A stretch of DNA of 64,000 nt from Sulfitobacter sp. 20_GPM-1509m (GTDB lineage: Bacteria > Pseudomonadota > Alphaproteobacteria > Rhodobacterales > Rhodobacteraceae), in contig NZ_JIBC01000005.1 in assembly GCF_000620505.1 (NCBI RefSeq), positions 496,001 through 560,000 on the forward strand, given 5' to 3'. The first letter of the stretch is position 1. Each line of letters opens with the position of its first letter. Position numbers and translations under genes: made by a program. The notes under the pieces are model-generated. The model worked only from the letters and a program-made list of their open reading frames with translations. It did no database searches and had not been told where the DNA came from. This document shows, piece by piece, positions 1 to 64,000 of the stretch.

Positions 1-1
1 A

Positions 2-394
2 AAGGCGTCGTCCTACGGTGTTCTGGAAGTCAGCGAAGACATGGGCGATCTGGTCAAGGTCAAGAGCATGGTCGAGAAACCCGCCCCCGGCACAGCGCCG
101 TCGAACCTTGCGGTGATCGGACGTTACATCCTGTCTCCCAACGTGCTGACCAACCTGAACCGGATGAAATCCGGTGCCGGTGGTGAAATCCAGCTGACCG
201 ACGCGATTGCCGAGGAAATCGCGCAGGATCAGGCGGTTTATGGCTATCGCTTCAGCGGGCAGCGTTTCGATTGCGGGTCCAAATCCGGCTTCCTTCAGGC
301 CACGGTGTCCTTCGGTCTGGCGCGCGAAGAGTTGCGGGACGACCTATCGGCCTATATCCGTGACATTGTGAATATGGAGAAGGCCGCAGAGTAA
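2..394 (+). CDS. galU: UTP--glucose-1-phosphate uridylyltransferase, C-terminal part
   Basis: This is the last 130 residues of a nucleotidyltransferase cut by the left edge of the window. The frame is open from base 2. The segment around 'GGEIQLTDAI' is the conserved GalU/glucose-1-phosphate nucleotidyltransferase signature, and 'RFDCGSKSGFLQA' is the typical C-terminal block. The enzyme makes UDP-glucose from UTP and glucose 1-phosphate in the cytoplasm. It stops 19 bases before galE, so the two probably share a transcript that supplies UDP-glucose and UDP-galactose to the glycosyltransferases downstream. The family is clear from motifs; the N-terminal half cannot be judged. Confidence 0.92.
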   Translation, partial: KASSYGVLEVSEDMGDLVKVKSMVEKPAPGTAPSNLAVIGRYILSPNVLTNLNRMKSGAGGEIQLTDAIAEEIAQDQAVYGYRFSGQRFDCGSKSGFLQATVSFGLAREELRDDLSAYIRDIVNMEKAAE

Positions 395-413
395 CGCGGA
401 CCGGGGGCTGCAA

Positions 414-1400
414 GTGGACAATCACGTATTGGTAACAGGCGGGGCGGGCTATATTGGCGCGCACGCCTGCAAGGCGTTGCGCCGTGCGGGTTATGTGCCT
501 GTGACGTTCGACAATCTGGTGACCGGCTGGCAGGACGCGGTGAAATTCGGGCCTTTCGAACGGGGCGATCTGCTGGACCGGGCGCGGCTGGACGAAGTGT
601 TCGCCAAATACGAACCCGTGGCCGTCATGCATTTCGCCGCCCTCAGCCAGGTCGGTGAAAGCATGTCGCAACCGGGCCGCTACTGGCACAACAACGTCGG
701 TGGTTCGCTGAACCTGATCGAGGCGGCGGTTGACGCGGCGTGCATGAACTTTGTGTTCTCGTCCACCTGTGCCACCTATGGCGATCAGGACAATGTGGTG
801 CTGGACGAAAACAGCGCACAGTATCCGATCAACGCCTATGGCGCGTCGAAACGTGCGATCGAGGACATCCTGCGTGATTTCGAAGCGGCGCACGGGCTGC
901 GCAACGTCATCTTTCGCTATTTCAACGTGGCCGGCGCCGACCCAGAGGCCGAGGTTGGCGAGTTTCACCAGCCCGAGACGCATCTGATCCCGCTGATGCT
1001 GGATGCCATTGACGGCAAGCGTGACGCGCTGACCATCTTTGGCACCGATTACGACACGCCCGATGGCACCTGTATTCGCGATTATGTGCATGTCTGCGAT
1101 CTGGTGGACGCGCATGTTCTGGGACTGAAGTGGTTGCAGGACGGCAAGGGCAGCCGTGTGTTCAACCTGGGCACCGGCAGCGGGTTTTCCGTGCGCGAGG
1201 TGATCGATCAGTCGCGGGCCGTGACCAACCGCGCCGTGCCGTTCAACGAGGGCGCGCGGCGGGCCGGGGATGCGACAAAGCTGGTCTCGGGGTCTACGCG
1301 CGCTGTGGCCGAACTGGGGTGGCAGCCGGACCGGTCGAACCTGAACACCATGATCGCTGACGCCTGGAGATGGCATCAAACTGGCCACTTTGACAAATAA
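414..1400 (+). CDS. galE: UDP-glucose 4-epimerase
   Basis: A 328-aa extended short-chain dehydrogenase that interconverts UDP-glucose and UDP-galactose with bound NAD. The N-terminal Rossmann motif is 'TGGAGYIG' (residues 8-15). The catalytic Ser-Thr region is 'FSSTCATYG' and the YxxxK motif lies in 'NAYGASKRAIED' near residue 143. 'FRYFNVAGAD' and 'RDYVHVCDL' are further GalE signatures. The start is a GTG at 414, which leaves the Rossmann strand at the usual distance from the N terminus. The 3' end overlaps the next glycosyltransferase by 11 bases, so translation is likely coupled. Length matches the family. Confidence 0.95.
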   Translation: MDNHVLVTGGAGYIGAHACKALRRAGYVPVTFDNLVTGWQDAVKFGPFERGDLLDRARLDEVFAKYEPVAVMHFAALSQVGESMSQPGRYWHNNVGGSLNLIEAAVDAACMNFVFSSTCATYGDQDNVVLDENSAQYPINAYGASKRAIEDILRDFEAAHGLRNVIFRYFNVAGADPEAEVGEFHQPETHLIPLMLDAIDGKRDALTIFGTDYDTPDGTCIRDYVHVCDLVDAHVLGLKWLQDGKGSRVFNLGTGSGFSVREVIDQSRAVTNRAVPFNEGARRAGDATKLVSGSTRAVAELGWQPDRSNLNTMIADAWRWHQTGHFDK

Positions 1401-2592
1401 CCCGCCCGCGCGGCTGCTGGACCTGACGCGGCTTGTGCGTCGGGCCGGGCGTGTTCTGACGGGCGTGGACCGGGTCGAGATGGCCTATCTGCGCAGGCTG
1501 GTGGCGGATGATGTGCCGGCCTTTGCGCTTGTCCGAACGCCCCTGGGCTATGTTCTGCTGGACCGTGCGGGCATGGCGTCGCTGGTGTTGCGGATTGAGG
1601 GTGCCGTGCCCTGGGCCAGGCCCGACCTTTTGTCACGGCTGGCGCGGGGGCAGACAGCGGTGCAACAGGCGGCGCAAACGGATGTGCGCAAGCTGGCCAT
1701 GGCGCGGACTTTGCCGCGTGGGCTGGCGGCAATGTTGCGCAAGCATCTGCCGCAGGGCACGACCTATCTGAACACCGGCCATTCCAACCTGACCGACCGC
1801 GTGTTGCAGGCGGCGCAGGGGTTGGGCGGGCGCATCGGTGTCTTTGTCCACGATGTGATCCCGCTGGAGTTCCCGCAGTTCCAGCGCCCCGAAACGGTCG
1901 AGCCCTTTCGCGCCAAGATGCGGCGGGTGCAGGCCTGTGCCGATGTAATCATCTGCAACTCGGCCGATACATTGCACCGCGCAGGGCAGGTGATGGCCCA
2001 GTGGGGGACGGTGCCCGAAGGGATTGTCGCCCATCTGGGAACGGACCTGACCACGCCCCAGCCCGACATGCTGCCCGACGACCTGCCGCCGTCCGGTCCC
2101 TATTTCATCAGCGTCGGCACCATCGAGCCGCGCAAGAACCACGCGCTGTTGCTGGATGTCTGGGACGCTATGGGCGCAGATGCCCCGACGCTCTTGATTT
2201 GCGGCGCGCGCGGATGGAACAATGCAGCGGTATTCGCCCGGCTGGATGGCCGCACTGACACCCGCGTGATCGAGCGCGCAGGTCTTTCGGATGGCGCTGT
2301 TGCGTCGCTGATTGCGGGATCTTGCGGGCTGGTTTTCCCCAGTTTTGCCGAAGGCTATGGCCTGCCTCCTGTCGAGGCGGCGGCGCTGGGTGTGCCCGTC
2401 GTGGCGAACGATTTGCCAGTGATCCGCGAAATCCTTGGAAATATTCCCGTTTACCTGCCCGCACATGATCGGTATCTGTGGGAAAAGACGTTAAAAGACA
2501 TGGCAGAAGCAGGGCAACAGGGGCGGGAAAAGGTTCAATTCCAGGCTCCCGGCTGGTCCCAACACTTCAACACCGTGTTAAGGTCGCTATGA
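1390..2592 (+). CDS. Glycosyltransferase family 4 (GT-B fold)
   Basis: A 400-aa retaining glycosyltransferase of the GT4 type. The C-terminal nucleotide-sugar domain shows 'ISVGTIEPRKNHALLLD' (about residues 237-253) and the donor-binding block 'FAEGYGLPPVEAAALGVPV' (about 318-336), including the E-x7-E signature. The TTG at 1390 is the only start that keeps the N-terminal 'LLDLTRLVRRAGR' segment and it overlaps galE. It probably adds a sugar to a lipid-linked or cell-surface glycan. Donor and acceptor cannot be told from sequence. It sits in a row of glycosyltransferases ending with a sulfotransferase, which suggests a modified exopolysaccharide or capsule. Confidence 0.85.
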   Translation: MTNNPPARLLDLTRLVRRAGRVLTGVDRVEMAYLRRLVADDVPAFALVRTPLGYVLLDRAGMASLVLRIEGAVPWARPDLLSRLARGQTAVQQAAQTDVRKLAMARTLPRGLAAMLRKHLPQGTTYLNTGHSNLTDRVLQAAQGLGGRIGVFVHDVIPLEFPQFQRPETVEPFRAKMRRVQACADVIICNSADTLHRAGQVMAQWGTVPEGIVAHLGTDLTTPQPDMLPDDLPPSGPYFISVGTIEPRKNHALLLDVWDAMGADAPTLLICGARGWNNAAVFARLDGRTDTRVIERAGLSDGAVASLIAGSCGLVFPSFAEGYGLPPVEAAALGVPVVANDLPVIREILGNIPVYLPAHDRYLWEKTLKDMAEAGQQGREKVQFQAPGWSQHFNTVLRSL

Positions 2593-2640
2593 TAAGCGGT
2601 TGAGGGCCGGATATTATCCGGCGGGGAAAGGGCAGAAACT

Positions 2641-3651
2641 TTGGGTGTCTGGCAGTCATACAGACTGAGGTTGCAACGCAAGCGCTGGCGTATCCGTGCC
2701 TTTCGCAAACGTCGTGAACTGACCCGTATCGCCGACCGCACCGACACGATCCGCCCGGACGATATCCTGTTGTTCTCGACACAGCGGAACGAAAAAATCC
2801 GCCTGCCGTATTTCCTGGACTATTACCGGGAGCAGGGCGTTAACCATTTCCTCATCGTGGACAATGACAGCACCGACGGCTCGGCGGATTATCTGGCCGA
2901 TCAGCCTGATGTGTCGGTCTGGCAGACCAGGGCCAGCTACAAGAAATCCCGCTTTGGTGTCGATTGGCTGAACTGGCTGATGATCAAACACGCCCACGGG
3001 CATTGGTGCCTGACGGTCGATCCTGACGAATTTCTGATCTACCCGTTCTGCGACACACGTCCGCTGCGCGCGCTGACCGACTGGCTGGATGCCTCGTCGA
3101 TCAAATCGTTCAGCGCGATGTTGCTGGATATGTACCCCAAGGGGCGGCTGGACGCGCATCCCTATCAGCAGGGACAAAACCCGATCGAGATTGCAGGCTG
3201 GTTCGACAGCGGCAACTACACGATGTCGCGCAACCGTCTGTTCGGAAACCTGTGGATTCAGGGCGGGCCGCGCGCCCGTGTCTTTTTTGCGGACCAGCCC
3301 GAGAATGCCCCGGCCCTGAACAAGGTGCCGTTGGTCAAGTGGGACAAAAGATATGCCTATGTCAGTTCAACCCACATGCTGCTGCCGCGCGGGTTGAACC
3401 AGGTCTATGACGAATGGGGCGGCGAAAAGGCCAGCGGCGTTCTGCTGCATGCCAAGTTCCTGGACACGTTCACCTCGAAGGCGGCAGAAGAGCTGAGCCG
3501 GGGCCAGCACTATAGCGCGTCGGTCGAATACAAGGCCTATGCCGAAAGCCTGAAGGACGATCCCGACCTGTGGTGCAAATGGTCCGAGAAATACATCAAC
3601 TGGAGACAGCTTGAGATTCTGGGCCTGATGTCGAAAGGCAACTGGGCGTGA
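2641..3651 (+). CDS. Glycosyltransferase family 2-like protein
   Basis: A 336-aa protein with a GT-A-like nucleotide-sugar-binding domain of the type 'NEKIRLPYFLDYYREQGV' followed by 'FLIVDNDSTDGSADYLAD' (about residues 57-90). The acidic 'LTVDPDEFLIYPF' motif near residue 125 is a likely metal/sugar-nucleotide site. No membrane segment is seen. A TTG start at 2641 is used; a 7-bp hairpin lies just upstream (2606-2622), between it and the previous gene. The stop overlaps the GT14 start by 4 bases. This subfamily is common in roseobacter glycan clusters. The sugar it transfers is unknown. Confidence 0.8.
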   Translation: MGVWQSYRLRLQRKRWRIRAFRKRRELTRIADRTDTIRPDDILLFSTQRNEKIRLPYFLDYYREQGVNHFLIVDNDSTDGSADYLADQPDVSVWQTRASYKKSRFGVDWLNWLMIKHAHGHWCLTVDPDEFLIYPFCDTRPLRALTDWLDASSIKSFSAMLLDMYPKGRLDAHPYQQGQNPIEIAGWFDSGNYTMSRNRLFGNLWIQGGPRARVFFADQPENAPALNKVPLVKWDKRYAYVSSTHMLLPRGLNQVYDEWGGEKASGVLLHAKFLDTFTSKAAEELSRGQHYSASVEYKAYAESLKDDPDLWCKWSEKYINWRQLEILGLMSKGNWA

Positions 3652-5345
3652 GCGTCGGGATCATCATGCTGGTGCACACCGCACTTGGCCGCGCCGAACA
3701 GGCCGCGCGGCACTGGGCGGCGGCGGGTTGTCCGGTGGTGATCCACGTCGACAAGGGCGTGCCACGTGCCACCTATGAACGGTTCAAGGCGTCCCTCTCT
3801 GATGTGAAATCTGTCGAGTTCAGCACGCGCTATCGCTGTGAATGGGGCACGTGGGGCATCGTTGCCGCGTCACAGGCCGCGTCTGAGCTGATGCTGGAGC
3901 GGTTCCGCCAGGTGCGCCATGTCTATCTGGCGTCGGGCTCGTGCCTGCCGCTGCGCCCGGTCGAAGAGCTGATCGAATACCTTGAGGCGCGCCCGCAGAC
4001 CGATTTCATCGAAAGCGCCACAACCGCCGATGTGCCCTGGACTGTTGGCGGGCTGGATCACGAACGGTTCACCCTGCGGTTTCCCTTTTCGTGGAAGCGC
4101 AACCGTTTCCTGTTCGACAAATACGTCGAGTTGCAGCGCAAGCTGCGGTTGCGGCGCAAGATTCCCAACGGGCTGACGCCACATATGGGGTCGCAGTGGT
4201 GGTGCCTGACGCGGCAAACCCTGTCGGCAATCCTCCAAGACCCGGACCGCGCCGAATATGACCGCTATTTCCGACAGGTCTGGATCCCTGACGAGAGCTA
4301 TTTCCAGACCCTTGCCCGGCAATATGCGATCAAGATCGAAAGCCGGTCGCTGACCCTGTCCAAGTTCGACTTTCAGGGCAAACCGCACATTTTCTACGAT
4401 GATCACCTGCAATTGCTGCGCCGCTCCGACTGTTTCGTGGCCCGCAAGATCTGGCCCTATGCCGATCGCCTGTACGAGGCATTTCTGACCGATCCCGCCG
4501 GCGCCATGAAACGGACCGAGCCGAACCCCGGCAAGATCGACCGCATCTTTGCCAAGGCGGTGGACCGCCGGACACGCGGGCGGCCCGGGCTGTACATGCA
4601 AAGCCGGTTTCCCAACGAGGACTGGGAAAATGGCGTGACGGCAGCACCCTATTCGGTGTTCTGCGGCTTCTCCGAAGTGTTCGAGAATTTTGATCCGTGG
4701 CTGGCCAAGGCCACCGGCGCGCGGGTGCATGGGCATCTGTTCGCCCCGGATCGCGCCCATTTCGCCGAAGGGCAAACCACGATCCACGGCGCGCTGAGCG
4801 AAGCGCCCAAGCTGCGCGACTATAACGCGGCGGCGTTCTTGACCAACCTGATCTGGAACACACGCGGCGAACGGCAGTGTTTTCAGTTTGGGCCGGCGGA
4901 CAACCAGACGATCAACTGGCGCATGGCCAAAGATCCCAACGCCCAGATTTCGGTGATCAGTGGCGCGTGGGCGGTGCCGCTGTTCCGGTCGAACCGCAAC
5001 TTTCTGGACATTCGCAAAGAGGCGGCGGCGATGCAGAAGATCGAAAGCGATTTTCTGAACGTGCTGCGGTCGCCCTATACCAAGGCGCGGGTGCGCATCT
5101 GGATGATGGCCGAGTTTATCGAGGCTCCGATGGAGCCGCTTCAGGGTATTCTGGACGAGATCGGCCCCTCTCAACAGCGCCGGCTGTCCGAAGTGCCAAA
5201 GATGGTCGACCTCAGCGGCTTTGGCCAATTCTTGCAAAACCTGAAGAACCAAGGGATGCACCCCTATCTGATGGGGGATTTCCCCGTCGAACGCGGCATT
5301 GAAATGCAGTCTGAAGCGCCGCGAAAACCCTATTTGGTAAGATAA
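3648..5345 (+). CDS. GT14 'Branch'-type beta-1,6-N-acetylglucosaminyltransferase-like protein
   Basis: A 565-aa protein with an N-terminal Core-2/I-Branching domain: 'MLVHTALGRAEQAARHW', 'VIHVDKGVP', 'YLASGSCLPLRPVEELIEYL' and 'MGSQWWCLTRQTL' cover roughly residues 6-190. After about residue 290 comes a long C-terminal region, probably the DUF5927/5928-type extension seen on bacterial members. The family transfers sugars, in eukaryotes GlcNAc in beta-1,6 linkage; the bacterial substrate is unknown. The GTG start at 3648 overlaps the upstream stop. It ends 3 bases before the sulfotransferase start, so both are probably co-translated and act on the same glycan. Confidence 0.82.
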   Translation: MSVGIIMLVHTALGRAEQAARHWAAAGCPVVIHVDKGVPRATYERFKASLSDVKSVEFSTRYRCEWGTWGIVAASQAASELMLERFRQVRHVYLASGSCLPLRPVEELIEYLEARPQTDFIESATTADVPWTVGGLDHERFTLRFPFSWKRNRFLFDKYVELQRKLRLRRKIPNGLTPHMGSQWWCLTRQTLSAILQDPDRAEYDRYFRQVWIPDESYFQTLARQYAIKIESRSLTLSKFDFQGKPHIFYDDHLQLLRRSDCFVARKIWPYADRLYEAFLTDPAGAMKRTEPNPGKIDRIFAKAVDRRTRGRPGLYMQSRFPNEDWENGVTAAPYSVFCGFSEVFENFDPWLAKATGARVHGHLFAPDRAHFAEGQTTIHGALSEAPKLRDYNAAAFLTNLIWNTRGERQCFQFGPADNQTINWRMAKDPNAQISVISGAWAVPLFRSNRNFLDIRKEAAAMQKIESDFLNVLRSPYTKARVRIWMMAEFIEAPMEPLQGILDEIGPSQQRRLSEVPKMVDLSGFGQFLQNLKNQGMHPYLMGDFPVERGIEMQSEAPRKPYLVR

Positions 5346-5348
5346 AAG

Positions 5349-6776
5349 ATGGCGCAGAAATTCGATTGTTTCGTGGTGTTCGCCGAGATGCGCACCGGCT
5401 CAAATTTTCTGGAAACCAACCTGAATGCCTTTGACGGGATCACCTGCCACGGTGAGGCGTTCAATCCGCATTTCATTGGCTATCCCAATGTGACCGAGAT
5501 TCTGGGCGTGACCCAGGCCGCCCGTGATGCCGACCCCAAGGGGTTCCTTAAAGTGATCCGCAAGCAGACCGACGGTTTGGGCGGCTTTCGTTATTTCCAC
5601 GACCACGATCCGCGCGTGTTCGATGCAATCGTCGATGACCCTAAATGCGCCAAGATCGTGCTGACCCGCAATCCGGTCGACAGCTATGTGTCATGGAAGA
5701 TCGCGCAGGCAACGGGGCAGTGGAAGCTGACGGATGTCAAACGGCGCAAGGAACGTGCCGCGGAATTTGACGCGACCGAATTCGAGGCCCATCTCGAGGC
5801 GCTGCAAAGCTTTCAGGTTCTACTGATGAACCGCTTGCAGGTGTCGGGGCAAACCGCATTCTACGTGGCCTACGAAGACCTGCAAAGCGTCGAGGTTATG
5901 AATGGGCTGGCGGCTTATCTGGGCGTCGACAGCCGGCTTGAAGGGCTGGACAAGAGTCTGAAAAAGCAAAACCCCAGCCCGATCACGGAAAAGGTGACCA
6001 ACGCGGATGAGATGGCGCAGGCGTTGAACCGGCTGGACCGTTTCAACCTGACCCGCACGCCCAATTTCGAGCCGCGGCGCGGGGCGGTGATTCCGACCTA
6101 TGTGGCCGCCGCCAAGTCCCCGTTGCTGTACCTGCCGATGCGCAGCGGCCCAGAGGATCAGATTTACGACTGGATGGCGGCGCTGGACGGTGTGGGGGCG
6201 GACGAGCTGCTGCGCAAGATGAGCCAGAAGGACCTGCGCCAGTGGAAGCGTCGCAATCGTGGGCACCGCAGCTTTACCGTGCTGCGCCATCCGGCGGCGC
6301 GGGCGCATCATGCGTTCTGCCACCGCATCCTGAACCCGGGGCCTGACTGCTATGACGCCCTGCGCCAGACGCTGATCCGCCGCTATGCCCTGCCGATCCC
6401 ACAAGAGGCACCGGGCGCCAGCTATGACCGCGCGGCCCATCACCGTGCGTTCACTGCGTTTCTGGAGTTTCTCAAGGGCAACCTTGCAGGCCAGACCGCG
6501 ATTCGCGTTGATGCGGCATGGTGCACGCAGACACAAGCGGTGCAGGGTTTTGGCGATTTCGTATTGCCCGACCGGATCATCCGTGAAGAGAACCTTCAGG
6601 TCGAACTGGCCGATATTGCCGCGCAGATCGGTGTGGAAAACGTACCGCAACTGCCACCGGTGTCCGAGCCGGGGCCTTTCACGCTGAAAGACATCTATGA
6701 CGACGGCATTGAATCGCTGGTCAGTGATGTTTACCAGCGCGATTACATGATGTTCGGATTTTCGCGCTGGGCTTAG
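5349..6776 (+). CDS. Two-domain sulfotransferase
   Basis: A 475-aa protein. The N-terminal domain (about 1-240) has the PAPS 5'-phosphosulfate loop region 'FAEMRTGSNFLETNLNAF' and the 3'-phosphate motif 'KIVLTRNPVDSYVSWKIA', as in Stf0/NodH-type sulfotransferases. The C-terminal half (about 255-475) shows 'RSFTVLRHPAARAHHAFCHR' and 'DFVLPDRIIREENLQVEL', resembling the Sulfotransfer_2 group. So two sulfotransferase-like modules appear fused. It would move sulfate from PAPS to a hydroxyl of a carbohydrate or lipid. Position directly after GT14 suggests the substrate is the glycan built by this operon. Whether the second domain has a working 5' loop is doubtful: the equivalent 'YLPMRSGPEDQ' lacks the GS/T pattern. 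Confidence 0.82.
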   Translation: MAQKFDCFVVFAEMRTGSNFLETNLNAFDGITCHGEAFNPHFIGYPNVTEILGVTQAARDADPKGFLKVIRKQTDGLGGFRYFHDHDPRVFDAIVDDPKCAKIVLTRNPVDSYVSWKIAQATGQWKLTDVKRRKERAAEFDATEFEAHLEALQSFQVLLMNRLQVSGQTAFYVAYEDLQSVEVMNGLAAYLGVDSRLEGLDKSLKKQNPSPITEKVTNADEMAQALNRLDRFNLTRTPNFEPRRGAVIPTYVAAAKSPLLYLPMRSGPEDQIYDWMAALDGVGADELLRKMSQKDLRQWKRRNRGHRSFTVLRHPAARAHHAFCHRILNPGPDCYDALRQTLIRRYALPIPQEAPGASYDRAAHHRAFTAFLEFLKGNLAGQTAIRVDAAWCTQTQAVQGFGDFVLPDRIIREENLQVELADIAAQIGVENVPQLPPVSEPGPFTLKDIYDDGIESLVSDVYQRDYMMFGFSRWA

Positions 6777-6778
6777 GC

Positions 6779-7243
6779 TTAGGCCGCCTGGGCCGACTGC
6801 GCTTCGGACAGGATCGTGTACAGCGTGCTGGCGTCGTGGTTCGCCCGCAGCTTGGTGCAGATCGACGTGTTGCGCAGGGTGCGTGACACCAGCGCCAGCG
6901 CCTTGAGATGCTCGACCCCGGCATCTTCGGGGGCAAACAGCGCAAAGGCGAGATCGACGGGCAGGCGGTCCACCGCATTAAAGTCGATGGGTTTGTCCAG
7001 CACCACGAAAACGCCGATGACTTCGTTCACGCCGTCCAGCCGCGCATGGGGCAGGGCCACGCCACGGCCCACGCCGGTGGGTCCCAGCGCTTCTCGGGCC
7101 ATCAGCGCCTCGTTCACGTGGCTTGCATTCAAGCCATAGGCGCTGTGCGCGAGATCAGAGATCTCGTGCAACAGACGTTTCTTGCTGGAGGCCGAGGTTA
7201 AAACCTTCACGGCCTCCGGCTTGAGAAGCTTTGCAAATTCCAT
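6779..7243 (-). CDS. ptsN: PTS IIA-like nitrogen regulatory protein
   Basis: A 154-aa EIIA-Ntr protein. The phosphorylatable histidine is His66 in 'VGRGVALPHARLDGV', the expected site. Length agrees with the family (about 150-165). It relays phosphate in the nitrogen PTS and regulates potassium and nitrogen functions through protein contacts. I chose the ATG at 7243; another in-frame ATG at 7255 would add four residues. It follows hpf by 41 bases, the usual hpf-ptsN arrangement, and its stop lies 2 bases from the convergent sulfotransferase stop. Confidence 0.93.
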   Translation of the reverse strand: MEFAKLLKPEAVKVLTSASSKKRLLHEISDLAHSAYGLNASHVNEALMAREALGPTGVGRGVALPHARLDGVNEVIGVFVVLDKPIDFNAVDRLPVDLAFALFAPEDAGVEHLKALALVSRTLRNTSICTKLRANHDASTLYTILSEAQSAQAA

Positions 7244-7284
7244 TTTGGCTCGCACTGCTCTGGCGCCTGGGCGCCGTTAAATCC

Positions 7285-7848
7285 TTATGGATCGATCCAG
7301 CCGATATTGCCGTCTTCGCGGCGATACACGACGTTCAACCCATCTTGTCCTTCTTTCCGAAACACAAGAACCGGCGCACCCGCCAACTCCATCTGCATAA
7401 CGGCCTCGCCAACACTTAGCGACTGTATCTTGGTTTCCATCTCCGCCACGATGATCGGTTGCAGCGAATCCGGTTCAGGCAATGTGTCATCTACCTCGGA
7501 GGCGAGGATATAGGAGGAAGCGCCGAAGAGTTCAACCGGCTGGGGGCGTTCCTTGTGGTGGTCCTTCAGGCGACGCTTGTAGCGGCGCAACTGTTTTTCC
7601 ATTTTTTCACAGCAGGCTTCAAATGCGGCATAGATTTCGGTGCCGCGTGCCTTGGCTGTGGCGTTCAGGCCCGTGGACAGGTGAACCGTCGCCTCGCAGA
7701 CAAATTCGTGACCGGATTTCGAGAACACCACCTGCGCATCTGTCGGGCGGTCGGCGTATTTTCCGACTGCCGCGCCCAGCTCTGTCTGAACATGTGTTTG
7801 CAGTGCTGCGCCGATGTCGATCTGTTTGCCGCTGATTTGGTAACGCAT
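7285..7848 (-). CDS. hpf: Ribosome hibernation-promoting factor, long form
   Basis: A 187-aa protein of the long HPF type. The N-terminal S30AE domain begins 'MRYQISGKQIDIGAALQTHV' and the C-terminal dimerisation domain contains 'EPDSLQPIIVAEMETKIQSL' and ends 'VVYRREDGNIGWIDP'. Long forms dimerise ribosomes into inactive 100S particles in stationary phase. The gene is separated from lptB by 242 bases. On the minus strand there is a TTGACA at 8038-8033 that could be a -35 element, although the -10 is not convincing. ptsN follows. Confidence 0.92.
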   Translation of the reverse strand: MRYQISGKQIDIGAALQTHVQTELGAAVGKYADRPTDAQVVFSKSGHEFVCEATVHLSTGLNATAKARGTEIYAAFEACCEKMEKQLRRYKRRLKDHHKERPQPVELFGASSYILASEVDDTLPEPDSLQPIIVAEMETKIQSLSVGEAVMQMELAGAPVLVFRKEGQDGLNVVYRREDGNIGWIDP

Positions 7849-8090
7849 TTTCTCTCCTCACGGTTAGGGACCCGGACTGGGGGCGACAGGCCGCACGGGG
7901 CCTAGTTTTGGGTCTCGGGAAAAGGCAAAGCAAAGAGATGCAGTATCGTCGCTTGATTGCTCAAGGCGCAGGTCACAGCAGTCTCAAAAAGTGCTTTTGC
8001 CATACCCTATTCAGCGCCCAAACACGTCTTGCTGTCAATCAAAAGCACCGTGAAGTGGGTCAAGTTTTGCCGACAAGTCATTTTAATCGG

Positions 8091-8849
8091 CTAAGAAACG
8101 CGGAAATTTTCACCCAGATAGACGCGGCGCACGTTTTGGTTCTCGACGACCTCGGCAGGTGTCCCGGACATCAGGACCTTGCCCTCGTGCAGGATATAGG
8201 CGCGGTCGACAATTTCCAATGTTTCCCGCACGTTATGATCGGTGATCAGAACACCGATGCCGCGCTTTTTCAGGTCCGCGACCAGATGGCGGATGTCGCC
8301 CACGCTGATCGGGTCAACGCCGGCAAAGGGTTCGTCCAGCAGCAGGAACTTGGGATTCGCAGCCAGACAGCGGGCGATTTCCACGCGACGGCGTTCGCCC
8401 CCCGACAGCGCCAGCGCAGGCGCGCGGCGCAGGTGTTCGATCGAGAATTCGGACAGCAATTCTTCGAGCCGTTCACGCCGCTTGTGGCGGTGGGCTTCGG
8501 TGATGTCGAGAATGGCCGAGATGTTGTCCTGCACGCTCAGGCCGCGAAAGATGCTCATCTCCTGCGGCAGGTATCCGATGCCCATCTGGGCGCGGCGGTA
8601 CATCGGCAGGGTCGTCACATCGGTGCCATCCACCTTGACCGTGCCGCCCTCGGGCGTGACAAGGCCCGCAATGGCGTAGAATGTGGTCGTCTTACCCGAC
8701 CCGTTTGGCCCCAGCAGCGCCACGACCTCACCGCGATCCAGATGCATGGAAAAGTCGCGGATGACGACTTTCTTGCGGTAGGATTTGCGCAAATGCGAGA
8801 TGTGCAGCCCGTCATTGGCGGCTGCGATGGACAGATCAGGGGCCGACAT
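8091..8849 (-). CDS. lptB: LPS export ABC transporter ATP-binding protein
   Basis: A 252-aa ABC ATPase that powers LPS extraction from the inner membrane with LptFG. Walker A is 'LLGPNGSGKTTTFY', the signature is 'ALSGGERRRVEIARCL', Walker B is 'KFLLLDEPFAGVDP' and the switch histidine lies in 'ITDHNVRETL'. It follows lptA by 3 bases and is the last gene of a rnd-kdsD-lptC-lptA-lptB run. In many proteobacteria rpoN comes next; here it is absent and hpf follows after a spacer. Confidence 0.96.
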   Translation of the reverse strand: MSAPDLSIAAANDGLHISHLRKSYRKKVVIRDFSMHLDRGEVVALLGPNGSGKTTTFYAIAGLVTPEGGTVKVDGTDVTTLPMYRRAQMGIGYLPQEMSIFRGLSVQDNISAILDITEAHRHKRRERLEELLSEFSIEHLRRAPALALSGGERRRVEIARCLAANPKFLLLDEPFAGVDPISVGDIRHLVADLKKRGIGVLITDHNVRETLEIVDRAYILHEGKVLMSGTPAEVVENQNVRRVYLGENFRVS

Positions 8850-8852
8850 GGA

Positions 8853-9341
8853 TCAGTTGTTTCCGGTTTGCAGGATGGTCTTGACCCGGCCCGACATGCG
8901 GGCGGTGCCGTTGCGCAGGTTCACGAACATCTTTTCCGCTGTCAGCGCGCTGTTGCCTTGAGTCAGCAACACATTGCCCGACATTTCAATCTCGCCCGAA
9001 TCAATGCTGTAATCGGCGCGCTCGGCTTCGGCGGCATCTTGGCCGGTGACCAGCGTCACGCCGCCCGTCGCTTCAAGCTTGGCGATGCCTGCGTTCTGGG
9101 ATTTGTAGGTGACCAGAACCCGCGCCGCTGTCAGGCGCATCTCGCCCTGGCCAATCATCACATTGCCAGTGAAAACCGCAGTGCCCGAGGATTGATCGAC
9201 CGCAAGATTGTCCGCTGTCACCTCGACCGGCAGCGAGGTGTCCTGGGTGATGGCACCAAAAGTAACGTTCGTGCCTTGTGCCAGAACAGGCGCGGCGCAG
9301 CACAGCAACAGGGCGGTGGTCAAGACACGGAATGCGTTCAC
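8853..9341 (-). CDS. lptA: LPS transport periplasmic protein LptA
   Basis: A 162-aa exported protein. The signal peptide is the first 22 residues or so, ending 'LLLCCAAPVLAQG'. The body has the OstA/LptA-like repeat pattern with 'PVEVTADNLAVDQSSGTAVF' and 'GNVMIGQGEMRLTAARVLV'. LptA forms the periplasmic bridge that carries LPS to LptDE. It sits between lptC (6-base gap) and lptB (3-base gap). Identification rests on motif and synteny. Confidence 0.92.
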   Translation of the reverse strand: MNAFRVLTTALLLCCAAPVLAQGTNVTFGAITQDTSLPVEVTADNLAVDQSSGTAVFTGNVMIGQGEMRLTAARVLVTYKSQNAGIAKLEATGGVTLVTGQDAAEAERADYSIDSGEIEMSGNVLLTQGNSALTAEKMFVNLRNGTARMSGRVKTILQTGNN

Positions 9342-9347
9342 GATAGT

Positions 9348-9944
9348 TTACTCATCTGTTTGTTTGGGATCGTATACCAGCTTCACGCCGTTTGTGAAAA
9401 CCAATTGGGACGGGCCACCGCCGCGGCTGCCGGACATGATCATCTGTCCCGCCGTCAGGTCACCAAAGCCGCTTTGCGCCTGCACCTCTCCCGGCGAGGT
9501 CAGCGTTGCGGTTTCCAGATTGGCCATCAGCACGTCCGAGGCAATCTTGAACCCGGTCGAGGTGGTGATGACCACATTGCCGGACAGGTCCATCTTGGAT
9601 GCAGCCAGGTTCAACCGCGCGACATCGGCCACCAGGTCTATTCGGGTGCCATCGACCATATCCACTTTGGCGGTGACGTCGGTGGCCTCGTTGCGGTTGT
9701 CGGTGCTGGTGGTCAGCTTGGCTGCGGAAAACGACAGGCTGTCGCCCCCCTCGGTCGCGCCCGAGAAGAACGGGCCGGTGATTTGCTGTTGTTCCATCCG
9801 GTCGCGCACGTCTTCGTCGGCAAAGGGGATGGTGCTGACCGGATCGACGGTGCGCGACAGCAAAAACAGCGTCGACAGCAGGGCCAGGGCGATCAGGGGC
9901 AACAGCACCTTGAGCGTGGCGACCAGTTTTGAATACCAGTCCAT
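9348..9944 (-). CDS. lptC: LPS export protein LptC
   Basis: A 198-aa protein with one N-terminal membrane segment, 'LLPLIALALLSTLFLLS' (about residues 14-30), followed by a periplasmic LptC-like beta domain. LptC anchors the Lpt bridge to LptBFG. Sequence alone is weakly conserved in this family, but topology, length and position immediately before lptA support it. It begins 9 bases after the kdsD stop, so lipid A/Kdo supply and LPS transport are transcriptionally linked. Confidence 0.9.
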   Translation of the reverse strand: MDWYSKLVATLKVLLPLIALALLSTLFLLSRTVDPVSTIPFADEDVRDRMEQQQITGPFFSGATEGGDSLSFSAAKLTTSTDNRNEATDVTAKVDMVDGTRIDLVADVARLNLAASKMDLSGNVVITTSTGFKIASDVLMANLETATLTSPGEVQAQSGFGDLTAGQMIMSGSRGGGPSQLVFTNGVKLVYDPKQTDE

Positions 9945-9953
9945 CGCCCCGCC

Positions 9954-10922
9954 TTAACCCAGACCAACGCGCAGGCAGTCGTGGATGTGCAGCAGGCCCA
10001 GCGGTGTCGGCGCCGCCTTTTGATCGGTGACGAACAGGCATGTGATCTTGCGGGTGTTCATCACGCCCACGGCCTGCTCGGCCAGCGCATCGGGGCCGAT
10101 GGTGGTGGGCGCGGCCGTCATCACGTCGCGGGCGGTCAGCGACATCAAACCGTCCAGATGGCGGCGCAGGTCGCCGTCGGTGATGATCCCGACCAGCGCG
10201 CCGCTGGCATCTGTCACGCCAACCACGCCAAAGCTTTTCTGGCTGATTTCAATGAGTGCGTCGCCCATGCCCGTTTCTTCGGTCACCAACGGCAACGCGT
10301 CGCCGCTGTGCATCAGGTCGGCCACGCGGCTCAGCTGTGCGCCCAGTTTGCCGCCGGGGTGAAAGCCGCGGAAATCCTCGGCGGTAAAGGCGCGGTGCTC
10401 CATCAGCGCCACGGCCAGCGCGTCGCCCACGGCCAGCGTCATGGTGGTGGAGGAGGTCGGTACGATACCTGTGCCACAAGCCTCTTCGGCGCGCGGCAGG
10501 GTGACGATGATATCGCATTGCTTGCCCAGCGCGCTTTCGGGGCGGCTGGTGATGCCGATCAACGGAATGTCGAACCGGCGGGTATAGGCAATCAGGTCCG
10601 CCAGCTCGGGGGCTTCGCCCGAGTTCGAGATGGCGATGACCGCGTCGTGGCTGGTGACCATGCCCAGATCGCCGTGGCTGGCCTCGGCGGGGTGAACGAA
10701 TTGCGCCGGTGTGCCGGTGCTGGCCAGTGTCGCGGCGATCTTGTGGGCGATGTGGCCGGATTTGCCGATGCCGGTGACAATCACGCGGCCGGTGGTTTTC
10801 AGCAACTGGTCGACGGCGCGCGCGAAATTGGCGTCCAGCGCGTCGTGCAACTGGCTGAGCGCCTGCATTTCAATGGCGATGACACGGCGGCCCGTGTCGA
10901 CAAAGGGGGTATCGGTGGTCAT
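9954..10922 (-). CDS. kdsD: Arabinose-5-phosphate isomerase (KpsF/KdsD)
   Basis: A 322-aa isomerase that makes arabinose 5-phosphate from ribulose 5-phosphate, the first step toward Kdo. An N-terminal SIS domain carries 'GRVIVTGIGKSGHIAHKIAA' and 'AEASHGDLGMVTSHDAVIAI' plus 'ISNSGEAPELADLIAYTRR'. The C-terminal half has two CBS repeats, including 'LVGIITDGDLRRHLDGL'. The frame stays open further upstream, but the natural start is the ATG at 10922, which gives the family length and overlaps the rnd stop by 4 bases (ATGA). The context with lptCAB fits LPS biogenesis. Confidence 0.94.
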   Translation of the reverse strand: MTTDTPFVDTGRRVIAIEMQALSQLHDALDANFARAVDQLLKTTGRVIVTGIGKSGHIAHKIAATLASTGTPAQFVHPAEASHGDLGMVTSHDAVIAISNSGEAPELADLIAYTRRFDIPLIGITSRPESALGKQCDIIVTLPRAEEACGTGIVPTSSTTMTLAVGDALAVALMEHRAFTAEDFRGFHPGGKLGAQLSRVADLMHSGDALPLVTEETGMGDALIEISQKSFGVVGVTDASGALVGIITDGDLRRHLDGLMSLTARDVMTAAPTTIGPDALAEQAVGVMNTRKITCLFVTDQKAAPTPLGLLHIHDCLRVGLG

Positions 10923-11533
10923 AGGTGCGCAAAAATGTCCGTGTCGGGCCAGCCTGCAAGGTCCAGTTTGGCGCGTGTTGGAAGAAAGTCGAAACAGGCC
11001 TGTGCGATGTCCATCCGGTCCTCGCGCAGCAGGCGCTTGTTCAACGCCTCGCGCAGCCGGTGCAGATACAGCACGTCCGACGCGGCGTAATCCAGTTGCG
11101 CGTCGGTCAGCTTGGCCGCACCCCAATCGCTGCTTTGCTGATGTTTCGAGATGTCGACGCCCAGCAGCTCCTGAGCCAGGTTTTTCAGCCCGTGCCGGTC
11201 GGTATAGGTGCGCACCAGCTTGCTGGCGATCTTGGTGCAATAGACCGGGGCGGTGACCGCGCCAAAGGTGTTCAGCATGGCGGCGATGTCGAAACGTCCG
11301 AAATGGAACAGCTTCAGAACCTCGGGATCTTCCAGCAGGGCGCACAGGTTGGGTGCCGCGGTCTGGCCCTTCATGACTTGCACCATATGGGCGTTGCCGT
11401 CGCCACCCGACAGCTGCACCACGCACAGCCGGTCACGATGCGGGTTCAGGCCCATCGTCTCGCAATCAATCGCGACGACAGGGCCAAGGTCAAGATCGTC
11501 GGGCAGATCGGAGGTGTACAGATGATTTGTCAT
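10919..11533 (-). CDS. rnd: Ribonuclease D, short form
   Basis: A 204-aa 3'-5' exoribonuclease of the DEDD class. Exo I is 'VAIDCETMGLNPH', exo II is 'FHFGRFDIAAML' and exo III is 'LDYAASDVLYLHRLREAL', so all four acidic residues are present. E. coli RNase D is about 375 aa and has HRDC domains; this protein has only the nuclease domain, as is usual for the short alphaproteobacterial form. I use the ATG at 11533 ('MTNHLYTSDLP'); an upstream ATG at 11572 adds 13 residues of little conservation value. The kdsD start overlaps its stop. Confidence 0.92.
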   Translation of the reverse strand: MTNHLYTSDLPDDLDLGPVVAIDCETMGLNPHRDRLCVVQLSGGDGNAHMVQVMKGQTAAPNLCALLEDPEVLKLFHFGRFDIAAMLNTFGAVTAPVYCTKIASKLVRTYTDRHGLKNLAQELLGVDISKHQQSSDWGAAKLTDAQLDYAASDVLYLHRLREALNKRLLREDRMDIAQACFDFLPTRAKLDLAGWPDTDIFAHL

Positions 11534-11605
11534 GTCAGTGCTATAGCGCGGCATTGCACGGCGGGAAAGCATATGCCGCGTATTTGCGCCAGTTTGCGCT
11601 GTGGC

Positions 11606-12382
11606 TTAATCGTGCAGGGCGCTCAGACCCGGCCGGGGCAGGCGGGCCAGCAGGCCGGTGACCAGCGCGCGGCAGTCGTGCCCGCGCCATGCGTCAGAAT
11701 AAACCTCGGGTGGCAGGTCGGGGTGTTTCAGCACCAGCCGCCGCCAGCCATGCACGATCAGCGACCGCAGCACGCCGATCTGGACGGGGCTCAGCGCGGT
11801 GGCGTCCAGTTTCAGCGCATCCAGTGCCGCCAGTCGTTCGTATAGGGCTGCGTAATCCTGGCTCAGGTCCTTGGGCTCGAACTGCGCGCCCAGCCAGCGG
11901 GGTGCAGTGGTGGCGGGCAGGGCCAGCGTGCCGGCCGGAGGGGTCGCGGTGTCCGCGCCGATGTACAGACGCGGCGCCAGCGGGGCAAAGCCCTGCGCTT
12001 CCATGTGTTCGCGGGATTCCGATGTGGCGGTTTCCAGAAGCACCAGTTGCCAGCCTTGGGCGGCCTCGGCGGGAGTGCTGTAGATGCGCGCGCTGGCGGC
12101 AAGGCTGAGCTTGCGGCCCGTTCGGGTCAGGCTGTGGTGGCTGGTGCGCCCCGATTTGGTCGAGGTGATCCAGTCATCGTTGCGCAACCGGTGCAGGGCG
12201 ACGCGGGTCGCCTCGGGTTTGATCTGTGCCTCGGCCATCAACGCAGTCAGCACGGGGCCGTCAATGCCTTCGCCCTCGTGGCGGGCCAGATCGCCGAACA
12301 CGCTGACCAGCACGGACCACACCCGCTGTGTTGCGGTTGCGGTCAGGATGTTCAGCGCGTCGCTGTAGGGATCAGAAGGCAT
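11606..12382 (-). CDS. paaX: PaaX family transcriptional regulator of phenylacetate catabolism
   Basis: A 258-aa regulator. The N-terminal winged helix (about 15-85) contains 'KPEATRVALHRLRNDDWITS' and is followed by 'HHSLTRTGRKLSLAASARIY', the usual PaaX pattern. The C-terminal PaaX domain extends to the end. Family members repress paa genes and are released by phenylacetyl-CoA. The start overlaps the paaZ stop by 11 bases, so it is translated from the same mRNA as the enzymes, giving likely autogenous control. No PaaX operator was recognised by eye upstream of the thiolase. Confidence 0.9.
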   Translation of the reverse strand: MPSDPYSDALNILTATATQRVWSVLVSVFGDLARHEGEGIDGPVLTALMAEAQIKPEATRVALHRLRNDDWITSTKSGRTSHHSLTRTGRKLSLAASARIYSTPAEAAQGWQLVLLETATSESREHMEAQGFAPLAPRLYIGADTATPPAGTLALPATTAPRWLGAQFEPKDLSQDYAALYERLAALDALKLDATALSPVQIGVLRSLIVHGWRRLVLKHPDLPPEVYSDAWRGHDCRALVTGLLARLPRPGLSALHD

Positions 12383-14387
12383 TCATCGTCAGCAATTCGT
12401 ATTCGGCCACTTGTTCGTCATCCTGATTGGTCAGGGTCACGTGCCAGCGTACCTCGCCGTATTCCTCATTGCGAGGGGTTTTGACCTTGACCGACAAGCG
12501 TACCTTGATGCTGTCGCCGGCCTGTACGGGTTTCATGAACCGCAGATTGTCCAGACCGGTGTTGGCCAGAACGGGGCCGGGGTCGGGTTGCACGAACAGC
12601 CCTGCCGCAAAGCTCAGCAGCAGATAGCCGTGTGCCACGCGACCGGGGAAGAACGGGTTCGCCTTGGCCGCCGCGTCGTCCATGTGGGCATAGAACGTAT
12701 CGCCGGTGAAATGCGCAAAGGTTTCGATGTCGTCCAGCGTGATTTCGCGCGACGGCGAATTGAACGTGTCGCCCAGTTCCAGATCGCCATAGACGCGCGT
12801 GAAGGGATGCGGCTTGTCTGCCTGTTCAGTGGCACCCGGCACCCAGCGGTTGCCGATTGCGGTCAGGATGTCGGGACTGCCCTGAATGGCGGTGCGTTGC
12901 ATATAGTGCATGACCGCACGGCTGCCGCCCAGTTCCTCGCCGCCGCCCGCGCGACCCGGTCCGCCGTGAACCATATGCGGCAGGGGCGCACCGTGGCCTG
13001 TGGCCTCGGCCATGCTGTCGCGGTTGTTGAAATAGATCCGCCCGTGAAAGGCACCTGCGCCCATCGCCACGGCGCGGGCCACGTCGCCGTCGTGGGTGAT
13101 GACGGATGCCACAAGCGAGCCCTGGCCACGGTTCAGCAGCGCAATCGCGTGGTCCAGGTCGCGGTAGCCCATGACGGTGGACACGGGGCCGAACGCCTCG
13201 GTGTCGTGCACGCGGGTGGCGGTGTCGGGGTCGGCGCAGTGGAACAGCATCGGCGGCACGAACGCGCCCTTGCTGCCCGACATGGAAAAATCGTCAGGGT
13301 CGCCGAACACACGGGTCGCTTCGGCACCGATGGCGGCAGCTTTCTCCAGCACGTCACGCTTTTGCGCGCCGGACACCAGCGCCCCCATGCCGGTCGCCGC
13401 GTCGCGCGGATCACCGATAGTGACCTTGGCCAATCGGGCCGAGATCGCCTCGATCACTGCTTGTTCGTGGGCTTGCGGGACCATGATGCGGCGGATGGCG
13501 GTGCATTTCTGGCCCGCCTTGGCGGTCATCTCGCGTTGGACTTCCTTGACGAACAGGTCGAACTCGGGCGTGCCGGGCACTGCGTCGGGCCCAAGAACGG
13601 ATGCGTTCAGGCTGTCCTGTTCGGCGGTAAAGCGCACGCTGTTGGACAGGATGTTGGCATTGCCGCGCAGTTTCAGCGCCGTGTCGGCGGAGCCTGTGAA
13701 CGTCACCACGTCCTGACAATCCACATGGTCCAGCATGTCGCCCAACCCGCCCGACACCAGTTGCAGCGCGCCCGCAGGCAGCAGACCGCTGTCCAGCATC
13801 AGGCGCACGCAGGCCTCGGTGACATAACAGGTGGCGGTGGCGGGTTTGATGATCGCGGGCAGGCCGGCCAGCAGGGTCGGGGCCAGCTTTTCCAACATGC
13901 CCCAGACGGGGAAGTTGAACGCGTTGATGTGCACCGCGACGCCTTGCAGCGGGGTGCAGATGTGTTGGCCCATAAAGGCACCCGCACGGCCCAACTGTTC
14001 GGGCACACCGTCCAGATAAACATGCGCATCGGGCAGATCGCGCCGCCCTTTTGATGCATAGACCAGCATCGTGCCAATGCCGCCGTCCACGTCGATCTGA
14101 TGGTCGGACTTTGTTGCGCCAGTGTCATAGCTCAGATCATAAAGCGCGGTCCGGTGTTCGCGCAGATACAGTGCCAGCGCCTTGAGCATTTTGGCGCGGT
14201 CGTGGAACGTCATCGCGCGCAAGGCGGGGCCACCCACGTCGCGGCCATAGGCCAGCATCGCCTGCACATCCAGCGCATCGTTGCCCGCGTCTGCGATCAC
14301 GTCGCCGGTGATGGCCGAGGCAATGGACCGCGCACCGGCCCCCGGTGCGATCCACTGACCGGCGGCAAAAGAATGAACATGTTGCAT
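12372..14387 (-). CDS. paaZ: Bifunctional oxepin-CoA hydrolase / 3-oxo-5,6-dehydrosuberyl-CoA semialdehyde dehydrogenase
   Basis: A 671-aa fusion that opens the oxepin-CoA ring and oxidises the aldehyde product. The N-terminal aldehyde dehydrogenase domain (about 1-520) shows the general-base region 'VRFTAEQDSLNASVLGPDA' and the nucleophilic cysteine in 'MTAKAGQKCTAIRRIMVP'. The C-terminal MaoC-like hotdog domain (about 535-671) shows 'GDTFYAHMDDAAA' and 'NPFFPGRVAHGYLLLSFAAG', with the hydratase Asp and His. Length matches E. coli PaaZ. It follows paaE by 12 bases. Confidence 0.95.
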   Translation of the reverse strand: MQHVHSFAAGQWIAPGAGARSIASAITGDVIADAGNDALDVQAMLAYGRDVGGPALRAMTFHDRAKMLKALALYLREHRTALYDLSYDTGATKSDHQIDVDGGIGTMLVYASKGRRDLPDAHVYLDGVPEQLGRAGAFMGQHICTPLQGVAVHINAFNFPVWGMLEKLAPTLLAGLPAIIKPATATCYVTEACVRLMLDSGLLPAGALQLVSGGLGDMLDHVDCQDVVTFTGSADTALKLRGNANILSNSVRFTAEQDSLNASVLGPDAVPGTPEFDLFVKEVQREMTAKAGQKCTAIRRIMVPQAHEQAVIEAISARLAKVTIGDPRDAATGMGALVSGAQKRDVLEKAAAIGAEATRVFGDPDDFSMSGSKGAFVPPMLFHCADPDTATRVHDTEAFGPVSTVMGYRDLDHAIALLNRGQGSLVASVITHDGDVARAVAMGAGAFHGRIYFNNRDSMAEATGHGAPLPHMVHGGPGRAGGGEELGGSRAVMHYMQRTAIQGSPDILTAIGNRWVPGATEQADKPHPFTRVYGDLELGDTFNSPSREITLDDIETFAHFTGDTFYAHMDDAAAKANPFFPGRVAHGYLLLSFAAGLFVQPDPGPVLANTGLDNLRFMKPVQAGDSIKVRLSVKVKTPRNEEYGEVRWHVTLTNQDDEQVAEYELLTMNAF

Positions 14388-14399
14388 GGGAAACCCCTG

Positions 14400-15464
14400 T
14401 TAGTGCTGGTCGTAGTCCACAACCAATGTATCGCTGAGCGCATAGCACTGGCAGGTCAGGACAAAGCCTGCCTCGACCTCGTAGTCTTCCAGCGCGTGGT
14501 TGGTCAGCATTTCATATTCGCCTTCGGTCACCTTGGCCTTGCAGGTCGAACATACGCCCGCCTTGCACGAAAACGGCGCATCCAGATCGTTGGCCAGCGC
14601 CGTTTCCAGCACCGATTGATCCTTGGGCATCTCGAACTGGTGGCCGGTGCCGTCGATGATCACTGTGGTCTTGGTGCCTGCCTGACCCTTGGCGCGTTCC
14701 TTGATTTCCTGCTTGGCTAGCTGGCCCTTCTGGCTTTCGCTGAACAGTTCGAACTTGATCTGCCCATCGGCCAGCCCGTGCGATTTCAGCGCGTCGGCAA
14801 TGGCCAGCATCATCGGTTCGGGTCCGCAGATGAACGCGGTGTCGATGCTGCCGATGTCGATCCAGCTTTTGAACAGTGCGGCGCATTTGTCCTGATCGAC
14901 GCGGCCGGTGAACAGGTCGATGTCTTGGCCGGTTTCCAGAACGTGGATCAGGGTCAGACGACCCATGTAGCGGTTTTTCAGGTCTTCCAGTTCCTCGCGG
15001 AACATGATCGTGCCCACCGCGCGGTTGGCATAGATCAGGGTAAAGGTGCTGTCGGGTTCGCGGGTCATCACCGTGCGCAGGATCGACAGCACGGGGGTCA
15101 CGCCGGAGCCACCCGCAAAGCCAAGGTAGTTCTTCGCCTTGTCCGGTTCGATCGGGGTGTGAAAGCTGCCCGAGGGCGGCATGGCGTGCAGGGTGTCGCC
15201 GACCTTCAGTTCGGTGTTGGCAAAGGTCGAAAAGGCCCCGCCGTCCACACGCTTGATGCCCACTTGCAGCTTGCCATCGTCCAGACCGGCGCAGATCGAA
15301 TAGTTGCGGCGCAGCTCGGTGCCGTCGAAATCCTGTTTGAACGTCAGGTACTGCCCTTGGGTAAAGGCAAAGGCGTCGGGGTCCTGTGGTTGCAGGGTCA
15401 GCACCACCGCGTCACGGATTGTGTGATGAATATCGGTGACAGTCAGGGGAAGGAATTGCGCCAT
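14400..15464 (-). CDS. paaE: 1,2-phenylacetyl-CoA epoxidase reductase subunit
   Basis: A 354-aa electron-transfer subunit. A ferredoxin-NADP reductase-like FAD/NAD(P) module comes first: 'ELRRNYSICAG' for FAD, 'GFAGGSGVTPVLSILR' for pyridine nucleotide and 'AFICGPEPMMLAI'. A plant-type 2Fe-2S ferredoxin domain is at the C terminus with 'SCKAGVCSTCKAKVTEGEYE' and 'VLTCQCYAL', giving the four cysteine ligands. It passes electrons from NADPH to the PaaAC di-iron epoxidase. It follows paaD by 9 bases. Confidence 0.95.
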   Translation of the reverse strand: MAQFLPLTVTDIHHTIRDAVVLTLQPQDPDAFAFTQGQYLTFKQDFDGTELRRNYSICAGLDDGKLQVGIKRVDGGAFSTFANTELKVGDTLHAMPPSGSFHTPIEPDKAKNYLGFAGGSGVTPVLSILRTVMTREPDSTFTLIYANRAVGTIMFREELEDLKNRYMGRLTLIHVLETGQDIDLFTGRVDQDKCAALFKSWIDIGSIDTAFICGPEPMMLAIADALKSHGLADGQIKFELFSESQKGQLAKQEIKERAKGQAGTKTTVIIDGTGHQFEMPKDQSVLETALANDLDAPFSCKAGVCSTCKAKVTEGEYEMLTNHALEDYEVEAGFVLTCQCYALSDTLVVDYDQH

Positions 15465-15473
15465 TGGGTCAGC

Positions 15474-15941
15474 CTAGATGCATTTGAAATAGTCGAAGGG
15501 TTCAAGACAGTCGGTGCAGCGCCATTGCGCCTTGCACGGGGTCGAGCCGAACTGGCTGATCCGCTCGACCGCCTGCGATTTGCAGTGCGGGCATTGCTGT
15601 GGGCCACCTGCGGGCTGGGGCGGCGCGATGCCGTAGTCTTCCAGCTTGGCGCGGCCTTTTTCTGACAGCCAGTCGGTGGTCCATGCGGGCGAAAGCTGGC
15701 GTTTCAGCTCAAGCTTTTCGATGCCGTGGCCGCGCAGGGCAGTTTCGATGTCCAGATTGATGATCGTCGTCGCGGGGCATCCCGAATAGGTGGGTGTGAC
15801 GGTGACGATCAGGGTGTCGTCCTGCCATGCCACATCGCGGATGATCCCCAGATCCACCAGTGAGATCACCGGAATCTCGGGGTCGGGGACGGCATCAAGC
15901 CAGTCCCAGACATCCGCGACAGAAGGGCGGACAGTTACCAT
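15474..15941 (-). CDS. paaD: 1,2-phenylacetyl-CoA epoxidase accessory protein PaaD
   Basis: A 155-aa protein. The N-terminal MIP18/SufT-like domain has 'VPDPEIPVISLVDLGIIRDV' and 'TPTYSGCPATTIINLDIE'. The C terminus holds a four-cysteine cluster, 'CPHCKSQAVERISQ' followed by 'CTDCLEPFDYFKCI', likely binding zinc or iron. PaaD is needed for epoxidase maturation, probably in metal-centre assembly. Its start overlaps the paaC stop by 7 bases. Confidence 0.93.
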   Translation of the reverse strand: MVTVRPSVADVWDWLDAVPDPEIPVISLVDLGIIRDVAWQDDTLIVTVTPTYSGCPATTIINLDIETALRGHGIEKLELKRQLSPAWTTDWLSEKGRAKLEDYGIAPPQPAGGPQQCPHCKSQAVERISQFGSTPCKAQWRCTDCLEPFDYFKCI

Positions 15942-16681
15942 TGCGCATCCGGGTAGGCGCGCGGCAGGAATTGCATCACCGCCAGCATGTGGCCCAGATG
16001 TTCTGTATGGCGCACGCCCGTCTTGCCGCCCTTGTGGGCAAAATCGCTGTCGGGGCGGGTCAGGGTTGCCTCGGCCAGAACGGCGTTGATGCGCGCATCG
16101 AACGCCTCGCGCAGCGGGGCGGGGTCACAAACGGCGCGGTCCACGTCGTCCGAGAGGAACATCTCCCCCACATAGGGCCACAGACGGTCCAGCGCGGCCT
16201 GCATACGGGTGTGGCTTTCTTCGGTGCCGTCGCCCAGTGCGATCACCGTGTCGGCAGAACGTTCGGCGTGATAGGTCACCTCTTTCAGCGACTTTTCCGC
16301 GATGGCAGAGATCTGTTCGTGCTCATGCCCCTTGAGCGCGCGCAGCATTTCGATGTGCCATGCGTCGAACAGGAACTGGCGCATCATCGTGTGGCCAAAG
16401 TCGCGGTTGGGCTGTTCGACCAACAGCAGGTTGCGAAAATCCATCACGTCGCGGCGATAGGCCAGCGCGTCGGCGTCACGGCCCGCGCCCTCAACCTCGG
16501 CTGCCAGACCCAGCCACAGTTGCGTCTGGCCGATCAGGTCAAGCGCCGTGTTGGCCAGGGCGATATCCTCTTCCAGCACGGGCGCGTGGCCGCACCATTC
16601 GGACATGCGGTGGCCCAAGACCAAAGCATTGTCGCCCATGCGACACAGCCATTCTAACAATTGCGCGTCGGTGGCCATCAC
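15935..16681 (-). CDS. paaC: 1,2-phenylacetyl-CoA epoxidase structural subunit
   Basis: A 248-aa ferritin-like helical protein, the non-catalytic partner of PaaA. It contains 'LGHRMSEWCGHAPVLEEDIA' and 'LFDAWHIEMLRALKGHEHEQ', typical of PaaC. The start is at 16681 (two successive Met codons) and overlaps the paaB stop by 4 bases (ATGA). It scaffolds PaaA for ring epoxidation of phenylacetyl-CoA in the cytoplasm. Confidence 0.94.
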   Translation of the reverse strand: MMATDAQLLEWLCRMGDNALVLGHRMSEWCGHAPVLEEDIALANTALDLIGQTQLWLGLAAEVEGAGRDADALAYRRDVMDFRNLLLVEQPNRDFGHTMMRQFLFDAWHIEMLRALKGHEHEQISAIAEKSLKEVTYHAERSADTVIALGDGTEESHTRMQAALDRLWPYVGEMFLSDDVDRAVCDPAPLREAFDARINAVLAEATLTRPDSDFAHKGGKTGVRHTEHLGHMLAVMQFLPRAYPDAQW

Positions 16682-17022
16682 ATGGTCCCCACTTCTTCGG
16701 GGATGTCGAAAAATGTCGGGTGACGGTACACTTTGTCATCCGCAGGATCGTACATGTGCCCCTTGTCGTCAGGCGACGATGCGGTGATCTTGCTGGCCTC
16801 GACGACCCATATGCTGACGCCTTCCTTGCGGCGGGTATAGACGTCGCGGGCGTTCTGCATGGCGCGTTCCGCGTCGGGCGCGTGCAGCGATCCGACGTGG
16901 CGGTGGCTCAGACCATGCTGACCACGGATAAAGATTTCAAACAGAGGCCATTCGGTGCGCCGAGGACCGCCGTGCGGGGCGGCTTCGGTGTTTTCGTAGG
17001 CACTGGATTCAGGGCTGCTCAT
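16678..17022 (-). CDS. paaB: 1,2-phenylacetyl-CoA epoxidase subunit PaaB
   Basis: A 114-aa small subunit. Conserved blocks are 'EWPLFEIFIRGQHGLSHRH', 'VGSLHAPDAERAMQNARDVY' and 'RRKEGVSIWVVEASKI'. The open frame runs further 5', but the ATG at 17022 starts 5 bases after the paaA stop and gives the family's usual length with an Asp/Pro/Ser-rich leader. PaaB bridges epoxidase dimers. It lies in the uninterrupted paaABCDEZX run. Confidence 0.94.
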   Translation of the reverse strand: MSSPESSAYENTEAAPHGGPRRTEWPLFEIFIRGQHGLSHRHVGSLHAPDAERAMQNARDVYTRRKEGVSIWVVEASKITASSPDDKGHMYDPADDKVYRHPTFFDIPEEVGTM

Positions 17023-17027
17023 TTCAA

Positions 17028-18020
17028 TCACTCCGCTGCAAGTTTGGCTGCGCGTTTCTTGTCGGCATGGGCCAGCATGGCCTCGCGGACCCAACGGCCC
17101 TCGTCCCACGCGCGGTTGCGGTCTTCCAGACGTTCGACCGAGCAGGGGCCATTGCCCTTGAGGACGTCAAAGAATTCGTCCCAATCGGGTTCGGAAAAGT
17201 CGTAGCCGCCCTTTTCCTCGTTCCACTTCAGATTTTCGTCGGGAATGGTCAGGCCCAGGTAATCGGCCTGCGGTGCGGTCAGGTCGACAAACTTCTGACG
17301 CAGCTCGTCGTTCGAGTTCATCTTGATCTTCCATGCCATCGACTGCGCCGAATGGACGCTTTCGGCATCGGACGGGCCGAACATCATCAGCGAGGGATAC
17401 CAGAAGCGGTTCAGCGCATCCTGTGCCATACGCTTCTGTTCGGGCGTGCCGCGGGCCATCTTCATCATGATGTCAAAGCCCTGGCGTTGGTGGAACGATT
17501 CCTCTTTGCAGATCCGCACCATCGCGCGGGCATAGGGCCCGTAGGACGTGCGTTGCAATGGCACCTGATTCATGATCGCGGCACCGTCGACCAGCCAGCC
17601 CACGGCACCCATGTCGGCCCATGTCAGGGTCGGATAGTTGAAGATCGACGAATACTTCATCTTGCCCGACAGCAGGTCGCGGGTCATCTGATCGCGGGTG
17701 ACGCCCAGCGTTTCCGCCGCACAATAGAGGTAGAGGCCGTGGCCGGCCTCATCCTGTACTTTTGCCAGCAGGATCGCCTTGCGCTCAAGCGTGGGCGCGC
17801 GGGTGATCCAGTTGCCCTCGGGCAGCTGACCGACGATTTCGGAGTGGGCGTGTTGCCCGATCTGGCGGACCAGCGTCTTGCGGTAGCCGTCCGGCATCCA
17901 GTCCTTCGGTTCGATCTTGCCGCCAGCATCAATACGCTCCTGAAAGGCGCGTTCCTGCGGGTCCATCTGGTCGAGGGAGCGAACACCCTCTCCTGTGGAT
18001 TTCACCATCTGTGCATACAT
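17028..18020 (-). CDS. paaA: 1,2-phenylacetyl-CoA epoxidase catalytic subunit
   Basis: A 330-aa di-iron monooxygenase subunit. Carboxylate and histidine ligands lie in helices with '[20 protein letters not shown]' and '[18 protein letters not shown]', the two E-x2-H type motifs expected of PaaA. It epoxidises the aromatic ring of phenylacetyl-CoA. It follows the thiolase by 38 bases and starts the tightly packed epoxidase genes. Confidence 0.96.
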
Positions 18021-18058
18021 CGTTCAAACCTTTCGTCGGTCAGAAGGGCGGGGCGTTG

Positions 18059-19261
<1,203 letters not shown>

Positions 19262-19730
19262 GAAACTCTCCTCAGGTATTGATTTCAATTTAACCAAACC
19301 GACGATTCGATGCAATGTAAATGTTACCGATGTTGGTGCTTGTGGTAATTTTCGTAACGTATCGAGGCGCGAAGCAATCGCGCTCCTGCTGCACCAATCT
19401 TAAGTTGGCGCTATCATGGGTGTCGAATGCCATGCGAAAGCGACTCGAACTTGCGGATCTTCTGAATCTTGTCGGAAGGCCATGCCACACAATGCCGACC
19501 CAACTGCCAAGCATTTCCGACCCAGCCGGACCGTCGCCGCTATCCGTACGAAGGTCCGGCGAACGGAAAAAGCTGCCATCGGTCGACTTGCGCCCGCGGA
19601 CTGTAGGACTACTTTGGGGTAGAGCGTGAAAGGCTAAAACCCGATGAAGTCTGCGGACCGAACCATCTGAATAACTCCCTGTGCGAAAGTTCAGGGGAAA
19701 TAGCGCGCTGCCACCGGCGGTCGCGGTTAG
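19262..19730. other. Intergenic region with no recognisable gene
   Basis: These 469 bases lie between the divergently transcribed thiolase and catB genes. They must hold the promoter of the paa operon and probably that of catB. I see a TTACC/GGTAA inverted repeat at 19335-19359, near where the paa promoter should be. An open frame on the minus strand spans most of the region, but its translation is rich in Arg and Ser, matches nothing I know and has no ribosome site. I read the stretch as regulatory plus decayed sequence. Confidence 0.5.
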
Positions 19731-19750
19731 CTTGTGTATGCGAACACAAG
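19731..19750. promoter_or_regulatory. Inverted repeat upstream of catB
   Basis: CTTGTGT at 19731-19737 and ACACAAG at 19744-19750 form a perfect 7-bp dyad with a 6-base centre, ending 22 bases before the catB ATG. It could be an operator or a small hairpin in the leader. No matching regulator gene is adjacent. Confidence 0.45.
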
Positions 19751-19772
19751 CCATTCATTCAGAGGTTTGAAA

Positions 19773-20408
19773 ATGCAAAACTACTTCGAGAGCCCTTTCC
19801 GGGGCATCACCTTGGACAAACAGGTCACCAACCCCAACATTCTGGTCGGACGGTTCAGCTACTACTCAGGCTACTATCATGGCCATAGCTTTGACGACTG
19901 TGCTCGCTATCTGTCGCCAGACGAGGGCGTTGACCGCTTGTTAATCGGGAGCTTCTGCTCGATAGGTTCCGGCGCCACCTTCATCATGGCGGGAAATCAG
20001 GGCCATAGATACGACTGGGTTAGCACGTTTCCATTCTACTGGATGTCCGACGTGCCCGCATTCAAAGGCGCTGAGAACGGTTTCCGTCCAGCCGGTGATA
20101 CGGTCATCGGCAATGACGTGTGGATTGGCTCTGAAGCCATCGTCATGCCTGGCGTCAAGATCGGCGACGGTGCCGTCATCGGAACGCGCGCCATGGTGAC
20201 GAGGGATGTAGAGCCCTACTCCATCGTCGGTGGGCACCCGGCCAAGGAAATCCGTAAGCGGTTTGATGATGGTTTAGTCGATCTTCTGCTCGAACTGCGG
20301 TGGTGGGAGTGGTCAGAAGACCACCTGAATGACGCGATGCCGCTTCTAACCAGTGGCAACATTGAAGCGCTACACGCGCACTGGGATACCCATATCCGCA
20401 AACGCTAA
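19773..20408 (+). CDS. catB: Type B (CatB-like) chloramphenicol/xenobiotic acetyltransferase
   Basis: A 211-aa left-handed beta-helix acetyltransferase. It opens '[12 protein letters not shown]' and has '[20 protein letters not shown]', the catalytic-His block '[17 protein letters not shown]', hexapeptide repeats around '[20 protein letters not shown]', and '[13 protein letters not shown]'. These are signatures of the xenobiotic acetyltransferase (CatB) family, which acetylates chloramphenicol with acetyl-CoA. The ATG at 19773 gives the family length. The gene stands alone, close to but outside the tRNA-Leu element. Whether it confers resistance here is not known; chromosomal homologues are sometimes weak or act on other substrates. 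Confidence 0.88.
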
Positions 20409-20414
20409 ACCTAC

Positions 20415-20443
20415 GCGCGCGCCATCAAACTTTTGGCGCGCGC
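20415..20443 (+). terminator. Strong GC hairpin downstream of catB
   Basis: GCGCGCGCC at 20415-20423 pairs perfectly with GGCGCGCGC at 20435-20443, leaving an 11-base loop. It begins 7 bases after the catB stop. There is no clear T-run after it, so it may stop transcription weakly or mainly protect the mRNA end. Confidence 0.5.
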
Positions 20444-20643
20444 AACTGACCGCTTTGGGCTCTTTTGCTGACCTTCGCGGCACTAAGCACAAGCGACCGT
20501 TTTCCTGAATCGCACGCGATTTGGGTCAGCGGTCTAACACAAAAGTCGCTTTTGCTTGGCATCTGACAATGGGAATTATCAATGTCTGGCGGGGTGTTGG
20601 AGTGCGCGAGACGCGCGCAATGCGCAGCGCAGAACGTACAAAT

Positions 20644-20665
20644 AACACGCTGAAATCAGCGTGTT
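20644..20665 (-). terminator. Probable original terminator of tRNA-Leu, now separated from it
   Basis: AACACGCTGA (20644-20653) and TCAGCGTGTT (20656-20665) form a perfect 10-bp stem. On the minus strand it is followed by ATTTGT. It lies 18 bases beyond the left direct repeat of the element. Without the insertion it would lie 27 bases downstream of the tRNA-Leu 3' end, which is where a tRNA terminator belongs. Confidence 0.55.
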
Positions 20666-20683
20666 CGTGCAGTTTTGATTGTC

Positions 20684-20707
20684 GGGAAAAATGGTGCCCA
20701 GAAGAGG
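20684..20707. repeat. Left attachment-site repeat (3' end of tRNA-Leu)
   Basis: A 24-base sequence, identical to 36477-36500. It contains the last 16 bases of the tRNA-Leu gene, including CCA, and eight bases of flank. It ends abruptly in sequence unrelated to a tRNA. This is the usual scar of site-specific integration into a tRNA 3' end. The integrase starts 163 bases inward. Confidence 0.88.
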
Positions 20708-20849
20708 CATCTAATCACTGTATGTAGATGTTTTAAGTCGTCCGAATATGACCGGCCTGCAGCGCAGGATTTGATCCCACCCCTTTTTAATATAGCCGAA
20801 ACTGCATTGCACTGTTTGAATCTGTCCGATACTGTTCACCACATCATGC

Positions 20850-20869
20850 GGGGGACCGGAAGGGGGACC
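20850..20869. repeat. Tandem GGGGGACC motif at the left end (possible integrase arm site)
   Basis: GGGGGACC occurs at 20850-20857 and 20862-20869, a 12-base period, directly before the integrase ATG. A near-identical pair with the same period (GGGGGGCC) is at 36410-36429 inside the right end. Matching short repeats at both ends of an element are what arm-type integrase sites look like. The left pair also overlaps the integrase ribosome-binding region. Confidence 0.5.
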
Positions 20870-20870
20870 G

Positions 20871-22076
20871 ATGCCGACCATATCGAACAGGCTTTCTCCA
20901 GCGTCTTTGGACAGCTTGCCTGCGGGGCGGCACGCGGATGGCGATGGACTGTGGCTCTATAAGCGCGACAGCGGCAGCGCCAAGTGGGTGCTGCGTGTGT
21001 TTGTCTACGGATCGCGCAAAGAAATGGGGCTGGGTGCCTACAAGCCGAAGGGACGTGGCGTAAGTTTGAGCGCGGCGAGAAAGGAAGCCGCGAAGTGGCG
21101 GGCCGTGACCGCCTCTGGCCTGAATCCAATTACAGAACGCGACAGACTTAGACGAGAAGCTGAGCGTAACCTGCATAGTCTCAAGGATGTGACCGCTGAT
21201 GCCTTCGAGAGCCGCAAGGCGGAGCTTAAGGGTGATGGAAAAGCTGGCCGATGGCTTTCGCCCCTTGAGCAGCACATATTGCCAAAGCTGGGCCGGGTTC
21301 CCGTTTCGGAAATTACACAGGTCGAGATCAGAAATGCCTTGGCCCCGATATGGCACACCAAGGCAGATACAGCGCGCAAGGCAATGAACCGCATTGGTTT
21401 GGTTCTCAAGCACGCGGCAGCTCTCGGACTGGACGTTGATTTGCAAGCGACGGACAAGGCTCGCGCGCTCTTGGGCAAGTCTCGGCACAGGCCCAGCAGC
21501 ATCCCTTCTATGCCCTGGCAAGAAGTGCCGACGTTCTACGCGACGCTTGACGATGGTGGGGCTACTCACTTAGCCCTGCGGCTGCTGATCCTCACGGGGT
21601 TAAGATCCGCGCCAGTACGCTTTGCCCACGTCGATCAATTTGACGATGACCTGTGGACCGTACCGGGCGAAATCATGAAAGGTAGGCGAGACCAAACCCC
21701 GGACTTCAGGGTTCCGCTATCAACTGATGCGATTGAGACAATCGAAAGCGCAAGGCTGATTGCGCGTGATGGCTACCTTTTCCCCAGCATCAGGAAGGGT
21801 GTGATCTCAGATGCTACCATGAGCGCCTATATGAAGCGCAAGAAACTGGATACCCGCCCGCATGGATTCAGATCATCATTCAGAAACTGGGCAGAGGAAG
21901 TGGCGGGCGCTACCGAATTGGTCGCCGAAACCTCTCTTGCGCATGTCGTTGGCGGAGCCGTACAGCGCGCCTATCGAACGACAGATGTATTGGAGAAACG
22001 CAGGGCACTGATGCAGCGCTGGGCCGATCACGTTGCCGGAAGGTCGGGAAAAGTCCTAGATATGGTGGCCACATGA
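20871..22076 (+). CDS. int: Tyrosine-type site-specific integrase (P4-like)
   Basis: A 401-aa recombinase. The N-terminal DUF4102-like domain (about 1-90) contains 'LPAGRHADGDGLWLYKRDSG' and 'RVFVYGSRKEMGLGAYKPKG'. The catalytic domain has the first arginine in 'LILTGLRSAPVR', the HxxR box in 'RPHGFRSSFRNWAEE', a later histidine in 'LAHVVGGAVQRAYR', and the nucleophilic tyrosine just after it. All key residues are present, so it is probably active. It lies 187 bases inside the left repeat and should catalyse recombination at the tRNA-Leu 3' end. The stop overlaps the next start (ATGA). Confidence 0.95.
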   Translation: MPTISNRLSPASLDSLPAGRHADGDGLWLYKRDSGSAKWVLRVFVYGSRKEMGLGAYKPKGRGVSLSAARKEAAKWRAVTASGLNPITERDRLRREAERNLHSLKDVTADAFESRKAELKGDGKAGRWLSPLEQHILPKLGRVPVSEITQVEIRNALAPIWHTKADTARKAMNRIGLVLKHAAALGLDVDLQATDKARALLGKSRHRPSSIPSMPWQEVPTFYATLDDGGATHLALRLLILTGLRSAPVRFAHVDQFDDDLWTVPGEIMKGRRDQTPDFRVPLSTDAIETIESARLIARDGYLFPSIRKGVISDATMSAYMKRKKLDTRPHGFRSSFRNWAEEVAGATELVAETSLAHVVGGAVQRAYRTTDVLEKRRALMQRWADHVAGRSGKVLDMVAT

Positions 22077-22705
22077 GAGCATTTGTGCCGCCGGGATGCG
22101 TAAGCTGCGATGACGTATTGAATGAGATTTACGCCAAAGAGTTCGGCAACACCAAGAGAGTGCCTTGCGGGCACTGGGCACTGCCATTTTACAAAGGAAT
22201 CAATGTATCTGCATCAGAATTTCAGGTACAGCGATACCTTAAGGCATTACACATTCTGCAGGGCCAATTGTATACTGGCCATCGTGTTGCCTGCTATGTG
22301 TGCTGCAACGGGATAGTCGCTTTGGATGCTGCTATTTTCGCTCTTGATGGCGCGACAAAATGCCTTGCAAAAGGGGAAATTCATCCCCGTGGGTGGGCAC
22401 CGGATGCTGGACATACCACGCTATTTATTCGCAGCGGCTTAGTCGCCCTGCCTGCATCCGATAGCCTGCCAGCAAAACGGAAAGGGGGGAGAACCCGTAA
22501 GCAGGAACGCGCTTTGGTCGCCTACGATGAGATATACCCAAGGGGCCATGAGAACACGAGAGATACACGAGAGATAGTTGCTCGCCGGGTTGGCGCGCAA
22601 GCGGGGGTATCAGTATCCTTTGACACGATAGATAAAGCGCTGAAATCGAGGCAAAAAGAAGCAGAATTAACAAGTAAAACCGATGTAAAACCCACGCAAA
22701 ACTAA
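22073..22705 (+). CDS. Unknown protein coupled to the integrase
   Basis: A 210-aa protein whose ATG overlaps the integrase stop. I do not recognise the family. The N-terminal part is Cys-rich ('PPGCVSCDDVLNEIYAKEFG', 'ACYVCCNGIVALDAA'), without a clean zinc-finger spacing. The last 60 residues are basic and hydrophilic and contain 'REIVARRVGAQAGVSVSFDT', which looks like a helix-turn-helix or coiled region. Coupling suggests a role with integration or excision, or simple co-expression. Confidence 0.6.
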   Translation: MRAFVPPGCVSCDDVLNEIYAKEFGNTKRVPCGHWALPFYKGINVSASEFQVQRYLKALHILQGQLYTGHRVACYVCCNGIVALDAAIFALDGATKCLAKGEIHPRGWAPDAGHTTLFIRSGLVALPASDSLPAKRKGGRTRKQERALVAYDEIYPRGHENTRDTREIVARRVGAQAGVSVSFDTIDKALKSRQKEAELTSKTDVKPTQN

Positions 22706-22789
22706 AATCGCGTTTTACGTGGTATCGCGCCAATTGTGACGCAAGTCGCATTCGTACAGGTTCGGGTCATTCTAGCAATTTAGCACAGG

Positions 22790-23002
22790 ATGGCCCCAAT
22801 GACCCAACACAGCACAGTCCCCGCAAACGACAGATTTATCACCCTGCAGCAGCTACGTGACAAGCTGGCAGGGCGCGCCCGTTCCAGCATCTATTTGGAT
22901 ATTGAGAACAACCGACTGCCTAAGCCAATGAAGCTGGGCGGCACCCTGTATTGGAGTGAGAACGCCGTCAACGCCGCGATGGCAGAACTCCAAGCCGCCT
23001 AA
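22790..23002 (+). CDS. AlpA/MerR-like excisionase-type DNA-binding protein
   Basis: A 70-aa protein with the AlpA pattern: 'FITLQQLRDKLAGRARSSIY' gives the winged-helix recognition region, and 'NNRLPKPMKLGGTLYWSENA' the conserved wing and 'WxxxxV' end. AlpA proteins regulate integrase genes or act in excision in P4-like elements. A second ATG at 22799 has a better placed AGGATGG and may be the true start. It opens a set of small early genes. Confidence 0.85.
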   Translation: MAPMTQHSTVPANDRFITLQQLRDKLAGRARSSIYLDIENNRLPKPMKLGGTLYWSENAVNAAMAELQAA

Positions 23003-23123
23003 AAGAAAACCCCCACCCGCAAGGCGATGCAGGCAGAGGGCAATTTCTTTTCGTGGGTCCGGCAAGACACACACAGGATATCCCAAAGCTGTACGCCTTT
23101 CAATCCTGAAAGGAACGCGGAAA

Positions 23124-23486
23124 ATGACCAACCAAACCAATATCACTACCGACACCCCGCCGCCGAACTCCCAGCGCAATATGAGCTGGGATGACTTCCC
23201 GCAGGCTCAATCCGCCGAAACATTTGAACTCGTGTCGCCCTCTGGTGAAATCCACAATATCACTTTGGAAAAAGGCACCCTCAGGGTTTTTAAGGCCCTT
23301 GTGAATGGGCCTCTCTACGCGGCCAGCCCCGTCCGGATTAGCGACCGCATCTTGATCCTGAAGCAAGACCATGGCGTCAATATCCAAACCCTCATGTTCA
23401 GCAATGACCGTGTGACGGGACGGCAGCGCTTCGGCGTCTACGTACTGATGGACACAGCACGCCGCCTGAACGGGGGTGCGGCTTGA
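23124..23486 (+). CDS. Winged-helix-like small protein
   Basis: A 120-aa protein starting at the ATG at 23124, 8 bases after an AAAGGAA Shine-Dalgarno. The second half, 'LEKGTLRVFKALVNGPLYAA' to 'DTARRLNGG', has the length and pattern of the winged-helix modules common in alphaproteobacterial prophages, with 'KQDHGVNIQTLMFSNDR' as a possible recognition region. DNA binding is inferred. It lies between AlpA and the PC4-like gene. Confidence 0.65.
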   Translation: MTNQTNITTDTPPPNSQRNMSWDDFPQAQSAETFELVSPSGEIHNITLEKGTLRVFKALVNGPLYAASPVRISDRILILKQDHGVNIQTLMFSNDRVTGRQRFGVYVLMDTARRLNGGAA

Positions 23487-23488
23487 TC

Positions 23489-23590
23489 ATGGCCCTCAAA
23501 ATCCAGATTGCCCGCCTGCAGCGCCTCTACGGCATGTCTGTCACCCAAGCCCGCCTTGTCGCCGGTCTGCACTACGGGGAGAGCGCATAA
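23489..23590 (+). CDS. Small 33-aa peptide
   Basis: ATG at 23489 to TAA at 23588-23590. The product starts 'MALKIQIARLQRLYG' and ends 'ARLVAGLHYGESA'. The start is 2 bases after the preceding stop and the stop overlaps the next ATG by one base (TAATG). This tight packing suggests it is translated. The middle could form a short helix. Function unknown. Confidence 0.55.
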   Translation: MALKIQIARLQRLYGMSVTQARLVAGLHYGESA

Positions 23591-23796
23591 TGGCAGACAT
23601 CGTCAAGAACGGACGCGAGATCATCCGCGTCACCCGTGACGACTTCAAAGGTCACGACATGGTCAACGTCCGCGTCTTCTTCGACGCGGGCGATGGCGAG
23701 ATGAAACCCGGCAAACAGGGGGTCGCGTTCCGCGCGGCCCTGCTGCCCGACGTGCTGAACGCATTAAGCCAGTGCGCGGAGGTCGAGGCCCAGTGA
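23590..23796 (+). CDS. PC4/YdbC-like single-stranded DNA-binding protein
   Basis: A 68-aa protein matching the transcriptional coactivator PC4 fold. 'REIIRVTRDDFKGHDMVNVR' followed by 'GDGEMKPGKQGVAFRAALLP' is the standard strand pattern with the 'KPGKxG' turn. PC4-like proteins bind single-stranded or melted DNA as dimers. In phages and satellites they accompany replication genes. It is overlapped by the next gene (GTGA). Confidence 0.8.
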   Translation: MADIVKNGREIIRVTRDDFKGHDMVNVRVFFDAGDGEMKPGKQGVAFRAALLPDVLNALSQCAEVEAQ

Positions 23797-24623
23797 CAAA
23801 AACCTTCGCCCAAATCGAAACAACATTGCCGCACTCAAGGAAGCTGCGGCAGCTCAACCACGGACAAAGGTGGGCGTATCTATGCGCCCATCTTACACCG
23901 CTTGGCGGCTTCATCGGTCTGTTCCGGTATCCCAGGGCGGTCTGGGCTGATGATGCTGACCTCTCGGCGTCAGAGCTTGATGTCGCGATCCAGAAGATGG
24001 CTGACATTGGCCTGCTATCTTTCGATCACGACGAAGACTTTGTACGTATCCACAGTTGGTTTCTCAAAAAGAACGCGCCGGAGAACGCCAGCCGCATGGC
24101 GTCGATTGCTGCGGACTATGCGGACCTCGATGCACCCGATGAATTGATCCTGACATCGGCGGCAGAGTTCACCGTCGGCGCGCTCAAACGGGCACAGCGG
24201 TGGAAGCCTGACAGCGTCGAGTGGGCGAAACTCCGAGACGTGTTCAAGCCGTTCTTGGCCACGATGCGCCACAACTTCGAAGACGACTTTCATGCGGCGC
24301 TTGCAGACCAACTTGTCGGGCAAAACCGCGCAGTCAGGGTCGAGTTGTGCGCCCTCATGCCCTCGTTGCAACACCACCTTGAGGCACCCTGCCCCCACCC
24401 TGCCCACACCGTGGGGGCACACGACACTAAGACGAGACGACACTTAGACGAAACTGAAACGAGAAAAGACGAAAACTACACGGACCAAAATTCGAGCGAA
24501 AACGTCCAACCCTTCACGTCTCTCAGCTTTGCAGAGGTTGGCAGTGCTGAGAAAGGAACAAAGACGCAAGGACCACGCACCCAAACCATCGAAGCGGCAA
24601 GACGCATAGGAGCAATCCCATGA
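23793..24623 (+). CDS. Phage replication-like protein with N-terminal winged helix
   Basis: A 276-aa protein from a GTG at 23793 that overlaps the PC4 stop. The N-terminal 110 residues, including 'IETTLPHSRKLRQLNHGQRW', 'LGGFIGLFRYPRAVWADDAD' and 'DEDFVRIHSWFLKKNAPENA', resemble the winged-helix domain of phage replication-initiation or replisome organiser proteins. The rest is hydrophilic and rich in Thr/Asp/Glu after residue 200. No helicase or primase motif is visible, so a host or helper replisome would be needed. Family call is moderate; the exact role is inference from fold and neighbours. Confidence 0.6.
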   Translation: MTKTFAQIETTLPHSRKLRQLNHGQRWAYLCAHLTPLGGFIGLFRYPRAVWADDADLSASELDVAIQKMADIGLLSFDHDEDFVRIHSWFLKKNAPENASRMASIAADYADLDAPDELILTSAAEFTVGALKRAQRWKPDSVEWAKLRDVFKPFLATMRHNFEDDFHAALADQLVGQNRAVRVELCALMPSLQHHLEAPCPHPAHTVGAHDTKTRRHLDETETRKDENYTDQNSSENVQPFTSLSFAEVGSAEKGTKTQGPRTQTIEAARRIGAIP

Positions 24624-24654
24624 TCCGAGGACCTTACCAGCAGGAGAACGAGCA

Positions 24655-25089
24655 ATGAGCCGCAACAACGGAACGACAACGGAAGGTCGCAACGCAGACG
24701 GCACCTTTGCGCCGGGCAACCCAGGACGGCCAAGGGGAGCACGCCACAAGGTCACTGAAGCCGTTCAGGCGCTGTTGGACGGCCAGACCGAAGCGCTGAC
24801 CCAAAAAGCCATCGACAGAGCCTTAGAGGGCGATGTGACGGCGCTGCGCCTCTGCCTGGATCGGATCGCACCGGCACGCAAAGACGCTTCGGTATCGTTC
24901 GAGCTGCCAGACATCGAAACGATGGACGACGCAGCCAACGCCGCGCGGGCCATTCTGAGAGCCGTTGCAGACGGAGAGGTTACCCCCCTCGAAGCGGCGT
25001 CAGTCATGGCCGTGGTGGAGCAGTTCCGCCGCACCTTGGAAACCACCGAAATTGAACGCCGCATCACGGCATTGGAGGCAAGCAAATGA
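24655..25089 (+). CDS. DUF5681 domain protein
   Basis: A 144-aa protein with the DUF5681 N-terminal signature 'GRNADGTFAPGNPGRPRGAR' (about residues 11-30), a basic glycine-rich stretch, then a helical region. Such proteins are common in phages and islands and often precede terminase genes; some have been annotated as small-terminase-like. Here no large terminase follows. A strong AGGAGAA lies before the ATG. Its stop overlaps the next start by 4 bases. Confidence 0.75.
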   Translation: MSRNNGTTTEGRNADGTFAPGNPGRPRGARHKVTEAVQALLDGQTEALTQKAIDRALEGDVTALRLCLDRIAPARKDASVSFELPDIETMDDAANAARAILRAVADGEVTPLEAASVMAVVEQFRRTLETTEIERRITALEASK

Positions 25090-25406
25090 ACATCAAACGA
25101 CGCTTAGAGGCGATGGAGCAAAAGCTGGGAGGTTCAGACTACCTCATCGTGTTCTTTCGAACTGTTTTCGAAGCCAAAGGTGGCGGAATTGATGGCGAGA
25201 TTTGGAATGCCTCGATTGTAACCGGCCCTCACGCTGGCGCTTTCGTGAAACGTCAGAACACCGAGGCATTCGAAGACTTTGAAGCCCGCTGTATCGCTGT
25301 GTCTCAAGGAGAGATTGGCCCTGAGGAGAGAGGAATTCCAGAAACCACACAAGCGGAAACCCCAAATTCACTTGCCGACCACATCAACCAATCAGTAACA
25401 GAATAA
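25086..25406 (+). CDS. Unknown small protein following the DUF5681 gene
   Basis: A 106-aa acidic protein that starts 'MNIKRRLEAMEQKLGGSDY'. The N-terminal helix may form a short coiled coil. 'YLIVFFRTVFEAKGGGIDG' follows as a possible beta strand pair. I do not recognise a function. Its ATG overlaps the DUF5681 stop (ATGA), and it ends 13 bases before the ejection-like gene, so all three are likely co-expressed. Confidence 0.55.
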   Translation: MNIKRRLEAMEQKLGGSDYLIVFFRTVFEAKGGGIDGEIWNASIVTGPHAGAFVKRQNTEAFEDFEARCIAVSQGEIGPEERGIPETTQAETPNSLADHINQSVTE

Positions 25407-25419
25407 AGGCGAAAACAAC

Positions 25420-27690
25420 ATGACACCCGAACAACGAGCAGCAATCAAACAAGCGCACCCCCGCAGGGCCGTTGCAAATGCACAGGAGCGACGCCGTGCG
25501 ACTCAAGGCATAACACCAGAGCAACAGGCCGCAATCCGCAGGGCGCAGCAACGCGTGGCCATTCAGCGCGCACAGGCTTCACTTGATGGCGGGCAGGCAA
25601 GCCGACAGATGAATGAGCAAGAAAAGCTGCGTCTGATAGCCCGCGCCCGCGCCAGAGCGGCAGCAACGTCGAGTGATCAGACTGGCCAAACAACAGCGGA
25701 GCCTGCGCAAGAGCGTGGTTTCGGTGCGGCCCTCTATGACAACGTGATCGGTAATCCCGACGACGGCGTGACTTCCTACGGCGAACAGATTGGTACGTGG
25801 CTGAACCGTGGCGGCGAAAGCATGACGCTTGGCCTCGGTGGAGATGAATTTTCAGCGGCAGTTTACGCTCCAGCAAAGCGCGCCTTGGCGGCAACCGGCC
25901 TTGGTGGAGATGCAGATGCCTCATACGAGAGCGAACGCGACCGCTTTCGTGCCAATGAAGAAGGCATGTCGGGCCTTGGTAAGTTTTCGGCGGACGTGAC
26001 CGGCGGTGTTGTCCCGGCCCTTCTTGGGCTTGGAGTTGTTAAAGCGGCCCCTACAATTTGGGGTGCAATTGGGCGTGGCGCGGCTCTTGGTGGGGGCGCT
26101 GGTGGCACACAAGGCTTCATGGAAGGCGAAGGTGGCATTTCTGATCGGGCGGTCTCGGGTGGTATCGGGGCAGGTGCTGGGGCAGTGGTTGGAGGTGCTA
26201 TCCCTCCAGTGGCTGCATTCGGCAAGCAAGTTTATCGCACTGCTCAAGGTGCCTCGCGGAATTCCCGCCTTGGCCGAGAAATAGGAAAGCAGTTTGGCGT
26301 TTCGCCAGAGGCTGGCCGCGTGGTGTCTCGTCTGGTGGGCGAAGAAAACCCCGCCGCGATGCAGGACGCGATCCGCCGTGCTGGCCCCGATGCGATGCTG
26401 GCCGACGCCTCCCCCAATATGTCGGGAATGCTGGACGCATCCATGCGGAACCCCGCGCCAGGCGCTGCCCTCGCGCGCACCCGTGTTGATGATCGGGCGG
26501 CGAATGCATCCTATGGCGTGATCGACGCGCTTACAGGTGGCAAGAGCGGCCCTCGTATGCCTCCAGTCGCCACACAGCGGGCAATGGGCGCAGCGGCGCG
26601 CGGCAAGGTTCATCCGCTCTATGAGAAGGCCTACAACACCGCAATCGACTATTCGGCACCACAGGGGCGCGCAATCGAGGATATCGTGTCGCGTATCCCC
26701 GCAGGGAAGGCACAGAAGGCTATCCAGAGCGCATCCGAGCGCATGGCCTATGACGGCCTGCCCAATGCCCAGATCATGGCCTCTATCGGCGATAATGGCA
26801 AAGTAGTCTTCTCGGAAATGCCAAACGTCATGCAGCTGGATTACATCAAGCGCGCATTTGATGAAATCGCAGAGGACGGCAAGGACGCTGTGACCGGCAA
26901 ACTGTCCAGCGATGGCGCGTTCGCAGCCCGCATTGCCAAGGATTTGCGCGAAGCGGTGAAAGAAGCGGTGCCGGAATATGGTGAAGCCCTGAGCGCCGCA
27001 TCTACGGACATTCGTAGCCGCGCGGCAGTTCGTGCCGGTCAGTCACTTCTCAGGCCGCAAACGACCGTAGAGGACGCCGCCGAAGCTATCGCGGATGCAA
27101 CGCCCGCTGAACTGCGGGCCATGCGTGAGGGCGTGCTGGGACAGGTCGATCACATCATGGGCAATGTCCGCTCTGTAGCGTCTGACCAGAATGTGGACGC
27201 GCGGGAAGCCATGAAGGTTTACAGCGAACTTTCCAGCCGCAACGCGCAAGCCAAATTGCGGGCGCTTTTCGGGGATGAATACCCCGCTATCAAGGAGCAG
27301 ATGGATCAGGCGGGTTCTGCCTTGGGGCTTCGCGCCCGCGTGGCCGGTAACAGCGCCACACAGCCCCGTCAGGCCGCACAGCAGATGGTTGACGAGGAAG
27401 TGGCCCCCGGCGTGGTTCGAAGCCTCCAGCCCCTCGCCAGCGCGCGTCAGATTGGGCAGCGGGCACTTGGATCTGATCCGGCGTCGGTATCGCGGCTGTC
27501 TGGTGATGTTCAGGCCGAACTGGCTGACCTTTTGTCCCGACCCGGCGCAAGCGAAGCTATGAGCTCTGTGGTGCGGGCTTTGACAAACAACCCGCTTCCG
27601 GCCAATGCGGGCCAAGCCACCTCAAACGCCATCACCGGCATGGGCTTCACGACACTGCCCCTTATCACCGAGCGGGCAAAAGGTTGGTGA
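25420..27690 (+). CDS. Internal-virion / DNA-ejection-like phage protein
   Basis: A 756-aa protein. Residues 1-90 are Gln/Arg/Ala-rich and helical. About 195-265 is a long Gly/Ala-rich hydrophobic stretch ('GGVVPALLGLGVVKAAPTIW', 'AISGAGAGAVVGGA'-like), suited to insertion in a membrane. The remainder is helical, with 'DAIRRAGPDAMLADASPNMS' and 'NPAPGAALARTRVDDRA', patterns I associate with large internal virion proteins of alphaproteobacterial podoviruses. Such proteins are packaged and help DNA cross the envelope. No portal or capsid gene is near, so this is an orphan. The family call is by pattern only. Confidence 0.6.
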   Translation: MTPEQRAAIKQAHPRRAVANAQERRRATQGITPEQQAAIRRAQQRVAIQRAQASLDGGQASRQMNEQEKLRLIARARARAAATSSDQTGQTTAEPAQERGFGAALYDNVIGNPDDGVTSYGEQIGTWLNRGGESMTLGLGGDEFSAAVYAPAKRALAATGLGGDADASYESERDRFRANEEGMSGLGKFSADVTGGVVPALLGLGVVKAAPTIWGAIGRGAALGGGAGGTQGFMEGEGGISDRAVSGGIGAGAGAVVGGAIPPVAAFGKQVYRTAQGASRNSRLGREIGKQFGVSPEAGRVVSRLVGEENPAAMQDAIRRAGPDAMLADASPNMSGMLDASMRNPAPGAALARTRVDDRAANASYGVIDALTGGKSGPRMPPVATQRAMGAAARGKVHPLYEKAYNTAIDYSAPQGRAIEDIVSRIPAGKAQKAIQSASERMAYDGLPNAQIMASIGDNGKVVFSEMPNVMQLDYIKRAFDEIAEDGKDAVTGKLSSDGAFAARIAKDLREAVKEAVPEYGEALSAASTDIRSRAAVRAGQSLLRPQTTVEDAAEAIADATPAELRAMREGVLGQVDHIMGNVRSVASDQNVDAREAMKVYSELSSRNAQAKLRALFGDEYPAIKEQMDQAGSALGLRARVAGNSATQPRQAAQQMVDEEVAPGVVRSLQPLASARQIGQRALGSDPASVSRLSGDVQAELADLLSRPGASEAMSSVVRALTNNPLPANAGQATSNAITGMGFTTLPLITERAKGW

Positions 27691-27691
27691 C

Positions 27692-28042
27692 CTACTGATC
27701 GCTTCGGTTCGGCCAGAATCCGGTTGTTTTCCAGATCAAGTACCGGATGACCCAATAGACCTTAGGCGCAGTTTTGATAACGAAAATTGCGCCTTGGGCA
27801 CCTAGAAACGTGAACAAGAAAATCAGGAAAACAGTAGCAAGGAAGTCAGGCATTGGCTCCCAGAATATGGATGCGTAAGCCATGCCAAGGAACGCTAATA
27901 TGACCAGGATAAACACAATTGACGGCTCTGCACCCGCCAGTTCTTTGCGGTCTTCCCGGTGAACATAGATAGCCAGTGGGACACCAATGGCACCCACTAG
28001 AAGCGCCGCCCCAGCAACGTCGATTGGAAATTCCTGACCCAT
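27692..28042 (-). CDS. Small membrane protein
   Basis: A 116-aa protein from the ATG at 28042. Three hydrophobic segments are visible: near residues 8-24 ('AGAALLVGAIGVPLAIYV'), 38-57 ('VFILVILAFLGMAYASIF') and 62-84 ('FLATVFLIFLFTFLGAQGAI'). The C terminus is short and basic. I do not recognise a family. It is convergent with the ejection-like gene, one base apart. The frame is open further upstream but that part is Arg/Ser/Cys-rich and unlike a leader. Confidence 0.55.
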   Translation of the reverse strand: MGQEFPIDVAGAALLVGAIGVPLAIYVHREDRKELAGAEPSIVFILVILAFLGMAYASIFWEPMPDFLATVFLIFLFTFLGAQGAIFVIKTAPKVYWVIRYLIWKTTGFWPNRSDQ

Positions 28043-28383
28043 AGTGATAGTCTGGGAAGTTGTACGGGCCAAGTCAATCGCCGCGAAATTGCCCGCTTCT
28101 TCAAGGGATCTGTTTGCGCAACAAATCTGCGGGGGCTGACCGCGACAATTTTTGTCACCCCTTGACCCATCGGCAGACTGTTGACGCCTCGCACCACGAA
28201 ATCTTGATGGTTTAACTTTGATGATGACAGATTCCACAAGATATGCGAAGATTCACTGCGTGGGATACGTCGGAACCACCTCTTGTATCTGCCTCCAATG
28301 AGCAGATGACGGGCCATCAAACGGTTGCACAGTGGATGGCAGCCTATCGTTGATGATCAACCAGAGGCCGAGGCCCACGCGCC
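28043..28383. other. Gene-free stretch upstream of the small membrane protein
   Basis: About 340 bases between the small membrane protein and the DUF3800 stop. I see no convincing gene, hairpin or RNA. The A+T content is higher than in the chromosome. The promoter for the membrane protein should be here. Confidence 0.4.
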
Positions 28384-29238
28384 CTACAGCGTAGTGTAGC
28401 CAAAATGCTTGAAAATGGCCTTTTGGTCGTCCGAAAGCTTCAATTCGTTTGGATTTGTTGGCTGCAATGCCAATCCAAAGTCGGCCACCACATTGCGCTC
28501 TTTTGCCATAATTGGCTCAAGCAGTTTAGCGTGTCTAGTTTCCCACCTTTGACTGCTTGTTTCAATCGACTGGAAGAATGCGCTGGCAACAATATCCGCC
28601 AACTGCAAGCCCGCGTTCTGTTCGTGAGGAACGTAATCTACCAAATTAAAACGAAGAACCTGATGTCTAATTTCACGCTTGTTCAGCAGCGTTGTACCTC
28701 CCGCCGATTGGCGTTTTAAAATCTCCCAGTATGCTTTGGTTTGCGGGTAGCTATGACCGCCTCGCTTGCTGAAAATGACCCTAAGTGACCTTGGTCTCTG
28801 GAAGTGCTTCAGTGAGTCTTTCAGGCACATTTCCGTTGCTCGCTCCATCAGTAATCTGACGCAGTAGTTGTAGAACCACTGCTTACCGTTTCGGATCGCA
28901 GCTCGGCTGTTTTGGTGCCCCTTCATGTTTAATTTATGTGAGCAAACCACGAATGCTTTAACAGGCAGCCCAGCGAGATAAAGGCATGCAGCATCCTTTT
29001 TTGTCGGGCTTAACTTTCTATAATGAAGCGCTGGACCTTGGGTGGCGTCGATTTGCACACGCAAGTCCTTCACCCAGTCTACTGCCTTCGCTTCGTAATT
29101 TGAGCGTGTTAGAAATCCCCCGATAACAAGCCACTCGCTTGCGCCATTCGGGTCAACTGGCTTTATTCTGGCCAGGCCATCGTCGCCAGCTTCATCAATA
29201 TATAGAATGTATTCGTAAGGCTCTGACACACTGGGCAT
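28384..29238 (-). CDS. DUF3800 protein
   Basis: A 284-aa protein of the DUF3800 family. The N-terminal signature is 'YILYIDEAGDDGLARI' (about residues 9-24) and the C-terminal one 'NAGLQLADIVASAFFQSIE' (about 208-226). The conserved acidic residues in these blocks suggest an RNase H-like fold, and a nuclease role has been proposed; I cannot confirm activity. DUF3800 genes are frequent cargo of phages and islands. It reads leftward alone, with a YHYH-like peptide gene upstream on the same strand. Confidence 0.82.
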   Translation of the reverse strand: MPSVSEPYEYILYIDEAGDDGLARIKPVDPNGASEWLVIGGFLTRSNYEAKAVDWVKDLRVQIDATQGPALHYRKLSPTKKDAACLYLAGLPVKAFVVCSHKLNMKGHQNSRAAIRNGKQWFYNYCVRLLMERATEMCLKDSLKHFQRPRSLRVIFSKRGGHSYPQTKAYWEILKRQSAGGTTLLNKREIRHQVLRFNLVDYVPHEQNAGLQLADIVASAFFQSIETSSQRWETRHAKLLEPIMAKERNVVADFGLALQPTNPNELKLSDDQKAIFKHFGYTTL

Positions 29239-29351
29239 TAGCTATGCAAACACCTATCGTCAAGAAGAGTCAATTCGTGTGAATAGCGACGGACTAAATC
29301 AACTCACGCATTCTCAGCAGTTTTTCGTCCTAGATCAAAACGGGAATTGCC

Positions 29352-29504
29352 CTAATGGCAATGTACGCGCCCACCATTGCTGTTATCCGCATGGCAGCAC
29401 TGACCTGGAGGAGAAGATTTCCTACATCCACCACCATGAGCGTCTGCAATCATGGCCGAAAAGGATAGTGCAACGGCAGCCGCCGCAATTGTGATTAATT
29501 TCAT
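29352..29504 (-). CDS. Small secreted YHYH-like peptide
   Basis: A 50-aa protein. A signal peptide occupies about residues 1-22, 'LITIAAAAVALSFSAMIADA', followed by a mature segment beginning 'HGGGCRKSSPPGQCCH' and ending 'GGRVHCH'. The pattern G-x-C-C-H-x-D/N ... G-x-x-H-C-H is that of the YHYH family of small exported Cys/His-rich peptides, which probably bind metal. Four cysteines and six histidines in about 28 residues support this. The start is the ATG at 29504 after GGGAAA. Function unknown. Confidence 0.65.
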   Translation of the reverse strand: MKLITIAAAAVALSFSAMIADAHGGGCRKSSPPGQCCHADNSNGGRVHCH

Positions 29505-29836
29505 TTTCAATTTCCCAAAAGTGTGAAGAGCAAGTGAGCTAAATAACTATGTCTCGTAGCCATAGTTAATGACACATTGAGAGGCACGGTTGGAAGTTTG
29601 TAAAGAAGTATCTGATGCGGATGGTCGCTCAAACCGATATCCTTGGGCGACCACCACCGACATTCTTAATCAAAATGAGCCTCGTTGGTAGCTGACACTC
29701 AGATTGAGCAAGCCGGACGTCGGCAGTGCTGGACAAAGCTTGCCTTCGCTGCGGCTGCGCCAATGGCTGCTTTCAAGGGTATTCAATAAACGGTCGTTTT
29801 TCTAGAAAAGCTAGGTAGGCCCTTTAGAAGTGAGAG
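29505..29836. other. Gene-free stretch with one inverted repeat
   Basis: About 330 A+T-rich bases between the YHYH-like gene and the DUF4236 gene. A 7-bp inverted repeat AACTATG/CATAGTT lies at 29545-29567, 41 bases upstream of the YHYH-like start, and may be an operator or hairpin. Nothing else stands out. Confidence 0.4.
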
Positions 29837-30481
29837 TTACGTGCTCTGCTGAACATCATCGAGCTTACCTTGAACTTCAGATAGTTTATCGGAAAGAGCT
29901 TGGTGCGCATTAGCGAGCTGGGTTTCAATGCCTTTTGCCTCACGGGCACAGGTCGCAACAGCCTCCGCAACTTGATCGCGATAGCGCTTGTTTCCTCCTG
30001 CAAACATACCAAACTGCATGGCCTTGAGACGCGCCTCAATAGCGCCGAGGAACTGCGCATGTTCGCGCACCTTCTCTTCGAGGTCGCTTAGTTTTTGCTC
30101 TTCGGTAAGAACGCGCTTTTCAAAGGTTTGGGCCTTGGGATGCGTAAGCCCCCGTCCACCGTTCAAGGTGCCGATTGCGCGATCAATTCTTGCGCCAATC
30201 GCATTGGTTTTCTCGGCTTCCTTTGACACGGCTTCGATAGCTTTCATGGCTGCACTGCGCAGGTGTTCGATTTCATCAGCGGGACGGGACCGTTGGCTTT
30301 CATCCCAACCAGATATGGATGACCAAGATAGACCTGTGCCAGGCACGGAAAGCGTGGATCGAACCCCGCGTTTGCTGACGTTTACTGTTGCGCCACGTCC
30401 TCCGATACTAGTCGAGACACCAGATTTTGATAGGTTGAGACGCACGCCGGGCATGATCTTGACGGATTTTCGAAAGCGCAT
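29837..30481 (-). CDS. DUF4236 protein with coiled-coil tail
   Basis: A 214-aa protein. Residues 1-55 match DUF4236: 'VKIMPGVRLNLSKSGVSTSI' then 'GGRGATVNVSKRG' and 'LSVPGTGLSWS'. The remaining 150 residues are highly charged helix with heptad-like spacing ('EEQKLSDLEEKVREHAQFL'), so a long coiled coil is likely. DUF4236 is a small beta-rich module often at the N terminus of phage and island proteins. Function unknown. Confidence 0.8.
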   Translation of the reverse strand: MRFRKSVKIMPGVRLNLSKSGVSTSIGGRGATVNVSKRGVRSTLSVPGTGLSWSSISGWDESQRSRPADEIEHLRSAAMKAIEAVSKEAEKTNAIGARIDRAIGTLNGGRGLTHPKAQTFEKRVLTEEQKLSDLEEKVREHAQFLGAIEARLKAMQFGMFAGGNKRYRDQVAEAVATCAREAKGIETQLANAHQALSDKLSEVQGKLDDVQQST

Positions 30482-30556
30482 AATATTGTCCCTGAAAAAT
30501 CAACCTTAGGTCTGCATTTATAGCAGGGTCAAGCTGACTATTAGGTGAGAAGAGGT

Positions 30557-30871
30557 TTAGCCCCGCTCATCTCGCCACACCCACTTGGTGACCTGCTTAA
30601 CCGGACGCCGAACGGTCAACGTGTCCAATTCGGCGGCAGCCGGGACCGTCAACTTCACGCTCATAAATTCCTGCGTGTGACACCGAGAACATCCGAACGG
30701 CGGAACATGCACTTCGTGATGCGGCCCGACGACCTTCACCAGATCCGCCGCCCAATAGTTTGCGGATCGCCCGCAAAGATTGCACCGCAACATGAGCAAC
30801 TGCCCAGAAGATGCCGCATGATGCATCACACGGTTACGGAATCGGTTTGCGGAGGAAGGACCGGCGGGCAT
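30557..30871 (-). CDS. Zinc-ribbon-like small protein
   Basis: A 104-aa protein with two CXXC pairs, 'LRCNLCGRSANYW' and 'PFGCSRCHTQEFM', 30-odd residues apart, the layout of a zinc ribbon. The C terminus is 'VKQVTKWVWRDERG'. Possible starts are 30871, 30826 and 30793; none has a clear Shine-Dalgarno, and the shortest keeps the ribbon intact. It could bind nucleic acid or only zinc. Its neighbours give no clue. Confidence 0.55.
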   Translation of the reverse strand: MPAGPSSANRFRNRVMHHAASSGQLLMLRCNLCGRSANYWAADLVKVVGPHHEVHVPPFGCSRCHTQEFMSVKLTVPAAAELDTLTVRRPVKQVTKWVWRDERG

Positions 30872-31050
30872 CTGGGGAGGTTAGAACAAAATATGAACAT
30901 GCCTCAAGGGCAGGTTTCTGCGCATAAGCAAGGCCAGACGGCTCACCGCGCCTTGGATAGTGGAGCCATTGTTCAGCGGGAACTGGATCGGATCAATTCG
31001 GCCAGCAGCATGATATATACCAAATGCTGGCCGAATGTACGAAATGCAAG

Positions 31051-31401
31051 TTATTTGCATCTCCGTTTCAGTTGTGCAGCTTGCACAGCCTGAATCTTTC
31101 CTTTCGTGATGGCAATATCGGTTTCTTTGTCGTTGCCTGACATGCTCGACAGGGGCAGACCCAGCAAAATGACACCAACTGCGTCACCCGACGCCGCACT
31201 CTTCTGAGCCGCTGTCAATGTTTCAAGATTTTGATCGAGCTGCAATTTTGCTTCAGCAAGTTGGCCACAAGAAGATGACAGGTAAGGGTTCGGTCCAATA
31301 TTGGCAGCTGGAATTTTGTCAGCTTCCTTTGCGCAGGCGGACGCCAGCAAGAAGCACGGAAGGATAAGATATTTCAAATGAATGACTCCAGATTTGTTCA
31401 T
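31051..31401 (-). CDS. Small lipoprotein
   Basis: A 116-aa protein with a lipoprotein signal: 'KYLILPCFLLASACAKE' has the lipobox LASAC with Cys23 as the acylated residue. The mature part contains a second Cys pair and a helical region ('CGQLAEAKLQLDQNLETL') and a short Gly/Leu hydrophobic patch. It would sit in the envelope. Similar lipoproteins occur in phage-related islands, and one possible role is surface modification, but that is only conjecture. Confidence 0.65.
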   Translation of the reverse strand: MNKSGVIHLKYLILPCFLLASACAKEADKIPAANIGPNPYLSSSCGQLAEAKLQLDQNLETLTAAQKSAASGDAVGVILLGLPLSSMSGNDKETDIAITKGKIQAVQAAQLKRRCK

Positions 31402-31508
31402 TTGGAACCGTTAACGATTTTGCGTCAGAGTGAAACACGAAAGCGTGAACAGTGCTGAACTTTCTCAACCCCAAGAGTATCGCTGCTCGGCGTTCTATCT
31501 ATCGAAAT

Positions 31509-31739
31509 TTAGGCAAGAAAGTCCTCGACCGAGCTGTTCTCGAAGTCAGCCAACGCCGCCCCGAGTGCATCCCGATCAGTCGAAAACAGTTCGTCCCAGA
31601 CAAAGCTGGTTGATTTCTCGTTGACCACTTCCAGCGTCCAAAGGGTGTTCTCCCCGCGATAAATCTGGATCTCGAAGCGGTGCCCCTCCACCATGACTGA
31701 CTGGCTCAGCGGGCTGTCGATTATTTCGGGGTCAATCAT
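31509..31739 (-). CDS. Small protein coupled to the XRE regulator
   Basis: A 75-aa acidic protein starting 'MIDPEIIDSPLSQSVMVEG' and containing 'WTLEVVNEKSTSFVWDELF'. Its ATG at 31739 overlaps the regulator stop by 8 bases. I recall similar small proteins next to XRE regulators of this type in Rhodobacterales, so it probably acts with the regulator, for instance as a partner that modulates it. No known domain seen. Confidence 0.65.
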   Translation of the reverse strand: MIDPEIIDSPLSQSVMVEGHRFEIQIYRGENTLWTLEVVNEKSTSFVWDELFSTDRDALGAALADFENSSVEDFLA

Positions 31740-31986
31740 TCGCTTCACCTTTGGGCGATGCATACCGGACGCCAGCACCTCCCCCGTTTTCAGGCAGGAA
31801 CACTAGTCCGTTTCCTTCAAAGCACTGAATCGCTGCGGCTTCATTCTCACGGCTTAGGCGTTTTGTTCTTCCGCTCTCAAAGCTTCGGAGCGTGTCCAGC
31901 GATATTTCAGACGCTTCCGCCTGAGCTTTTATCGACCATTCCAATAGCCCCCTAGCGGCTTTGTTTAATCCTTTGGTCAGCTCCAT
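31732..31986 (-). CDS. XRE-family transcriptional regulator (CI-like)
   Basis: An 84-aa protein with an N-terminal helix-turn-helix: 'ARGLLEWSIKAQAEASEIS' then 'LDTLRSFESGRTKRLSREN', and a short tail 'GLVFLPENGGGAGVRYA', a signature of small phage-type XRE regulators in alphaproteobacteria. The ATG at 31986 sits beside three operator-like dyads, so it probably represses itself and the rightward operon from 32100. It is too short to have a LexA-type cleavage domain, so induction would need a partner or antirepressor. Confidence 0.8.
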   Translation of the reverse strand: MELTKGLNKAARGLLEWSIKAQAEASEISLDTLRSFESGRTKRLSRENEAAAIQCFEGNGLVFLPENGGGAGVRYASPKGEAND

Positions 31987-31996
31987 CCGGCATATC

Positions 31997-32070
31997 CTAC
32001 ATGAAATTTGTATCATGCTACACATATAATGTTGACATGATGAGAGTATGATCCTACATTTAATGTGTAG
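31997..32070. promoter_or_regulatory. Three operator-like dyads in a divergent promoter region
   Basis: CTACA-N7-TGTAG-type sites occur at 31997-32013 (one mismatch), 32018-32034 (one mismatch) and 32054-32070 (perfect). Centres are 21 and 36 bases apart. A rightward promoter fits TTGACA at 32032-32037, 17 bases, then TACATT at 32055-32060, overlapping sites two and three. A leftward promoter fits TCAACA at 32035-32030 and TACAAA at 32012-32007, overlapping sites one and two. The layout is that of a phage repressor switch. Confidence 0.6.
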
Positions 32071-32099
32071 CACACAGGAACGCATTAGAGGAAGAGCAG

Positions 32100-32717
32100 A
32101 TGACAACCACAGCCACATTCAACCGCACCGCCATTATGTCCCACGCTTGGGAAATCGTCCGCCGCGCCAATGTGGAGCTTTATGGGTTGCGCACAATCCT
32201 ACGCCGCGCCTTGCGGGCCGCATGGAGTGAGGCCAAGCACAAGCTGGCAATCGGGCAAGTCGAACAGCAGGCGAAAGCGCAGAGCCCGGAAGTAGCACGC
32301 ACCCGTGAAGCCATTGCCGCGCTCGAGGGCAAGGACCGTTGGACACAGGCCGACTATGCCCGCATAGGCGTTCTGCGCGCTGCACTTCGCGCCGCCGAAG
32401 ACCACGAAGCCGCAGCGCCCGATTATGCTGAAAAGCGCGACCTGATCGCCTCTGCCGGTGGCCGCTTCTGTGCCGTTACCTTCACCAAGGCAGACGGCAC
32501 CGAGCGCACCATGCAGGTGCAGCCAGCGACGTTGCAGCACCACCTCAAGGGGGACGACGCCACAGACGCCGGAAAACGGGCCAAACAGACGCGCAAAGCC
32601 CGCCACCCTCATCTGCTGCCCGTCAGGGACGCGAAGGCCCGAGCGCCCCGCTTCGTCAATCTGGCGACCATTTCACGGATCGCCGTTGATGGGGTTGTCC
32701 ACGAATACCGTGCATGA
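32100..32717 (+). CDS. Unknown protein with SH3-barrel-like C terminus
   Basis: A 205-aa protein, first of the rightward operon. Residues 1-45 ('FNRTAIMSHAWEIVRRANVE') recall small phage and plasmid proteins of this order. The middle is charged helix. The C-terminal 85 residues, with 'CAVTFTKADGTERTMQVQPA' and 'FVNLATISRIAVDGVVHEY', resemble the Sm/SH3-like barrel called WYL_2 (formerly DUF2693) in phages. A GAGGAAGAG element precedes the ATG. Control by the XRE repressor is likely. Function unknown. Confidence 0.6.
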   Translation: MTTTATFNRTAIMSHAWEIVRRANVELYGLRTILRRALRAAWSEAKHKLAIGQVEQQAKAQSPEVARTREAIAALEGKDRWTQADYARIGVLRAALRAAEDHEAAAPDYAEKRDLIASAGGRFCAVTFTKADGTERTMQVQPATLQHHLKGDDATDAGKRAKQTRKARHPHLLPVRDAKARAPRFVNLATISRIAVDGVVHEYRA

Positions 32718-32772
32718 ATTCTGAATTTTGGCGGGGGCAGTTCCCCGTCAGTCACAACCAATGGAGACCAAC

Positions 32773-33192
32773 ATGTTTGACCTTGCCCAAACCGAATTTC
32801 GCCTCAGCGATTTTGCCAAGACCGCTGGCGACGAAGCCCCAACTCCCATCCTGAGCAAAGACGGTGCGCCGAGCCGTGAAGTGATGGAATACTGCAACAA
32901 GCACAACCTGACCCTCGATTGGGCGCTGCTGGGTGAAAGCCCGGTCCATCGCCGCCCCAAAGCTCCGAAACTGTCCGACGTTGAGATGGATGCTGTCTTT
33001 CTCCATGGCTTGCTGCAAGGCCTGGGTTTGCTGATTGATGAAACTGAGCATGTTTCGTCCCCAGCGTCGAACGCAACGACAGCCCTTGTTGAGGAAGTAA
33101 TCAAAAAGAGCGCGCTCTTGAGCGAAGATTTGGGCCGACTGGCCGATGTCACGCCCGGCGCGCGCTCAGTGAGCTCGGAGGCAATCCAATGA
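32773..33192 (+). CDS. Unknown protein, possibly regulatory
   Basis: A 139-aa protein from the ATG at 32773, which has GGAG 6 bases upstream; the ATG at 32761 is an alternative. It contains 'EVMEYCNKHNLTLDWALLGE', a segment like the end of CI-type HTH domains, but without a full HTH before it. The rest is acidic helix. Its stop overlaps the next ATG (ATGA). Second gene of the switch-controlled operon. Confidence 0.6.
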   Translation: MFDLAQTEFRLSDFAKTAGDEAPTPILSKDGAPSREVMEYCNKHNLTLDWALLGESPVHRRPKAPKLSDVEMDAVFLHGLLQGLGLLIDETEHVSSPASNATTALVEEVIKKSALLSEDLGRLADVTPGARSVSSEAIQ

Positions 33193-33710
33193 CCATGACC
33201 CTCACTCAATCCATTTCCAGTGCATACCACCTCAGCAGCGTGTTGCGTGTCTGCATTCGCTCTCTCGAAAGTGATACGGCAATTCAGCCATGCGATGGAG
33301 AGGCAACCGCACACACCGTAAAGCTGGCGAACGACATGGTTAGTGACTTGATCATTGCTCTTGAACATTTGGAAGAAACGGCAAATCGCCGGATGCGTGA
33401 CGACAGCCATGCCGATGGCGCAGCCAAGCTGTTCGGAAAGTGGCAGAACGCCCACACGGGCCGTGATGCTGTTCTCAAAGCGCTGGGGCCAAAGCATTTG
33501 GACGATCCGGAACAGTTGGTGCCGATTGACGAACTGATCGGACGTTTGGGCGAACAAATCGCATCCTCCACGCCACAAAGCGACGCAGACGCAGCCGCCA
33601 TGCTGCAATGGTGTGTGGAGGACTGCGCGGGGGAGTGCTTCGATCCTGACTACCCGAAAGTACAACTGGCCGTGATTGCCTATCTACGGAAGGAGGGTGC
33701 CGAGGTCTAA
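33189..33710 (+). CDS. Unknown acidic protein
   Basis: A 173-aa, mostly helical acidic protein beginning 'MTMTLTQSISSAYHLSSVLR'. It has no recognised domain. Two cysteines lie close together near the C terminus ('QWCVEDCAGECFDPDYPK'). It is translationally coupled to the gene before it and ends 67 bases before the next, with a small hairpin between. Probably part of the same operon. Confidence 0.55.
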   Translation: MTMTLTQSISSAYHLSSVLRVCIRSLESDTAIQPCDGEATAHTVKLANDMVSDLIIALEHLEETANRRMRDDSHADGAAKLFGKWQNAHTGRDAVLKALGPKHLDDPEQLVPIDELIGRLGEQIASSTPQSDADAAAMLQWCVEDCAGECFDPDYPKVQLAVIAYLRKEGAEV

Positions 33711-33777
33711 AGCCACCTCTCGACGCGCGCACCCTATTTGACGGTGCGGGAGCTTACCGCAACAGGATTATGAAACA

Positions 33778-34278
33778 ATGAATTGTTACACCCACAATCG
33801 GAATTGGTCCGACAGGTTTTTGCCTGAAATCAAGCAACTGATCGGGGGCTATCTGTTGGAGACCGCCCCCGATCCAGCTGACCATTTTCAAGCCACGGAC
33901 CTGATGATGCTCGACGCCCGCGACATGCGGGTTGCCGCGCGTGTGCGACGTCCAGGCTACGTGCAGCGGTATCCCCACCAGTTTACCATCCGCTCAGCGG
34001 TCTCATCAGGGGCGCAGACAGAGCTTTCCAAGATTGTGAACGGCAATGGCGACTGGATGTTCTACGGCCACTCAAACGCGGCACAGACAGGCTTGGAGGC
34101 ATGGTCACTGATCGACCTACGGGCGTTTCGGGCTGGGTTGATCCGGCACCGCGCCAATACGCCAAACATCGTCATGGGCGATCAACGGAACGCGGACGGT
34201 ACGCGGTTTAAGTGGTTCGACATGAGGTCGTTTCCTGCGGATCCGCCGTTGGTGGTGGCGTGTTCTGGAAGTAACTAA
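33778..34278 (+). CDS. Unknown phage/plasmid-type protein
   Basis: A 166-aa protein with well-patterned blocks: 'NRNWSDRFLPEIKQLIGGYL', 'ATDLMMLDARDMRVAARVRR' and 'ELSKIVNGNGDWMFYGHSN', then 'WSLIDLRAFRAGLIRH'. I recall homologous proteins on phages, islands and plasmids of several proteobacteria, unnamed. The alternating acidic residues and beta pattern could suit a PD-(D/E)XK-type nuclease fold, but I cannot point to a complete active site. Last gene of the rightward operon, and convergent with the STAS-like gene one base away. Confidence 0.65.
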   Translation: MNCYTHNRNWSDRFLPEIKQLIGGYLLETAPDPADHFQATDLMMLDARDMRVAARVRRPGYVQRYPHQFTIRSAVSSGAQTELSKIVNGNGDWMFYGHSNAAQTGLEAWSLIDLRAFRAGLIRHRANTPNIVMGDQRNADGTRFKWFDMRSFPADPPLVVACSGSN

Positions 34279-34279
34279 G

Positions 34280-34579
34280 TTATGCAGCACTTTTCAGGCG
34301 TTCAGCGTGAACCTTCATTCGTTCACGAAGCATGTTCACAATTTGACGGTTCGCATGCACGACCTTCATCTGCCGTTTGATCTGTTCGAAAGGTAAAGTA
34401 TCAAGAAGCGGAATGAATGCGCAATTCATGAACGATGACGTCATTCCAAACACCCCCAGAAAATCAATCTCTACCTCTTCACCGGCCTTTAAGCTGCCTA
34501 GGATACGAGAAAAAACTGTCTTCCCTTGAGTCGGAGTGTCGCAAGCGTCAACAATGCTTTTTACATGTACTACTACCAT
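34280..34579 (-). CDS. STAS-like DUF4325 protein
   Basis: A 99-aa protein matching DUF4325. 'GKTVFSRILGSLKAGEEVEI' followed by 'DFLGVFGMTSSFMNCAFIPL' is the core, reminiscent of STAS domains, where an internal Ser/Thr can be phosphorylated (here the Thr-Ser-Ser run). It overlaps the upstream HATPase gene by 7 bases. In anti-sigma switches a STAS protein is the substrate of a HATPase kinase. By analogy this is the target or partner of the kinase-like protein next door. Confidence 0.8.
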   Translation of the reverse strand: MVVVHVKSIVDACDTPTQGKTVFSRILGSLKAGEEVEIDFLGVFGMTSSFMNCAFIPLLDTLPFEQIKRQMKVVHANRQIVNMLRERMKVHAERLKSAA

Positions 34580-35463
34580 TCAAACACCTCAGGTTCTTGG
34601 GGTGAGCGTTCAATTTTATCGGTATGGAACACAATGTCTATGAGCGTTCCCGGGCAGAAGCCTCGCTGTTCATATAGCGTGAACTTCGGCTCAGTTCCAG
34701 CTTTTTGAATTTTTACCTCCGCGGTGCCTGAGTGAATTTCAAGCCTACCATTTAGGTTCGCGACGACAATCTGCTTAAGGTAGTGCAGACCAACTCCCTG
34801 GTTGTTCGGCTGAGACTTAGCTGTAAATCCGTCTTCGAATGCTAATTGGATGGCTTTCGCATCGGTCACACCAGACGCAGATCCTACCCTTCGAGCAGTT
34901 GTCGGAATGCCGGGACCGAGGTCAGCAAGGCTAATTCTTATTTCTCTCTCGTTCGGATACCATTGCGCAAAGATGGAACCACTTTCGGCGTCAGTATGAT
35001 CCGAAATATTATTGAAAAGTTCCTTAATGCATGTGCCAAGTTCTGAGAGATCACGAACGGGAATTCCCGAAGAAGTTGAAAGCCACGAAATCAGTTTGTT
35101 TTCTATCCACAGCAAAGCTGCTTCGTTGCTAATTTCAATCAGAGGCACCGTAGTTGCGCGCGGCCTACTATGAGCCCGCAGAAGTTCGCCAGAGTGCTGT
35201 AGAAAGAATTGAGAGTCGTCTAAAAAACGAATGCATTCCATATGTGTGTTGGTGCCAACATAGGCAACCTCGCATCCGTTGTGACGAAGATGGCGGGTGA
35301 CGTTGCTCAAAAACACCACACCAGATGGTCGCACGAAACGGAGTCTCGTAAAATCAAACTCAACTCTCCTTGGAAGTTCAGCAGAACCCAAAAGTTGCTG
35401 ACTTACACTTCGAAATAGATTTGGAGCTCGAAACTGTGAGGGCAGATAAATTTTTGTTTTCAT
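34573..35463 (-). CDS. STAS-like/HATPase (GHKL) protein
   Basis: A 296-aa protein from the ATG at 35463, with AGAAGG 5 bases upstream. Residues about 1-95 form a STAS-like domain ('VEFDFTRLRFVRPSGVVFLS', 'GCEVAYVGTNTHMECI'). Residues about 140-270 are a GHKL ATPase: N box 'CIKELFNNISDHTDAESGS', G1 'ISLADLGPGIP', G2 'NNQGVGLHYLKQIVVANL'. No dimerisation/phosphoacceptor His box or sensor domain is present, so it resembles anti-sigma-type serine kinases more than histidine kinases. It is paired with a separate STAS-like gene. Output unknown. Confidence 0.8.
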   Translation of the reverse strand: MKTKIYLPSQFRAPNLFRSVSQQLLGSAELPRRVEFDFTRLRFVRPSGVVFLSNVTRHLRHNGCEVAYVGTNTHMECIRFLDDSQFFLQHSGELLRAHSRPRATTVPLIEISNEAALLWIENKLISWLSTSSGIPVRDLSELGTCIKELFNNISDHTDAESGSIFAQWYPNEREIRISLADLGPGIPTTARRVGSASGVTDAKAIQLAFEDGFTAKSQPNNQGVGLHYLKQIVVANLNGRLEIHSGTAEVKIQKAGTEPKFTLYEQRGFCPGTLIDIVFHTDKIERSPQEPEVFEW

Positions 35464-35704
35464 GCAAACCTTCTTACTGATCGCCATAGCTTTGGTCGAC
35501 GTCTGCAATGCTACAATGCTCGCGCCACAGGATTCGCCCTGACGACAGTCACTACTGTCTCTGAACGACTTTACGTGCACACTGCATGCATACTTGGAGA
35601 CCACTTGTCCCCCAAACTCGCTTTGCTAGGTGGAGTTTTTGCTTTTTCGGCTAGGGGTACTCTAAGTACAGTTATCAATGCTTGGCTAGAAAGGAGAGCT
35701 TAAA

Positions 35705-35878
35705 GTGAAATATTTAGTTGTGAAAGCGGTCAGTACCTCAGGCCTCACCGAGGCAGTTTGTGAATGGCTGGACAAAGGATGGAAGCCGCATGGGAGCGTG
35801 GGCATTTCATCGGTTCTAACGGACGATGGACAAATTAGAACGACCTTAGTTCAAGCTCTTACCAAGGACGCCGAATAG
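35705..35878 (+). CDS. DUF1737-like small protein
   Basis: A 57-aa protein from a GTG at 35705, preceded by an AAGGAGAG. It starts 'MKYLVVKAVSTSGLTEAV' and has 'LDKGWKPHGSVGISSVLTD', then ends with 'TLVQALTKDAE'. The beta-alpha-'GW-P-G-' pattern is that of DUF1737. It is divergent from the HATPase gene and lies near the right end of the element. Function unknown. Confidence 0.65.
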   Translation: MKYLVVKAVSTSGLTEAVCEWLDKGWKPHGSVGISSVLTDDGQIRTTLVQALTKDAE

Positions 35879-35925
35879 CTGTCCCGCACTGCATTGCATT
35901 AACTATCTAGACTCTAGGTCGCCCC

Positions 35926-36011
35926 AGAAGTTAAATTCCACTCCGTGGAGAACTTCTTTCCGAAAGCTCTAGCCTGAAACGAGGCGGGCAACGGCCCGGG
36001 GAAGGAGGTGA
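35926..36011 (+). ncRNA. Structured leader before the 44-aa gene
   Basis: Three hairpins follow each other: a long one with arms AGAAGTT (35926-35932) and AACTTCT (35951-35957) enclosing TCCAC/GTGGA; a short GCCT (35972-35975)/AGGC (35982-35985); and GGGC (35986-35989)/GCCC (35994-35997). Right after comes AAGGAGGTGA (36002-36011), almost fully complementary to the 16S 3' end. This is more structure than an ordinary 5' leader and may control translation. The first hairpin might instead terminate the DUF1737-like gene. Confidence 0.4.
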
Positions 36012-36017
36012 GTGTCA

Positions 36018-36152
36018 ATGGCACGTTCCACACGCAAAGTCGGGCGTAGTGCGATCACTGGTCGCTTTACTACGGTCGCCACGGCAAAGCGCAAGCCTAA
36101 TACGCATGTTGTAGAAACCGTGAAAAAGCCAAAAGCCCGCAAGGGTAAGTAA
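36018..36152 (+). CDS. Small basic protein, 44 aa
   Basis: A very basic peptide starting 'MARSTRKVGRSAITGRFTT' and ending 'KKPKARKGK'. The 'SAITGRFTTVATAKRKPNTH' pattern recalls a widespread family of short basic proteins in phages and islands whose function is not known. It has an outstanding Shine-Dalgarno (AAGGAGGTGA, 6 bases before ATG) and is followed by a clear terminator, so it is probably strongly translated. Nucleic-acid binding is possible from charge. Confidence 0.7.
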   Translation: MARSTRKVGRSAITGRFTTVATAKRKPNTHVVETVKKPKARKGK

Positions 36153-36156
36153 GCTT

Positions 36157-36198
36157 CAGGGTGGCTTTTCTGTGAGAGGAGTGGCCACCCTGTTTATT
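36157..36198 (+). terminator. Rho-independent terminator after the 44-aa gene
   Basis: CAGGGTGGC (36157-36165) and GCCACCCTG (36184-36192) form a perfect 9-bp stem, followed by TTTATT. It begins 5 bases after the stop codon of the 44-aa gene. Confidence 0.75.
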
Positions 36199-36476
36199 CC
36201 ATGTTTTCCATATTGAATCAAAGATTTAAACGAATCTTAAATCAATGACTTAGCTAATTTGGATCGCGCCAGTTTGGCGTTCGATGAAGGGAGAGCGTTT
36301 TTGAGATGCTACGCAACGCTGGCATGTTATCAGCACCGCTTAGTTGACCGTCTCGGCCAACAAAACTGGTTTAACCAAAACCACGATCACCGAACGTCAA
36401 AGGACGGGCGGGGGGCCGCACGGGGGGCCAAAAAGCACAGCGTGCGATGTTATATAATGAATTCAATATCTTAACG
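36199..36476. other. Right-end non-coding region of the element
   Basis: A gene-free stretch inside the right repeat. It contains an A+T-rich nested inverted repeat around AAGATT (36221-36226)/AATCTT (36233-36238), and the GGGGGGCC tandem at 36410-36429. It may be the attachment arm region where integrase and accessory proteins bind. Confidence 0.45.
36410..36429. repeat. Tandem GGGGGGCC motif at the right end (possible integrase arm site)
   Basis: GGGGGGCC at 36410-36417 and 36422-36429, a 12-base period, in the same orientation as the GGGGGACC pair beside the integrase start. It lies 48 bases inside the right direct repeat. Confidence 0.5.
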
Positions 36477-36484
36477 GGGAAAAA

Positions 36485-36570
<86 letters not shown>

Positions 36571-36763
36571 ACGGGTGGTGTCGCGTCGTTTAGGCAAGCT
36601 GGCGGGGGGTGTCAAACAGATTCTCTTCTGTTTTTCGGGTTCAGGCCCGAGTTTTTGCAAATTTTGCCCGCCGACAGCGAAACCGTGCCAAATTGCCGTC
36701 TTGTCTGGCGCGGGCGCGCCCGTTAGACCCGACTGCAACGAATTGCCCCAAGGAGCTATTGCG

Positions 36764-37744
36764 ATGTCCAAGCTGGTCACTATCTACGGCGGGTCCGGGT
36801 TTGTCGGGCGCTATGTTGCGCGTCGCATGGCCAAGGCAGGCTGGCGCGTCCGCGTCGCCGTGCGCCGCCCCAACGAGGCGATCTTTGTCAAACCTTACGG
36901 TGTCGTGGGCCAGGTCGAGCCGGTGTTGTGCAACATCCGCGACGATGCGTCGGTTGCCGAGGTGATGATGGGTGCCGATGCGGTGATCAACTGTGTGGGC
37001 ATTCTGGCCGTGAACGGCAAGAACACCTTTGACGCTGTACAGGCCGAAGGTGCGGCCCGCGTCGCGCGGATTGCCGCGCAACAGGGCGTTGCCAAGCTGG
37101 TGCACATCTCGGCCATCGGTGCCGATGTGGACGCTGACAGCGATTACGCCCGCACGAAGGGCGAAGGCGAGGCCGCTGTGCTGGAGCATATGCCCAAGGC
37201 CGTGATCCTGCGGCCGTCCATCGTGTTCGGTCCAGAGGACGAATTCTTTAACCGCTTCGCCGGCATGACCCGCATGGGGCCGATCCTGCCCGTGGTTGGC
37301 GCCGATACGAAATTCCAGCCTGTTTATGTGGAGGATGTCGCCCGCGCCGCCGAGGCTGCGGTGATCCGTGACGACGTGACGGGTGTCTACGAGCTTGGCG
37401 GGCCGGACGTCGATACATTCCGTGAACTGATGGCGCAGATGCTGCAAGTGATCCGCCGCCGCCGTCTGGTGCTGAACGTGCCCTTTGGCATTGCGCGTAT
37501 TGTGGCGGCCCTGGCTGGTCTGGGGCAGACGCTGTCGCTGGGAATCGTCAAGGCGCCGATCACAGGCGATCAGGTGAAAAACCTGCGCCACGACAATGTG
37601 GTCAGCGAGGGCGCGCGCGGCTTCGCCGAGCTGGGGATCGAGCCCGTCGCCATGGAATCGGTGCTGCCGGACTATCTGTGGCGGTTCCGTCCGTCGGGTC
37701 AGTACGATGCGATCAAGGAAAGCGCGAAAAACCTGCGCGCTTAA
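36764..37744 (+). CDS. NDUFA9-like complex I-associated short-chain dehydrogenase
   Basis: A 326-aa atypical SDR. The NAD(P) motif is 'LVTIYGGSGFVGRYVARRMA' and further signatures are 'GADAVINCVGILAVNGKNTF' and 'RPSIVFGPEDEFFNRFAGM'. The catalytic Tyr/Lys pair lies in 'DYARTKGEGEAAVL'. Bacterial members are annotated as complex I NDUFA9 subunit family proteins, and may help quinone or complex I functions. The ATG at 36764 follows AAGGAG. The 3' end overlaps the convergent uppP by 4 bases. Confidence 0.9.
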   Translation: MSKLVTIYGGSGFVGRYVARRMAKAGWRVRVAVRRPNEAIFVKPYGVVGQVEPVLCNIRDDASVAEVMMGADAVINCVGILAVNGKNTFDAVQAEGAARVARIAAQQGVAKLVHISAIGADVDADSDYARTKGEGEAAVLEHMPKAVILRPSIVFGPEDEFFNRFAGMTRMGPILPVVGADTKFQPVYVEDVARAAEAAVIRDDVTGVYELGGPDVDTFRELMAQMLQVIRRRRLVLNVPFGIARIVAALAGLGQTLSLGIVKAPITGDQVKNLRHDNVVSEGARGFAELGIEPVAMESVLPDYLWRFRPSGQYDAIKESAKNLRA

Positions 37745-38544
37745 CTATACGCCCACCAGAGCAGAAACAGCCCAAAGATGATGCGGTAGATCACGTAAGG
37801 CGTGAAATCGACGCTTTTGAGAAGCTTCATCATCAGCTTCAGTGACAGCAGGGCGGCGACAAAGGCAAAGGCGGCCGCGATGCCGCCGTCGCGGGCCAGT
37901 GCCCAATTTGCCTGACCCACCACATCCGCGCCCAGCAGTACGCCTGAGGCGATGATTGTCGGGATCGACATCAGCATCGACAGGGTCGCCGCAGATTCAC
38001 GGTCATAGCCCAGCTTGCGCGCTGCAGTAATGGTGATGCCCGACCGCGAGGTGCCGGGGATCAGGGCGATGACCTGCGCCAGTCCCATCGCAACCGCATC
38101 CTTCAGGGTCCAGTCGTCCTTGGCCTTGGTCGTCGCGCCGGTACGGTCCGCCCAGTACAGCACGATGCCAAAGCCCAGCATCGCCCAGCCGATCACGGCA
38201 ACCGACCGCATGGCCTCGTCCAGACCGGCCAGTTTGATGGCAAGGCCCACGATCATCACGGGCACGGTCGAGATCATCAGCAGAAAGGCCAGCATGGCCC
38301 CCGGCGTGTCGACCTTGCCGCGCGCCAGCCTGCCCAGCCCGACCAGCGCGCTGCGGACGTCCCGCCAGAAATACAGGATCACGGCAAGCAGCGTGCCAAC
38401 ATGCACGGCGACATCAATCGCCAGCCCCTGATCTTGTGCGCCCGAGAGCGCGGGGAGCAGGATCAGATGGCCCGAGCTGCTGATAGGAAGGAATTCGGTG
38501 ATGCCTTGGATGACGGCGGCGATCAGCAGATAATACAATGACAT
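37741..38544 (-). CDS. uppP: Undecaprenyl-diphosphatase
   Basis: A 267-aa polytopic membrane protein of the BacA/UppP family. Catalytic motifs are 'GITEFLPISSSGHLIL' near the N terminus and 'IPGTSRSGITITAARKLG' near residue 165. It dephosphorylates undecaprenyl pyrophosphate so that the lipid carrier can be reused for peptidoglycan and surface polysaccharides. About seven or eight membrane helices. The ATG at 38544 is preferred over 38556. Members also give bacitracin tolerance. Confidence 0.95.
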   Translation of the reverse strand: MSLYYLLIAAVIQGITEFLPISSSGHLILLPALSGAQDQGLAIDVAVHVGTLLAVILYFWRDVRSALVGLGRLARGKVDTPGAMLAFLLMISTVPVMIVGLAIKLAGLDEAMRSVAVIGWAMLGFGIVLYWADRTGATTKAKDDWTLKDAVAMGLAQVIALIPGTSRSGITITAARKLGYDRESAATLSMLMSIPTIIASGVLLGADVVGQANWALARDGGIAAAFAFVAALLSLKLMMKLLKSVDFTPYVIYRIIFGLFLLWWAYS

Positions 38545-38762
38545 GGAAGTCCCCAAATGGCCCGCTGACGCTGGTATAATTCCTGCGAATCAAATTGAAA
38601 GCGTCAATATAGGTCCGATACGGAACCATTAATGCTGGGATTCCTCCAAAAATATCGTAGCGAGGTCGAAAAAGATTAATATAGGTCAGCATTGCTGCCT
38701 TTTAATGTTGTCGGACATCCTTTATCAGGCCCGCAGAGGACCCCAAGCAAGGTAGGTAATCC

Positions 38763-40202
38763 ATGGCCAAGCAGCCGATGCTGAAATTCGTAACCGTTGA
38801 ACGGGACATGCCGCAAAAGCGTGAAGCCCAGCAGCGCCGCGAGGATTTCAACGAAATCTACGCCGAGTTTGCACAAGCCAAGGCCAAGGAGCAATCCAGC
38901 CGGTGCAGCCAGTGCGGCGTGCCCTATTGCCAGACGCACTGCCCGTTGCACAACAACATCCCCGACTGGCTGCGCATGACTGCCGAGGGTCGTTTGAAAG
39001 AAGCCTACGAGATTTCGCAGGCCACCAACACCTTCCCCGAGATCTGCGGTCGCATCTGCCCGCAGGACCGTCTGTGCGAGGGCAACTGTGTGATCGAACA
39101 GTCGGGCCACGGTACCGTGACCATCGGCGCGGTCGAGAAATATATCACCGACACCGCCTGGGACGAGGGTTGGGTTCTGCCGATCAAGCCATCGACCGAG
39201 CGTGCCGAAAGCGTTGGTATCATCGGCGCGGGCCCCGGCGGTCTGGCCGCTGCGGACGTGCTGCGCCGGGCTGGTGTGCAGGTCACGGTCTATGACCGCT
39301 ACGACCGCGCGGGCGGATTGCTGACCTACGGTATTCCCGGTTTCAAACTGGAAAAAGACGTGGTCATGCGCCGGAACGATCAACTGGCGCAGGGCGGGGT
39401 GGCGTTCGAACTGAATTGCAACGTGGGCGAAGACATCAGCTTTGCCGATCTGCGGGCGAAACATGATGCGATCATCATTGCCACCGGCGTTTACAAAAGC
39501 CGCGACCTGACCGCGCCCAACAGCACGTCCAAGGGCGTGGTGCGTGCGATTGATTTCCTGACCGCCAGCAACCGCAAGAGCTTTGGCGACGATGTGCCGG
39601 AATTCGACAGCGGCGAGCTGAACGCGAAAGGCAAGCGTATCGTGGTCATCGGCGGTGGTGATACCGCGATGGACTGTGTGCGCACGTCGATCCGCCAGGG
39701 GGCCACATCGGTGAAATGTCTGTACCGCCGCGACCGCGCCAACATGCCGGGCAGCCAGCGCGAAGTGCAGAACGCCGAGGAAGAAGGCGTGGTGTTCGAA
39801 TGGCTGAGCGCGCCCAAGGGCTTTACCGAAAAGGACGGCAATGTCACTGGTGTCATGGTGCAAAAAATGCGTCTGGGTGCCGCTGATGCCACAGGCCGCC
39901 AATCGCCCGAGATCATCGAAGGTGCGGATTACGTCGAGGACGCGGACATCGTTATCATGGCGCTGGGCTTCGAGCCCGAGGCGCTGCCGACGCTGTGGGA
40001 CCAGCCCGACCTGGAAGTGACCCGTTGGGGCACCGTGATGGCCGAGTTCACAACGGGCAAGACCGCGATGGATGGCGTCTATGCCGTTGGTGATATCGTG
40101 CGCGGCGCGTCCTTGGTCGTGTGGGCTATTCGTGACGGACGCGATTGCGCCAATGCGATTCTGGAACAGATGGCCGCACCGCAGCAGGTCGCGGCAGAGT
40201 AG
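38763..40202 (+). CDS. gltD: Glutamate synthase (NADPH) small subunit
   Basis: A 479-aa flavoprotein that passes electrons from NADPH to the GltB flavin and iron-sulfur site. The N-terminal cysteine clusters are 'SRCSQCGVPYCQTHCPLHN' and 'CGRICPQDRLCEGNC' for the [4Fe-4S] centres. FAD and NADPH motifs are 'GIIGAGPGGLAAADVLRRAG' and 'RIVVIGGGDTAMDCVRTSIR'. The C-terminal 'DGVYAVGDIVRGASLVVWAI' is the conserved FAD block. Two GFA-family genes separate it from gltB, which is unusual. Confidence 0.96.
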   Translation: MAKQPMLKFVTVERDMPQKREAQQRREDFNEIYAEFAQAKAKEQSSRCSQCGVPYCQTHCPLHNNIPDWLRMTAEGRLKEAYEISQATNTFPEICGRICPQDRLCEGNCVIEQSGHGTVTIGAVEKYITDTAWDEGWVLPIKPSTERAESVGIIGAGPGGLAAADVLRRAGVQVTVYDRYDRAGGLLTYGIPGFKLEKDVVMRRNDQLAQGGVAFELNCNVGEDISFADLRAKHDAIIIATGVYKSRDLTAPNSTSKGVVRAIDFLTASNRKSFGDDVPEFDSGELNAKGKRIVVIGGGDTAMDCVRTSIRQGATSVKCLYRRDRANMPGSQREVQNAEEEGVVFEWLSAPKGFTEKDGNVTGVMVQKMRLGAADATGRQSPEIIEGADYVEDADIVIMALGFEPEALPTLWDQPDLEVTRWGTVMAEFTTGKTAMDGVYAVGDIVRGASLVVWAIRDGRDCANAILEQMAAPQQVAAE

Positions 40203-40249
40203 GCACAAGGCCGCCACGATTGGCGGTCTTTACCCAAGCGAGACAGGAC

Positions 40250-40696
40250 ATGACCGAGGTTAACTCTGAACAGATCAAGGGGCGGTGCTTGTGCGGCGCG
40301 GTGACGGTTGCCGTCACTGGTCCCTTGGGCAATGCTTCGGCTTGCCACTGTTCGGCGTGCACCCGTTGGACTGGGTCGGTTCTGATGGGTCTGGATATCC
40401 CGCGCGAACGGGTCACTTATGCCGGTCCGATCAAATCATATGCCTCGTCCAGCTTTTCCGAGCGGGCATGGTGCGAGAACTGCGGCACCGCGGTCTGGTT
40501 TGCCGATACCGAAGGCGAAGGTGCTGCCAATCTGGAGTTGTCGCCGGGTCTGTTCGACGGCTTTGGCGGGGCTGCGCTGACGCGCGTTGTTTATGCCGAT
40601 TGCGCACCGACGGGTGTGGTGTTGGGCGGTGATCTGCAACGGGTCAGCAAGGCGGATTACGAAGCGACACATCTTCATGTGGAGGATACGGAGTGA
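40250..40696 (+). CDS. GFA-family protein (first copy)
   Basis: A 148-aa zinc protein of the GFA family (Gfa-like glutathione-binding fold). Metal cysteines are seen in 'IKGRCLCGAVTVAVTG', 'SACHCSACTRWTGSVLMG' and 'AWCENCGTAVWFAD'. The family name comes from formaldehyde-activating enzyme, but most members have no proved function and may bind glutathione adducts. It begins 47 bases after gltD, and its stop overlaps the second copy by 4 bases (GTGA). Confidence 0.88.
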   Translation: MTEVNSEQIKGRCLCGAVTVAVTGPLGNASACHCSACTRWTGSVLMGLDIPRERVTYAGPIKSYASSSFSERAWCENCGTAVWFADTEGEGAANLELSPGLFDGFGGAALTRVVYADCAPTGVVLGGDLQRVSKADYEATHLHVEDTE

Positions 40697-41117
40697 GCCA
40701 GCCTATCAACGGCCAATGCCTGTGCGGCGCCGTGACCGTGGCGGCCACCGTGACCGATCCCGTGTTGCGGGCCTGTCATTGCGACATGTGCCGCGCCCAC
40801 ACCAGCGGCATGTTCGTGTCGTTGACCACCGATGCAGGCAGCCTGCGCTTTGACGGCCCCGTGACGACCTATGCCTCGTCCGACTGGGCCAATCGCGGCT
40901 TTTGCGCGACCTGCGGGTCGACGCTGTTTTACGAGATTCCCGCCGCCGGCGAACGCAATGTCGCGGCGGGATTGTTCAAGAATGCGGCAAACGCGCCGCT
41001 GGTACTGGAATTTTTCGCGGACATGTGTCCGCAGGGCTATGCGTTGGCCGGCGATCATCGTCGACTGAGCACGCCCGAGACAATCGCGATGTTCGCGCCC
41101 GTAGAAGGAGACGACCA

Positions 41118-41121
<4 letters not shown>
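40693..41121 (+). CDS. GFA-family protein (second copy)
   Basis: A 142-aa paralogue of the gene before it. The same cysteine pattern is present: 'GQCLCGAVTVAATV', 'RACHCDMCRAHTSGMF' and 'FCATCGSTLFYEIP'. It starts with GTG at 40693 and its stop overlaps the gltB ATG (ATGA). Tandem copies suggest duplication followed by divergence. Translational coupling to gltB suggests co-regulation with nitrogen assimilation, whatever its chemistry. Confidence 0.87.
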
Positions 41122-45647
<4,526 letters not shown>

Positions 45648-45654
45648 GAGACGA

Positions 45655-45671
45655 TGGGGCCTTTTGGCCCT
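45655..45671. terminator. Short hairpin after gltB
   Basis: GGGCC and GGCCC arms separated by TTTT, 10 bases after the gltB stop and just before the convergent small gene's stop. There is no T-run, so termination is uncertain. Confidence 0.35.
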
Positions 45672-45966
45672 ATCGCTGCATCATCGCGGCGCGCGCGTTG
45701 CGCATGCGCACGGCGTTGTCGCGTGATCCGACATAGGTGTTTTCTGCCAGAATGTCGGCCACGCGGCCCACGTTCGTGCCCATCTTGGCGGCGATGATGT
45801 TTTCGTCGTTGCCGGACCAGCTGAGCAGCCATACCGTTGCTGCATCAGCATAGCTGAGCACGGCAGGCTGTGGTGTGGTATACAGCCCGGCAGAGCCGGA
45901 CGCGCTGAGTGCGGTAATCATCCCGATGTCTCCATGTTGCGTTGCGGGAGTTGCGTAATCGGCCAT
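45670..45966 (-). CDS. Hypothetical small protein
   Basis: A 98-aa protein starting 'MADYATPATQHGDIGM'. The C-terminal half includes 'NDENIIAAKMGTNVGRVADI' and 'RMRNARAAMMQR', a pattern that could be a helix-turn-helix, preceded by a Ser/Gly/Ala-rich part. A second possible start is Met16 (45921). It lies between gltB and mtgA and reads toward gltB. I do not recognise a named family. Confidence 0.55.
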   Translation of the reverse strand: MADYATPATQHGDIGMITALSASGSAGLYTTPQPAVLSYADAATVWLLSWSGNDENIIAAKMGTNVGRVADILAENTYVGSRDNAVRMRNARAAMMQR

Positions 45967-46254
45967 GCAGCCGTGTCATCACACTAGCATGGAATGCCGC
46001 GTGCATGCGCCGATTAACAAATTGATATTTCTTAAATTTTTCTGCATTCGCAGCCTGCGCGTGTCTTGCCCAAAAGGGTATATTGGGGTGCCCGGGCCCT
46101 GACCCCCGACATCTGGTGCCGACTTGGCTGGAATATGGCCTGACTTGGTGCGCCGCCAGACACGGAAACCCGTCTGATTTTAGCTATTTCGCAGTTTTTC
46201 CTTAGCGTGCAGCCAATGATTGCGGGCTTTGCCGGGGACGTTTATAGCTGTTGG

Positions 46255-46968
46255 ATGGCCCGAAAAACGACGAAAAAAACCGCGAAGACCAAGACGAAAA
46301 AGCGCCTTCGCCCCGGGCGTTGGCTGTTGCGTGCCGTTTGCGCTGTGTTCGTGCTGATGGTGTTTCTGGTGGTTTTGTATTCGGTCGTGAACCCGCCCAC
46401 CACGATCTACATGGCGCAGGAATCGCGCCGCTTGGGGGGCATTGAACATAAATGGGTGCCCTTGAAAAACGTGGCCCCCGTGATGGCCCGGTCGGTCGTG
46501 GCCGCCGAGGACGCGAATTTCTGCAATCACTGGGGCTTTGACCTGGCGGCGATCCGCACCGCCATCGAAGAAGGCTCGGGTCGGGGTGCGTCGACGATCA
46601 GTCAGCAGGTGGTCAAGAACGTCTATCTCTGGCACGGGCGCAACTGGTCTCGAAAGGCACTGGAGGCGCTGATGACCCCGCTGGTCGAGGCGCTGTGGTC
46701 CAAGCGGCGGATCATCGAGGTGTATCTGAACGTGGTCGAATTCGACGAGGGCGTGTTTGGTGTCGACGCGGCCGCCCGTCACTATTTCGGTGTGGCACCG
46801 GATGCGCTGAGCGATGTGCAGGCCGCACGGCTGGCGGCGATCCTGCCATTGCCCAAAGAACGATCTGCCAGCAACCCCAGCAAATCGGTCCGGCGCCGCG
46901 CCGCTGCCGTGCTGGACGGGGCGGCAACAATTAAAGCGGATGGTCGCGCAACCTGTTTCGAGAGTTGA
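46255..46968 (+). CDS. mtgA: Monofunctional biosynthetic peptidoglycan transglycosylase
   Basis: A 237-aa GT51 enzyme. A basic N terminus is followed by one membrane anchor, 'CAVFVLMVFLVVLYSVV' (about residues 33-49). The catalytic glutamate is in 'SVVAAEDANFCNHWGFDLAA', and further GT51 motifs are 'RGASTISQQVVKNVYLWHGR', 'KRRIIEVYLNVVEF' and 'ARHYFG'. It polymerises lipid II glycan strands at the outer face of the inner membrane. I prefer the ATG at 46255 to an upstream one at 46207. Confidence 0.93.
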   Translation: MARKTTKKTAKTKTKKRLRPGRWLLRAVCAVFVLMVFLVVLYSVVNPPTTIYMAQESRRLGGIEHKWVPLKNVAPVMARSVVAAEDANFCNHWGFDLAAIRTAIEEGSGRGASTISQQVVKNVYLWHGRNWSRKALEALMTPLVEALWSKRRIIEVYLNVVEFDEGVFGVDAAARHYFGVAPDALSDVQAARLAAILPLPKERSASNPSKSVRRRAAAVLDGAATIKADGRATCFES

Positions 46969-47029
46969 AAAGCCCTCGCAGCCCGTGCAAGGAAGGTGAA
47001 CGTTTCGTTCACCCTATAACGGATGTCCC

Positions 47030-47695
47030 ATGGCCAAAATGTTTCACGTTCCCCTGTCCCCTTTCTGTCGCAAGGTCCGTCTGAGCCTTGCCGAGAAGAA
47101 GATCGGGGTTGATCTGGTAGAAGAGAAATATTGGGAGGCCGACGCCGATTTCCTGCGCCGCAACCCCGCAGCCAAGGTGCCGGTGTTGCAGTTGGACGGG
47201 ATTATCATGTCCGAAAGCGGACCGATTTGCGAATATCTGGAAGAAACGCGGCCCGAGCCGTCGTTGCTGCCCAAGGACCCGGTGGCGCGGCTGGAAGTGC
47301 GGCGGCTGGTCAACTGGTTTGACGACAAGTTTCACCACGAGGTGACATCCAAGCTGCTGTACGAGCGGGTGAACAAGAAGATGATGGGCCAAGGCTATCC
47401 CGATTCGAAGAACGTGAAAGCCGGGGCCAAGGCGATCAAATACCATCTGGATTACATGACCTGGCTGCTGGACCATCGTCGCTGGCTGGCGGGTGACCAG
47501 ATGACGCTGGCCGATTTCGCAGCCGCGGCACATCTGTCATCGCTGGACTATATCTCGGATGTGGACTGGAACCGGTCCGCCGTGGTCAAGGACTGGTACG
47601 CCAAGATCAAGAGCCGCCCGGCGTTTCGCAATATTCTGGCCGACCAGGTCCCCGGCTTTCCACCACCGCGGCATTACAATGACCTGGATTTCTAA
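47030..47695 (+). CDS. Glutathione S-transferase family protein
   Basis: A 221-aa protein with an N-terminal thioredoxin-like domain ('LSPFCRKVRLSLAEKKIGVD' with Ser/Cys near the active site, 'NPAAKVPVLQLDGIIMSES' for the cis-Pro and glutathione gamma-glutamyl site) and a C-terminal helical domain ('LAGDQMTLADFAAAAHLSSL'). The substrate cannot be assigned. It stands just before queG with a roseobacter-type intergenic sequence between them. Confidence 0.9.
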   Translation: MAKMFHVPLSPFCRKVRLSLAEKKIGVDLVEEKYWEADADFLRRNPAAKVPVLQLDGIIMSESGPICEYLEETRPEPSLLPKDPVARLEVRRLVNWFDDKFHHEVTSKLLYERVNKKMMGQGYPDSKNVKAGAKAIKYHLDYMTWLLDHRRWLAGDQMTLADFAAAAHLSSLDYISDVDWNRSAVVKDWYAKIKSRPAFRNILADQVPGFPPPRHYNDLDF

Positions 47696-47709
47696 GGCGG
47701 GCGTGGCAC

Positions 47710-47755
47710 AGGGGTGTTGCCCCTCGGCCTGCGGCCTCACTTCGGGATTTTTTGA
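47710..47755 (+). repeat. Intergenic hairpin sequence of roseobacter type
   Basis: AGGGG and CCCCT arms (47710-47724), then GGCC-tgc-GGCC (47726-47736), then a run of six T at 47748-47753. It looks like a terminator for the GST gene. I recall similar GC-rich sequences followed by CTTCGGGAT and T-runs between genes of many roseobacters, so it may be one copy of a dispersed intergenic repeat. Confidence 0.45.
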
Positions 47756-47767
47756 ACCAGAGAAGAC

Positions 47768-48796
47768 ATGGACCTGAAGCAGCAGGTTGTCGCGCGGGCC
47801 CTTGAAGAGGGCTTTGTGATGGCGCGTGTGTGCAGGCCGGATGCGGTGCCGCAGGCGGCGGCGCGTTTGGAGGAATTCGTTCAGGCGGGCTATCACGGAC
47901 AGATGGGCTGGATGGCCGAGCGGATGCACTGGCGCGGCAATCCCGCAGCCCTGTGGCCCGAGGCGCGGTCGGTCATCATGTTGGCCGAAAGTTATGCGCC
48001 CGACTATGACCCATTGCCGTTGCTGCACGAACGCGAGCGGGGGGTAATTTCGGCCTATGCCCAGGGGCGTGATTATCATGACATCGTCAAGAAACGGCTG
48101 AAACGGTTGGGCCGGTGGCTGATCGAGACCGCAGGCGGCGAGATCAAGGTGTTTGTCGACACCGCGCCGGTGCCGGAAAAGGCACTGGGGCAGGCGGCGG
48201 GGTTGGGATGGCAGGGCAAACACACCAGCCTTCTGAGCCGTGAATGGGGCAACTGGGCCTTTTTAGGCTCTGTTTTCACCACGCTTGAGTTCGAACCGGA
48301 TGCCCCCGAGGTGGGGCATTGCGGGTCCTGCACCGCCTGTCTGGACATCTGCCCGACCGATGCCTTTCCGGCCCCCTATCAGCTGGATGCGCGGCGTTGC
48401 ATTTCCTATCTGACGATTGAACACGCAGGCCCTGTGGATGAGGATCTGCGCGCCCTGATGGGCAACAGGATTTACGGCTGTGACGATTGTCTGGCGGTGT
48501 GTCCGTGGAACAAGTTCGCGGTGGCGGCCAGCGATCTGCGCTATCACGGGGGCGTCGGCGCACCACCGCTGGCGGAACTGGCGGCATTGGACGACGCGGC
48601 GTTCCGCGCGCATTTCTCCGGCTCTCCGATCAAGCGGATCGGGCGCGACCGGTTTGTGCGTAACGTTTTGTACGCAATCGGGAATTCAGGTGTCGCTGCG
48701 CTGCTGCCGGTGGCGCAGGGCATGTGTGAAGATGCGGATGCAACGGTGGCCGATGCGGCGCGCTGGGCGGTGGCGCGATTGAAGGGAACGGCCTGA
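47768..48796 (+). CDS. queG: Epoxyqueuosine reductase
   Basis: A 342-aa cobalamin-dependent enzyme that makes queuosine in tRNA from epoxyqueuosine. N-terminal blocks include '[19 protein letters not shown]' and '[20 protein letters not shown]'. Two ferredoxin-type [4Fe-4S] sites are '[18 protein letters not shown]' and '[15 protein letters not shown]'. A HEAT-like C terminus follows. Its stop overlaps the next ATG by one base (TGATG). Confidence 0.95.
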
Positions 48797-50802
48797 TGGC
48801 GATCTTGTTGGGAGTGGACACGGGCGGGACCTATACCGATGCGGTGCTGGTTCGGGACGAACAGGTGGTCATTGCCAGCGCCAAGGCGCTGACCACACGA
48901 CAGGACCTGGCGATTGGGGTGGGGGCCGCGGTGCGGGCGGTGCTGGCGCAATCGGGGGTGACGGCGGATCAGGTGACGATGGCGTCGCTGTCTACGACGC
49001 TGGCGACGAATGCGCTGGTCGAAGGGCAGGGCGGGCGCGTGGCGCTGGTGTATATCGGCTTCCGCGAAAGGGATCTTGAGGCGCACGGGCTGCGCGAGGC
49101 ATTGAAGGGTGATCCCTATATTGTGCTTGAGGGCGGGCATGATCACGCCGGTGTGCAGGTCGCAGACCTGGACGAGGCGGCGCTGATCGCCTTTTTAGAG
49201 ACACATAAATCGGATGTCAGCGGCTTTGCTGTCGCTGCCCAGTTCGGCACGCGCAACCCTGCACACGAACTGCGGGCGGCAGAGCTGGTTACGCAGATCA
49301 CCGGGCGGCCGGTGTCGGCCTCGCACCAGCTGTCGGCCAAGCTGAACGGACCAAAGCGCGCGCTGACGGCAGTGCTGAACGCGCGGCTGATCGGGCTGAC
49401 GTTGCGGTTGATCGGTCGGGCGGAACAGGTGCTGGCAGACCTGGGCGTGACGGCGCCGATGATGGTCGTGCGGGGCGATGGAGCGCTAATGAGCGCTGAG
49501 CAGGCGCGGGCGCGTCCCATCGAGACGATTCTGAGTGGCCCGGCTGCATCTATCGTGGGCGCGCGGTGGATGACGGGGGCGGATACGGCGCTGGTCAGTG
49601 ACATTGGCGGAACCACGACGGATGTTGCCATGCTGAAAAACGGGCGGCCTGCGATCGACCCTGCGGGTGCGCAGGTCGGCCCCTATCGCACGATGGTCGA
49701 GGCAGTCGCGATGCGCACCACCGGCCTTGGCGGGGACAGCGAAGTGCATTTCACCGTGGACGGCCTGCAAGGCGGCGTGACGCTGGGACCGCGCCGTTTG
49801 CTGCCGGTGTCGCTGATAGCCCACGAGGCGGAAGACGTGGTTTTGCCCGTGTTAGAGCAACAATTGCGCAGCACGACGCCCGGCGAATACGATGCCCGCT
49901 TTGTCCGCGCGGTGGAGGGGATCGAGGCGCACGGGCTGGCGGAACGGGATACCGACCTGCTGCACCGGATCGGCACTGCAGTCTGGCCGGTGGGCAAGGT
50001 TCTGAAATCGCGCATGGAAGTGGCCGCGCTGAAACGGCTGGTCGAGCGTGGTCTTGTCCAGGTTGCGGGCGTCACGCCATCGGATGCGGCGCATGTGTTG
50101 GGGGTTGTGTCTGCCTGGAATACAGAGGCGGCGGGAATGGCGTTGGAGCTGTTCGGCAGGCGGCGCACAGGTGCCGGGGTGACGCTGGCGCGTGATCCAT
50201 TGGTGATGGCGCAGATCATCGTCGATCAGCTGACGCATCAGACCGGATTGGCCTTGTTAGAGACTGCTTTTGCCGAGGACACGCAGGATTTTGGCCTGTC
50301 GCCCGAAACACTGGCCCGTCACGTTCTGATGCAACGCGGGCTGGGACGGTATGCAGGTGTTGTGCGGATCGACACGGGGCTGAATGTGCCGGTGATCGGT
50401 CTGGGTGCCTCTGCCGCCAGCTATTACCCGGCTGTGGGGGCGTTGATGGGATGCAAGATGATCCTGCCGGAGCACGCAGGCGTGGCCAACGCCATCGGGG
50501 CCGTCGTGGGGCGCGTGACGATGCGGCGCAGCGGCACGGTGACCTCGCCCAGCGAAGGACGCTTCCGGGTGCATCTGGACAGCGGCCCCGAGGACTTCAT
50601 GTCGTCGGATGCGGCTCTGACACGGCTGGAAACGGCCCTGCAGTTGGCTGCAGTGTCCGAGGCACAGGCCGCCGGTGCCGGGGATATTCAGGTGAGGGTG
50701 GAGCGGGACATTCGCACCGCTGAGGCCGAAGCGCGGCAGGTCTTTGTCGAGGCGACGCTGACGGTCGAGGCATCGGGCCGCCCGCGTGTCGCGGACGGCT
50801 GA
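48796..50802 (+). CDS. Hydantoinase/oxoprolinase family protein (HyuA-like), unpaired
   Basis: A 668-aa protein. The N terminus has the Hydant_A_N ATPase motif 'LLGVDTGGTYTDAVLVRDEQ' and 'LSTTLATNALVEGQGGRVAL'; the central ATPase block 'ALVSDIGGTTTDVAML' follows. Family members open hydantoin or 5-oxoproline rings with ATP, or carboxylate acetone-like ketones, usually with a HyuB partner. No HyuB is next to it, so the substrate is uncertain. It is co-transcribed with queG, perhaps by chance. Confidence 0.85.
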   Translation: MAILLGVDTGGTYTDAVLVRDEQVVIASAKALTTRQDLAIGVGAAVRAVLAQSGVTADQVTMASLSTTLATNALVEGQGGRVALVYIGFRERDLEAHGLREALKGDPYIVLEGGHDHAGVQVADLDEAALIAFLETHKSDVSGFAVAAQFGTRNPAHELRAAELVTQITGRPVSASHQLSAKLNGPKRALTAVLNARLIGLTLRLIGRAEQVLADLGVTAPMMVVRGDGALMSAEQARARPIETILSGPAASIVGARWMTGADTALVSDIGGTTTDVAMLKNGRPAIDPAGAQVGPYRTMVEAVAMRTTGLGGDSEVHFTVDGLQGGVTLGPRRLLPVSLIAHEAEDVVLPVLEQQLRSTTPGEYDARFVRAVEGIEAHGLAERDTDLLHRIGTAVWPVGKVLKSRMEVAALKRLVERGLVQVAGVTPSDAAHVLGVVSAWNTEAAGMALELFGRRRTGAGVTLARDPLVMAQIIVDQLTHQTGLALLETAFAEDTQDFGLSPETLARHVLMQRGLGRYAGVVRIDTGLNVPVIGLGASAASYYPAVGALMGCKMILPEHAGVANAIGAVVGRVTMRRSGTVTSPSEGRFRVHLDSGPEDFMSSDAALTRLETALQLAAVSEAQAAGAGDIQVRVERDIRTAEAEARQVFVEATLTVEASGRPRVADG

Positions 50803-50818
50803 ATTGTCTTGTTAGGGT

Positions 50819-51325
50819 CTATTCCGCCGCGCGTTTGGGCAACACCCAGCCCGGGCGGATGAAATGGCAGGTATAGCCGTTGGGGATGCGTTCCAGGTAA
50901 TCCTGATGCTCGGGTTCCGCCTCCCAGAAATCGCCCACCGGTTCGACTTCGGTCACGACCTTGCCGGGCCACAGGCCGGACGCCTCGACATCGGCAATCG
51001 TATCCAGCGCCACGGCTTTCTGCTCTTCGTCGACGTAATAGATCGCCGACCGATAGCTTAGCCCCACATCGTTGCCCTGACGGTTGGGCGTGGTCGGGTC
51101 GTGGATCTGGAAAAAGAACTCCAGCAACTCGCGATAGGACACGACCGAGGGGTCATAGATGATCTCGATCCCTTCGGCGTGGGTGCCGTGGTTGCGATAG
51201 GTCGCGTTGGGCACGTCACCGCCGGTGTATCCGACACGGGTGGATTTCACGCCGGGGCGTTTGCGGATCAGATCCTCCATGCCCCAGAAACATCCGCCTG
51301 CCAAAACTGCGCGTGCGTCGCTCAT
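50819..51325 (-). CDS. msrA: Peptide-methionine (S)-S-oxide reductase
   Basis: A 168-aa enzyme with the catalytic cysteine in '[20 protein letters not shown]' (residues 6-25) and the conserved '[20 protein letters not shown]' block. It reduces S-methionine sulfoxide. The ATG at 51325 overlaps the msrB stop (ATGA), so the two stereospecific reductases are made together. A longer frame upstream overlaps msrB and is not used. Confidence 0.95.
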
Positions 51326-51771
51326 GCCACATCCTCCACCTGGTCGAGGTAGTCTCCATAACCTTCGGCCTGCATGTCGTCGCGATGGACAAAGCGCAGC
51401 GAGGCCGAGTTGATGCAATAGCGCAAACCACCGCGATCCCGTGGGCCATCGGGGAAAACGTGGCCGAGATGGCTGTCGCCGTAGGTGCTGCGCACTTCGG
51501 TGCGGATCATGCCCAGGCTGTCATCGCGCAGCTCGTTCACATGGGCCGGTTCAATCGGCTTGGTGAAGCTGGGCCAGCCGCAGCCGCTTTCATATTTGTC
51601 AGAGGATGCAAACAGCGGTTCGCCCGAGACGATGTCGACGTAGATGCCCGGTTCCTTGTTGTCCAAAAGCGGTCCGGTGCCGGGCCGTTCGGTGCCGCTT
51701 TGCTGGGTCACGCGGTATTCTTCGGGCGACAGGCGCGCGATGGCGTCGGGGTCTTTGGTATAGGTGGCCAT
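51322..51771 (-). CDS. msrB: Peptide-methionine (R)-S-oxide reductase, zinc-less type
   Basis: A 149-aa MsrB. The catalytic cysteine is in '[13 protein letters not shown]', with '[12 protein letters not shown]' and '[11 protein letters not shown]'-like '[17 protein letters not shown]' blocks. The two CXXC pairs that hold zinc in many MsrB proteins are absent: the corresponding site reads '[13 protein letters not shown]'. This is a known variant, so it should still be active. The ATG at 51771 is preferred because AAGGAGG is 5 bases upstream. Upstream gene of the msrBA pair. Confidence 0.93.
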
Positions 51772-51921
51772 TTTGCCTCCTTCGGTCAGGGTTTCTTTGA
51801 GCATAAGATGGGGTGGACGCGGAAAAATCAAAGGGATGTTACAGCATGGTCACGGAAAGGAAATGTGATCCGATTGGAGCGTTCCGGTGTATATCTTAGC
51901 AGATGCACCGGGAGATTTGCC

Positions 51922-52455
51922 ATGAAACGCCTTGTCCGAATGTTCGCCGCGCTGTCCGCCAGCCTTGCCCTTGGAACGGCGGCCCTTGCCGGGGTCAGCG
52001 GTCAGCGGTTTTCAAATATCGACGGGGGCCAATTGGCGGTGGATGATTGGGCGGGTCGCCCCGTATTGGTCGTCAACACCGCGTCGCAATGTGGCTATAC
52101 CCCGCAATACGCCGAGCTTCAGACTCTGTATGACCGCTACAAGGCACGCGGGTTGGTGGTGCTGGCGGTGCCCTCGGACGATTTCCGGCAAGAGCTGGAC
52201 AGCGCCGCCGAGGTCAAGGAATTCTGCGAGCTGACCTTTGGTTTGGACCTGCCGATGACGGACATCACCCATGTGCGCGGTGCGGATGCGCATCCGTTCT
52301 ATGCGCAAGTCCGCCGCGAGACCGGGTTCGAGCCGAAGTGGAATTTTCAAAAGGTGCTGATCGGGCCGGACGGCGAGGTTGTTGCAACCTGGGGATCAGG
52401 GACAAAGCCGCTGTCGGAGCCAGTGGTTCACGCGATCGAGGGGCTGTTGAACTAA
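51922..52455 (+). CDS. Exported glutathione peroxidase-like protein
   Basis: A 177-aa protein. A signal peptide occupies about 1-23 ('MFAALSASLALGTAALAG'), then the glutathione/thioredoxin peroxidase fold: catalytic Cys in 'VVNTASQCGYTPQYAELQTL', and 'PKWNFQKVLIGPDGEV' with the Trp-Asn pair of the active site. Most bacterial GPx are cytoplasmic, so export would place this one in the periplasm. It is divergent from msrBA, and both would act in oxidative stress. GGAG lies before the ATG. Confidence 0.88.
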   Translation: MKRLVRMFAALSASLALGTAALAGVSGQRFSNIDGGQLAVDDWAGRPVLVVNTASQCGYTPQYAELQTLYDRYKARGLVVLAVPSDDFRQELDSAAEVKEFCELTFGLDLPMTDITHVRGADAHPFYAQVRRETGFEPKWNFQKVLIGPDGEVVATWGSGTKPLSEPVVHAIEGLLN

Positions 52456-52462
52456 GCAAATT

Positions 52463-52530
52463 GCCTGCTTGAGCGCGTTAACCGAAAAAACCGGACGCTT
52501 GAAGCCATCCGGTTTGATCAACGCGCAGGC
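52463..52530. terminator. Bidirectional terminator between gpx and yjbE-like genes
   Basis: Nested inverted repeats: GCGCGTT (52473-52479)/AACGCGC (52520-52526) outside, and AAACCGGA (52488-52495)/TCCGGTTT (52508-52515) inside, with A-run and T-run flanks. It sits between two converging genes and could serve both. Confidence 0.7.
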
Positions 52531-52539
52531 AACGGCGGT

Positions 52540-52782
52540 TTACGGTGTCGAAGTAACCGTTGCATTGTTGGACCCGGCGAGCGCAACGATAACCGCCGCC
52601 GTCGCGCCGATGGCGATTCCTGCCTCGAACTCGCCACTAAGCAGAGTTGTTTGGCCGTCGACATTGGCCTGGCCCGCACCGCCGGAAACTGTCGAATTCA
52701 GGGGGATGTCATCGGCGAAAGCGGGCAGCGCCATTGCAGCCGACAGGGCGGCTGCGGAAAAGATTTTCAATGCTTTGGTCAT
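52540..52782 (-). CDS. yjbE: YjbE-like small exported protein
   Basis: An 80-aa protein with a signal peptide ('IFSAAALSAAMALPAFAD') and a low-complexity mature part ending 'GATAAVIVALAGSNN' and 'ATVTSTP'. E. coli YjbE is also 80 aa, secreted and Gly/Ala/Ser/Thr-rich. It follows YjbF- and YjbH-like genes on the same strand, which is the main support. It has AAGGAG before ATG. The yjb/gfc genes take part in exopolysaccharide production and secretion. Confidence 0.65.
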   Translation of the reverse strand: MTKALKIFSAAALSAAMALPAFADDIPLNSTVSGGAGQANVDGQTTLLSGEFEAGIAIGATAAVIVALAGSNNATVTSTP

Positions 52783-52933
52783 AATATGACTCCTTGGATC
52801 AGATGTTGTTTGAGTACCCCAGAACCCTTGTTGTCTCAACAGACTCGGCTTTGATCAGATCAAAACCGCATCTTTTGTTGCCGTGTTGTCGAACCAAAGA
52901 CACGGCTTCAGGGGATGCTGGCCTCGCCAGGAA

Positions 52934-53617
52934 TTATTTTTTCAGCAACCGGATATCCAGATAGCCGGTTTGCGGGCTAGCCCATTGCCGCGATTTCCAG
53001 ACCGTGCCATCGCGGCGGTCCACCCAGTAATGGTTGGCGATCTTCCCGGTTTCGTTGCTGCAATCCTCGCGCAGGTGAACGGTCGGGAAACTGCGTTCGA
53101 CGATCTCGAGGTTTTCGGCACCCAGATTGTGCACCTCGCAGCTCAGCGACATGCGGTCGACGCCGTTCACGTCGTTGCGGATGTACATCACGCGTTGGCC
53201 TGCACTGCTGCCACGGGTGCGGACGGCCGCCAGCGCGGGGGACGCGTCGGCAGAGGCAAGATCATTGCCCAGCCCCTTGGTGCCGATCAATACGCCATCA
53301 CGCAGAATGACCTGGCTGTTGCCGCCTGTGCGCCAGACCGTCAGGTTTCCGCTGCGTCTTGCCTCGGGGATCAAATAGGCGGTCTGCGCGCGTTTGGATG
53401 CAATAACTTCGAGCGAACCGACAGTCAGGTTGTCCAGCAAGGGCCGCGTCAGGGTCGGCAATTCCGGCGGATTCCGCTTGGCTTTGCGACCCGCAACAAT
53501 GACGCTGGCCACTTCGGACAAGGTGGACGATTGCGAGCTGGCCTTTTCGGTGCCTCCGCTGCAAGCAGACAGGGCCAGACCGGCGCACAGGGCCAGACAG
53601 ATATGGCGCATTTTCAT
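52934..53617 (-). CDS. yjbF: YjbF/GfcB family outer-membrane lipoprotein
   Basis: A 227-aa lipoprotein; lipobox 'GLALSACSGG'. It has 'GNLTVWRTGGNSQVILRDGV' and 'TKGLGNDLASADASP', and ends 'GYLDIRLLKK', patterns of the YjbF (group 4 capsule GfcB) family. I place the start at 53617, where ATGA overlaps the yjbH stop and GGGAGA is 8 bases upstream; 53623 is also possible. It probably acts with YjbH in export of a polysaccharide. Confidence 0.85.
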   Translation of the reverse strand: MKMRHICLALCAGLALSACSGGTEKASSQSSTLSEVASVIVAGRKAKRNPPELPTLTRPLLDNLTVGSLEVIASKRAQTAYLIPEARRSGNLTVWRTGGNSQVILRDGVLIGTKGLGNDLASADASPALAAVRTRGSSAGQRVMYIRNDVNGVDRMSLSCEVHNLGAENLEIVERSFPTVHLREDCSNETGKIANHYWVDRRDGTVWKSRQWASPQTGYLDIRLLKK

Positions 53618-55776
53618 TCCCATGCTCTCCCGAAGTCGGCGACAATGTCGTTGCGATGTCCGTTGCGCACTTGTTCATACAGGCGCCCCGGCACGTCCAG
53701 ACGCGCGCCGCCGTCCCGCTGGATTGGACGGATTGTCGTCGACACGGTGCGTTTCGACGGTTGACCGGTAAACCAGCCCACGGGGATCTGCAGGATGATA
53801 CCCTTGTCAAAGGACCCTTCGCCGAACTCGGCTGCGGATACGTTGGTCAGCGTAAAGAAACCGCCGACACGCCATCCGTTTGCAAATTCACGGGTCACGG
53901 TCGCGGTGGCCCCCACGTCGCCTGCCAGATAGCGGCCGACGTCCAGTTGGCCCATGTAACCGCGCCCGAATTCGTAATAGGCCGAGACATGGCCCGTGGC
54001 GACGGAATAGTCCTGAAAGCCAAACCGCTGTTCGTATTCACGCTGTTTGACATAGTTGGCCTCGACACCCAGCGCCAGACGGCTGTTCACCGGCTTCCAC
54101 AGCAATTCTGCAGAAACGCCGCCGAACATCTGCTCCAGATAACCGGCGGTGACGCGGGCATAGGTGTTGGCTCCGGGTTTCCACTGCTTGCTGATATAAA
54201 GCTTGTGCAGGGTGGTGTCGGCGGCCTGCGCATACCGCAGGGAATCGGTGCGGACGCGCGGCAGCTGAGAGTTCGAGAACCGATCGCTGTCGGCGATGTT
54301 TCCGATCAGACGGTGGCGCATTTCGCCCGCGACCAGCCAGCCCGGGGCAAACCGATAACGGAATTCGGCGCTGACGCCTGCATCTGCCCGCACCGGACTT
54401 TCGGGATCGAAATAGCTGGGGGACACATATGGACCCACAGAAAAGTTCAGCGACGGATACAGGTCGGGGTTTTTCACGGAATAGGGCAGGTTTGGTGCCG
54501 CTTCGCTGAAACCGGTGACCGCCAGCAGGGCGTCGGTGTTGTCTGGCTGGAATTCCAGCGCCTCGAGGTCCGAACGGCGCAGGGTCACGGTGCTGAGCGG
54601 CAGGTTGTTCTGCACCAGCACAAGGCGGAAGGTTTCAACCGAGGGCGGCAGGATCATCGCCATCACGCGTGCAGCACGACCAATGGCGGCTGCGTCTGCG
54701 GAATAGCGGCGGTTGATGAACCGCAGCTCGGCGCTGTTGGCGCTGAGGGACAATGCCTCCAGCGTCAGCCCTTCTTTTTCCAGCTCGGGGCGCAAGGCGT
54801 CGCGAATGGTTGTCGGGGCCGTGGCGCTCGTGCTCCAGTCCTCGGACCAGGCGGCGGGGTTCTCTGCGCGGGTCGGACGTTGCTGGATGGTACGCGGACC
54901 TGACACCATCATCGGCGTGGTCGCGCGTTTGGGGTTGACCTGCAATTGGGCGCTTATGCCGAATTCAGAGCCGTACATCCAATATGCGCCCAGGCGCAGG
55001 TTCTGCGAATATTGATATTCCGCGCCAAAGTTCATCCTGCTCTTGCGGGTGAACACCCCGCGCGAGGTCTCGGGTTCATAGGCGTCCGATGAATACTCGG
55101 CCTTGACCGCCCAACGGTTGTCGATCTGCCATTCGATGCCCGCGAAGGGCGCTGTCGGGCCACGGAACCATTGGTCCGTGGCAAAGTTGCCGCCCTTGCT
55201 GTTGGGGTTGAATTTGGGGCGGTTGCTGCCGAACAGCGAACCGATGGACCCGGAAGACGCCAGTCTGCCCCAACCCAGACCCGCCGACACCTTCATGGTT
55301 CCGGGCAGGCTGAGCGGGCGGTCAAAGGTTTTGGTGGCAACGACATATTCGGCCGCGTTGATGCCGGTGCCCGCGAAATCCTGAAGTCCCAGCGTGATCG
55401 CGGGCAAGTATTGCGATTCGCGGCGCAGCAGGAAGCGGACGTCAAAGTTGCGGTCGCGGTAGGTGTCGAAACCGTTGTCGTTCCAGTTTCGAATGCCGAC
55501 ATAGCGGAACGTCGCGGAAATGCGGGGCGAGAACTGAAAGGTCATCGCGCTGCGGCTGATGCCGCCGAAATAGGAGTAGCTGACGGCGAATTGTGCGTCG
55601 GGCAATGCTTCGCCCGAGGGCATGTCGATCACGCCGGGGCTGCCGTACAGGTTCAACGAAGGTTGCACCGGCATTTTGAAGTGCGGCGTGCCGTCATCGC
55701 TTTGGGCATATGCCGCCGTGCCCAGCGCGACAAAGGCGGCAGCAAAGCTTGTATTGCGGAGAATGGCTCGCTGCAC
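53614..55776 (-). CDS. yjbH: YjbH/GfcD family exopolysaccharide outer-membrane protein
   Basis: A 720-aa protein with a signal peptide (about 1-24, ending 'LGTAAYAQS') and repeated beta-strand patterns such as 'SYSYFGGISRSAMTFQFSPR' and 'VSAYYEFGRGYMGQLDVGRY', consistent with a beta-barrel. 'YLNLYGSPGVIDMPSG'-like text ('LNLYGSPGVIDMPSGEALPD') at the start of the mature part is typical of YjbH. It likely forms part of the outer-membrane pathway for the glycan. Its stop overlaps yjbF. Confidence 0.88.
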   Translation of the reverse strand: MQRAILRNTSFAAAFVALGTAAYAQSDDGTPHFKMPVQPSLNLYGSPGVIDMPSGEALPDAQFAVSYSYFGGISRSAMTFQFSPRISATFRYVGIRNWNDNGFDTYRDRNFDVRFLLRRESQYLPAITLGLQDFAGTGINAAEYVVATKTFDRPLSLPGTMKVSAGLGWGRLASSGSIGSLFGSNRPKFNPNSKGGNFATDQWFRGPTAPFAGIEWQIDNRWAVKAEYSSDAYEPETSRGVFTRKSRMNFGAEYQYSQNLRLGAYWMYGSEFGISAQLQVNPKRATTPMMVSGPRTIQQRPTRAENPAAWSEDWSTSATAPTTIRDALRPELEKEGLTLEALSLSANSAELRFINRRYSADAAAIGRAARVMAMILPPSVETFRLVLVQNNLPLSTVTLRRSDLEALEFQPDNTDALLAVTGFSEAAPNLPYSVKNPDLYPSLNFSVGPYVSPSYFDPESPVRADAGVSAEFRYRFAPGWLVAGEMRHRLIGNIADSDRFSNSQLPRVRTDSLRYAQAADTTLHKLYISKQWKPGANTYARVTAGYLEQMFGGVSAELLWKPVNSRLALGVEANYVKQREYEQRFGFQDYSVATGHVSAYYEFGRGYMGQLDVGRYLAGDVGATATVTREFANGWRVGGFFTLTNVSAAEFGEGSFDKGIILQIPVGWFTGQPSKRTVSTTIRPIQRDGGARLDVPGRLYEQVRNGHRNDIVADFGRAWE

Positions 55777-55912
55777 GCTGCACCCGATCTGTTGTTGAAC
55801 TGTTTGAGGGACTAGACCATGCGGCGCGGGGTCAGATCAACCGGATTGCCCCGGATTGCAGGGCTTGGCGCGCAACCGCGGCATTCGGGTGACAATCGGG
55901 CGTGCACGGCTC

Positions 55913-57817
55913 TTATACCGGAGTGAATTGTGTCGCGTCGGCCAGTTGTCCGTGGGGGGAAATGGAATAGCCTTCGACCCAACGCAGGGCCACTTCCCTG
56001 GCGGCCTGTTCGTCGTTGGATGCGAGGGCTGCGCGCAAGGCCCGCAGCGCGCTTGCGATTTCAATTTCCGAAAGGGCCACTTCATCCGCCGAGAAAATCT
56101 TGCGGTGGGTTGTGCCGATCAGGTTGCCGGTCAGGGTCAGCTCTTCGGTCATTTTTTCGCCGGGACGCAGGCCGATGAATTCAATCTCGATATCGCCATC
56201 GGGGTGCTTGGCGTCACGCACCGTATAGCCCGCGCTTTCGATGACCTGGCGCGCCAGCTTTTCAATGTGAACCGGTTTGCCCATGTCCAGAACGAAAACC
56301 TCGCCACCCTTGGCCATTGCGCCGGCGCGCAGCACCAGGTGCACGGCCTCTTGTGCCGTCATGAAATAGCGTGACACCTCGGGGTGGGTCACGGTCACGG
56401 GGCCACCGCGGCGCAACTGTTCCTGAAACAGCGGGACAACCGACCCGGACGAGCCCAGAACATTGCCAAAGCGTACCATCGTATAGATCGGCGCGTCGCC
56501 CGCAGGCACGCGGCTGGCCAGATCCTGCACCACCAGTTCGGCCAGACGTTTCGATGCCCCCATTACATTCGTGGGGCGCACTGCCTTGTCCGAGCTGATC
56601 AGGATGAACCGTTCGACATTCGTCTTTGCGGCTTCGGTCGCGAGGGTGTGCGTGCCCAGTACATTGTTGGCCAGCCCCGTGAGGGGGTTGGACTCGACCA
56701 GTGGCACGTGTTTGTAGGCCGCTGCGTGCAGCACCACCTGAACGTTGTGATCGGACAGAACGCCCCGCACCTGCCGCGCGTCGGTGACCGTGCCCAGCAC
56801 CGGCACAATCTCGATATCCGTGTCTTCGGCGATCTGGCGCAGTTCCATATCGACCTTGTACAGCGCGACCTCGCTCAGTTCGAACAGGACCATTTTCGCG
56901 GGACCGCATTGCATGACCTGCCGGCACAGCTCTGACCCGATGGACCCGCCCGCGCCCGAGATCAGAACGGTTTTGCCTTGATAGCTGGCAATCGCGCTTG
57001 CGCCGGTTTCGGTCGCCACTTCGTCGCGGTTCAAAAACAGCTTGGGTTCGACATCGGTCAGCTTGTCGACCAGCGCTTCCTCTCCGACGAGTTGCGCGAA
57101 GGAGGGCAGCGCCTGCACCTCGAGCCCCATCTTTTGCAGCCGCCTTGAGATCTGCGCCTGTTTGGGCAGGCTGAGGGAAGGCAGCGCAAGCAGAACGCGG
57201 TCGATCCTTTTTTCCGCAGCAATCTCGGCAATGCGGACAGGGGAATAGACCGGCAGCCGCGCCACGATCAGCCCGTGCAATGCCTTGCTGTCATCCACAA
57301 AGGCGACGGGTTCGATATGTTCGTGGCTGCGCAAGGCCGACACCAGCTGTGTGCCAGTGGTGCCCGCCCCATAGATCAGGACGCGACAGCGCAGGGACGA
57401 CCGGCGATAGATGGCCAGGACGATCTGCAACAGCACCGCACGGCTGATGATCGAAAAGATGAAAAAGCTGATGCCAAAGATAATATGCGTTGGAATCGTG
57501 ATCGGAATGCGCGCCGCGGTGGTCAGCAGGTAGGATACGATCACGAGAGCTGCGGAAAATGCACCTGTCAGGCCAATGGCACCGGTTTCATAGGCGTTCA
57601 GCTGAATGGTCGAAATGCCCATAAGAACTGACAGCGCGCCGCCGATGATCAGCAGATAGGGCAGGATCGGCAGATAGGCCAACATCATGGCGAACGCCTC
57701 GCCGCTGGCGTGCAGCGAGAACGAAAAGAACAGCGCAATCGGCACCAGCATCGCGTCGATGAACAGCATGATGTTGCGCTTTTGCGATCGCGAGAGCGAT
57801 TTGATGAAATTCAGCAC
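55913..57817 (-). CDS. Membrane-anchored nucleotide-sugar 4,6-dehydratase (CapD/WbpM-like)
   Basis: A 634-aa protein. Four membrane segments occupy about residues 15-130 ('SLHASGEAFAMMLAYLPIL', 'ITIPTHIIFGISFFIFSIIS'). A Rossmann-type CoA-binding-like segment follows, then the extended SDR domain with 'KTVLISGAGGSIGSELCRQV' and the active-site region 'ILISSDKAVRPTNVMGASKR', where Met replaces the usual Tyr, as is typical of this family. It makes 4-keto-6-deoxy sugars, commonly from UDP-GlcNAc. Such enzymes feed surface polysaccharide synthesis. Confidence 0.92.
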   Translation of the reverse strand: MLNFIKSLSRSQKRNIMLFIDAMLVPIALFFSFSLHASGEAFAMMLAYLPILPYLLIIGGALSVLMGISTIQLNAYETGAIGLTGAFSAALVIVSYLLTTAARIPITIPTHIIFGISFFIFSIISRAVLLQIVLAIYRRSSLRCRVLIYGAGTTGTQLVSALRSHEHIEPVAFVDDSKALHGLIVARLPVYSPVRIAEIAAEKRIDRVLLALPSLSLPKQAQISRRLQKMGLEVQALPSFAQLVGEEALVDKLTDVEPKLFLNRDEVATETGASAIASYQGKTVLISGAGGSIGSELCRQVMQCGPAKMVLFELSEVALYKVDMELRQIAEDTDIEIVPVLGTVTDARQVRGVLSDHNVQVVLHAAAYKHVPLVESNPLTGLANNVLGTHTLATEAAKTNVERFILISSDKAVRPTNVMGASKRLAELVVQDLASRVPAGDAPIYTMVRFGNVLGSSGSVVPLFQEQLRRGGPVTVTHPEVSRYFMTAQEAVHLVLRAGAMAKGGEVFVLDMGKPVHIEKLARQVIESAGYTVRDAKHPDGDIEIEFIGLRPGEKMTEELTLTGNLIGTTHRKIFSADEVALSEIEIASALRALRAALASNDEQAAREVALRWVEGYSISPHGQLADATQFTPV

Positions 57818-58012
57818 TTATCGCCCCTGAAATACATTCTTGATCACGTGGCCCTCAACTAGGACGCTTTTGCCAATCGCCAACCCTGGATTGAGTTTCT
57901 GCATATGCAAAAGACCATGCAGCGGCATTTATCAATGACGTTCGGTTAATTCTTTCTAAAAAATAGTCGCTACGCGAACCTTAAGCCAGTTTCGAGTGAT
58001 TCGCACCTCGTG

Positions 58013-58651
58013 TCAGCGTCGTGGTGGTCTGGTGGCGGACGACCGCCTGCGAAAAAGGTTCCCGATGGTCTGGAACACAAGGTCAAAGTCATAACAGGTC
58101 GATTGATTGCGCTGATAGATCAGGTCCAGCCGTGCTTTGCGCGGGACACAGATGCGCGTATATATGTCGTCCGTGGCTTCGGGTGTCTTGCAGCGGGCTA
58201 ACAGCCTGTCTTCGTGTTTGTGAAACCGGATGGTTGCCAATCCCGTGACGCCGGGCCGCGATTTCAGCACCTGACCATAGATTTGCGGAAACCGCTCGAC
58301 ATACTCGCGCAGGGGCGGGCGTGGGCCGACAAAGCTCAGGTCACCTTTAAGTATGTTCCAAAGCTGTGGAAACTCGTCCAGCCGTCTGGCGCGCAGTTTC
58401 GCGCCCAGCGGGGTGATCCGGGCGCTTTTGTCGCCGCCGGACACGCCTGCGTCCTCGTCGACAACGGACATGGTGCGAAACTTCCACAGGCCAAAGGACT
58501 GGGTCGGGGTTTTCATGCGTTCGGCCACGTAGAACAGCGGGCGGCCCTGTTTGATCAGGATATAGACGACCAGCCACAGGATGACGGGGCCAAGGATGAC
58601 CACCAGCAGGCTGGCAAAGAACAGATCGAAAATGCGCTTGCGCCAGGTCAT
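58013..58651 (-). CDS. Undecaprenyl-phosphate sugar phosphotransferase (initiating transferase)
   Basis: A 212-aa enzyme of the PglC/WbaP catalytic type. It has one N-terminal membrane helix ('FASLLVVILGPVILWLVVYI'), then 'GRPLFYVAERM', 'LWKFRTM', 'RRLDEFPQLWNILKGDLSFV' and 'GPRPPLREYVERFPQI', all family signatures. It loads the first sugar phosphate onto undecaprenyl phosphate. The ATG at 58651 overlaps the epimerase stop (ATGA), which I prefer to an upstream ATG at 58675. Confidence 0.92.
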   Translation of the reverse strand: MTWRKRIFDLFFASLLVVILGPVILWLVVYILIKQGRPLFYVAERMKTPTQSFGLWKFRTMSVVDEDAGVSGGDKSARITPLGAKLRARRLDEFPQLWNILKGDLSFVGPRPPLREYVERFPQIYGQVLKSRPGVTGLATIRFHKHEDRLLARCKTPEATDDIYTRICVPRKARLDLIYQRNQSTCYDFDLVFQTIGNLFRRRSSATRPPRR

Positions 58652-59481
58652 TGCGGGTCTCTTGCGTGATGCCATTCGGCGGCGATGCCTGCGGCGGTGC
58701 TGTCTTGTGGTGCAAATGGGGCGAGCAAGGCAAGCCTGTCCGTGTTCAGGGTCACGTCCCAGATCACCGGACCGGACGGCGCGGTCGGCCGCCAGGGCAG
58801 ACCGGCGGCATCCAGCAACGCGCCCATCTGCACCGAACCGGGGGCCGAAATGTTCAGCAGCGGTGGCGGCGTATCGGCGGTGATCACATGGGCCAGCGTG
58901 CGGGCAAGGGTTTGCGGCCCGATGTAACTGCGGCGCGGCGTTCGCCCGTCCGCGTCAGTGTCCAGCGCCATTTCACTGTGCCAGCCGCCCAGGATTGCAT
59001 CCGCCCCGGCGACGTTCCCGATGCGCAGACAGGTGACCGGCGCGCCAGAGGAAAGTGCAGCCTGTTCCATCGCCACCTTGGCCTCTCCGTAGGGTGACAG
59101 GGGCATCACGGCATCGGTTTCGCGCAAATCCTTGCCGCCTGCGCCATAAACCGCCGCCGAAGAGGCCAAAAAGACACGCGCGCCATTTGCCGCAGTGATC
59201 GCCGCGAGCGCCAGATCGGTGTTGTGTTGCAAGGCAGCGGGATTGCCCCTTGTGACGCCTGCCAGACATAAAACGGCATCGGCACCGCTGCACAGGTCGC
59301 GTAGCGCTTTGGGATCATTCAGAATATCGACGCGGTGACATCCGTCCCTTTCGGTGCGGGCCTGCCATCGAACGGCGTCGGTTTTCCAGTGCTTGCGCAG
59401 AATACCGCCCAGCCGCCCTGTCGCGCCCAGAACCACGAGGCGCTTATTGTTGAAATCAGGGCGTGTTGGCGTTGACGGCAT
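58648..59481 (-). CDS. NAD-dependent epimerase/dehydratase family protein
   Basis: A 277-aa SDR. The Rossmann motif is 'LVVLGATGRLGGILRKHW', the catalytic Ser region 'ARVFLASSAAVYGAGGKDL' and the YxxxK motif 'LSPYGEAKVAMEQAAL'. The open frame runs on 5' for more than 200 codons, but the ATG at 59481 lies just upstream of the fold and fits the family. It likely makes or modifies a nucleotide sugar for the polysaccharide. It is coupled to the initiating sugar transferase. Confidence 0.85.
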   Translation of the reverse strand: MPSTPTRPDFNNKRLVVLGATGRLGGILRKHWKTDAVRWQARTERDGCHRVDILNDPKALRDLCSGADAVLCLAGVTRGNPAALQHNTDLALAAITAANGARVFLASSAAVYGAGGKDLRETDAVMPLSPYGEAKVAMEQAALSSGAPVTCLRIGNVAGADAILGGWHSEMALDTDADGRTPRRSYIGPQTLARTLAHVITADTPPPLLNISAPGSVQMGALLDAAGLPWRPTAPSGPVIWDVTLNTDRLALLAPFAPQDSTAAGIAAEWHHARDPQ

Positions 59482-59580
59482 GACCCCATCCAGTATCTTG
59501 CGCAGCAGAAAATTCAAACGTTTCAGCGTTAATCTGCCAGCTGATCCGAAAGAAAAATAGCTGCCTGGGGGCAAACAAGC

Positions 59581-60699
59581 ATGACCGTACATTTGCGCGT
59601 TATCGGATGGCTTTGTGTCATGGTGTTTATGGCGGCCTGTTCGCAGCTGCCGCGCGGCGCTGCCGTCGACAAGGAAATTCTGAAAACTTCGAGCGATGTC
59701 GAAGCCGATTTTGCGATTTACCCCGTCACACGGGCATTTTTGCCGTCGATTGCAAGCTGGCCAAAGGTCGGCGACGAACAATACAACTGGATCGGCTCCA
59801 CCAAGGGGTACAGCTCGCAGGTGATTTCGCCGGGTGATACGCTGAACATCCGCATCTGGGATTCGGGCGAAAACTCTCTTCTGACCGGTCCGGGATCGCC
59901 GGTTGCCGACCTGACCGAGGTGCGCGTCACCGGTGCAGGCACCGTGTTCATTCCCTACGTGGGCAAGATCAACGTGGCGGGCCGTACGCCCGACAGCGCC
60001 CGGTCTGCCATTCAGAACAGCCTGGAAGCCGTCGTGCCATCGGCGCAGGTTCAGGTTTCGATGGCCGAAGGCCGGATGAACTCTGTTGATCTGGTAGGCG
60101 GCGTGCGCGCTCCCGGGTCGTTCCCGATGCCGGATCAGAACTTTTCGGTGCTGTCGTTGATTGCCGCGGGCGGTGGCGTTGATGGTAGCCTGAAAAACCC
60201 GCAGATCCGTTTGATGCGGGGCGGCAAGATGTATGGCACCTCGATTGACCGCCTGTACGAAAACCCCGGCCACGACACGCGGCTGCGCGGTGGCGACAAG
60301 GTGATTGTCGAGGCAGATGAGCGGTATTTCGTGTCGATGGGGGCTGCGGGCACACAGTCGTTGTACCCGTTCACCAAGGACGAGATTTCGGCCACGGACG
60401 CCGTGGCTATCCTGGGCGGCGTGAACGCGGCGCGGGCCAACCCCAAGGGCATCCTGATCCTGCGCGAATATCCCGCCAGCGCAGTGCGCCCCGGTGTGCG
60501 CGGACCGCGTCAGCCGCGTGTCGTGTTCACGCTGGACCTGACCAATGCAGACGGGCTGTTTTCCGCGCGCAACTTCAACATCAATTCGGGCGACGTGGTT
60601 CTGGTCACCGAAAGCCCGATCAATGGCGCCCGCACTGTCCTGAGCCTCGTTGGTTCGGTCTTTGGTGTCTTCAACACGGCGAACAACGCCGCCAACTGA
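59581..60699 (+). CDS. Polysaccharide export lipoprotein (Wza/OPX family)
   Basis: A 372-aa outer-membrane exporter. The lipobox is 'CVMVFMAACSQ' with Cys20. The Poly_export domain contains 'GDTLNIRIWDSGENSLLTGP' and 'TVFIPYVGKINVAGRTPDSA', followed by SLBB domains ('VDLVGGVRAPGSFPMPDQNF'). It forms the export channel for exopolysaccharide. It is transcribed away from the epimerase/sugar transferase genes, with a shared 99-base promoter region. No Wzc partner is visible nearby. Confidence 0.93.
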   Translation: MTVHLRVIGWLCVMVFMAACSQLPRGAAVDKEILKTSSDVEADFAIYPVTRAFLPSIASWPKVGDEQYNWIGSTKGYSSQVISPGDTLNIRIWDSGENSLLTGPGSPVADLTEVRVTGAGTVFIPYVGKINVAGRTPDSARSAIQNSLEAVVPSAQVQVSMAEGRMNSVDLVGGVRAPGSFPMPDQNFSVLSLIAAGGGVDGSLKNPQIRLMRGGKMYGTSIDRLYENPGHDTRLRGGDKVIVEADERYFVSMGAAGTQSLYPFTKDEISATDAVAILGGVNAARANPKGILILREYPASAVRPGVRGPRQPRVVFTLDLTNADGLFSARNFNINSGDVVLVTESPINGARTVLSLVGSVFGVFNTANNAAN

Positions 60700-60703
60700 T
60701 GAT

Positions 60704-61957
60704 CTAGGCGGGCAGGGCTATGGCCTTGTCCGCTGGCACCAGCGCGTTGATCTGGCGCAGGTGCTCGGGCAGGCAGACGGTGAGAAAATCATAGGTCTTG
60801 ACCACATGCGCCCGCGCGTTCGGTCCCAGATGCGCATAGGCATCGGGTCGCGCCAGTACATCGACGACCTGCGCGGCCAGCGCCTCGGGATCAAAGAAAT
60901 CAACCAGCATCCCGGTTTCCCCATGGGTGATCGCCTCGCGCACGGGGGCCACGTCGCTGGCCACGATGGTGGCCTGCATCGACATGGATTCCAGCAGCGA
61001 CCACGACAGCACAAAGGGCATGGTCAAGTAGATGTGGCAGCGGCTGATCTGGATCAGCTTCTGATAGGCGTCATAGGGGACCTGCCCCAGAAAATGCACG
61101 CGGGACCAATCGACACGGTCGCCCACTTCGGCCTCCATCTGGCCGCGCAGGCCGTTGGGATGCTCGGACTTGCCGCCATAGGACGTGTCGTTGCCGCCCA
61201 CCACCATCACGCGGGCGTTGGGCCGTCCCGCAAGGATGCCGGGCAGAGCGCGCATGAACTGGTGAAAGCCGCGGGTGGTTTCCAGATTGCGCGCCACATA
61301 GGTCACTATTTCATCGGCACGGGTCAGCGGGCGGTCAATCCGGCCCAGTCGCAGCTCCACATCAGGATTGGGCAGCAGCGTGTCGGTGCGGATGCCGTCG
61401 TGACAGACGTACATCTTGTCGTGAAAGGCAGTGGGAAAGCGGTTCTTTTGCCATTCCGTCGGACATTGCGCCAGATCCACGCCGTCGATGTTGACCAGCG
61501 GCACGGTGTTGTGTGCCTGCATGATGAATGGCGCGTGGTCGCTGACCGGGCTTTCGGGATCAAAGCCGACGGGACCGCCGGTGACGCTGTAGTAATATTC
61601 GAAAAAGCCGATGATCGGCACATCGGGGTAGATTTCCTTCATGAAGGTCAGCTCGCCCCAGCCGACGTGGCCGATGATGATGTCGGGCGTCCACCCTTCC
61701 TTGTCGCGCAAGCCCTGGGCCGCCATCGCGCAGCCAAAGCCGGAACCGGCGGCGTTTTCCCATGTCTTGACCAGCCCATAGGTGTCTTCTCGTGCCTGAT
61801 GGTGTGTCTTGTAGACCAGTTCGCGCACGCCTTTCATCAAGGGCGGCTTGCGGCGCTGGGTCAGAAAGATGATGTCGTGATCGCGGGTGTCAGCCAGCCA
61901 CTGGACAAATTCGCGGTACTGGCCCGGCATGTTCTGGTGCACAAAAAGCAGTTTCAT
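60704..61957 (-). CDS. Glycosyltransferase family 4
   Basis: A 417-aa GT-B enzyme starting 'MKLLFVHQNMPGQYREFVQW'. The C-terminal domain has 'VTYVARNLETTRGFHQFMRA', 'ARVMVVGGNDTSYGG' and the donor-site region 'FVLSWSLLESMSMQATIVAS'. The ATG at 61957 is used; 27 further upstream bases are in frame but add a poor N terminus. Convergent with the export lipoprotein, 4 bases apart. It probably works on the same exopolysaccharide. Sugar unknown. Confidence 0.88.
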   Translation of the reverse strand: MKLLFVHQNMPGQYREFVQWLADTRDHDIIFLTQRRKPPLMKGVRELVYKTHHQAREDTYGLVKTWENAAGSGFGCAMAAQGLRDKEGWTPDIIIGHVGWGELTFMKEIYPDVPIIGFFEYYYSVTGGPVGFDPESPVSDHAPFIMQAHNTVPLVNIDGVDLAQCPTEWQKNRFPTAFHDKMYVCHDGIRTDTLLPNPDVELRLGRIDRPLTRADEIVTYVARNLETTRGFHQFMRALPGILAGRPNARVMVVGGNDTSYGGKSEHPNGLRGQMEAEVGDRVDWSRVHFLGQVPYDAYQKLIQISRCHIYLTMPFVLSWSLLESMSMQATIVASDVAPVREAITHGETGMLVDFFDPEALAAQVVDVLARPDAYAHLGPNARAHVVKTYDFLTVCLPEHLRQINALVPADKAIALPA

Positions 61958-61998
61958 TGAAATACCTTGGGTCTGTTCCCCCAAGGTTTAGCGCGGCT

Positions 61999-62970
61999 TC
62001 ACGAGGTCCACAACAAATGGCTCCCCCGCATTTCCTGACCGGGGCTGAGGCCAAAGTTGCTGCGGTAGCATTTCGAGAAATGCGACAGCGACTGGAATCC
62101 GCAGGCCACGCAAATGTCCGTGACGGTCATGGAGGTCTGTCGCAACAGCCCGCGCGCTTTTTCCAGTCGCAGGCTGAGGTAGTGTCGCTTGGGCGATACG
62201 GCCATGTATTTTGCAAACAACCGCTCCAACTGGCGGGTGGACAGGCCGACCAGATCGGCAATCTCGTCGGGGCGCAACGGGTCCTCAAGGTTGTTGGCCA
62301 TGGCTTGCAAGGCCAGCGCCAGCTTGGGATTGCGCGCCTCGGCAGGGCCGCCCGCCGACATGCGCTGGGCGTGTTCCTTCTGGCGTGGATGGGTATAGAC
62401 CATCTGATCGGCCACCCATGTCGCCAGATCCTGCCCGTATTCATCGCGGATACGTGCCAGCATCATGTCCATCGACGCGGCCCCGCCTGCAGCTGTGAAC
62501 ACGCGCCCGTCGATCGCGAACAGACCCTTTTCGATGGTCACATCGGGCAGCAGTTCGCACAGCGCATCGCGGTACTGCCAATGGGTGACCACACGCTTGC
62601 CCGCCAGCAGCCCGGCCAGCGCAAGTGTATAGGCCCCAGACGACAGCGCCCCGAAGTCAATGCCGCGTCGGGTTTCGCGGCGCAGCCAGTTCAGCACGGG
62701 TTTGGTGCTGCCCGCGCCCGCATGCTCGCCAGCACAGACCACCAGCGTATCGTCGTGGTGCAGTTCGCTCAGCGGGCCGTCCACCACGGTGGTGATCCCG
62801 TTGTATGCTGGCACCGGCGCGCCGTCGGCGCTGAGCACCAGCCACGTGTAATATGTCTGTCCCGAAGGGTGTGTGTTCGCGAGGCTCAGCGCTTCGAGTG
62901 CACAGGCAAAGCCAAGCTGGCTATATCCGGGGATCAGCAGGAATACATAGCGGCGCGGAACAAGTGTCAT
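61999..62970 (-). CDS. GlxA-family transcriptional regulator (DJ-1/PfpI plus AraC)
   Basis: A 323-aa regulator. The N-terminal domain (about 10-185) is class I amidotransferase-like ('VFLLIPGYSQLGFACALEAL', 'RRGIDFGALSSGAYTLALAG') with Ser in the place of the usual nucleophile Cys. The C-terminal AraC domain (about 215-315) has two helix-turn-helix units: 'EIADLVGLSTRQLERLFAKY' and 'MTVTDICVACGFQSLSHFSK'. Homologues control amine, choline or glycine-betaine catabolism, but the target here is not seen. Confidence 0.9.
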   Translation of the reverse strand: MTLVPRRYVFLLIPGYSQLGFACALEALSLANTHPSGQTYYTWLVLSADGAPVPAYNGITTVVDGPLSELHHDDTLVVCAGEHAGAGSTKPVLNWLRRETRRGIDFGALSSGAYTLALAGLLAGKRVVTHWQYRDALCELLPDVTIEKGLFAIDGRVFTAAGGAASMDMMLARIRDEYGQDLATWVADQMVYTHPRQKEHAQRMSAGGPAEARNPKLALALQAMANNLEDPLRPDEIADLVGLSTRQLERLFAKYMAVSPKRHYLSLRLEKARGLLRQTSMTVTDICVACGFQSLSHFSKCYRSNFGLSPGQEMRGSHLLWTS

Positions 62971-63026
62971 GGCCGGAAACTAGTGCATTCGTCCTGGCGA
63001 TGACTGTTCTGAAAACGACCTTCAGT

Positions 63027-63431
63027 TCAGCGTGCGGCCAATGCGGCGTCCATCAGGCTGCGGATCTTGCCCGTCTCGGGTTCGTTCACCAGGCGCGCGA
63101 TTTCATTGCCGTTTTTCATCACCAGCAAGGTAGACCGCCGCGCCACTTTCATCCGCTCGGCCATGCGCGAACGCCCATAGGTGTCCCAGTTGACGTCAAT
63201 GAACTGCAATTCACCATATTCGGGGTTTTCCGAAATTGCCTCGGCAATCAGCTCCTGCTTGATCTGGCAGGTCAGCGACCAGTTCGTGCGAAAGTTCAGG
63301 ATCACCACCTGATCGCTGGCGCGCACTTCGTCCCACAGGGCCGGGCTGAAAGTACGGACCTGAAAGGCGGAAGCGACGCCCGGCAAGGCGAAAGTGGCAG
63401 CAGTGGCGGTCAGAAAGGCGCGGCGGTTCAT
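63027..63431 (-). CDS. Exported thioredoxin-like protein without CXXC
   Basis: A 134-aa protein. The N terminus has a twin-Arg-like signal, 'MNRRAFLTATAATFALPGVA', ending at about residue 22. The thioredoxin fold follows, but the active-site position reads 'NFRTNWSLTCQIKQELIAE', with one Cys, so the CXXC redox pair is lost. 'ARRSTLLVMKNGNEIARLVN' is the typical cis-Pro-strand region without the Pro. It may bind a partner instead of performing disulfide exchange. The ATG at 63431 is chosen for the signal peptide. Confidence 0.8.
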   Translation of the reverse strand: MNRRAFLTATAATFALPGVASAFQVRTFSPALWDEVRASDQVVILNFRTNWSLTCQIKQELIAEAISENPEYGELQFIDVNWDTYGRSRMAERMKVARRSTLLVMKNGNEIARLVNEPETGKIRSLMDAALAAR

Positions 63432-63507
63432 CAAAGGCTCCGGTTGAATACGCAACCAGTCTAACGGCAGCGACGCGCGGGGCTCAATGGTGTGCAATAC
63501 TGCCGGG

Positions 63508-64000
63508 TCAGGTTTTTGTCGCGCGTGACAGTTGTACCGCAAGAATGCCCAGTCCGATGATCACGACACCCAGAATATCATGTGCGCCCAGCTTTTCGCC
63601 CAGCAGGACCGCGGCGACGGCCACGCCAAAGAAAGGGTTGAGAAAGTGGAAGGTTGCCGCCTTGACGGCACCGATGCGCTGGACCAGCGAAAACCAGATG
63701 TAGGTGGCCAGCAGTCCGGGCGCGAACATGGTGTAGGCGAACGCGGCAAAGAACTGGGGCGTCGGATTGAACCGCAGCGTTTCGGTCAGCGCCGAGGCCA
63801 CGGCCAGCACGCCCGCGCCCACGAACATTTGCAGCCCGACGACCATCATCAGGTTGCCGCCCGACGACGCGCCGCGCATCGACAGCGTGGCGATGGTCAG
63901 CGAAGCGGCCCCGATGATGCACAAGGCGACCCCGCGCATGTCCGCACCGGCGTCCATGCGCGCCGACATGATGATGACGACGCCGACAATGCCCATCAGC
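63508..64000 (-). CDS. EamA/DMT-family transporter, partial
   Basis: The C-terminal part (at least 163 residues) of a drug/metabolite transporter cut by the right edge. It has alternating membrane helices ('MRGVALCIIGAASLTIATLS', 'AFAYTMFAPGLLATYIWFSL', 'AATFHFLNPFFGVAVAAVLL') and the conserved 'GEKLGAHDILGVVIIGLGIL' end. The frame stays open to the last base, so the true start lies outside the window. Substrate unknown. Confidence 0.88.
   Translation of the reverse strand, partial: LMGIVGVVIIMSARMDAGADMRGVALCIIGAASLTIATLSMRGASSGGNLMMVVGLQMFVGAGVLAVASALTETLRFNPTPQFFAAFAYTMFAPGLLATYIWFSLVQRIGAVKAATFHFLNPFFGVAVAAVLLGEKLGAHDILGVVIIGLGILAVQLSRATKT

Follow-up and report, generated by a model that had tools for sequence, protein, structure and literature searches.

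Why should an integrated element with no recognised portal, capsid or tail-tube genes carry an intact gene of the podoviral internal-virion type? The element in question lies in Sulfitobacter sp. 20_GPM-1509m, within a window of 64,000 nucleotides (contig NZ_JIBC01000005.1, positions 496,001 to 560,000), which is the whole stretch of DNA that we analysed. A sequence-only reading of this window had left two explanations, a deleted prophage remnant or a satellite. We favour the satellite, and we think it somewhat probable that the element belongs to a Rhodobacterales family of satellites whose own ejection proteins are loaded into the particles of a helper, a lifestyle that we infer from sequence comparisons.

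A perfect 24-nt direct repeat bounds the element (Table 1). The site-specific integrase and the att repeat at a tRNA gene are features of a PICI-like satellite. Relatives have a tRNA in 11 of the 23 loci scanned for tRNAs, and in all nine that we examined of these 11 the 3' end of the tRNA carries a repeat of 14 to 24 nt (counted without a shuffled control). We checked five congeners for an empty site. In G003 the flanks join at the att core, the left one matching at 74.8% over 139 nt and the right one at 98.6%; G004 gave a weaker case (73% over 71 nt), and the left flank was unmatched in the other three.

Table 1. Features of the element and its integration target, in coordinates of the 64-kb window.
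Feature	Position	Strand	Evidence or remark
attL	20684..20707	+	24-nt exact direct repeat
Tyrosine integrase, 401 aa	20871..22076	+	PF22022 E 4e-14, PF13356 E 2e-12, phrog_1
210-aa gene adjoining int	22073..22705	+	no family match
AlpA-like regulator or excisionase, 70 aa	22790..23002	+	PF05930 20.6 bits; phrog_66 E 0.0016
120-aa gene	23124..23486	+	recurs in relatives; no family
PC4-like protein, 68 aa	23590..23796	+	PF02229 E 4e-12
283-aa protein, replication slot	23772..24623	+	weak matches
DUF5681 protein	24655..25089	+	PF18932 E 1.5e-8
106-aa gene	25086..25406	+	between DUF5681 and ejection gene; evolves faster
Predicted podoviral ejection (internal virion, P22 gp16-like slot) protein, 756 aa	25420..27690	+	phrog_5880, synteny, tree, dN/dS
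Cargo: DUF3800	28384..29238	-	PF12686
Cargo: DUF4236	29837..30481	-	PF14020
128-aa gene	31732..32118	-	found in 4/11 relatives
205-aa right-end gene	32100..32717	+	found in 6/11 relatives
166-aa right-end gene	33778..34278	+	found in 7/11 relatives
Cargo: DUF4325, STAS-like	34280..34579	-	PF14213, phrog_9989
Cargo: HATPase, overlaps DUF4325	34573..35604	-	PF02518, phrog_3364; STAS match sub-threshold
attR	36477..36500	+	identical 24 nt; overlaps tRNA-Leu 3' end
tRNA-Leu(CAG), integration target	36485..36570	-	

Five genes had been named from the sequence alone: integrase, AlpA, PC4-like, replication-like and DUF5681. The integrase, PC4 and DUF5681 assignments held, while the AlpA-like protein scored just below the PF05930 cut-off of 21 bits and the protein in the replication slot gave weak matches (phrog_25711, E 4e-5; a DnaD-like helicase loader, E 0.045). 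The same slot in the related locus L001 holds a 419-aa protein with a P-loop that we read by eye. The ejection gene had been placed directly after DUF5681, but the 106-aa gene intervenes; it overlaps DUF5681 by 4 nt and stops 13 nt 5' of the start of the ejection gene. The three look like one operon and would presumably be co-expressed. Our Pfam and PHROGs scan covered 20 element proteins (the 166-aa gene was left out), and no virion or lysis family appeared above threshold among them.

The 756-aa reading frame is intact. Its sole PHROG match is phrog_5880, listed as 'unknown function' (E 2e-30, residues 81-723), with a profile that covers most of the protein, and it has no Pfam match. Homologues in the phages RHph_I3_18, Mwe-JY13 and phiGT1 follow genes of the tail region and precede fibre or endolysin genes, and the phiGT1 homologue is annotated as 'putative internal virion/injection protein'. 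By this synteny the element's protein is a predicted podoviral ejection protein in a P22 gp16-like slot, which agrees with the internal-virion type first proposed and answers the objection that it might not be a virion protein. Using phiGT1, RHph and Mwe genes as queries, we found podoviral virion genes in 53 of 80 IMG/VR loci with a protein of this type (the best 80 of 171). For seven of the other 27 we used genes of a host prophage as queries, and five of the seven had head-closure or portal and capsid genes. A check for helper prophages with a homologue had also been suggested; the host genome has no second homologue at E<=0.001. The two structural models, for DUF5681 and for the ejection protein, were both of low confidence (pTM 0.44 and 0.42), and neither gave a PDB fold match at E<=0.001. 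A viral-only model library gave 32 matches at E<=0.001, with TM-scores <=0.48.

The ejection gene is under strong purifying selection: dN/dS is 0.065 (dS 0.60) between the window and G003, and 0.07 between the loci L260 and L261. With the intact frame, this supports the earlier lean towards function over decay. The G003 copy is interrupted, apparently by an IS.

Core genes of the element and a phrog_5880-type protein occur together in 12 loci, the window included, and tblastn with podoviral queries did not find terminase, portal, capsid, tail-tube or lysis genes in them. Our virion-gene searches relied mainly on podoviral queries and known families, with which divergent or siphoviral genes could be missed. 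Related loci gave some matches of other kinds: an L269 protein matches phrog_21712, which is named 'major head protein', the VanY protein of L026 has further matches, by way of its peptidase domain, to tape-measure and endolysin families, and a 521-aa protein of L084 resembles endolysins weakly (E 9e-5). There are differences among the 12 loci. L267, L268 and L269 have no DUF5681 match, L260 and L261 are cut near DUF5681, and the contig of L001 ends within the ejection gene.

These relatives bear on the idea of a deleted prophage, in which a podoviral prophage was reduced to its integration genes and one ejection gene. That the ejection gene stands alone and that the G003 copy is interrupted are what such decay would leave. 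However, the same combination of core and ejection gene, with no other recognised virion gene, is present in all 12 loci, the core genes were found in 0 of the 80 viral contigs that have the protein (the best 80 of 171), and the element copies occupy four positions of the tree described below. Together with the low dN/dS values, this makes a deleted prophage very improbable and favours the satellite. Nor did relatives with a full structural set, which the sequence-only reading had held against a satellite, turn up among those 80 contigs or among 40 element or DUF5681 loci.

Ejection-class matches were found in 14 of these 40 loci, while other virion-class matches were found in none. The figure of 14/40 is a biased rate because L260, L261, L263, L264 and L267-L269 entered the set through their ejection gene. 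The loci selected through DUF5681 (window included) give an unbiased rate by the same searches, with an ejection gene in only 6 of 32, many of the 32 being fragments or distant. DUF5681 matches were present in 30 genomes; G304 and five secondary places were left out of the locus set. Since so few of the DUF5681-selected loci have one, we regard the ejection gene as cargo and not as obligate.

The elements could instead be integrative islands with a different means of transfer, the ejection gene being neutral cargo swapped in from prophages. Both the packaging role of DUF5681 and the transfer itself are deductions, which leaves room for this reading. We give it little credence in view of the strong purifying selection and of an ejection class found in 14/40 loci against 0/40 for the other virion classes sought.

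Some relatives carry more than one ejection gene. Two or more are neighbours in 3 of the 12 loci: L261 has a GNAT gene, phrog_598 ('DNA ejection'), a 494-aa gene and phrog_5880; L026 has phrog_4287 ('DNA ejection protein'), the VanY protein and phrog_5880; and L260 has a gene like the 494-aa one and a phrog_5880-type gene. The sets of L026 and L261 retain phage gene order. In L061 and L074 a gp20-like gene adjoins a protein of 865/878 aa. We did not recognise a second ejection gene in the other 9 of the 12. In L080 and L081, the large proteins close to DUF5681 have no PHROG match and by eye did not resemble ejection proteins, and the remaining large proteins downstream of DUF5681, which we considered as ejection proteins and rejected, had kinase, epimerase or no matches.

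In a tree of 80 ejection proteins, the 12 element copies fall in four places, and starred branches force four changes of label between element and virus. Before building it we had marked 23 names to be dropped (near-identical or remote viral rows); supports are SH-aLRT values from a quick search, and the tree leaves the direction of transfer unfixed. The rows that separate L027 from L026, L260 and L261 include L192, L195, L222 and L228, all of which have virion genes. Four changes, there for five element copies, also came out of a tree of 92 rows, in which L029 and L012 drew a long-branch warning. Related elements appear to have acquired ejection genes more than once, which suggests that satellites alter DNA delivery by the particles they borrow.

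The sequence-only reading had reported no packaging or capsid genes. This stands for virion and lysis families, but 'no packaging' is doubtful because DUF5681-type proteins adjoin TerL in phages: in the phage loci L097 and L099, such proteins score above the Pfam cut-off and lie directly upstream of TerL. From the position of these phage relatives, DUF5681 may be a small-terminase-like packaging selector. A DUF5681 protein is among the structural proteins identified in Salmonella phage STGO-35-1, which is unexpected for a small terminase (PMC8954984). With tblastn, DUF5681 had one match in phage records, on an unverified 8.7-kb fecal scaffold; a gene there looked like a tape measure by eye, but it had no match to Pfam TMP_3. 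Scanning viral sequences with two DUF5681 rows yielded no relative, and an alignment of 17 rows found viral relatives by way of a pattern on the GNPGRPxG motif. Comparison of the element and phage DUF5681 profiles gave 97.7% (E 1.9e-12, 62 columns), a result that is not independent because the phage set was found through that same pattern.

The host genome also holds a possible helper, a P22-like podoviral prophage (G000:C4, roughly 129.7-147 kb) with TerL, portal, scaffold, MCP and Hc3. The 661-aa protein in its ejection slot was undetected by our window-family ejection profiles. As we picture it, the core genes (integrase, AlpA-like, PC4, replication-like and DUF5681) would excise and replicate the element and mark its DNA for the large terminase of the helper. 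The P22-gp16-type ejection gene would have been captured from a podovirus, a direction that is our own reading. While the helper grows lytically, the satellite would produce its ejection protein, which would go into the helper procapsid along with satellite DNA. Once loaded, it would change how the particle delivers its contents, perhaps giving a DNA conduit fitted to recipients or exclusion systems that defeat the helper's own ejection proteins. P22 virions are able to accept foreign E-proteins, and P22 with those of HK620 partly escapes SieA (PMC10883804). With a lone foreign Sf6 gp16, P22 makes similar numbers of particles that contain the Sf6 protein and are non-infectious (PMC10883804), and because of this a one-gene element would need a matching helper. 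More tentatively, such satellites might swap the ejectosome as a whole, so that repeatedly captured ejection proteins decouple delivery from the helper and allow entry into helper-excluding cells, helper virions maybe being spoiled in the process. The swapped set would comprise one to four genes, and one contig perhaps has a siphoviral tape-measure protein in its place.

The Sf6 result also fits sabotage, in which helper virions take up the satellite protein and, as it mismatches the gp20-type partner of the helper itself, become non-infectious, protecting the host population. The 9 of 12 loci with no recognised second ejection gene and the failure of our profiles to detect the 661-aa protein point the same way. 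However, the multi-gene sets of L026, L260, L261, L061 and L074 fit delivery better than poison, and the poison would act on satellite particles as well unless these were matched, and we consider sabotage rather unlikely. It is quite unlikely that the protein is exclusion or immunity cargo, made in the resting state to block the conduit of incoming podoviruses, with no part in a particle. SieA of P22 does target ejection proteins at the membrane (PMC10883804), and accessory-looking genes lie further right in the element. However, the ejection gene follows DUF5681 and the 106-aa gene closely and in the same orientation, multi-gene sets retain phage gene order, and PADLOC, run on 10 right-part proteins (the 756-aa protein was outside this set), matched only the DUF4236 protein, twice and weakly.

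Known satellites redirect the terminase, remodel the capsid or build whole capsids of their own. P4 is marked by sid, psu, delta and the alpha primase, and these families were absent among the matches of the 20 element proteins scanned. Capsid-forming PICIs bring virion parts that include encapsidation machinery, and their hallmarks (own capsid, portal and terminase) were not found in the window element or in the 12 loci. P22 has the gene order gp14-gp7-gp20-gp16; this block and gp18/gp19 of phiGT1 are of the same class as the element protein, and the order recurs in L261, but the window gene sits in an element with no recognised portal, capsid or tail-tube genes.

Further comparisons draw on excerpts of the papers cited. 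The P in vB_EcoP_Kapi1, the helper of the PICI EcCIMP1, we take to denote a podovirus by naming convention. PICIs such as EcCIMP1 have an integrase and an AlpA regulator and are transferred in helper particles without a virion set (PMC11773190), as we propose for our element with its AlpA-like gene, but the excerpt mentions no ejection gene, and for our element a TerS-like role is suggested solely by where DUF5681 relatives lie. PICMIs of Vibrionaceae are small satellites with excision and replication genes and AlpA and without capsid remodelling, comparable to our element with its AlpA-like and putative replication genes; they differ in being inserted beside fis, and the excerpt reports no packaging-redirection homologue and does not mention ejection (PMC10803314). 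P4-like satellites and Pseudomonas AH14b (16.8 kb) are alike in size, integrase, AlpA-like gene and lack of a structural set, and they have a primase of their own where our element has a putative replication gene, but two helper genes (tail assembly protein I and a lipoprotein) have homologues in AH14b; according to the excerpt, no AH14b protein was detected in the virion, and ejection or injection goes unmentioned there (PMC4936722). The Streptomyces satellites Mulch and Flayer also bring virion parts of their own, but they encode encapsidation machinery, (PMC10690885), whereas in our elements only the ejection class was found. As far as such excerpts of the open-licence literature go, we found no satellite described that brings only DNA-delivery proteins. 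If our preferred reading is true, envelope-crossing delivery would be a separate target in the conflict between satellite and helper, and the family would test whether ejection proteins limit the range over which a particle can deliver DNA. Because the candidate helper prophage is in the same genome, the hypothesis is testable in one strain.

Among minor observations, sub-threshold Pfam matches in the element include those of DUF5681 to a Mu-like protease (E 0.099) and of the 205-aa protein to Phage_Gp111 (E 0.008). A promoter scan found 3 promoters where 2.3 were expected.

A 24-nt exact repeat bounds the element; on the right side it forms the 3' end of a tRNA-Leu(CAG) gene. We looked for the empty site in five congeners. 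The flanks of two of them join at the att core with nothing inserted: G003 is the clear case, its left flank matching at 74.8% over 139 nt and its right flank at 98.6%, and G004 is a weak one. For the remaining three, the left flank had no match. The element noted in the sequence-only reading is real. All genes of the left half are on the plus strand, in the order integrase, 210-aa gene, AlpA-like, 120-aa gene, PC4, 283-aa gene (replication slot), DUF5681, 106-aa gene and 756-aa gene. The 106-aa gene shares 4 nt with DUF5681, and the 756-aa gene starts 13 nt past its end, so these three may be co-expressed. The right half has accessory genes (DUF3800, DUF4236 and an HATPase with its DUF4325 partner) as well as 205-aa and 166-aa genes that are also present in relatives.

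Coordinates of the element, the host prophage and other features discussed in the text
Feature	Location	Coordinates	Remarks
Element	window	20684-36500	
756-aa gene	window	25420-27690 (+)	phrog_5880, P22 gp16-like slot
DUF4325 and HATPase genes	window	34280-35604	overlapping; phrog_9989, phrog_3364; possibly regulatory or defence cargo
P22-like podoviral prophage (L273, L274)	G000:C4 (host genome)	~129753-147096	Terminase_3 TerL, phrog_156 portal, scaffold, capsid, head closure; own ejection-type genes
Second TerL (L275)	G000:C11 (host genome)	56027-56638	Terminase_6N
Truncated ejection gene	L001 (G003)	11665-11759	stops near residue 586; apparent insertion sequence (by eye) at contig end
Ejection-family protein	L269 (G561)	9294-10982	also matches phrog_21712, E 1e-19
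Small element	L079 (G081)	6476-11135	apparent 4.7 kb; int, AlpA, DUF5681; 18-nt repeat at tRNA-Leu(CAG)
Ejection-like gene block	L030 (G398)	5795-11333	one head-closure match with host-prophage queries; no core genes
Element-like genes	L094 (IMG/VR G726)	10001-13404	int, rep, DUF5681, then tape-measure protein above the Pfam TMP_3 cut-off

By homology and synteny, the 756-aa protein is a podoviral ejection protein. It has no Pfam match and belongs to a single PHROG family, phrog_5880 (unknown function), over residues 81-723. Homologues in three annotated phages (phiGT1, RHph_I3_18 and Mwe-JY13) come after tail-region genes and precede fibre or endolysin genes; in two of the three, hypothetical genes intervene. 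The phiGT1 annotation names its homologue a putative internal virion or injection protein, weakly similar to P22 gene 16. In five IMG/VR contigs the homologue sits in a podoviral operon alongside genes for portal, scaffold, capsid or tail; four of these homologues are 58-61% identical to the window protein. A wider viral scan gave 171 relatives, and among the best 80 of these tblastn detected at least one podoviral virion gene in 53 and core genes (integrase, AlpA-like, PC4, rep-like, DUF5681) in none. Seven of the remaining 27 were retested with host-prophage queries and five were positive (L192, L195, L197, L222 and L228), L228 for TerL, portal, scaffold, capsid and head closure. The AlphaFold model is nearly all helix (pLDDT 67); it had no PDB match and 32 matches at E<=0.001 in a viral-only model library, with TM-scores <=0.48. 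The internal-virion type first assigned to this protein is thus upheld by phrog_5880 homology and podoviral synteny.

Profile searches indicate that the combination of element core and ejection gene recurs. We searched 394 genomes (family) and 390 (order), sets that overlap and had different cut-offs, and obtained ejection-family matches in 8 and 14 genomes (18 distinct); G003, from a first search of 195 genomes, brought the total to 19. Twelve of the 19 loci carry two or more core genes and gave no further virion-class match (the window, L001, L026, L027, L029, L260, L261, L263, L264 and L267-L269). Virion genes without the core are present in L024, L025, L028 and L265 and, with host-prophage queries, in L262 and L030; L266 has neither. 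The core is not uniform, since L267-L269 had no DUF5681 match and the sequences of L260 and L261 are cut near DUF5681.

DUF5681 is present in 30 of the 394 genomes, and 29 of these supplied 32 loci (window included), six with ejection-class matches. Adding L001 and seven loci found via the ejection gene gave 40 loci, 14 with such matches. None of the 40 matched TerL, portal, capsid, scaffold, tail tube, head closure, spike, fibre, endolysin or holin at E<=1e-4 with queries from phiGT1, RHph_I3_18, Mwe-JY13, the host prophage, Paracoccus phage KLEP18-1 and two IMG/VR phages. PHROG scans of chosen large proteins do give other names: they matched the peptidase domain of the L026 VanY protein to tape-measure and endolysin families and gave weak endolysin matches in L084. 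The phrog_21712 family matched in L269 is named 'major head protein', a name that may be wrong. Of 23 loci scanned, 11 had a tRNA. We examined nine of these, and each carries a repeat of 14 to 24 nt at the 3' end of its tRNA; the elements so delimited measure ~4.7 to 16.5 kb and occupy genes for tRNA-Leu, -Ser, -Thr and -His. Judging by L079, DUF5681 is kept even in an apparently minimal element.

The ejection genes vary from locus to locus, and nine of the 12 element loci have a single recognised one, that of the gp16 slot. In L026, phrog_4287 ('DNA ejection protein') and a VanY-domain protein accompany phrog_5880. L261 follows the P22 order, 14-7-20-16, with a GNAT gene, then phrog_598 ('DNA ejection'), a 494-aa gene that has no PHROG match, and phrog_5880. 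L260 shares a 494-aa-like gene and the last gene with L261. According to a figure legend, IVPA of phiGT1 is homologous to P22 gene 14 (PMC10386132). Between DUF5681 and the PC4 or 120-aa gene, L061 and L074 carry a gp20-like gene and one for a protein of 865/878 aa. The KLEP18-1 genes gp21, gp20 and gp19, annotated 'structural protein' and located after an acetyltransferase gene and before the fibre genes, are matched by the 865-aa protein, the gp20-like genes and the first ejection gene of L026. The tape-measure protein of L094 may be the siphoviral equivalent of such ejection cargo. This is only a lead, since the contig has a second TMP close to its start. An unverified fecal 8.7-kb scaffold (L089, MT836812.1) has DUF5681 and a gene that resembles a tape measure by eye, with no Pfam TMP_3 match.

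The 12 element copies occupy four places in a tree of 80 rows: the window with L001, beside L002-L005 and L170; L027; L026 together with L260 and L261; and a clade made up of elements alone, six loci from six genera. Well-supported branches (SH-aLRT, quick search) force four label changes; a 92-row tree built earlier, with five element copies, had the same number of changes. The tree does not fix the direction of transfer, and we infer that phages were the donors. Between the window and G003, dN/dS was 0.065 for the 756-aa protein (556 codons, dS 0.60), 0.11 for DUF5681, 0.21 for PC4 and 0.45 for the 106-aa gene; it was 0.07 for the ejection protein of L260/L261.

DUF5681 is possibly a small-terminase-like factor, as gene neighbourhoods suggest. 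Among viral contigs retrieved through the motif GNPGRPxG, DUF5681 proteins above the Pfam cut-off adjoin TerL in L097 and L099. Motif proteins also lie upstream of TerL in L110 and L160 (DUF5681 below cut-off), L123 (DUF5681 unmatched, DNA packaging matched below threshold) and L101 (identified by the motif). The downstream genes were TerL in 6/6 tested with PHROGs, and a portal followed in 2/2 motif contigs tested; tblastn with four TerL queries detected TerL close to the motif in two contigs out of 80, L124 and L164. Counting against such a role, DUF5681 had no PDB match, and a DUF5681 protein is reported from the structural proteome of Salmonella phage STGO-35-1 (PMC8954984).

The P22-like prophage of the host genome is a candidate helper and no more. 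Its portal is 50% identical to that of the L228 phage, whose ejection protein adjoins those of L026, L260 and L261 in the tree. Its 438-aa protein resembles the L261 494-aa protein (40.5% over 158 aa); its 661-aa protein was not matched by window-family profiles and had one weak link to L267, over 46 aa. Our best inference is that the 756-aa protein would act inside helper particles. One P22 study reports that virions accept foreign ejection proteins, that those with a lone foreign gp16 are non-infectious, and that the HK620 ejection set gives partial escape from SieA (PMC10883804). A satellite that brings ejection proteins could therefore either get into cells that exclude its helper or spoil the helper's virions. 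The multi-gene sets favour the former; where the ejection gene is a lone one, the latter may also apply. Searches of the open-licence literature on satellites in connection with DUF5681, Rhodobacterales and ejection or internal virion proteins found no paper describing such a combination. The host genome also has a second TerL (L275), perhaps that of a gene transfer agent.
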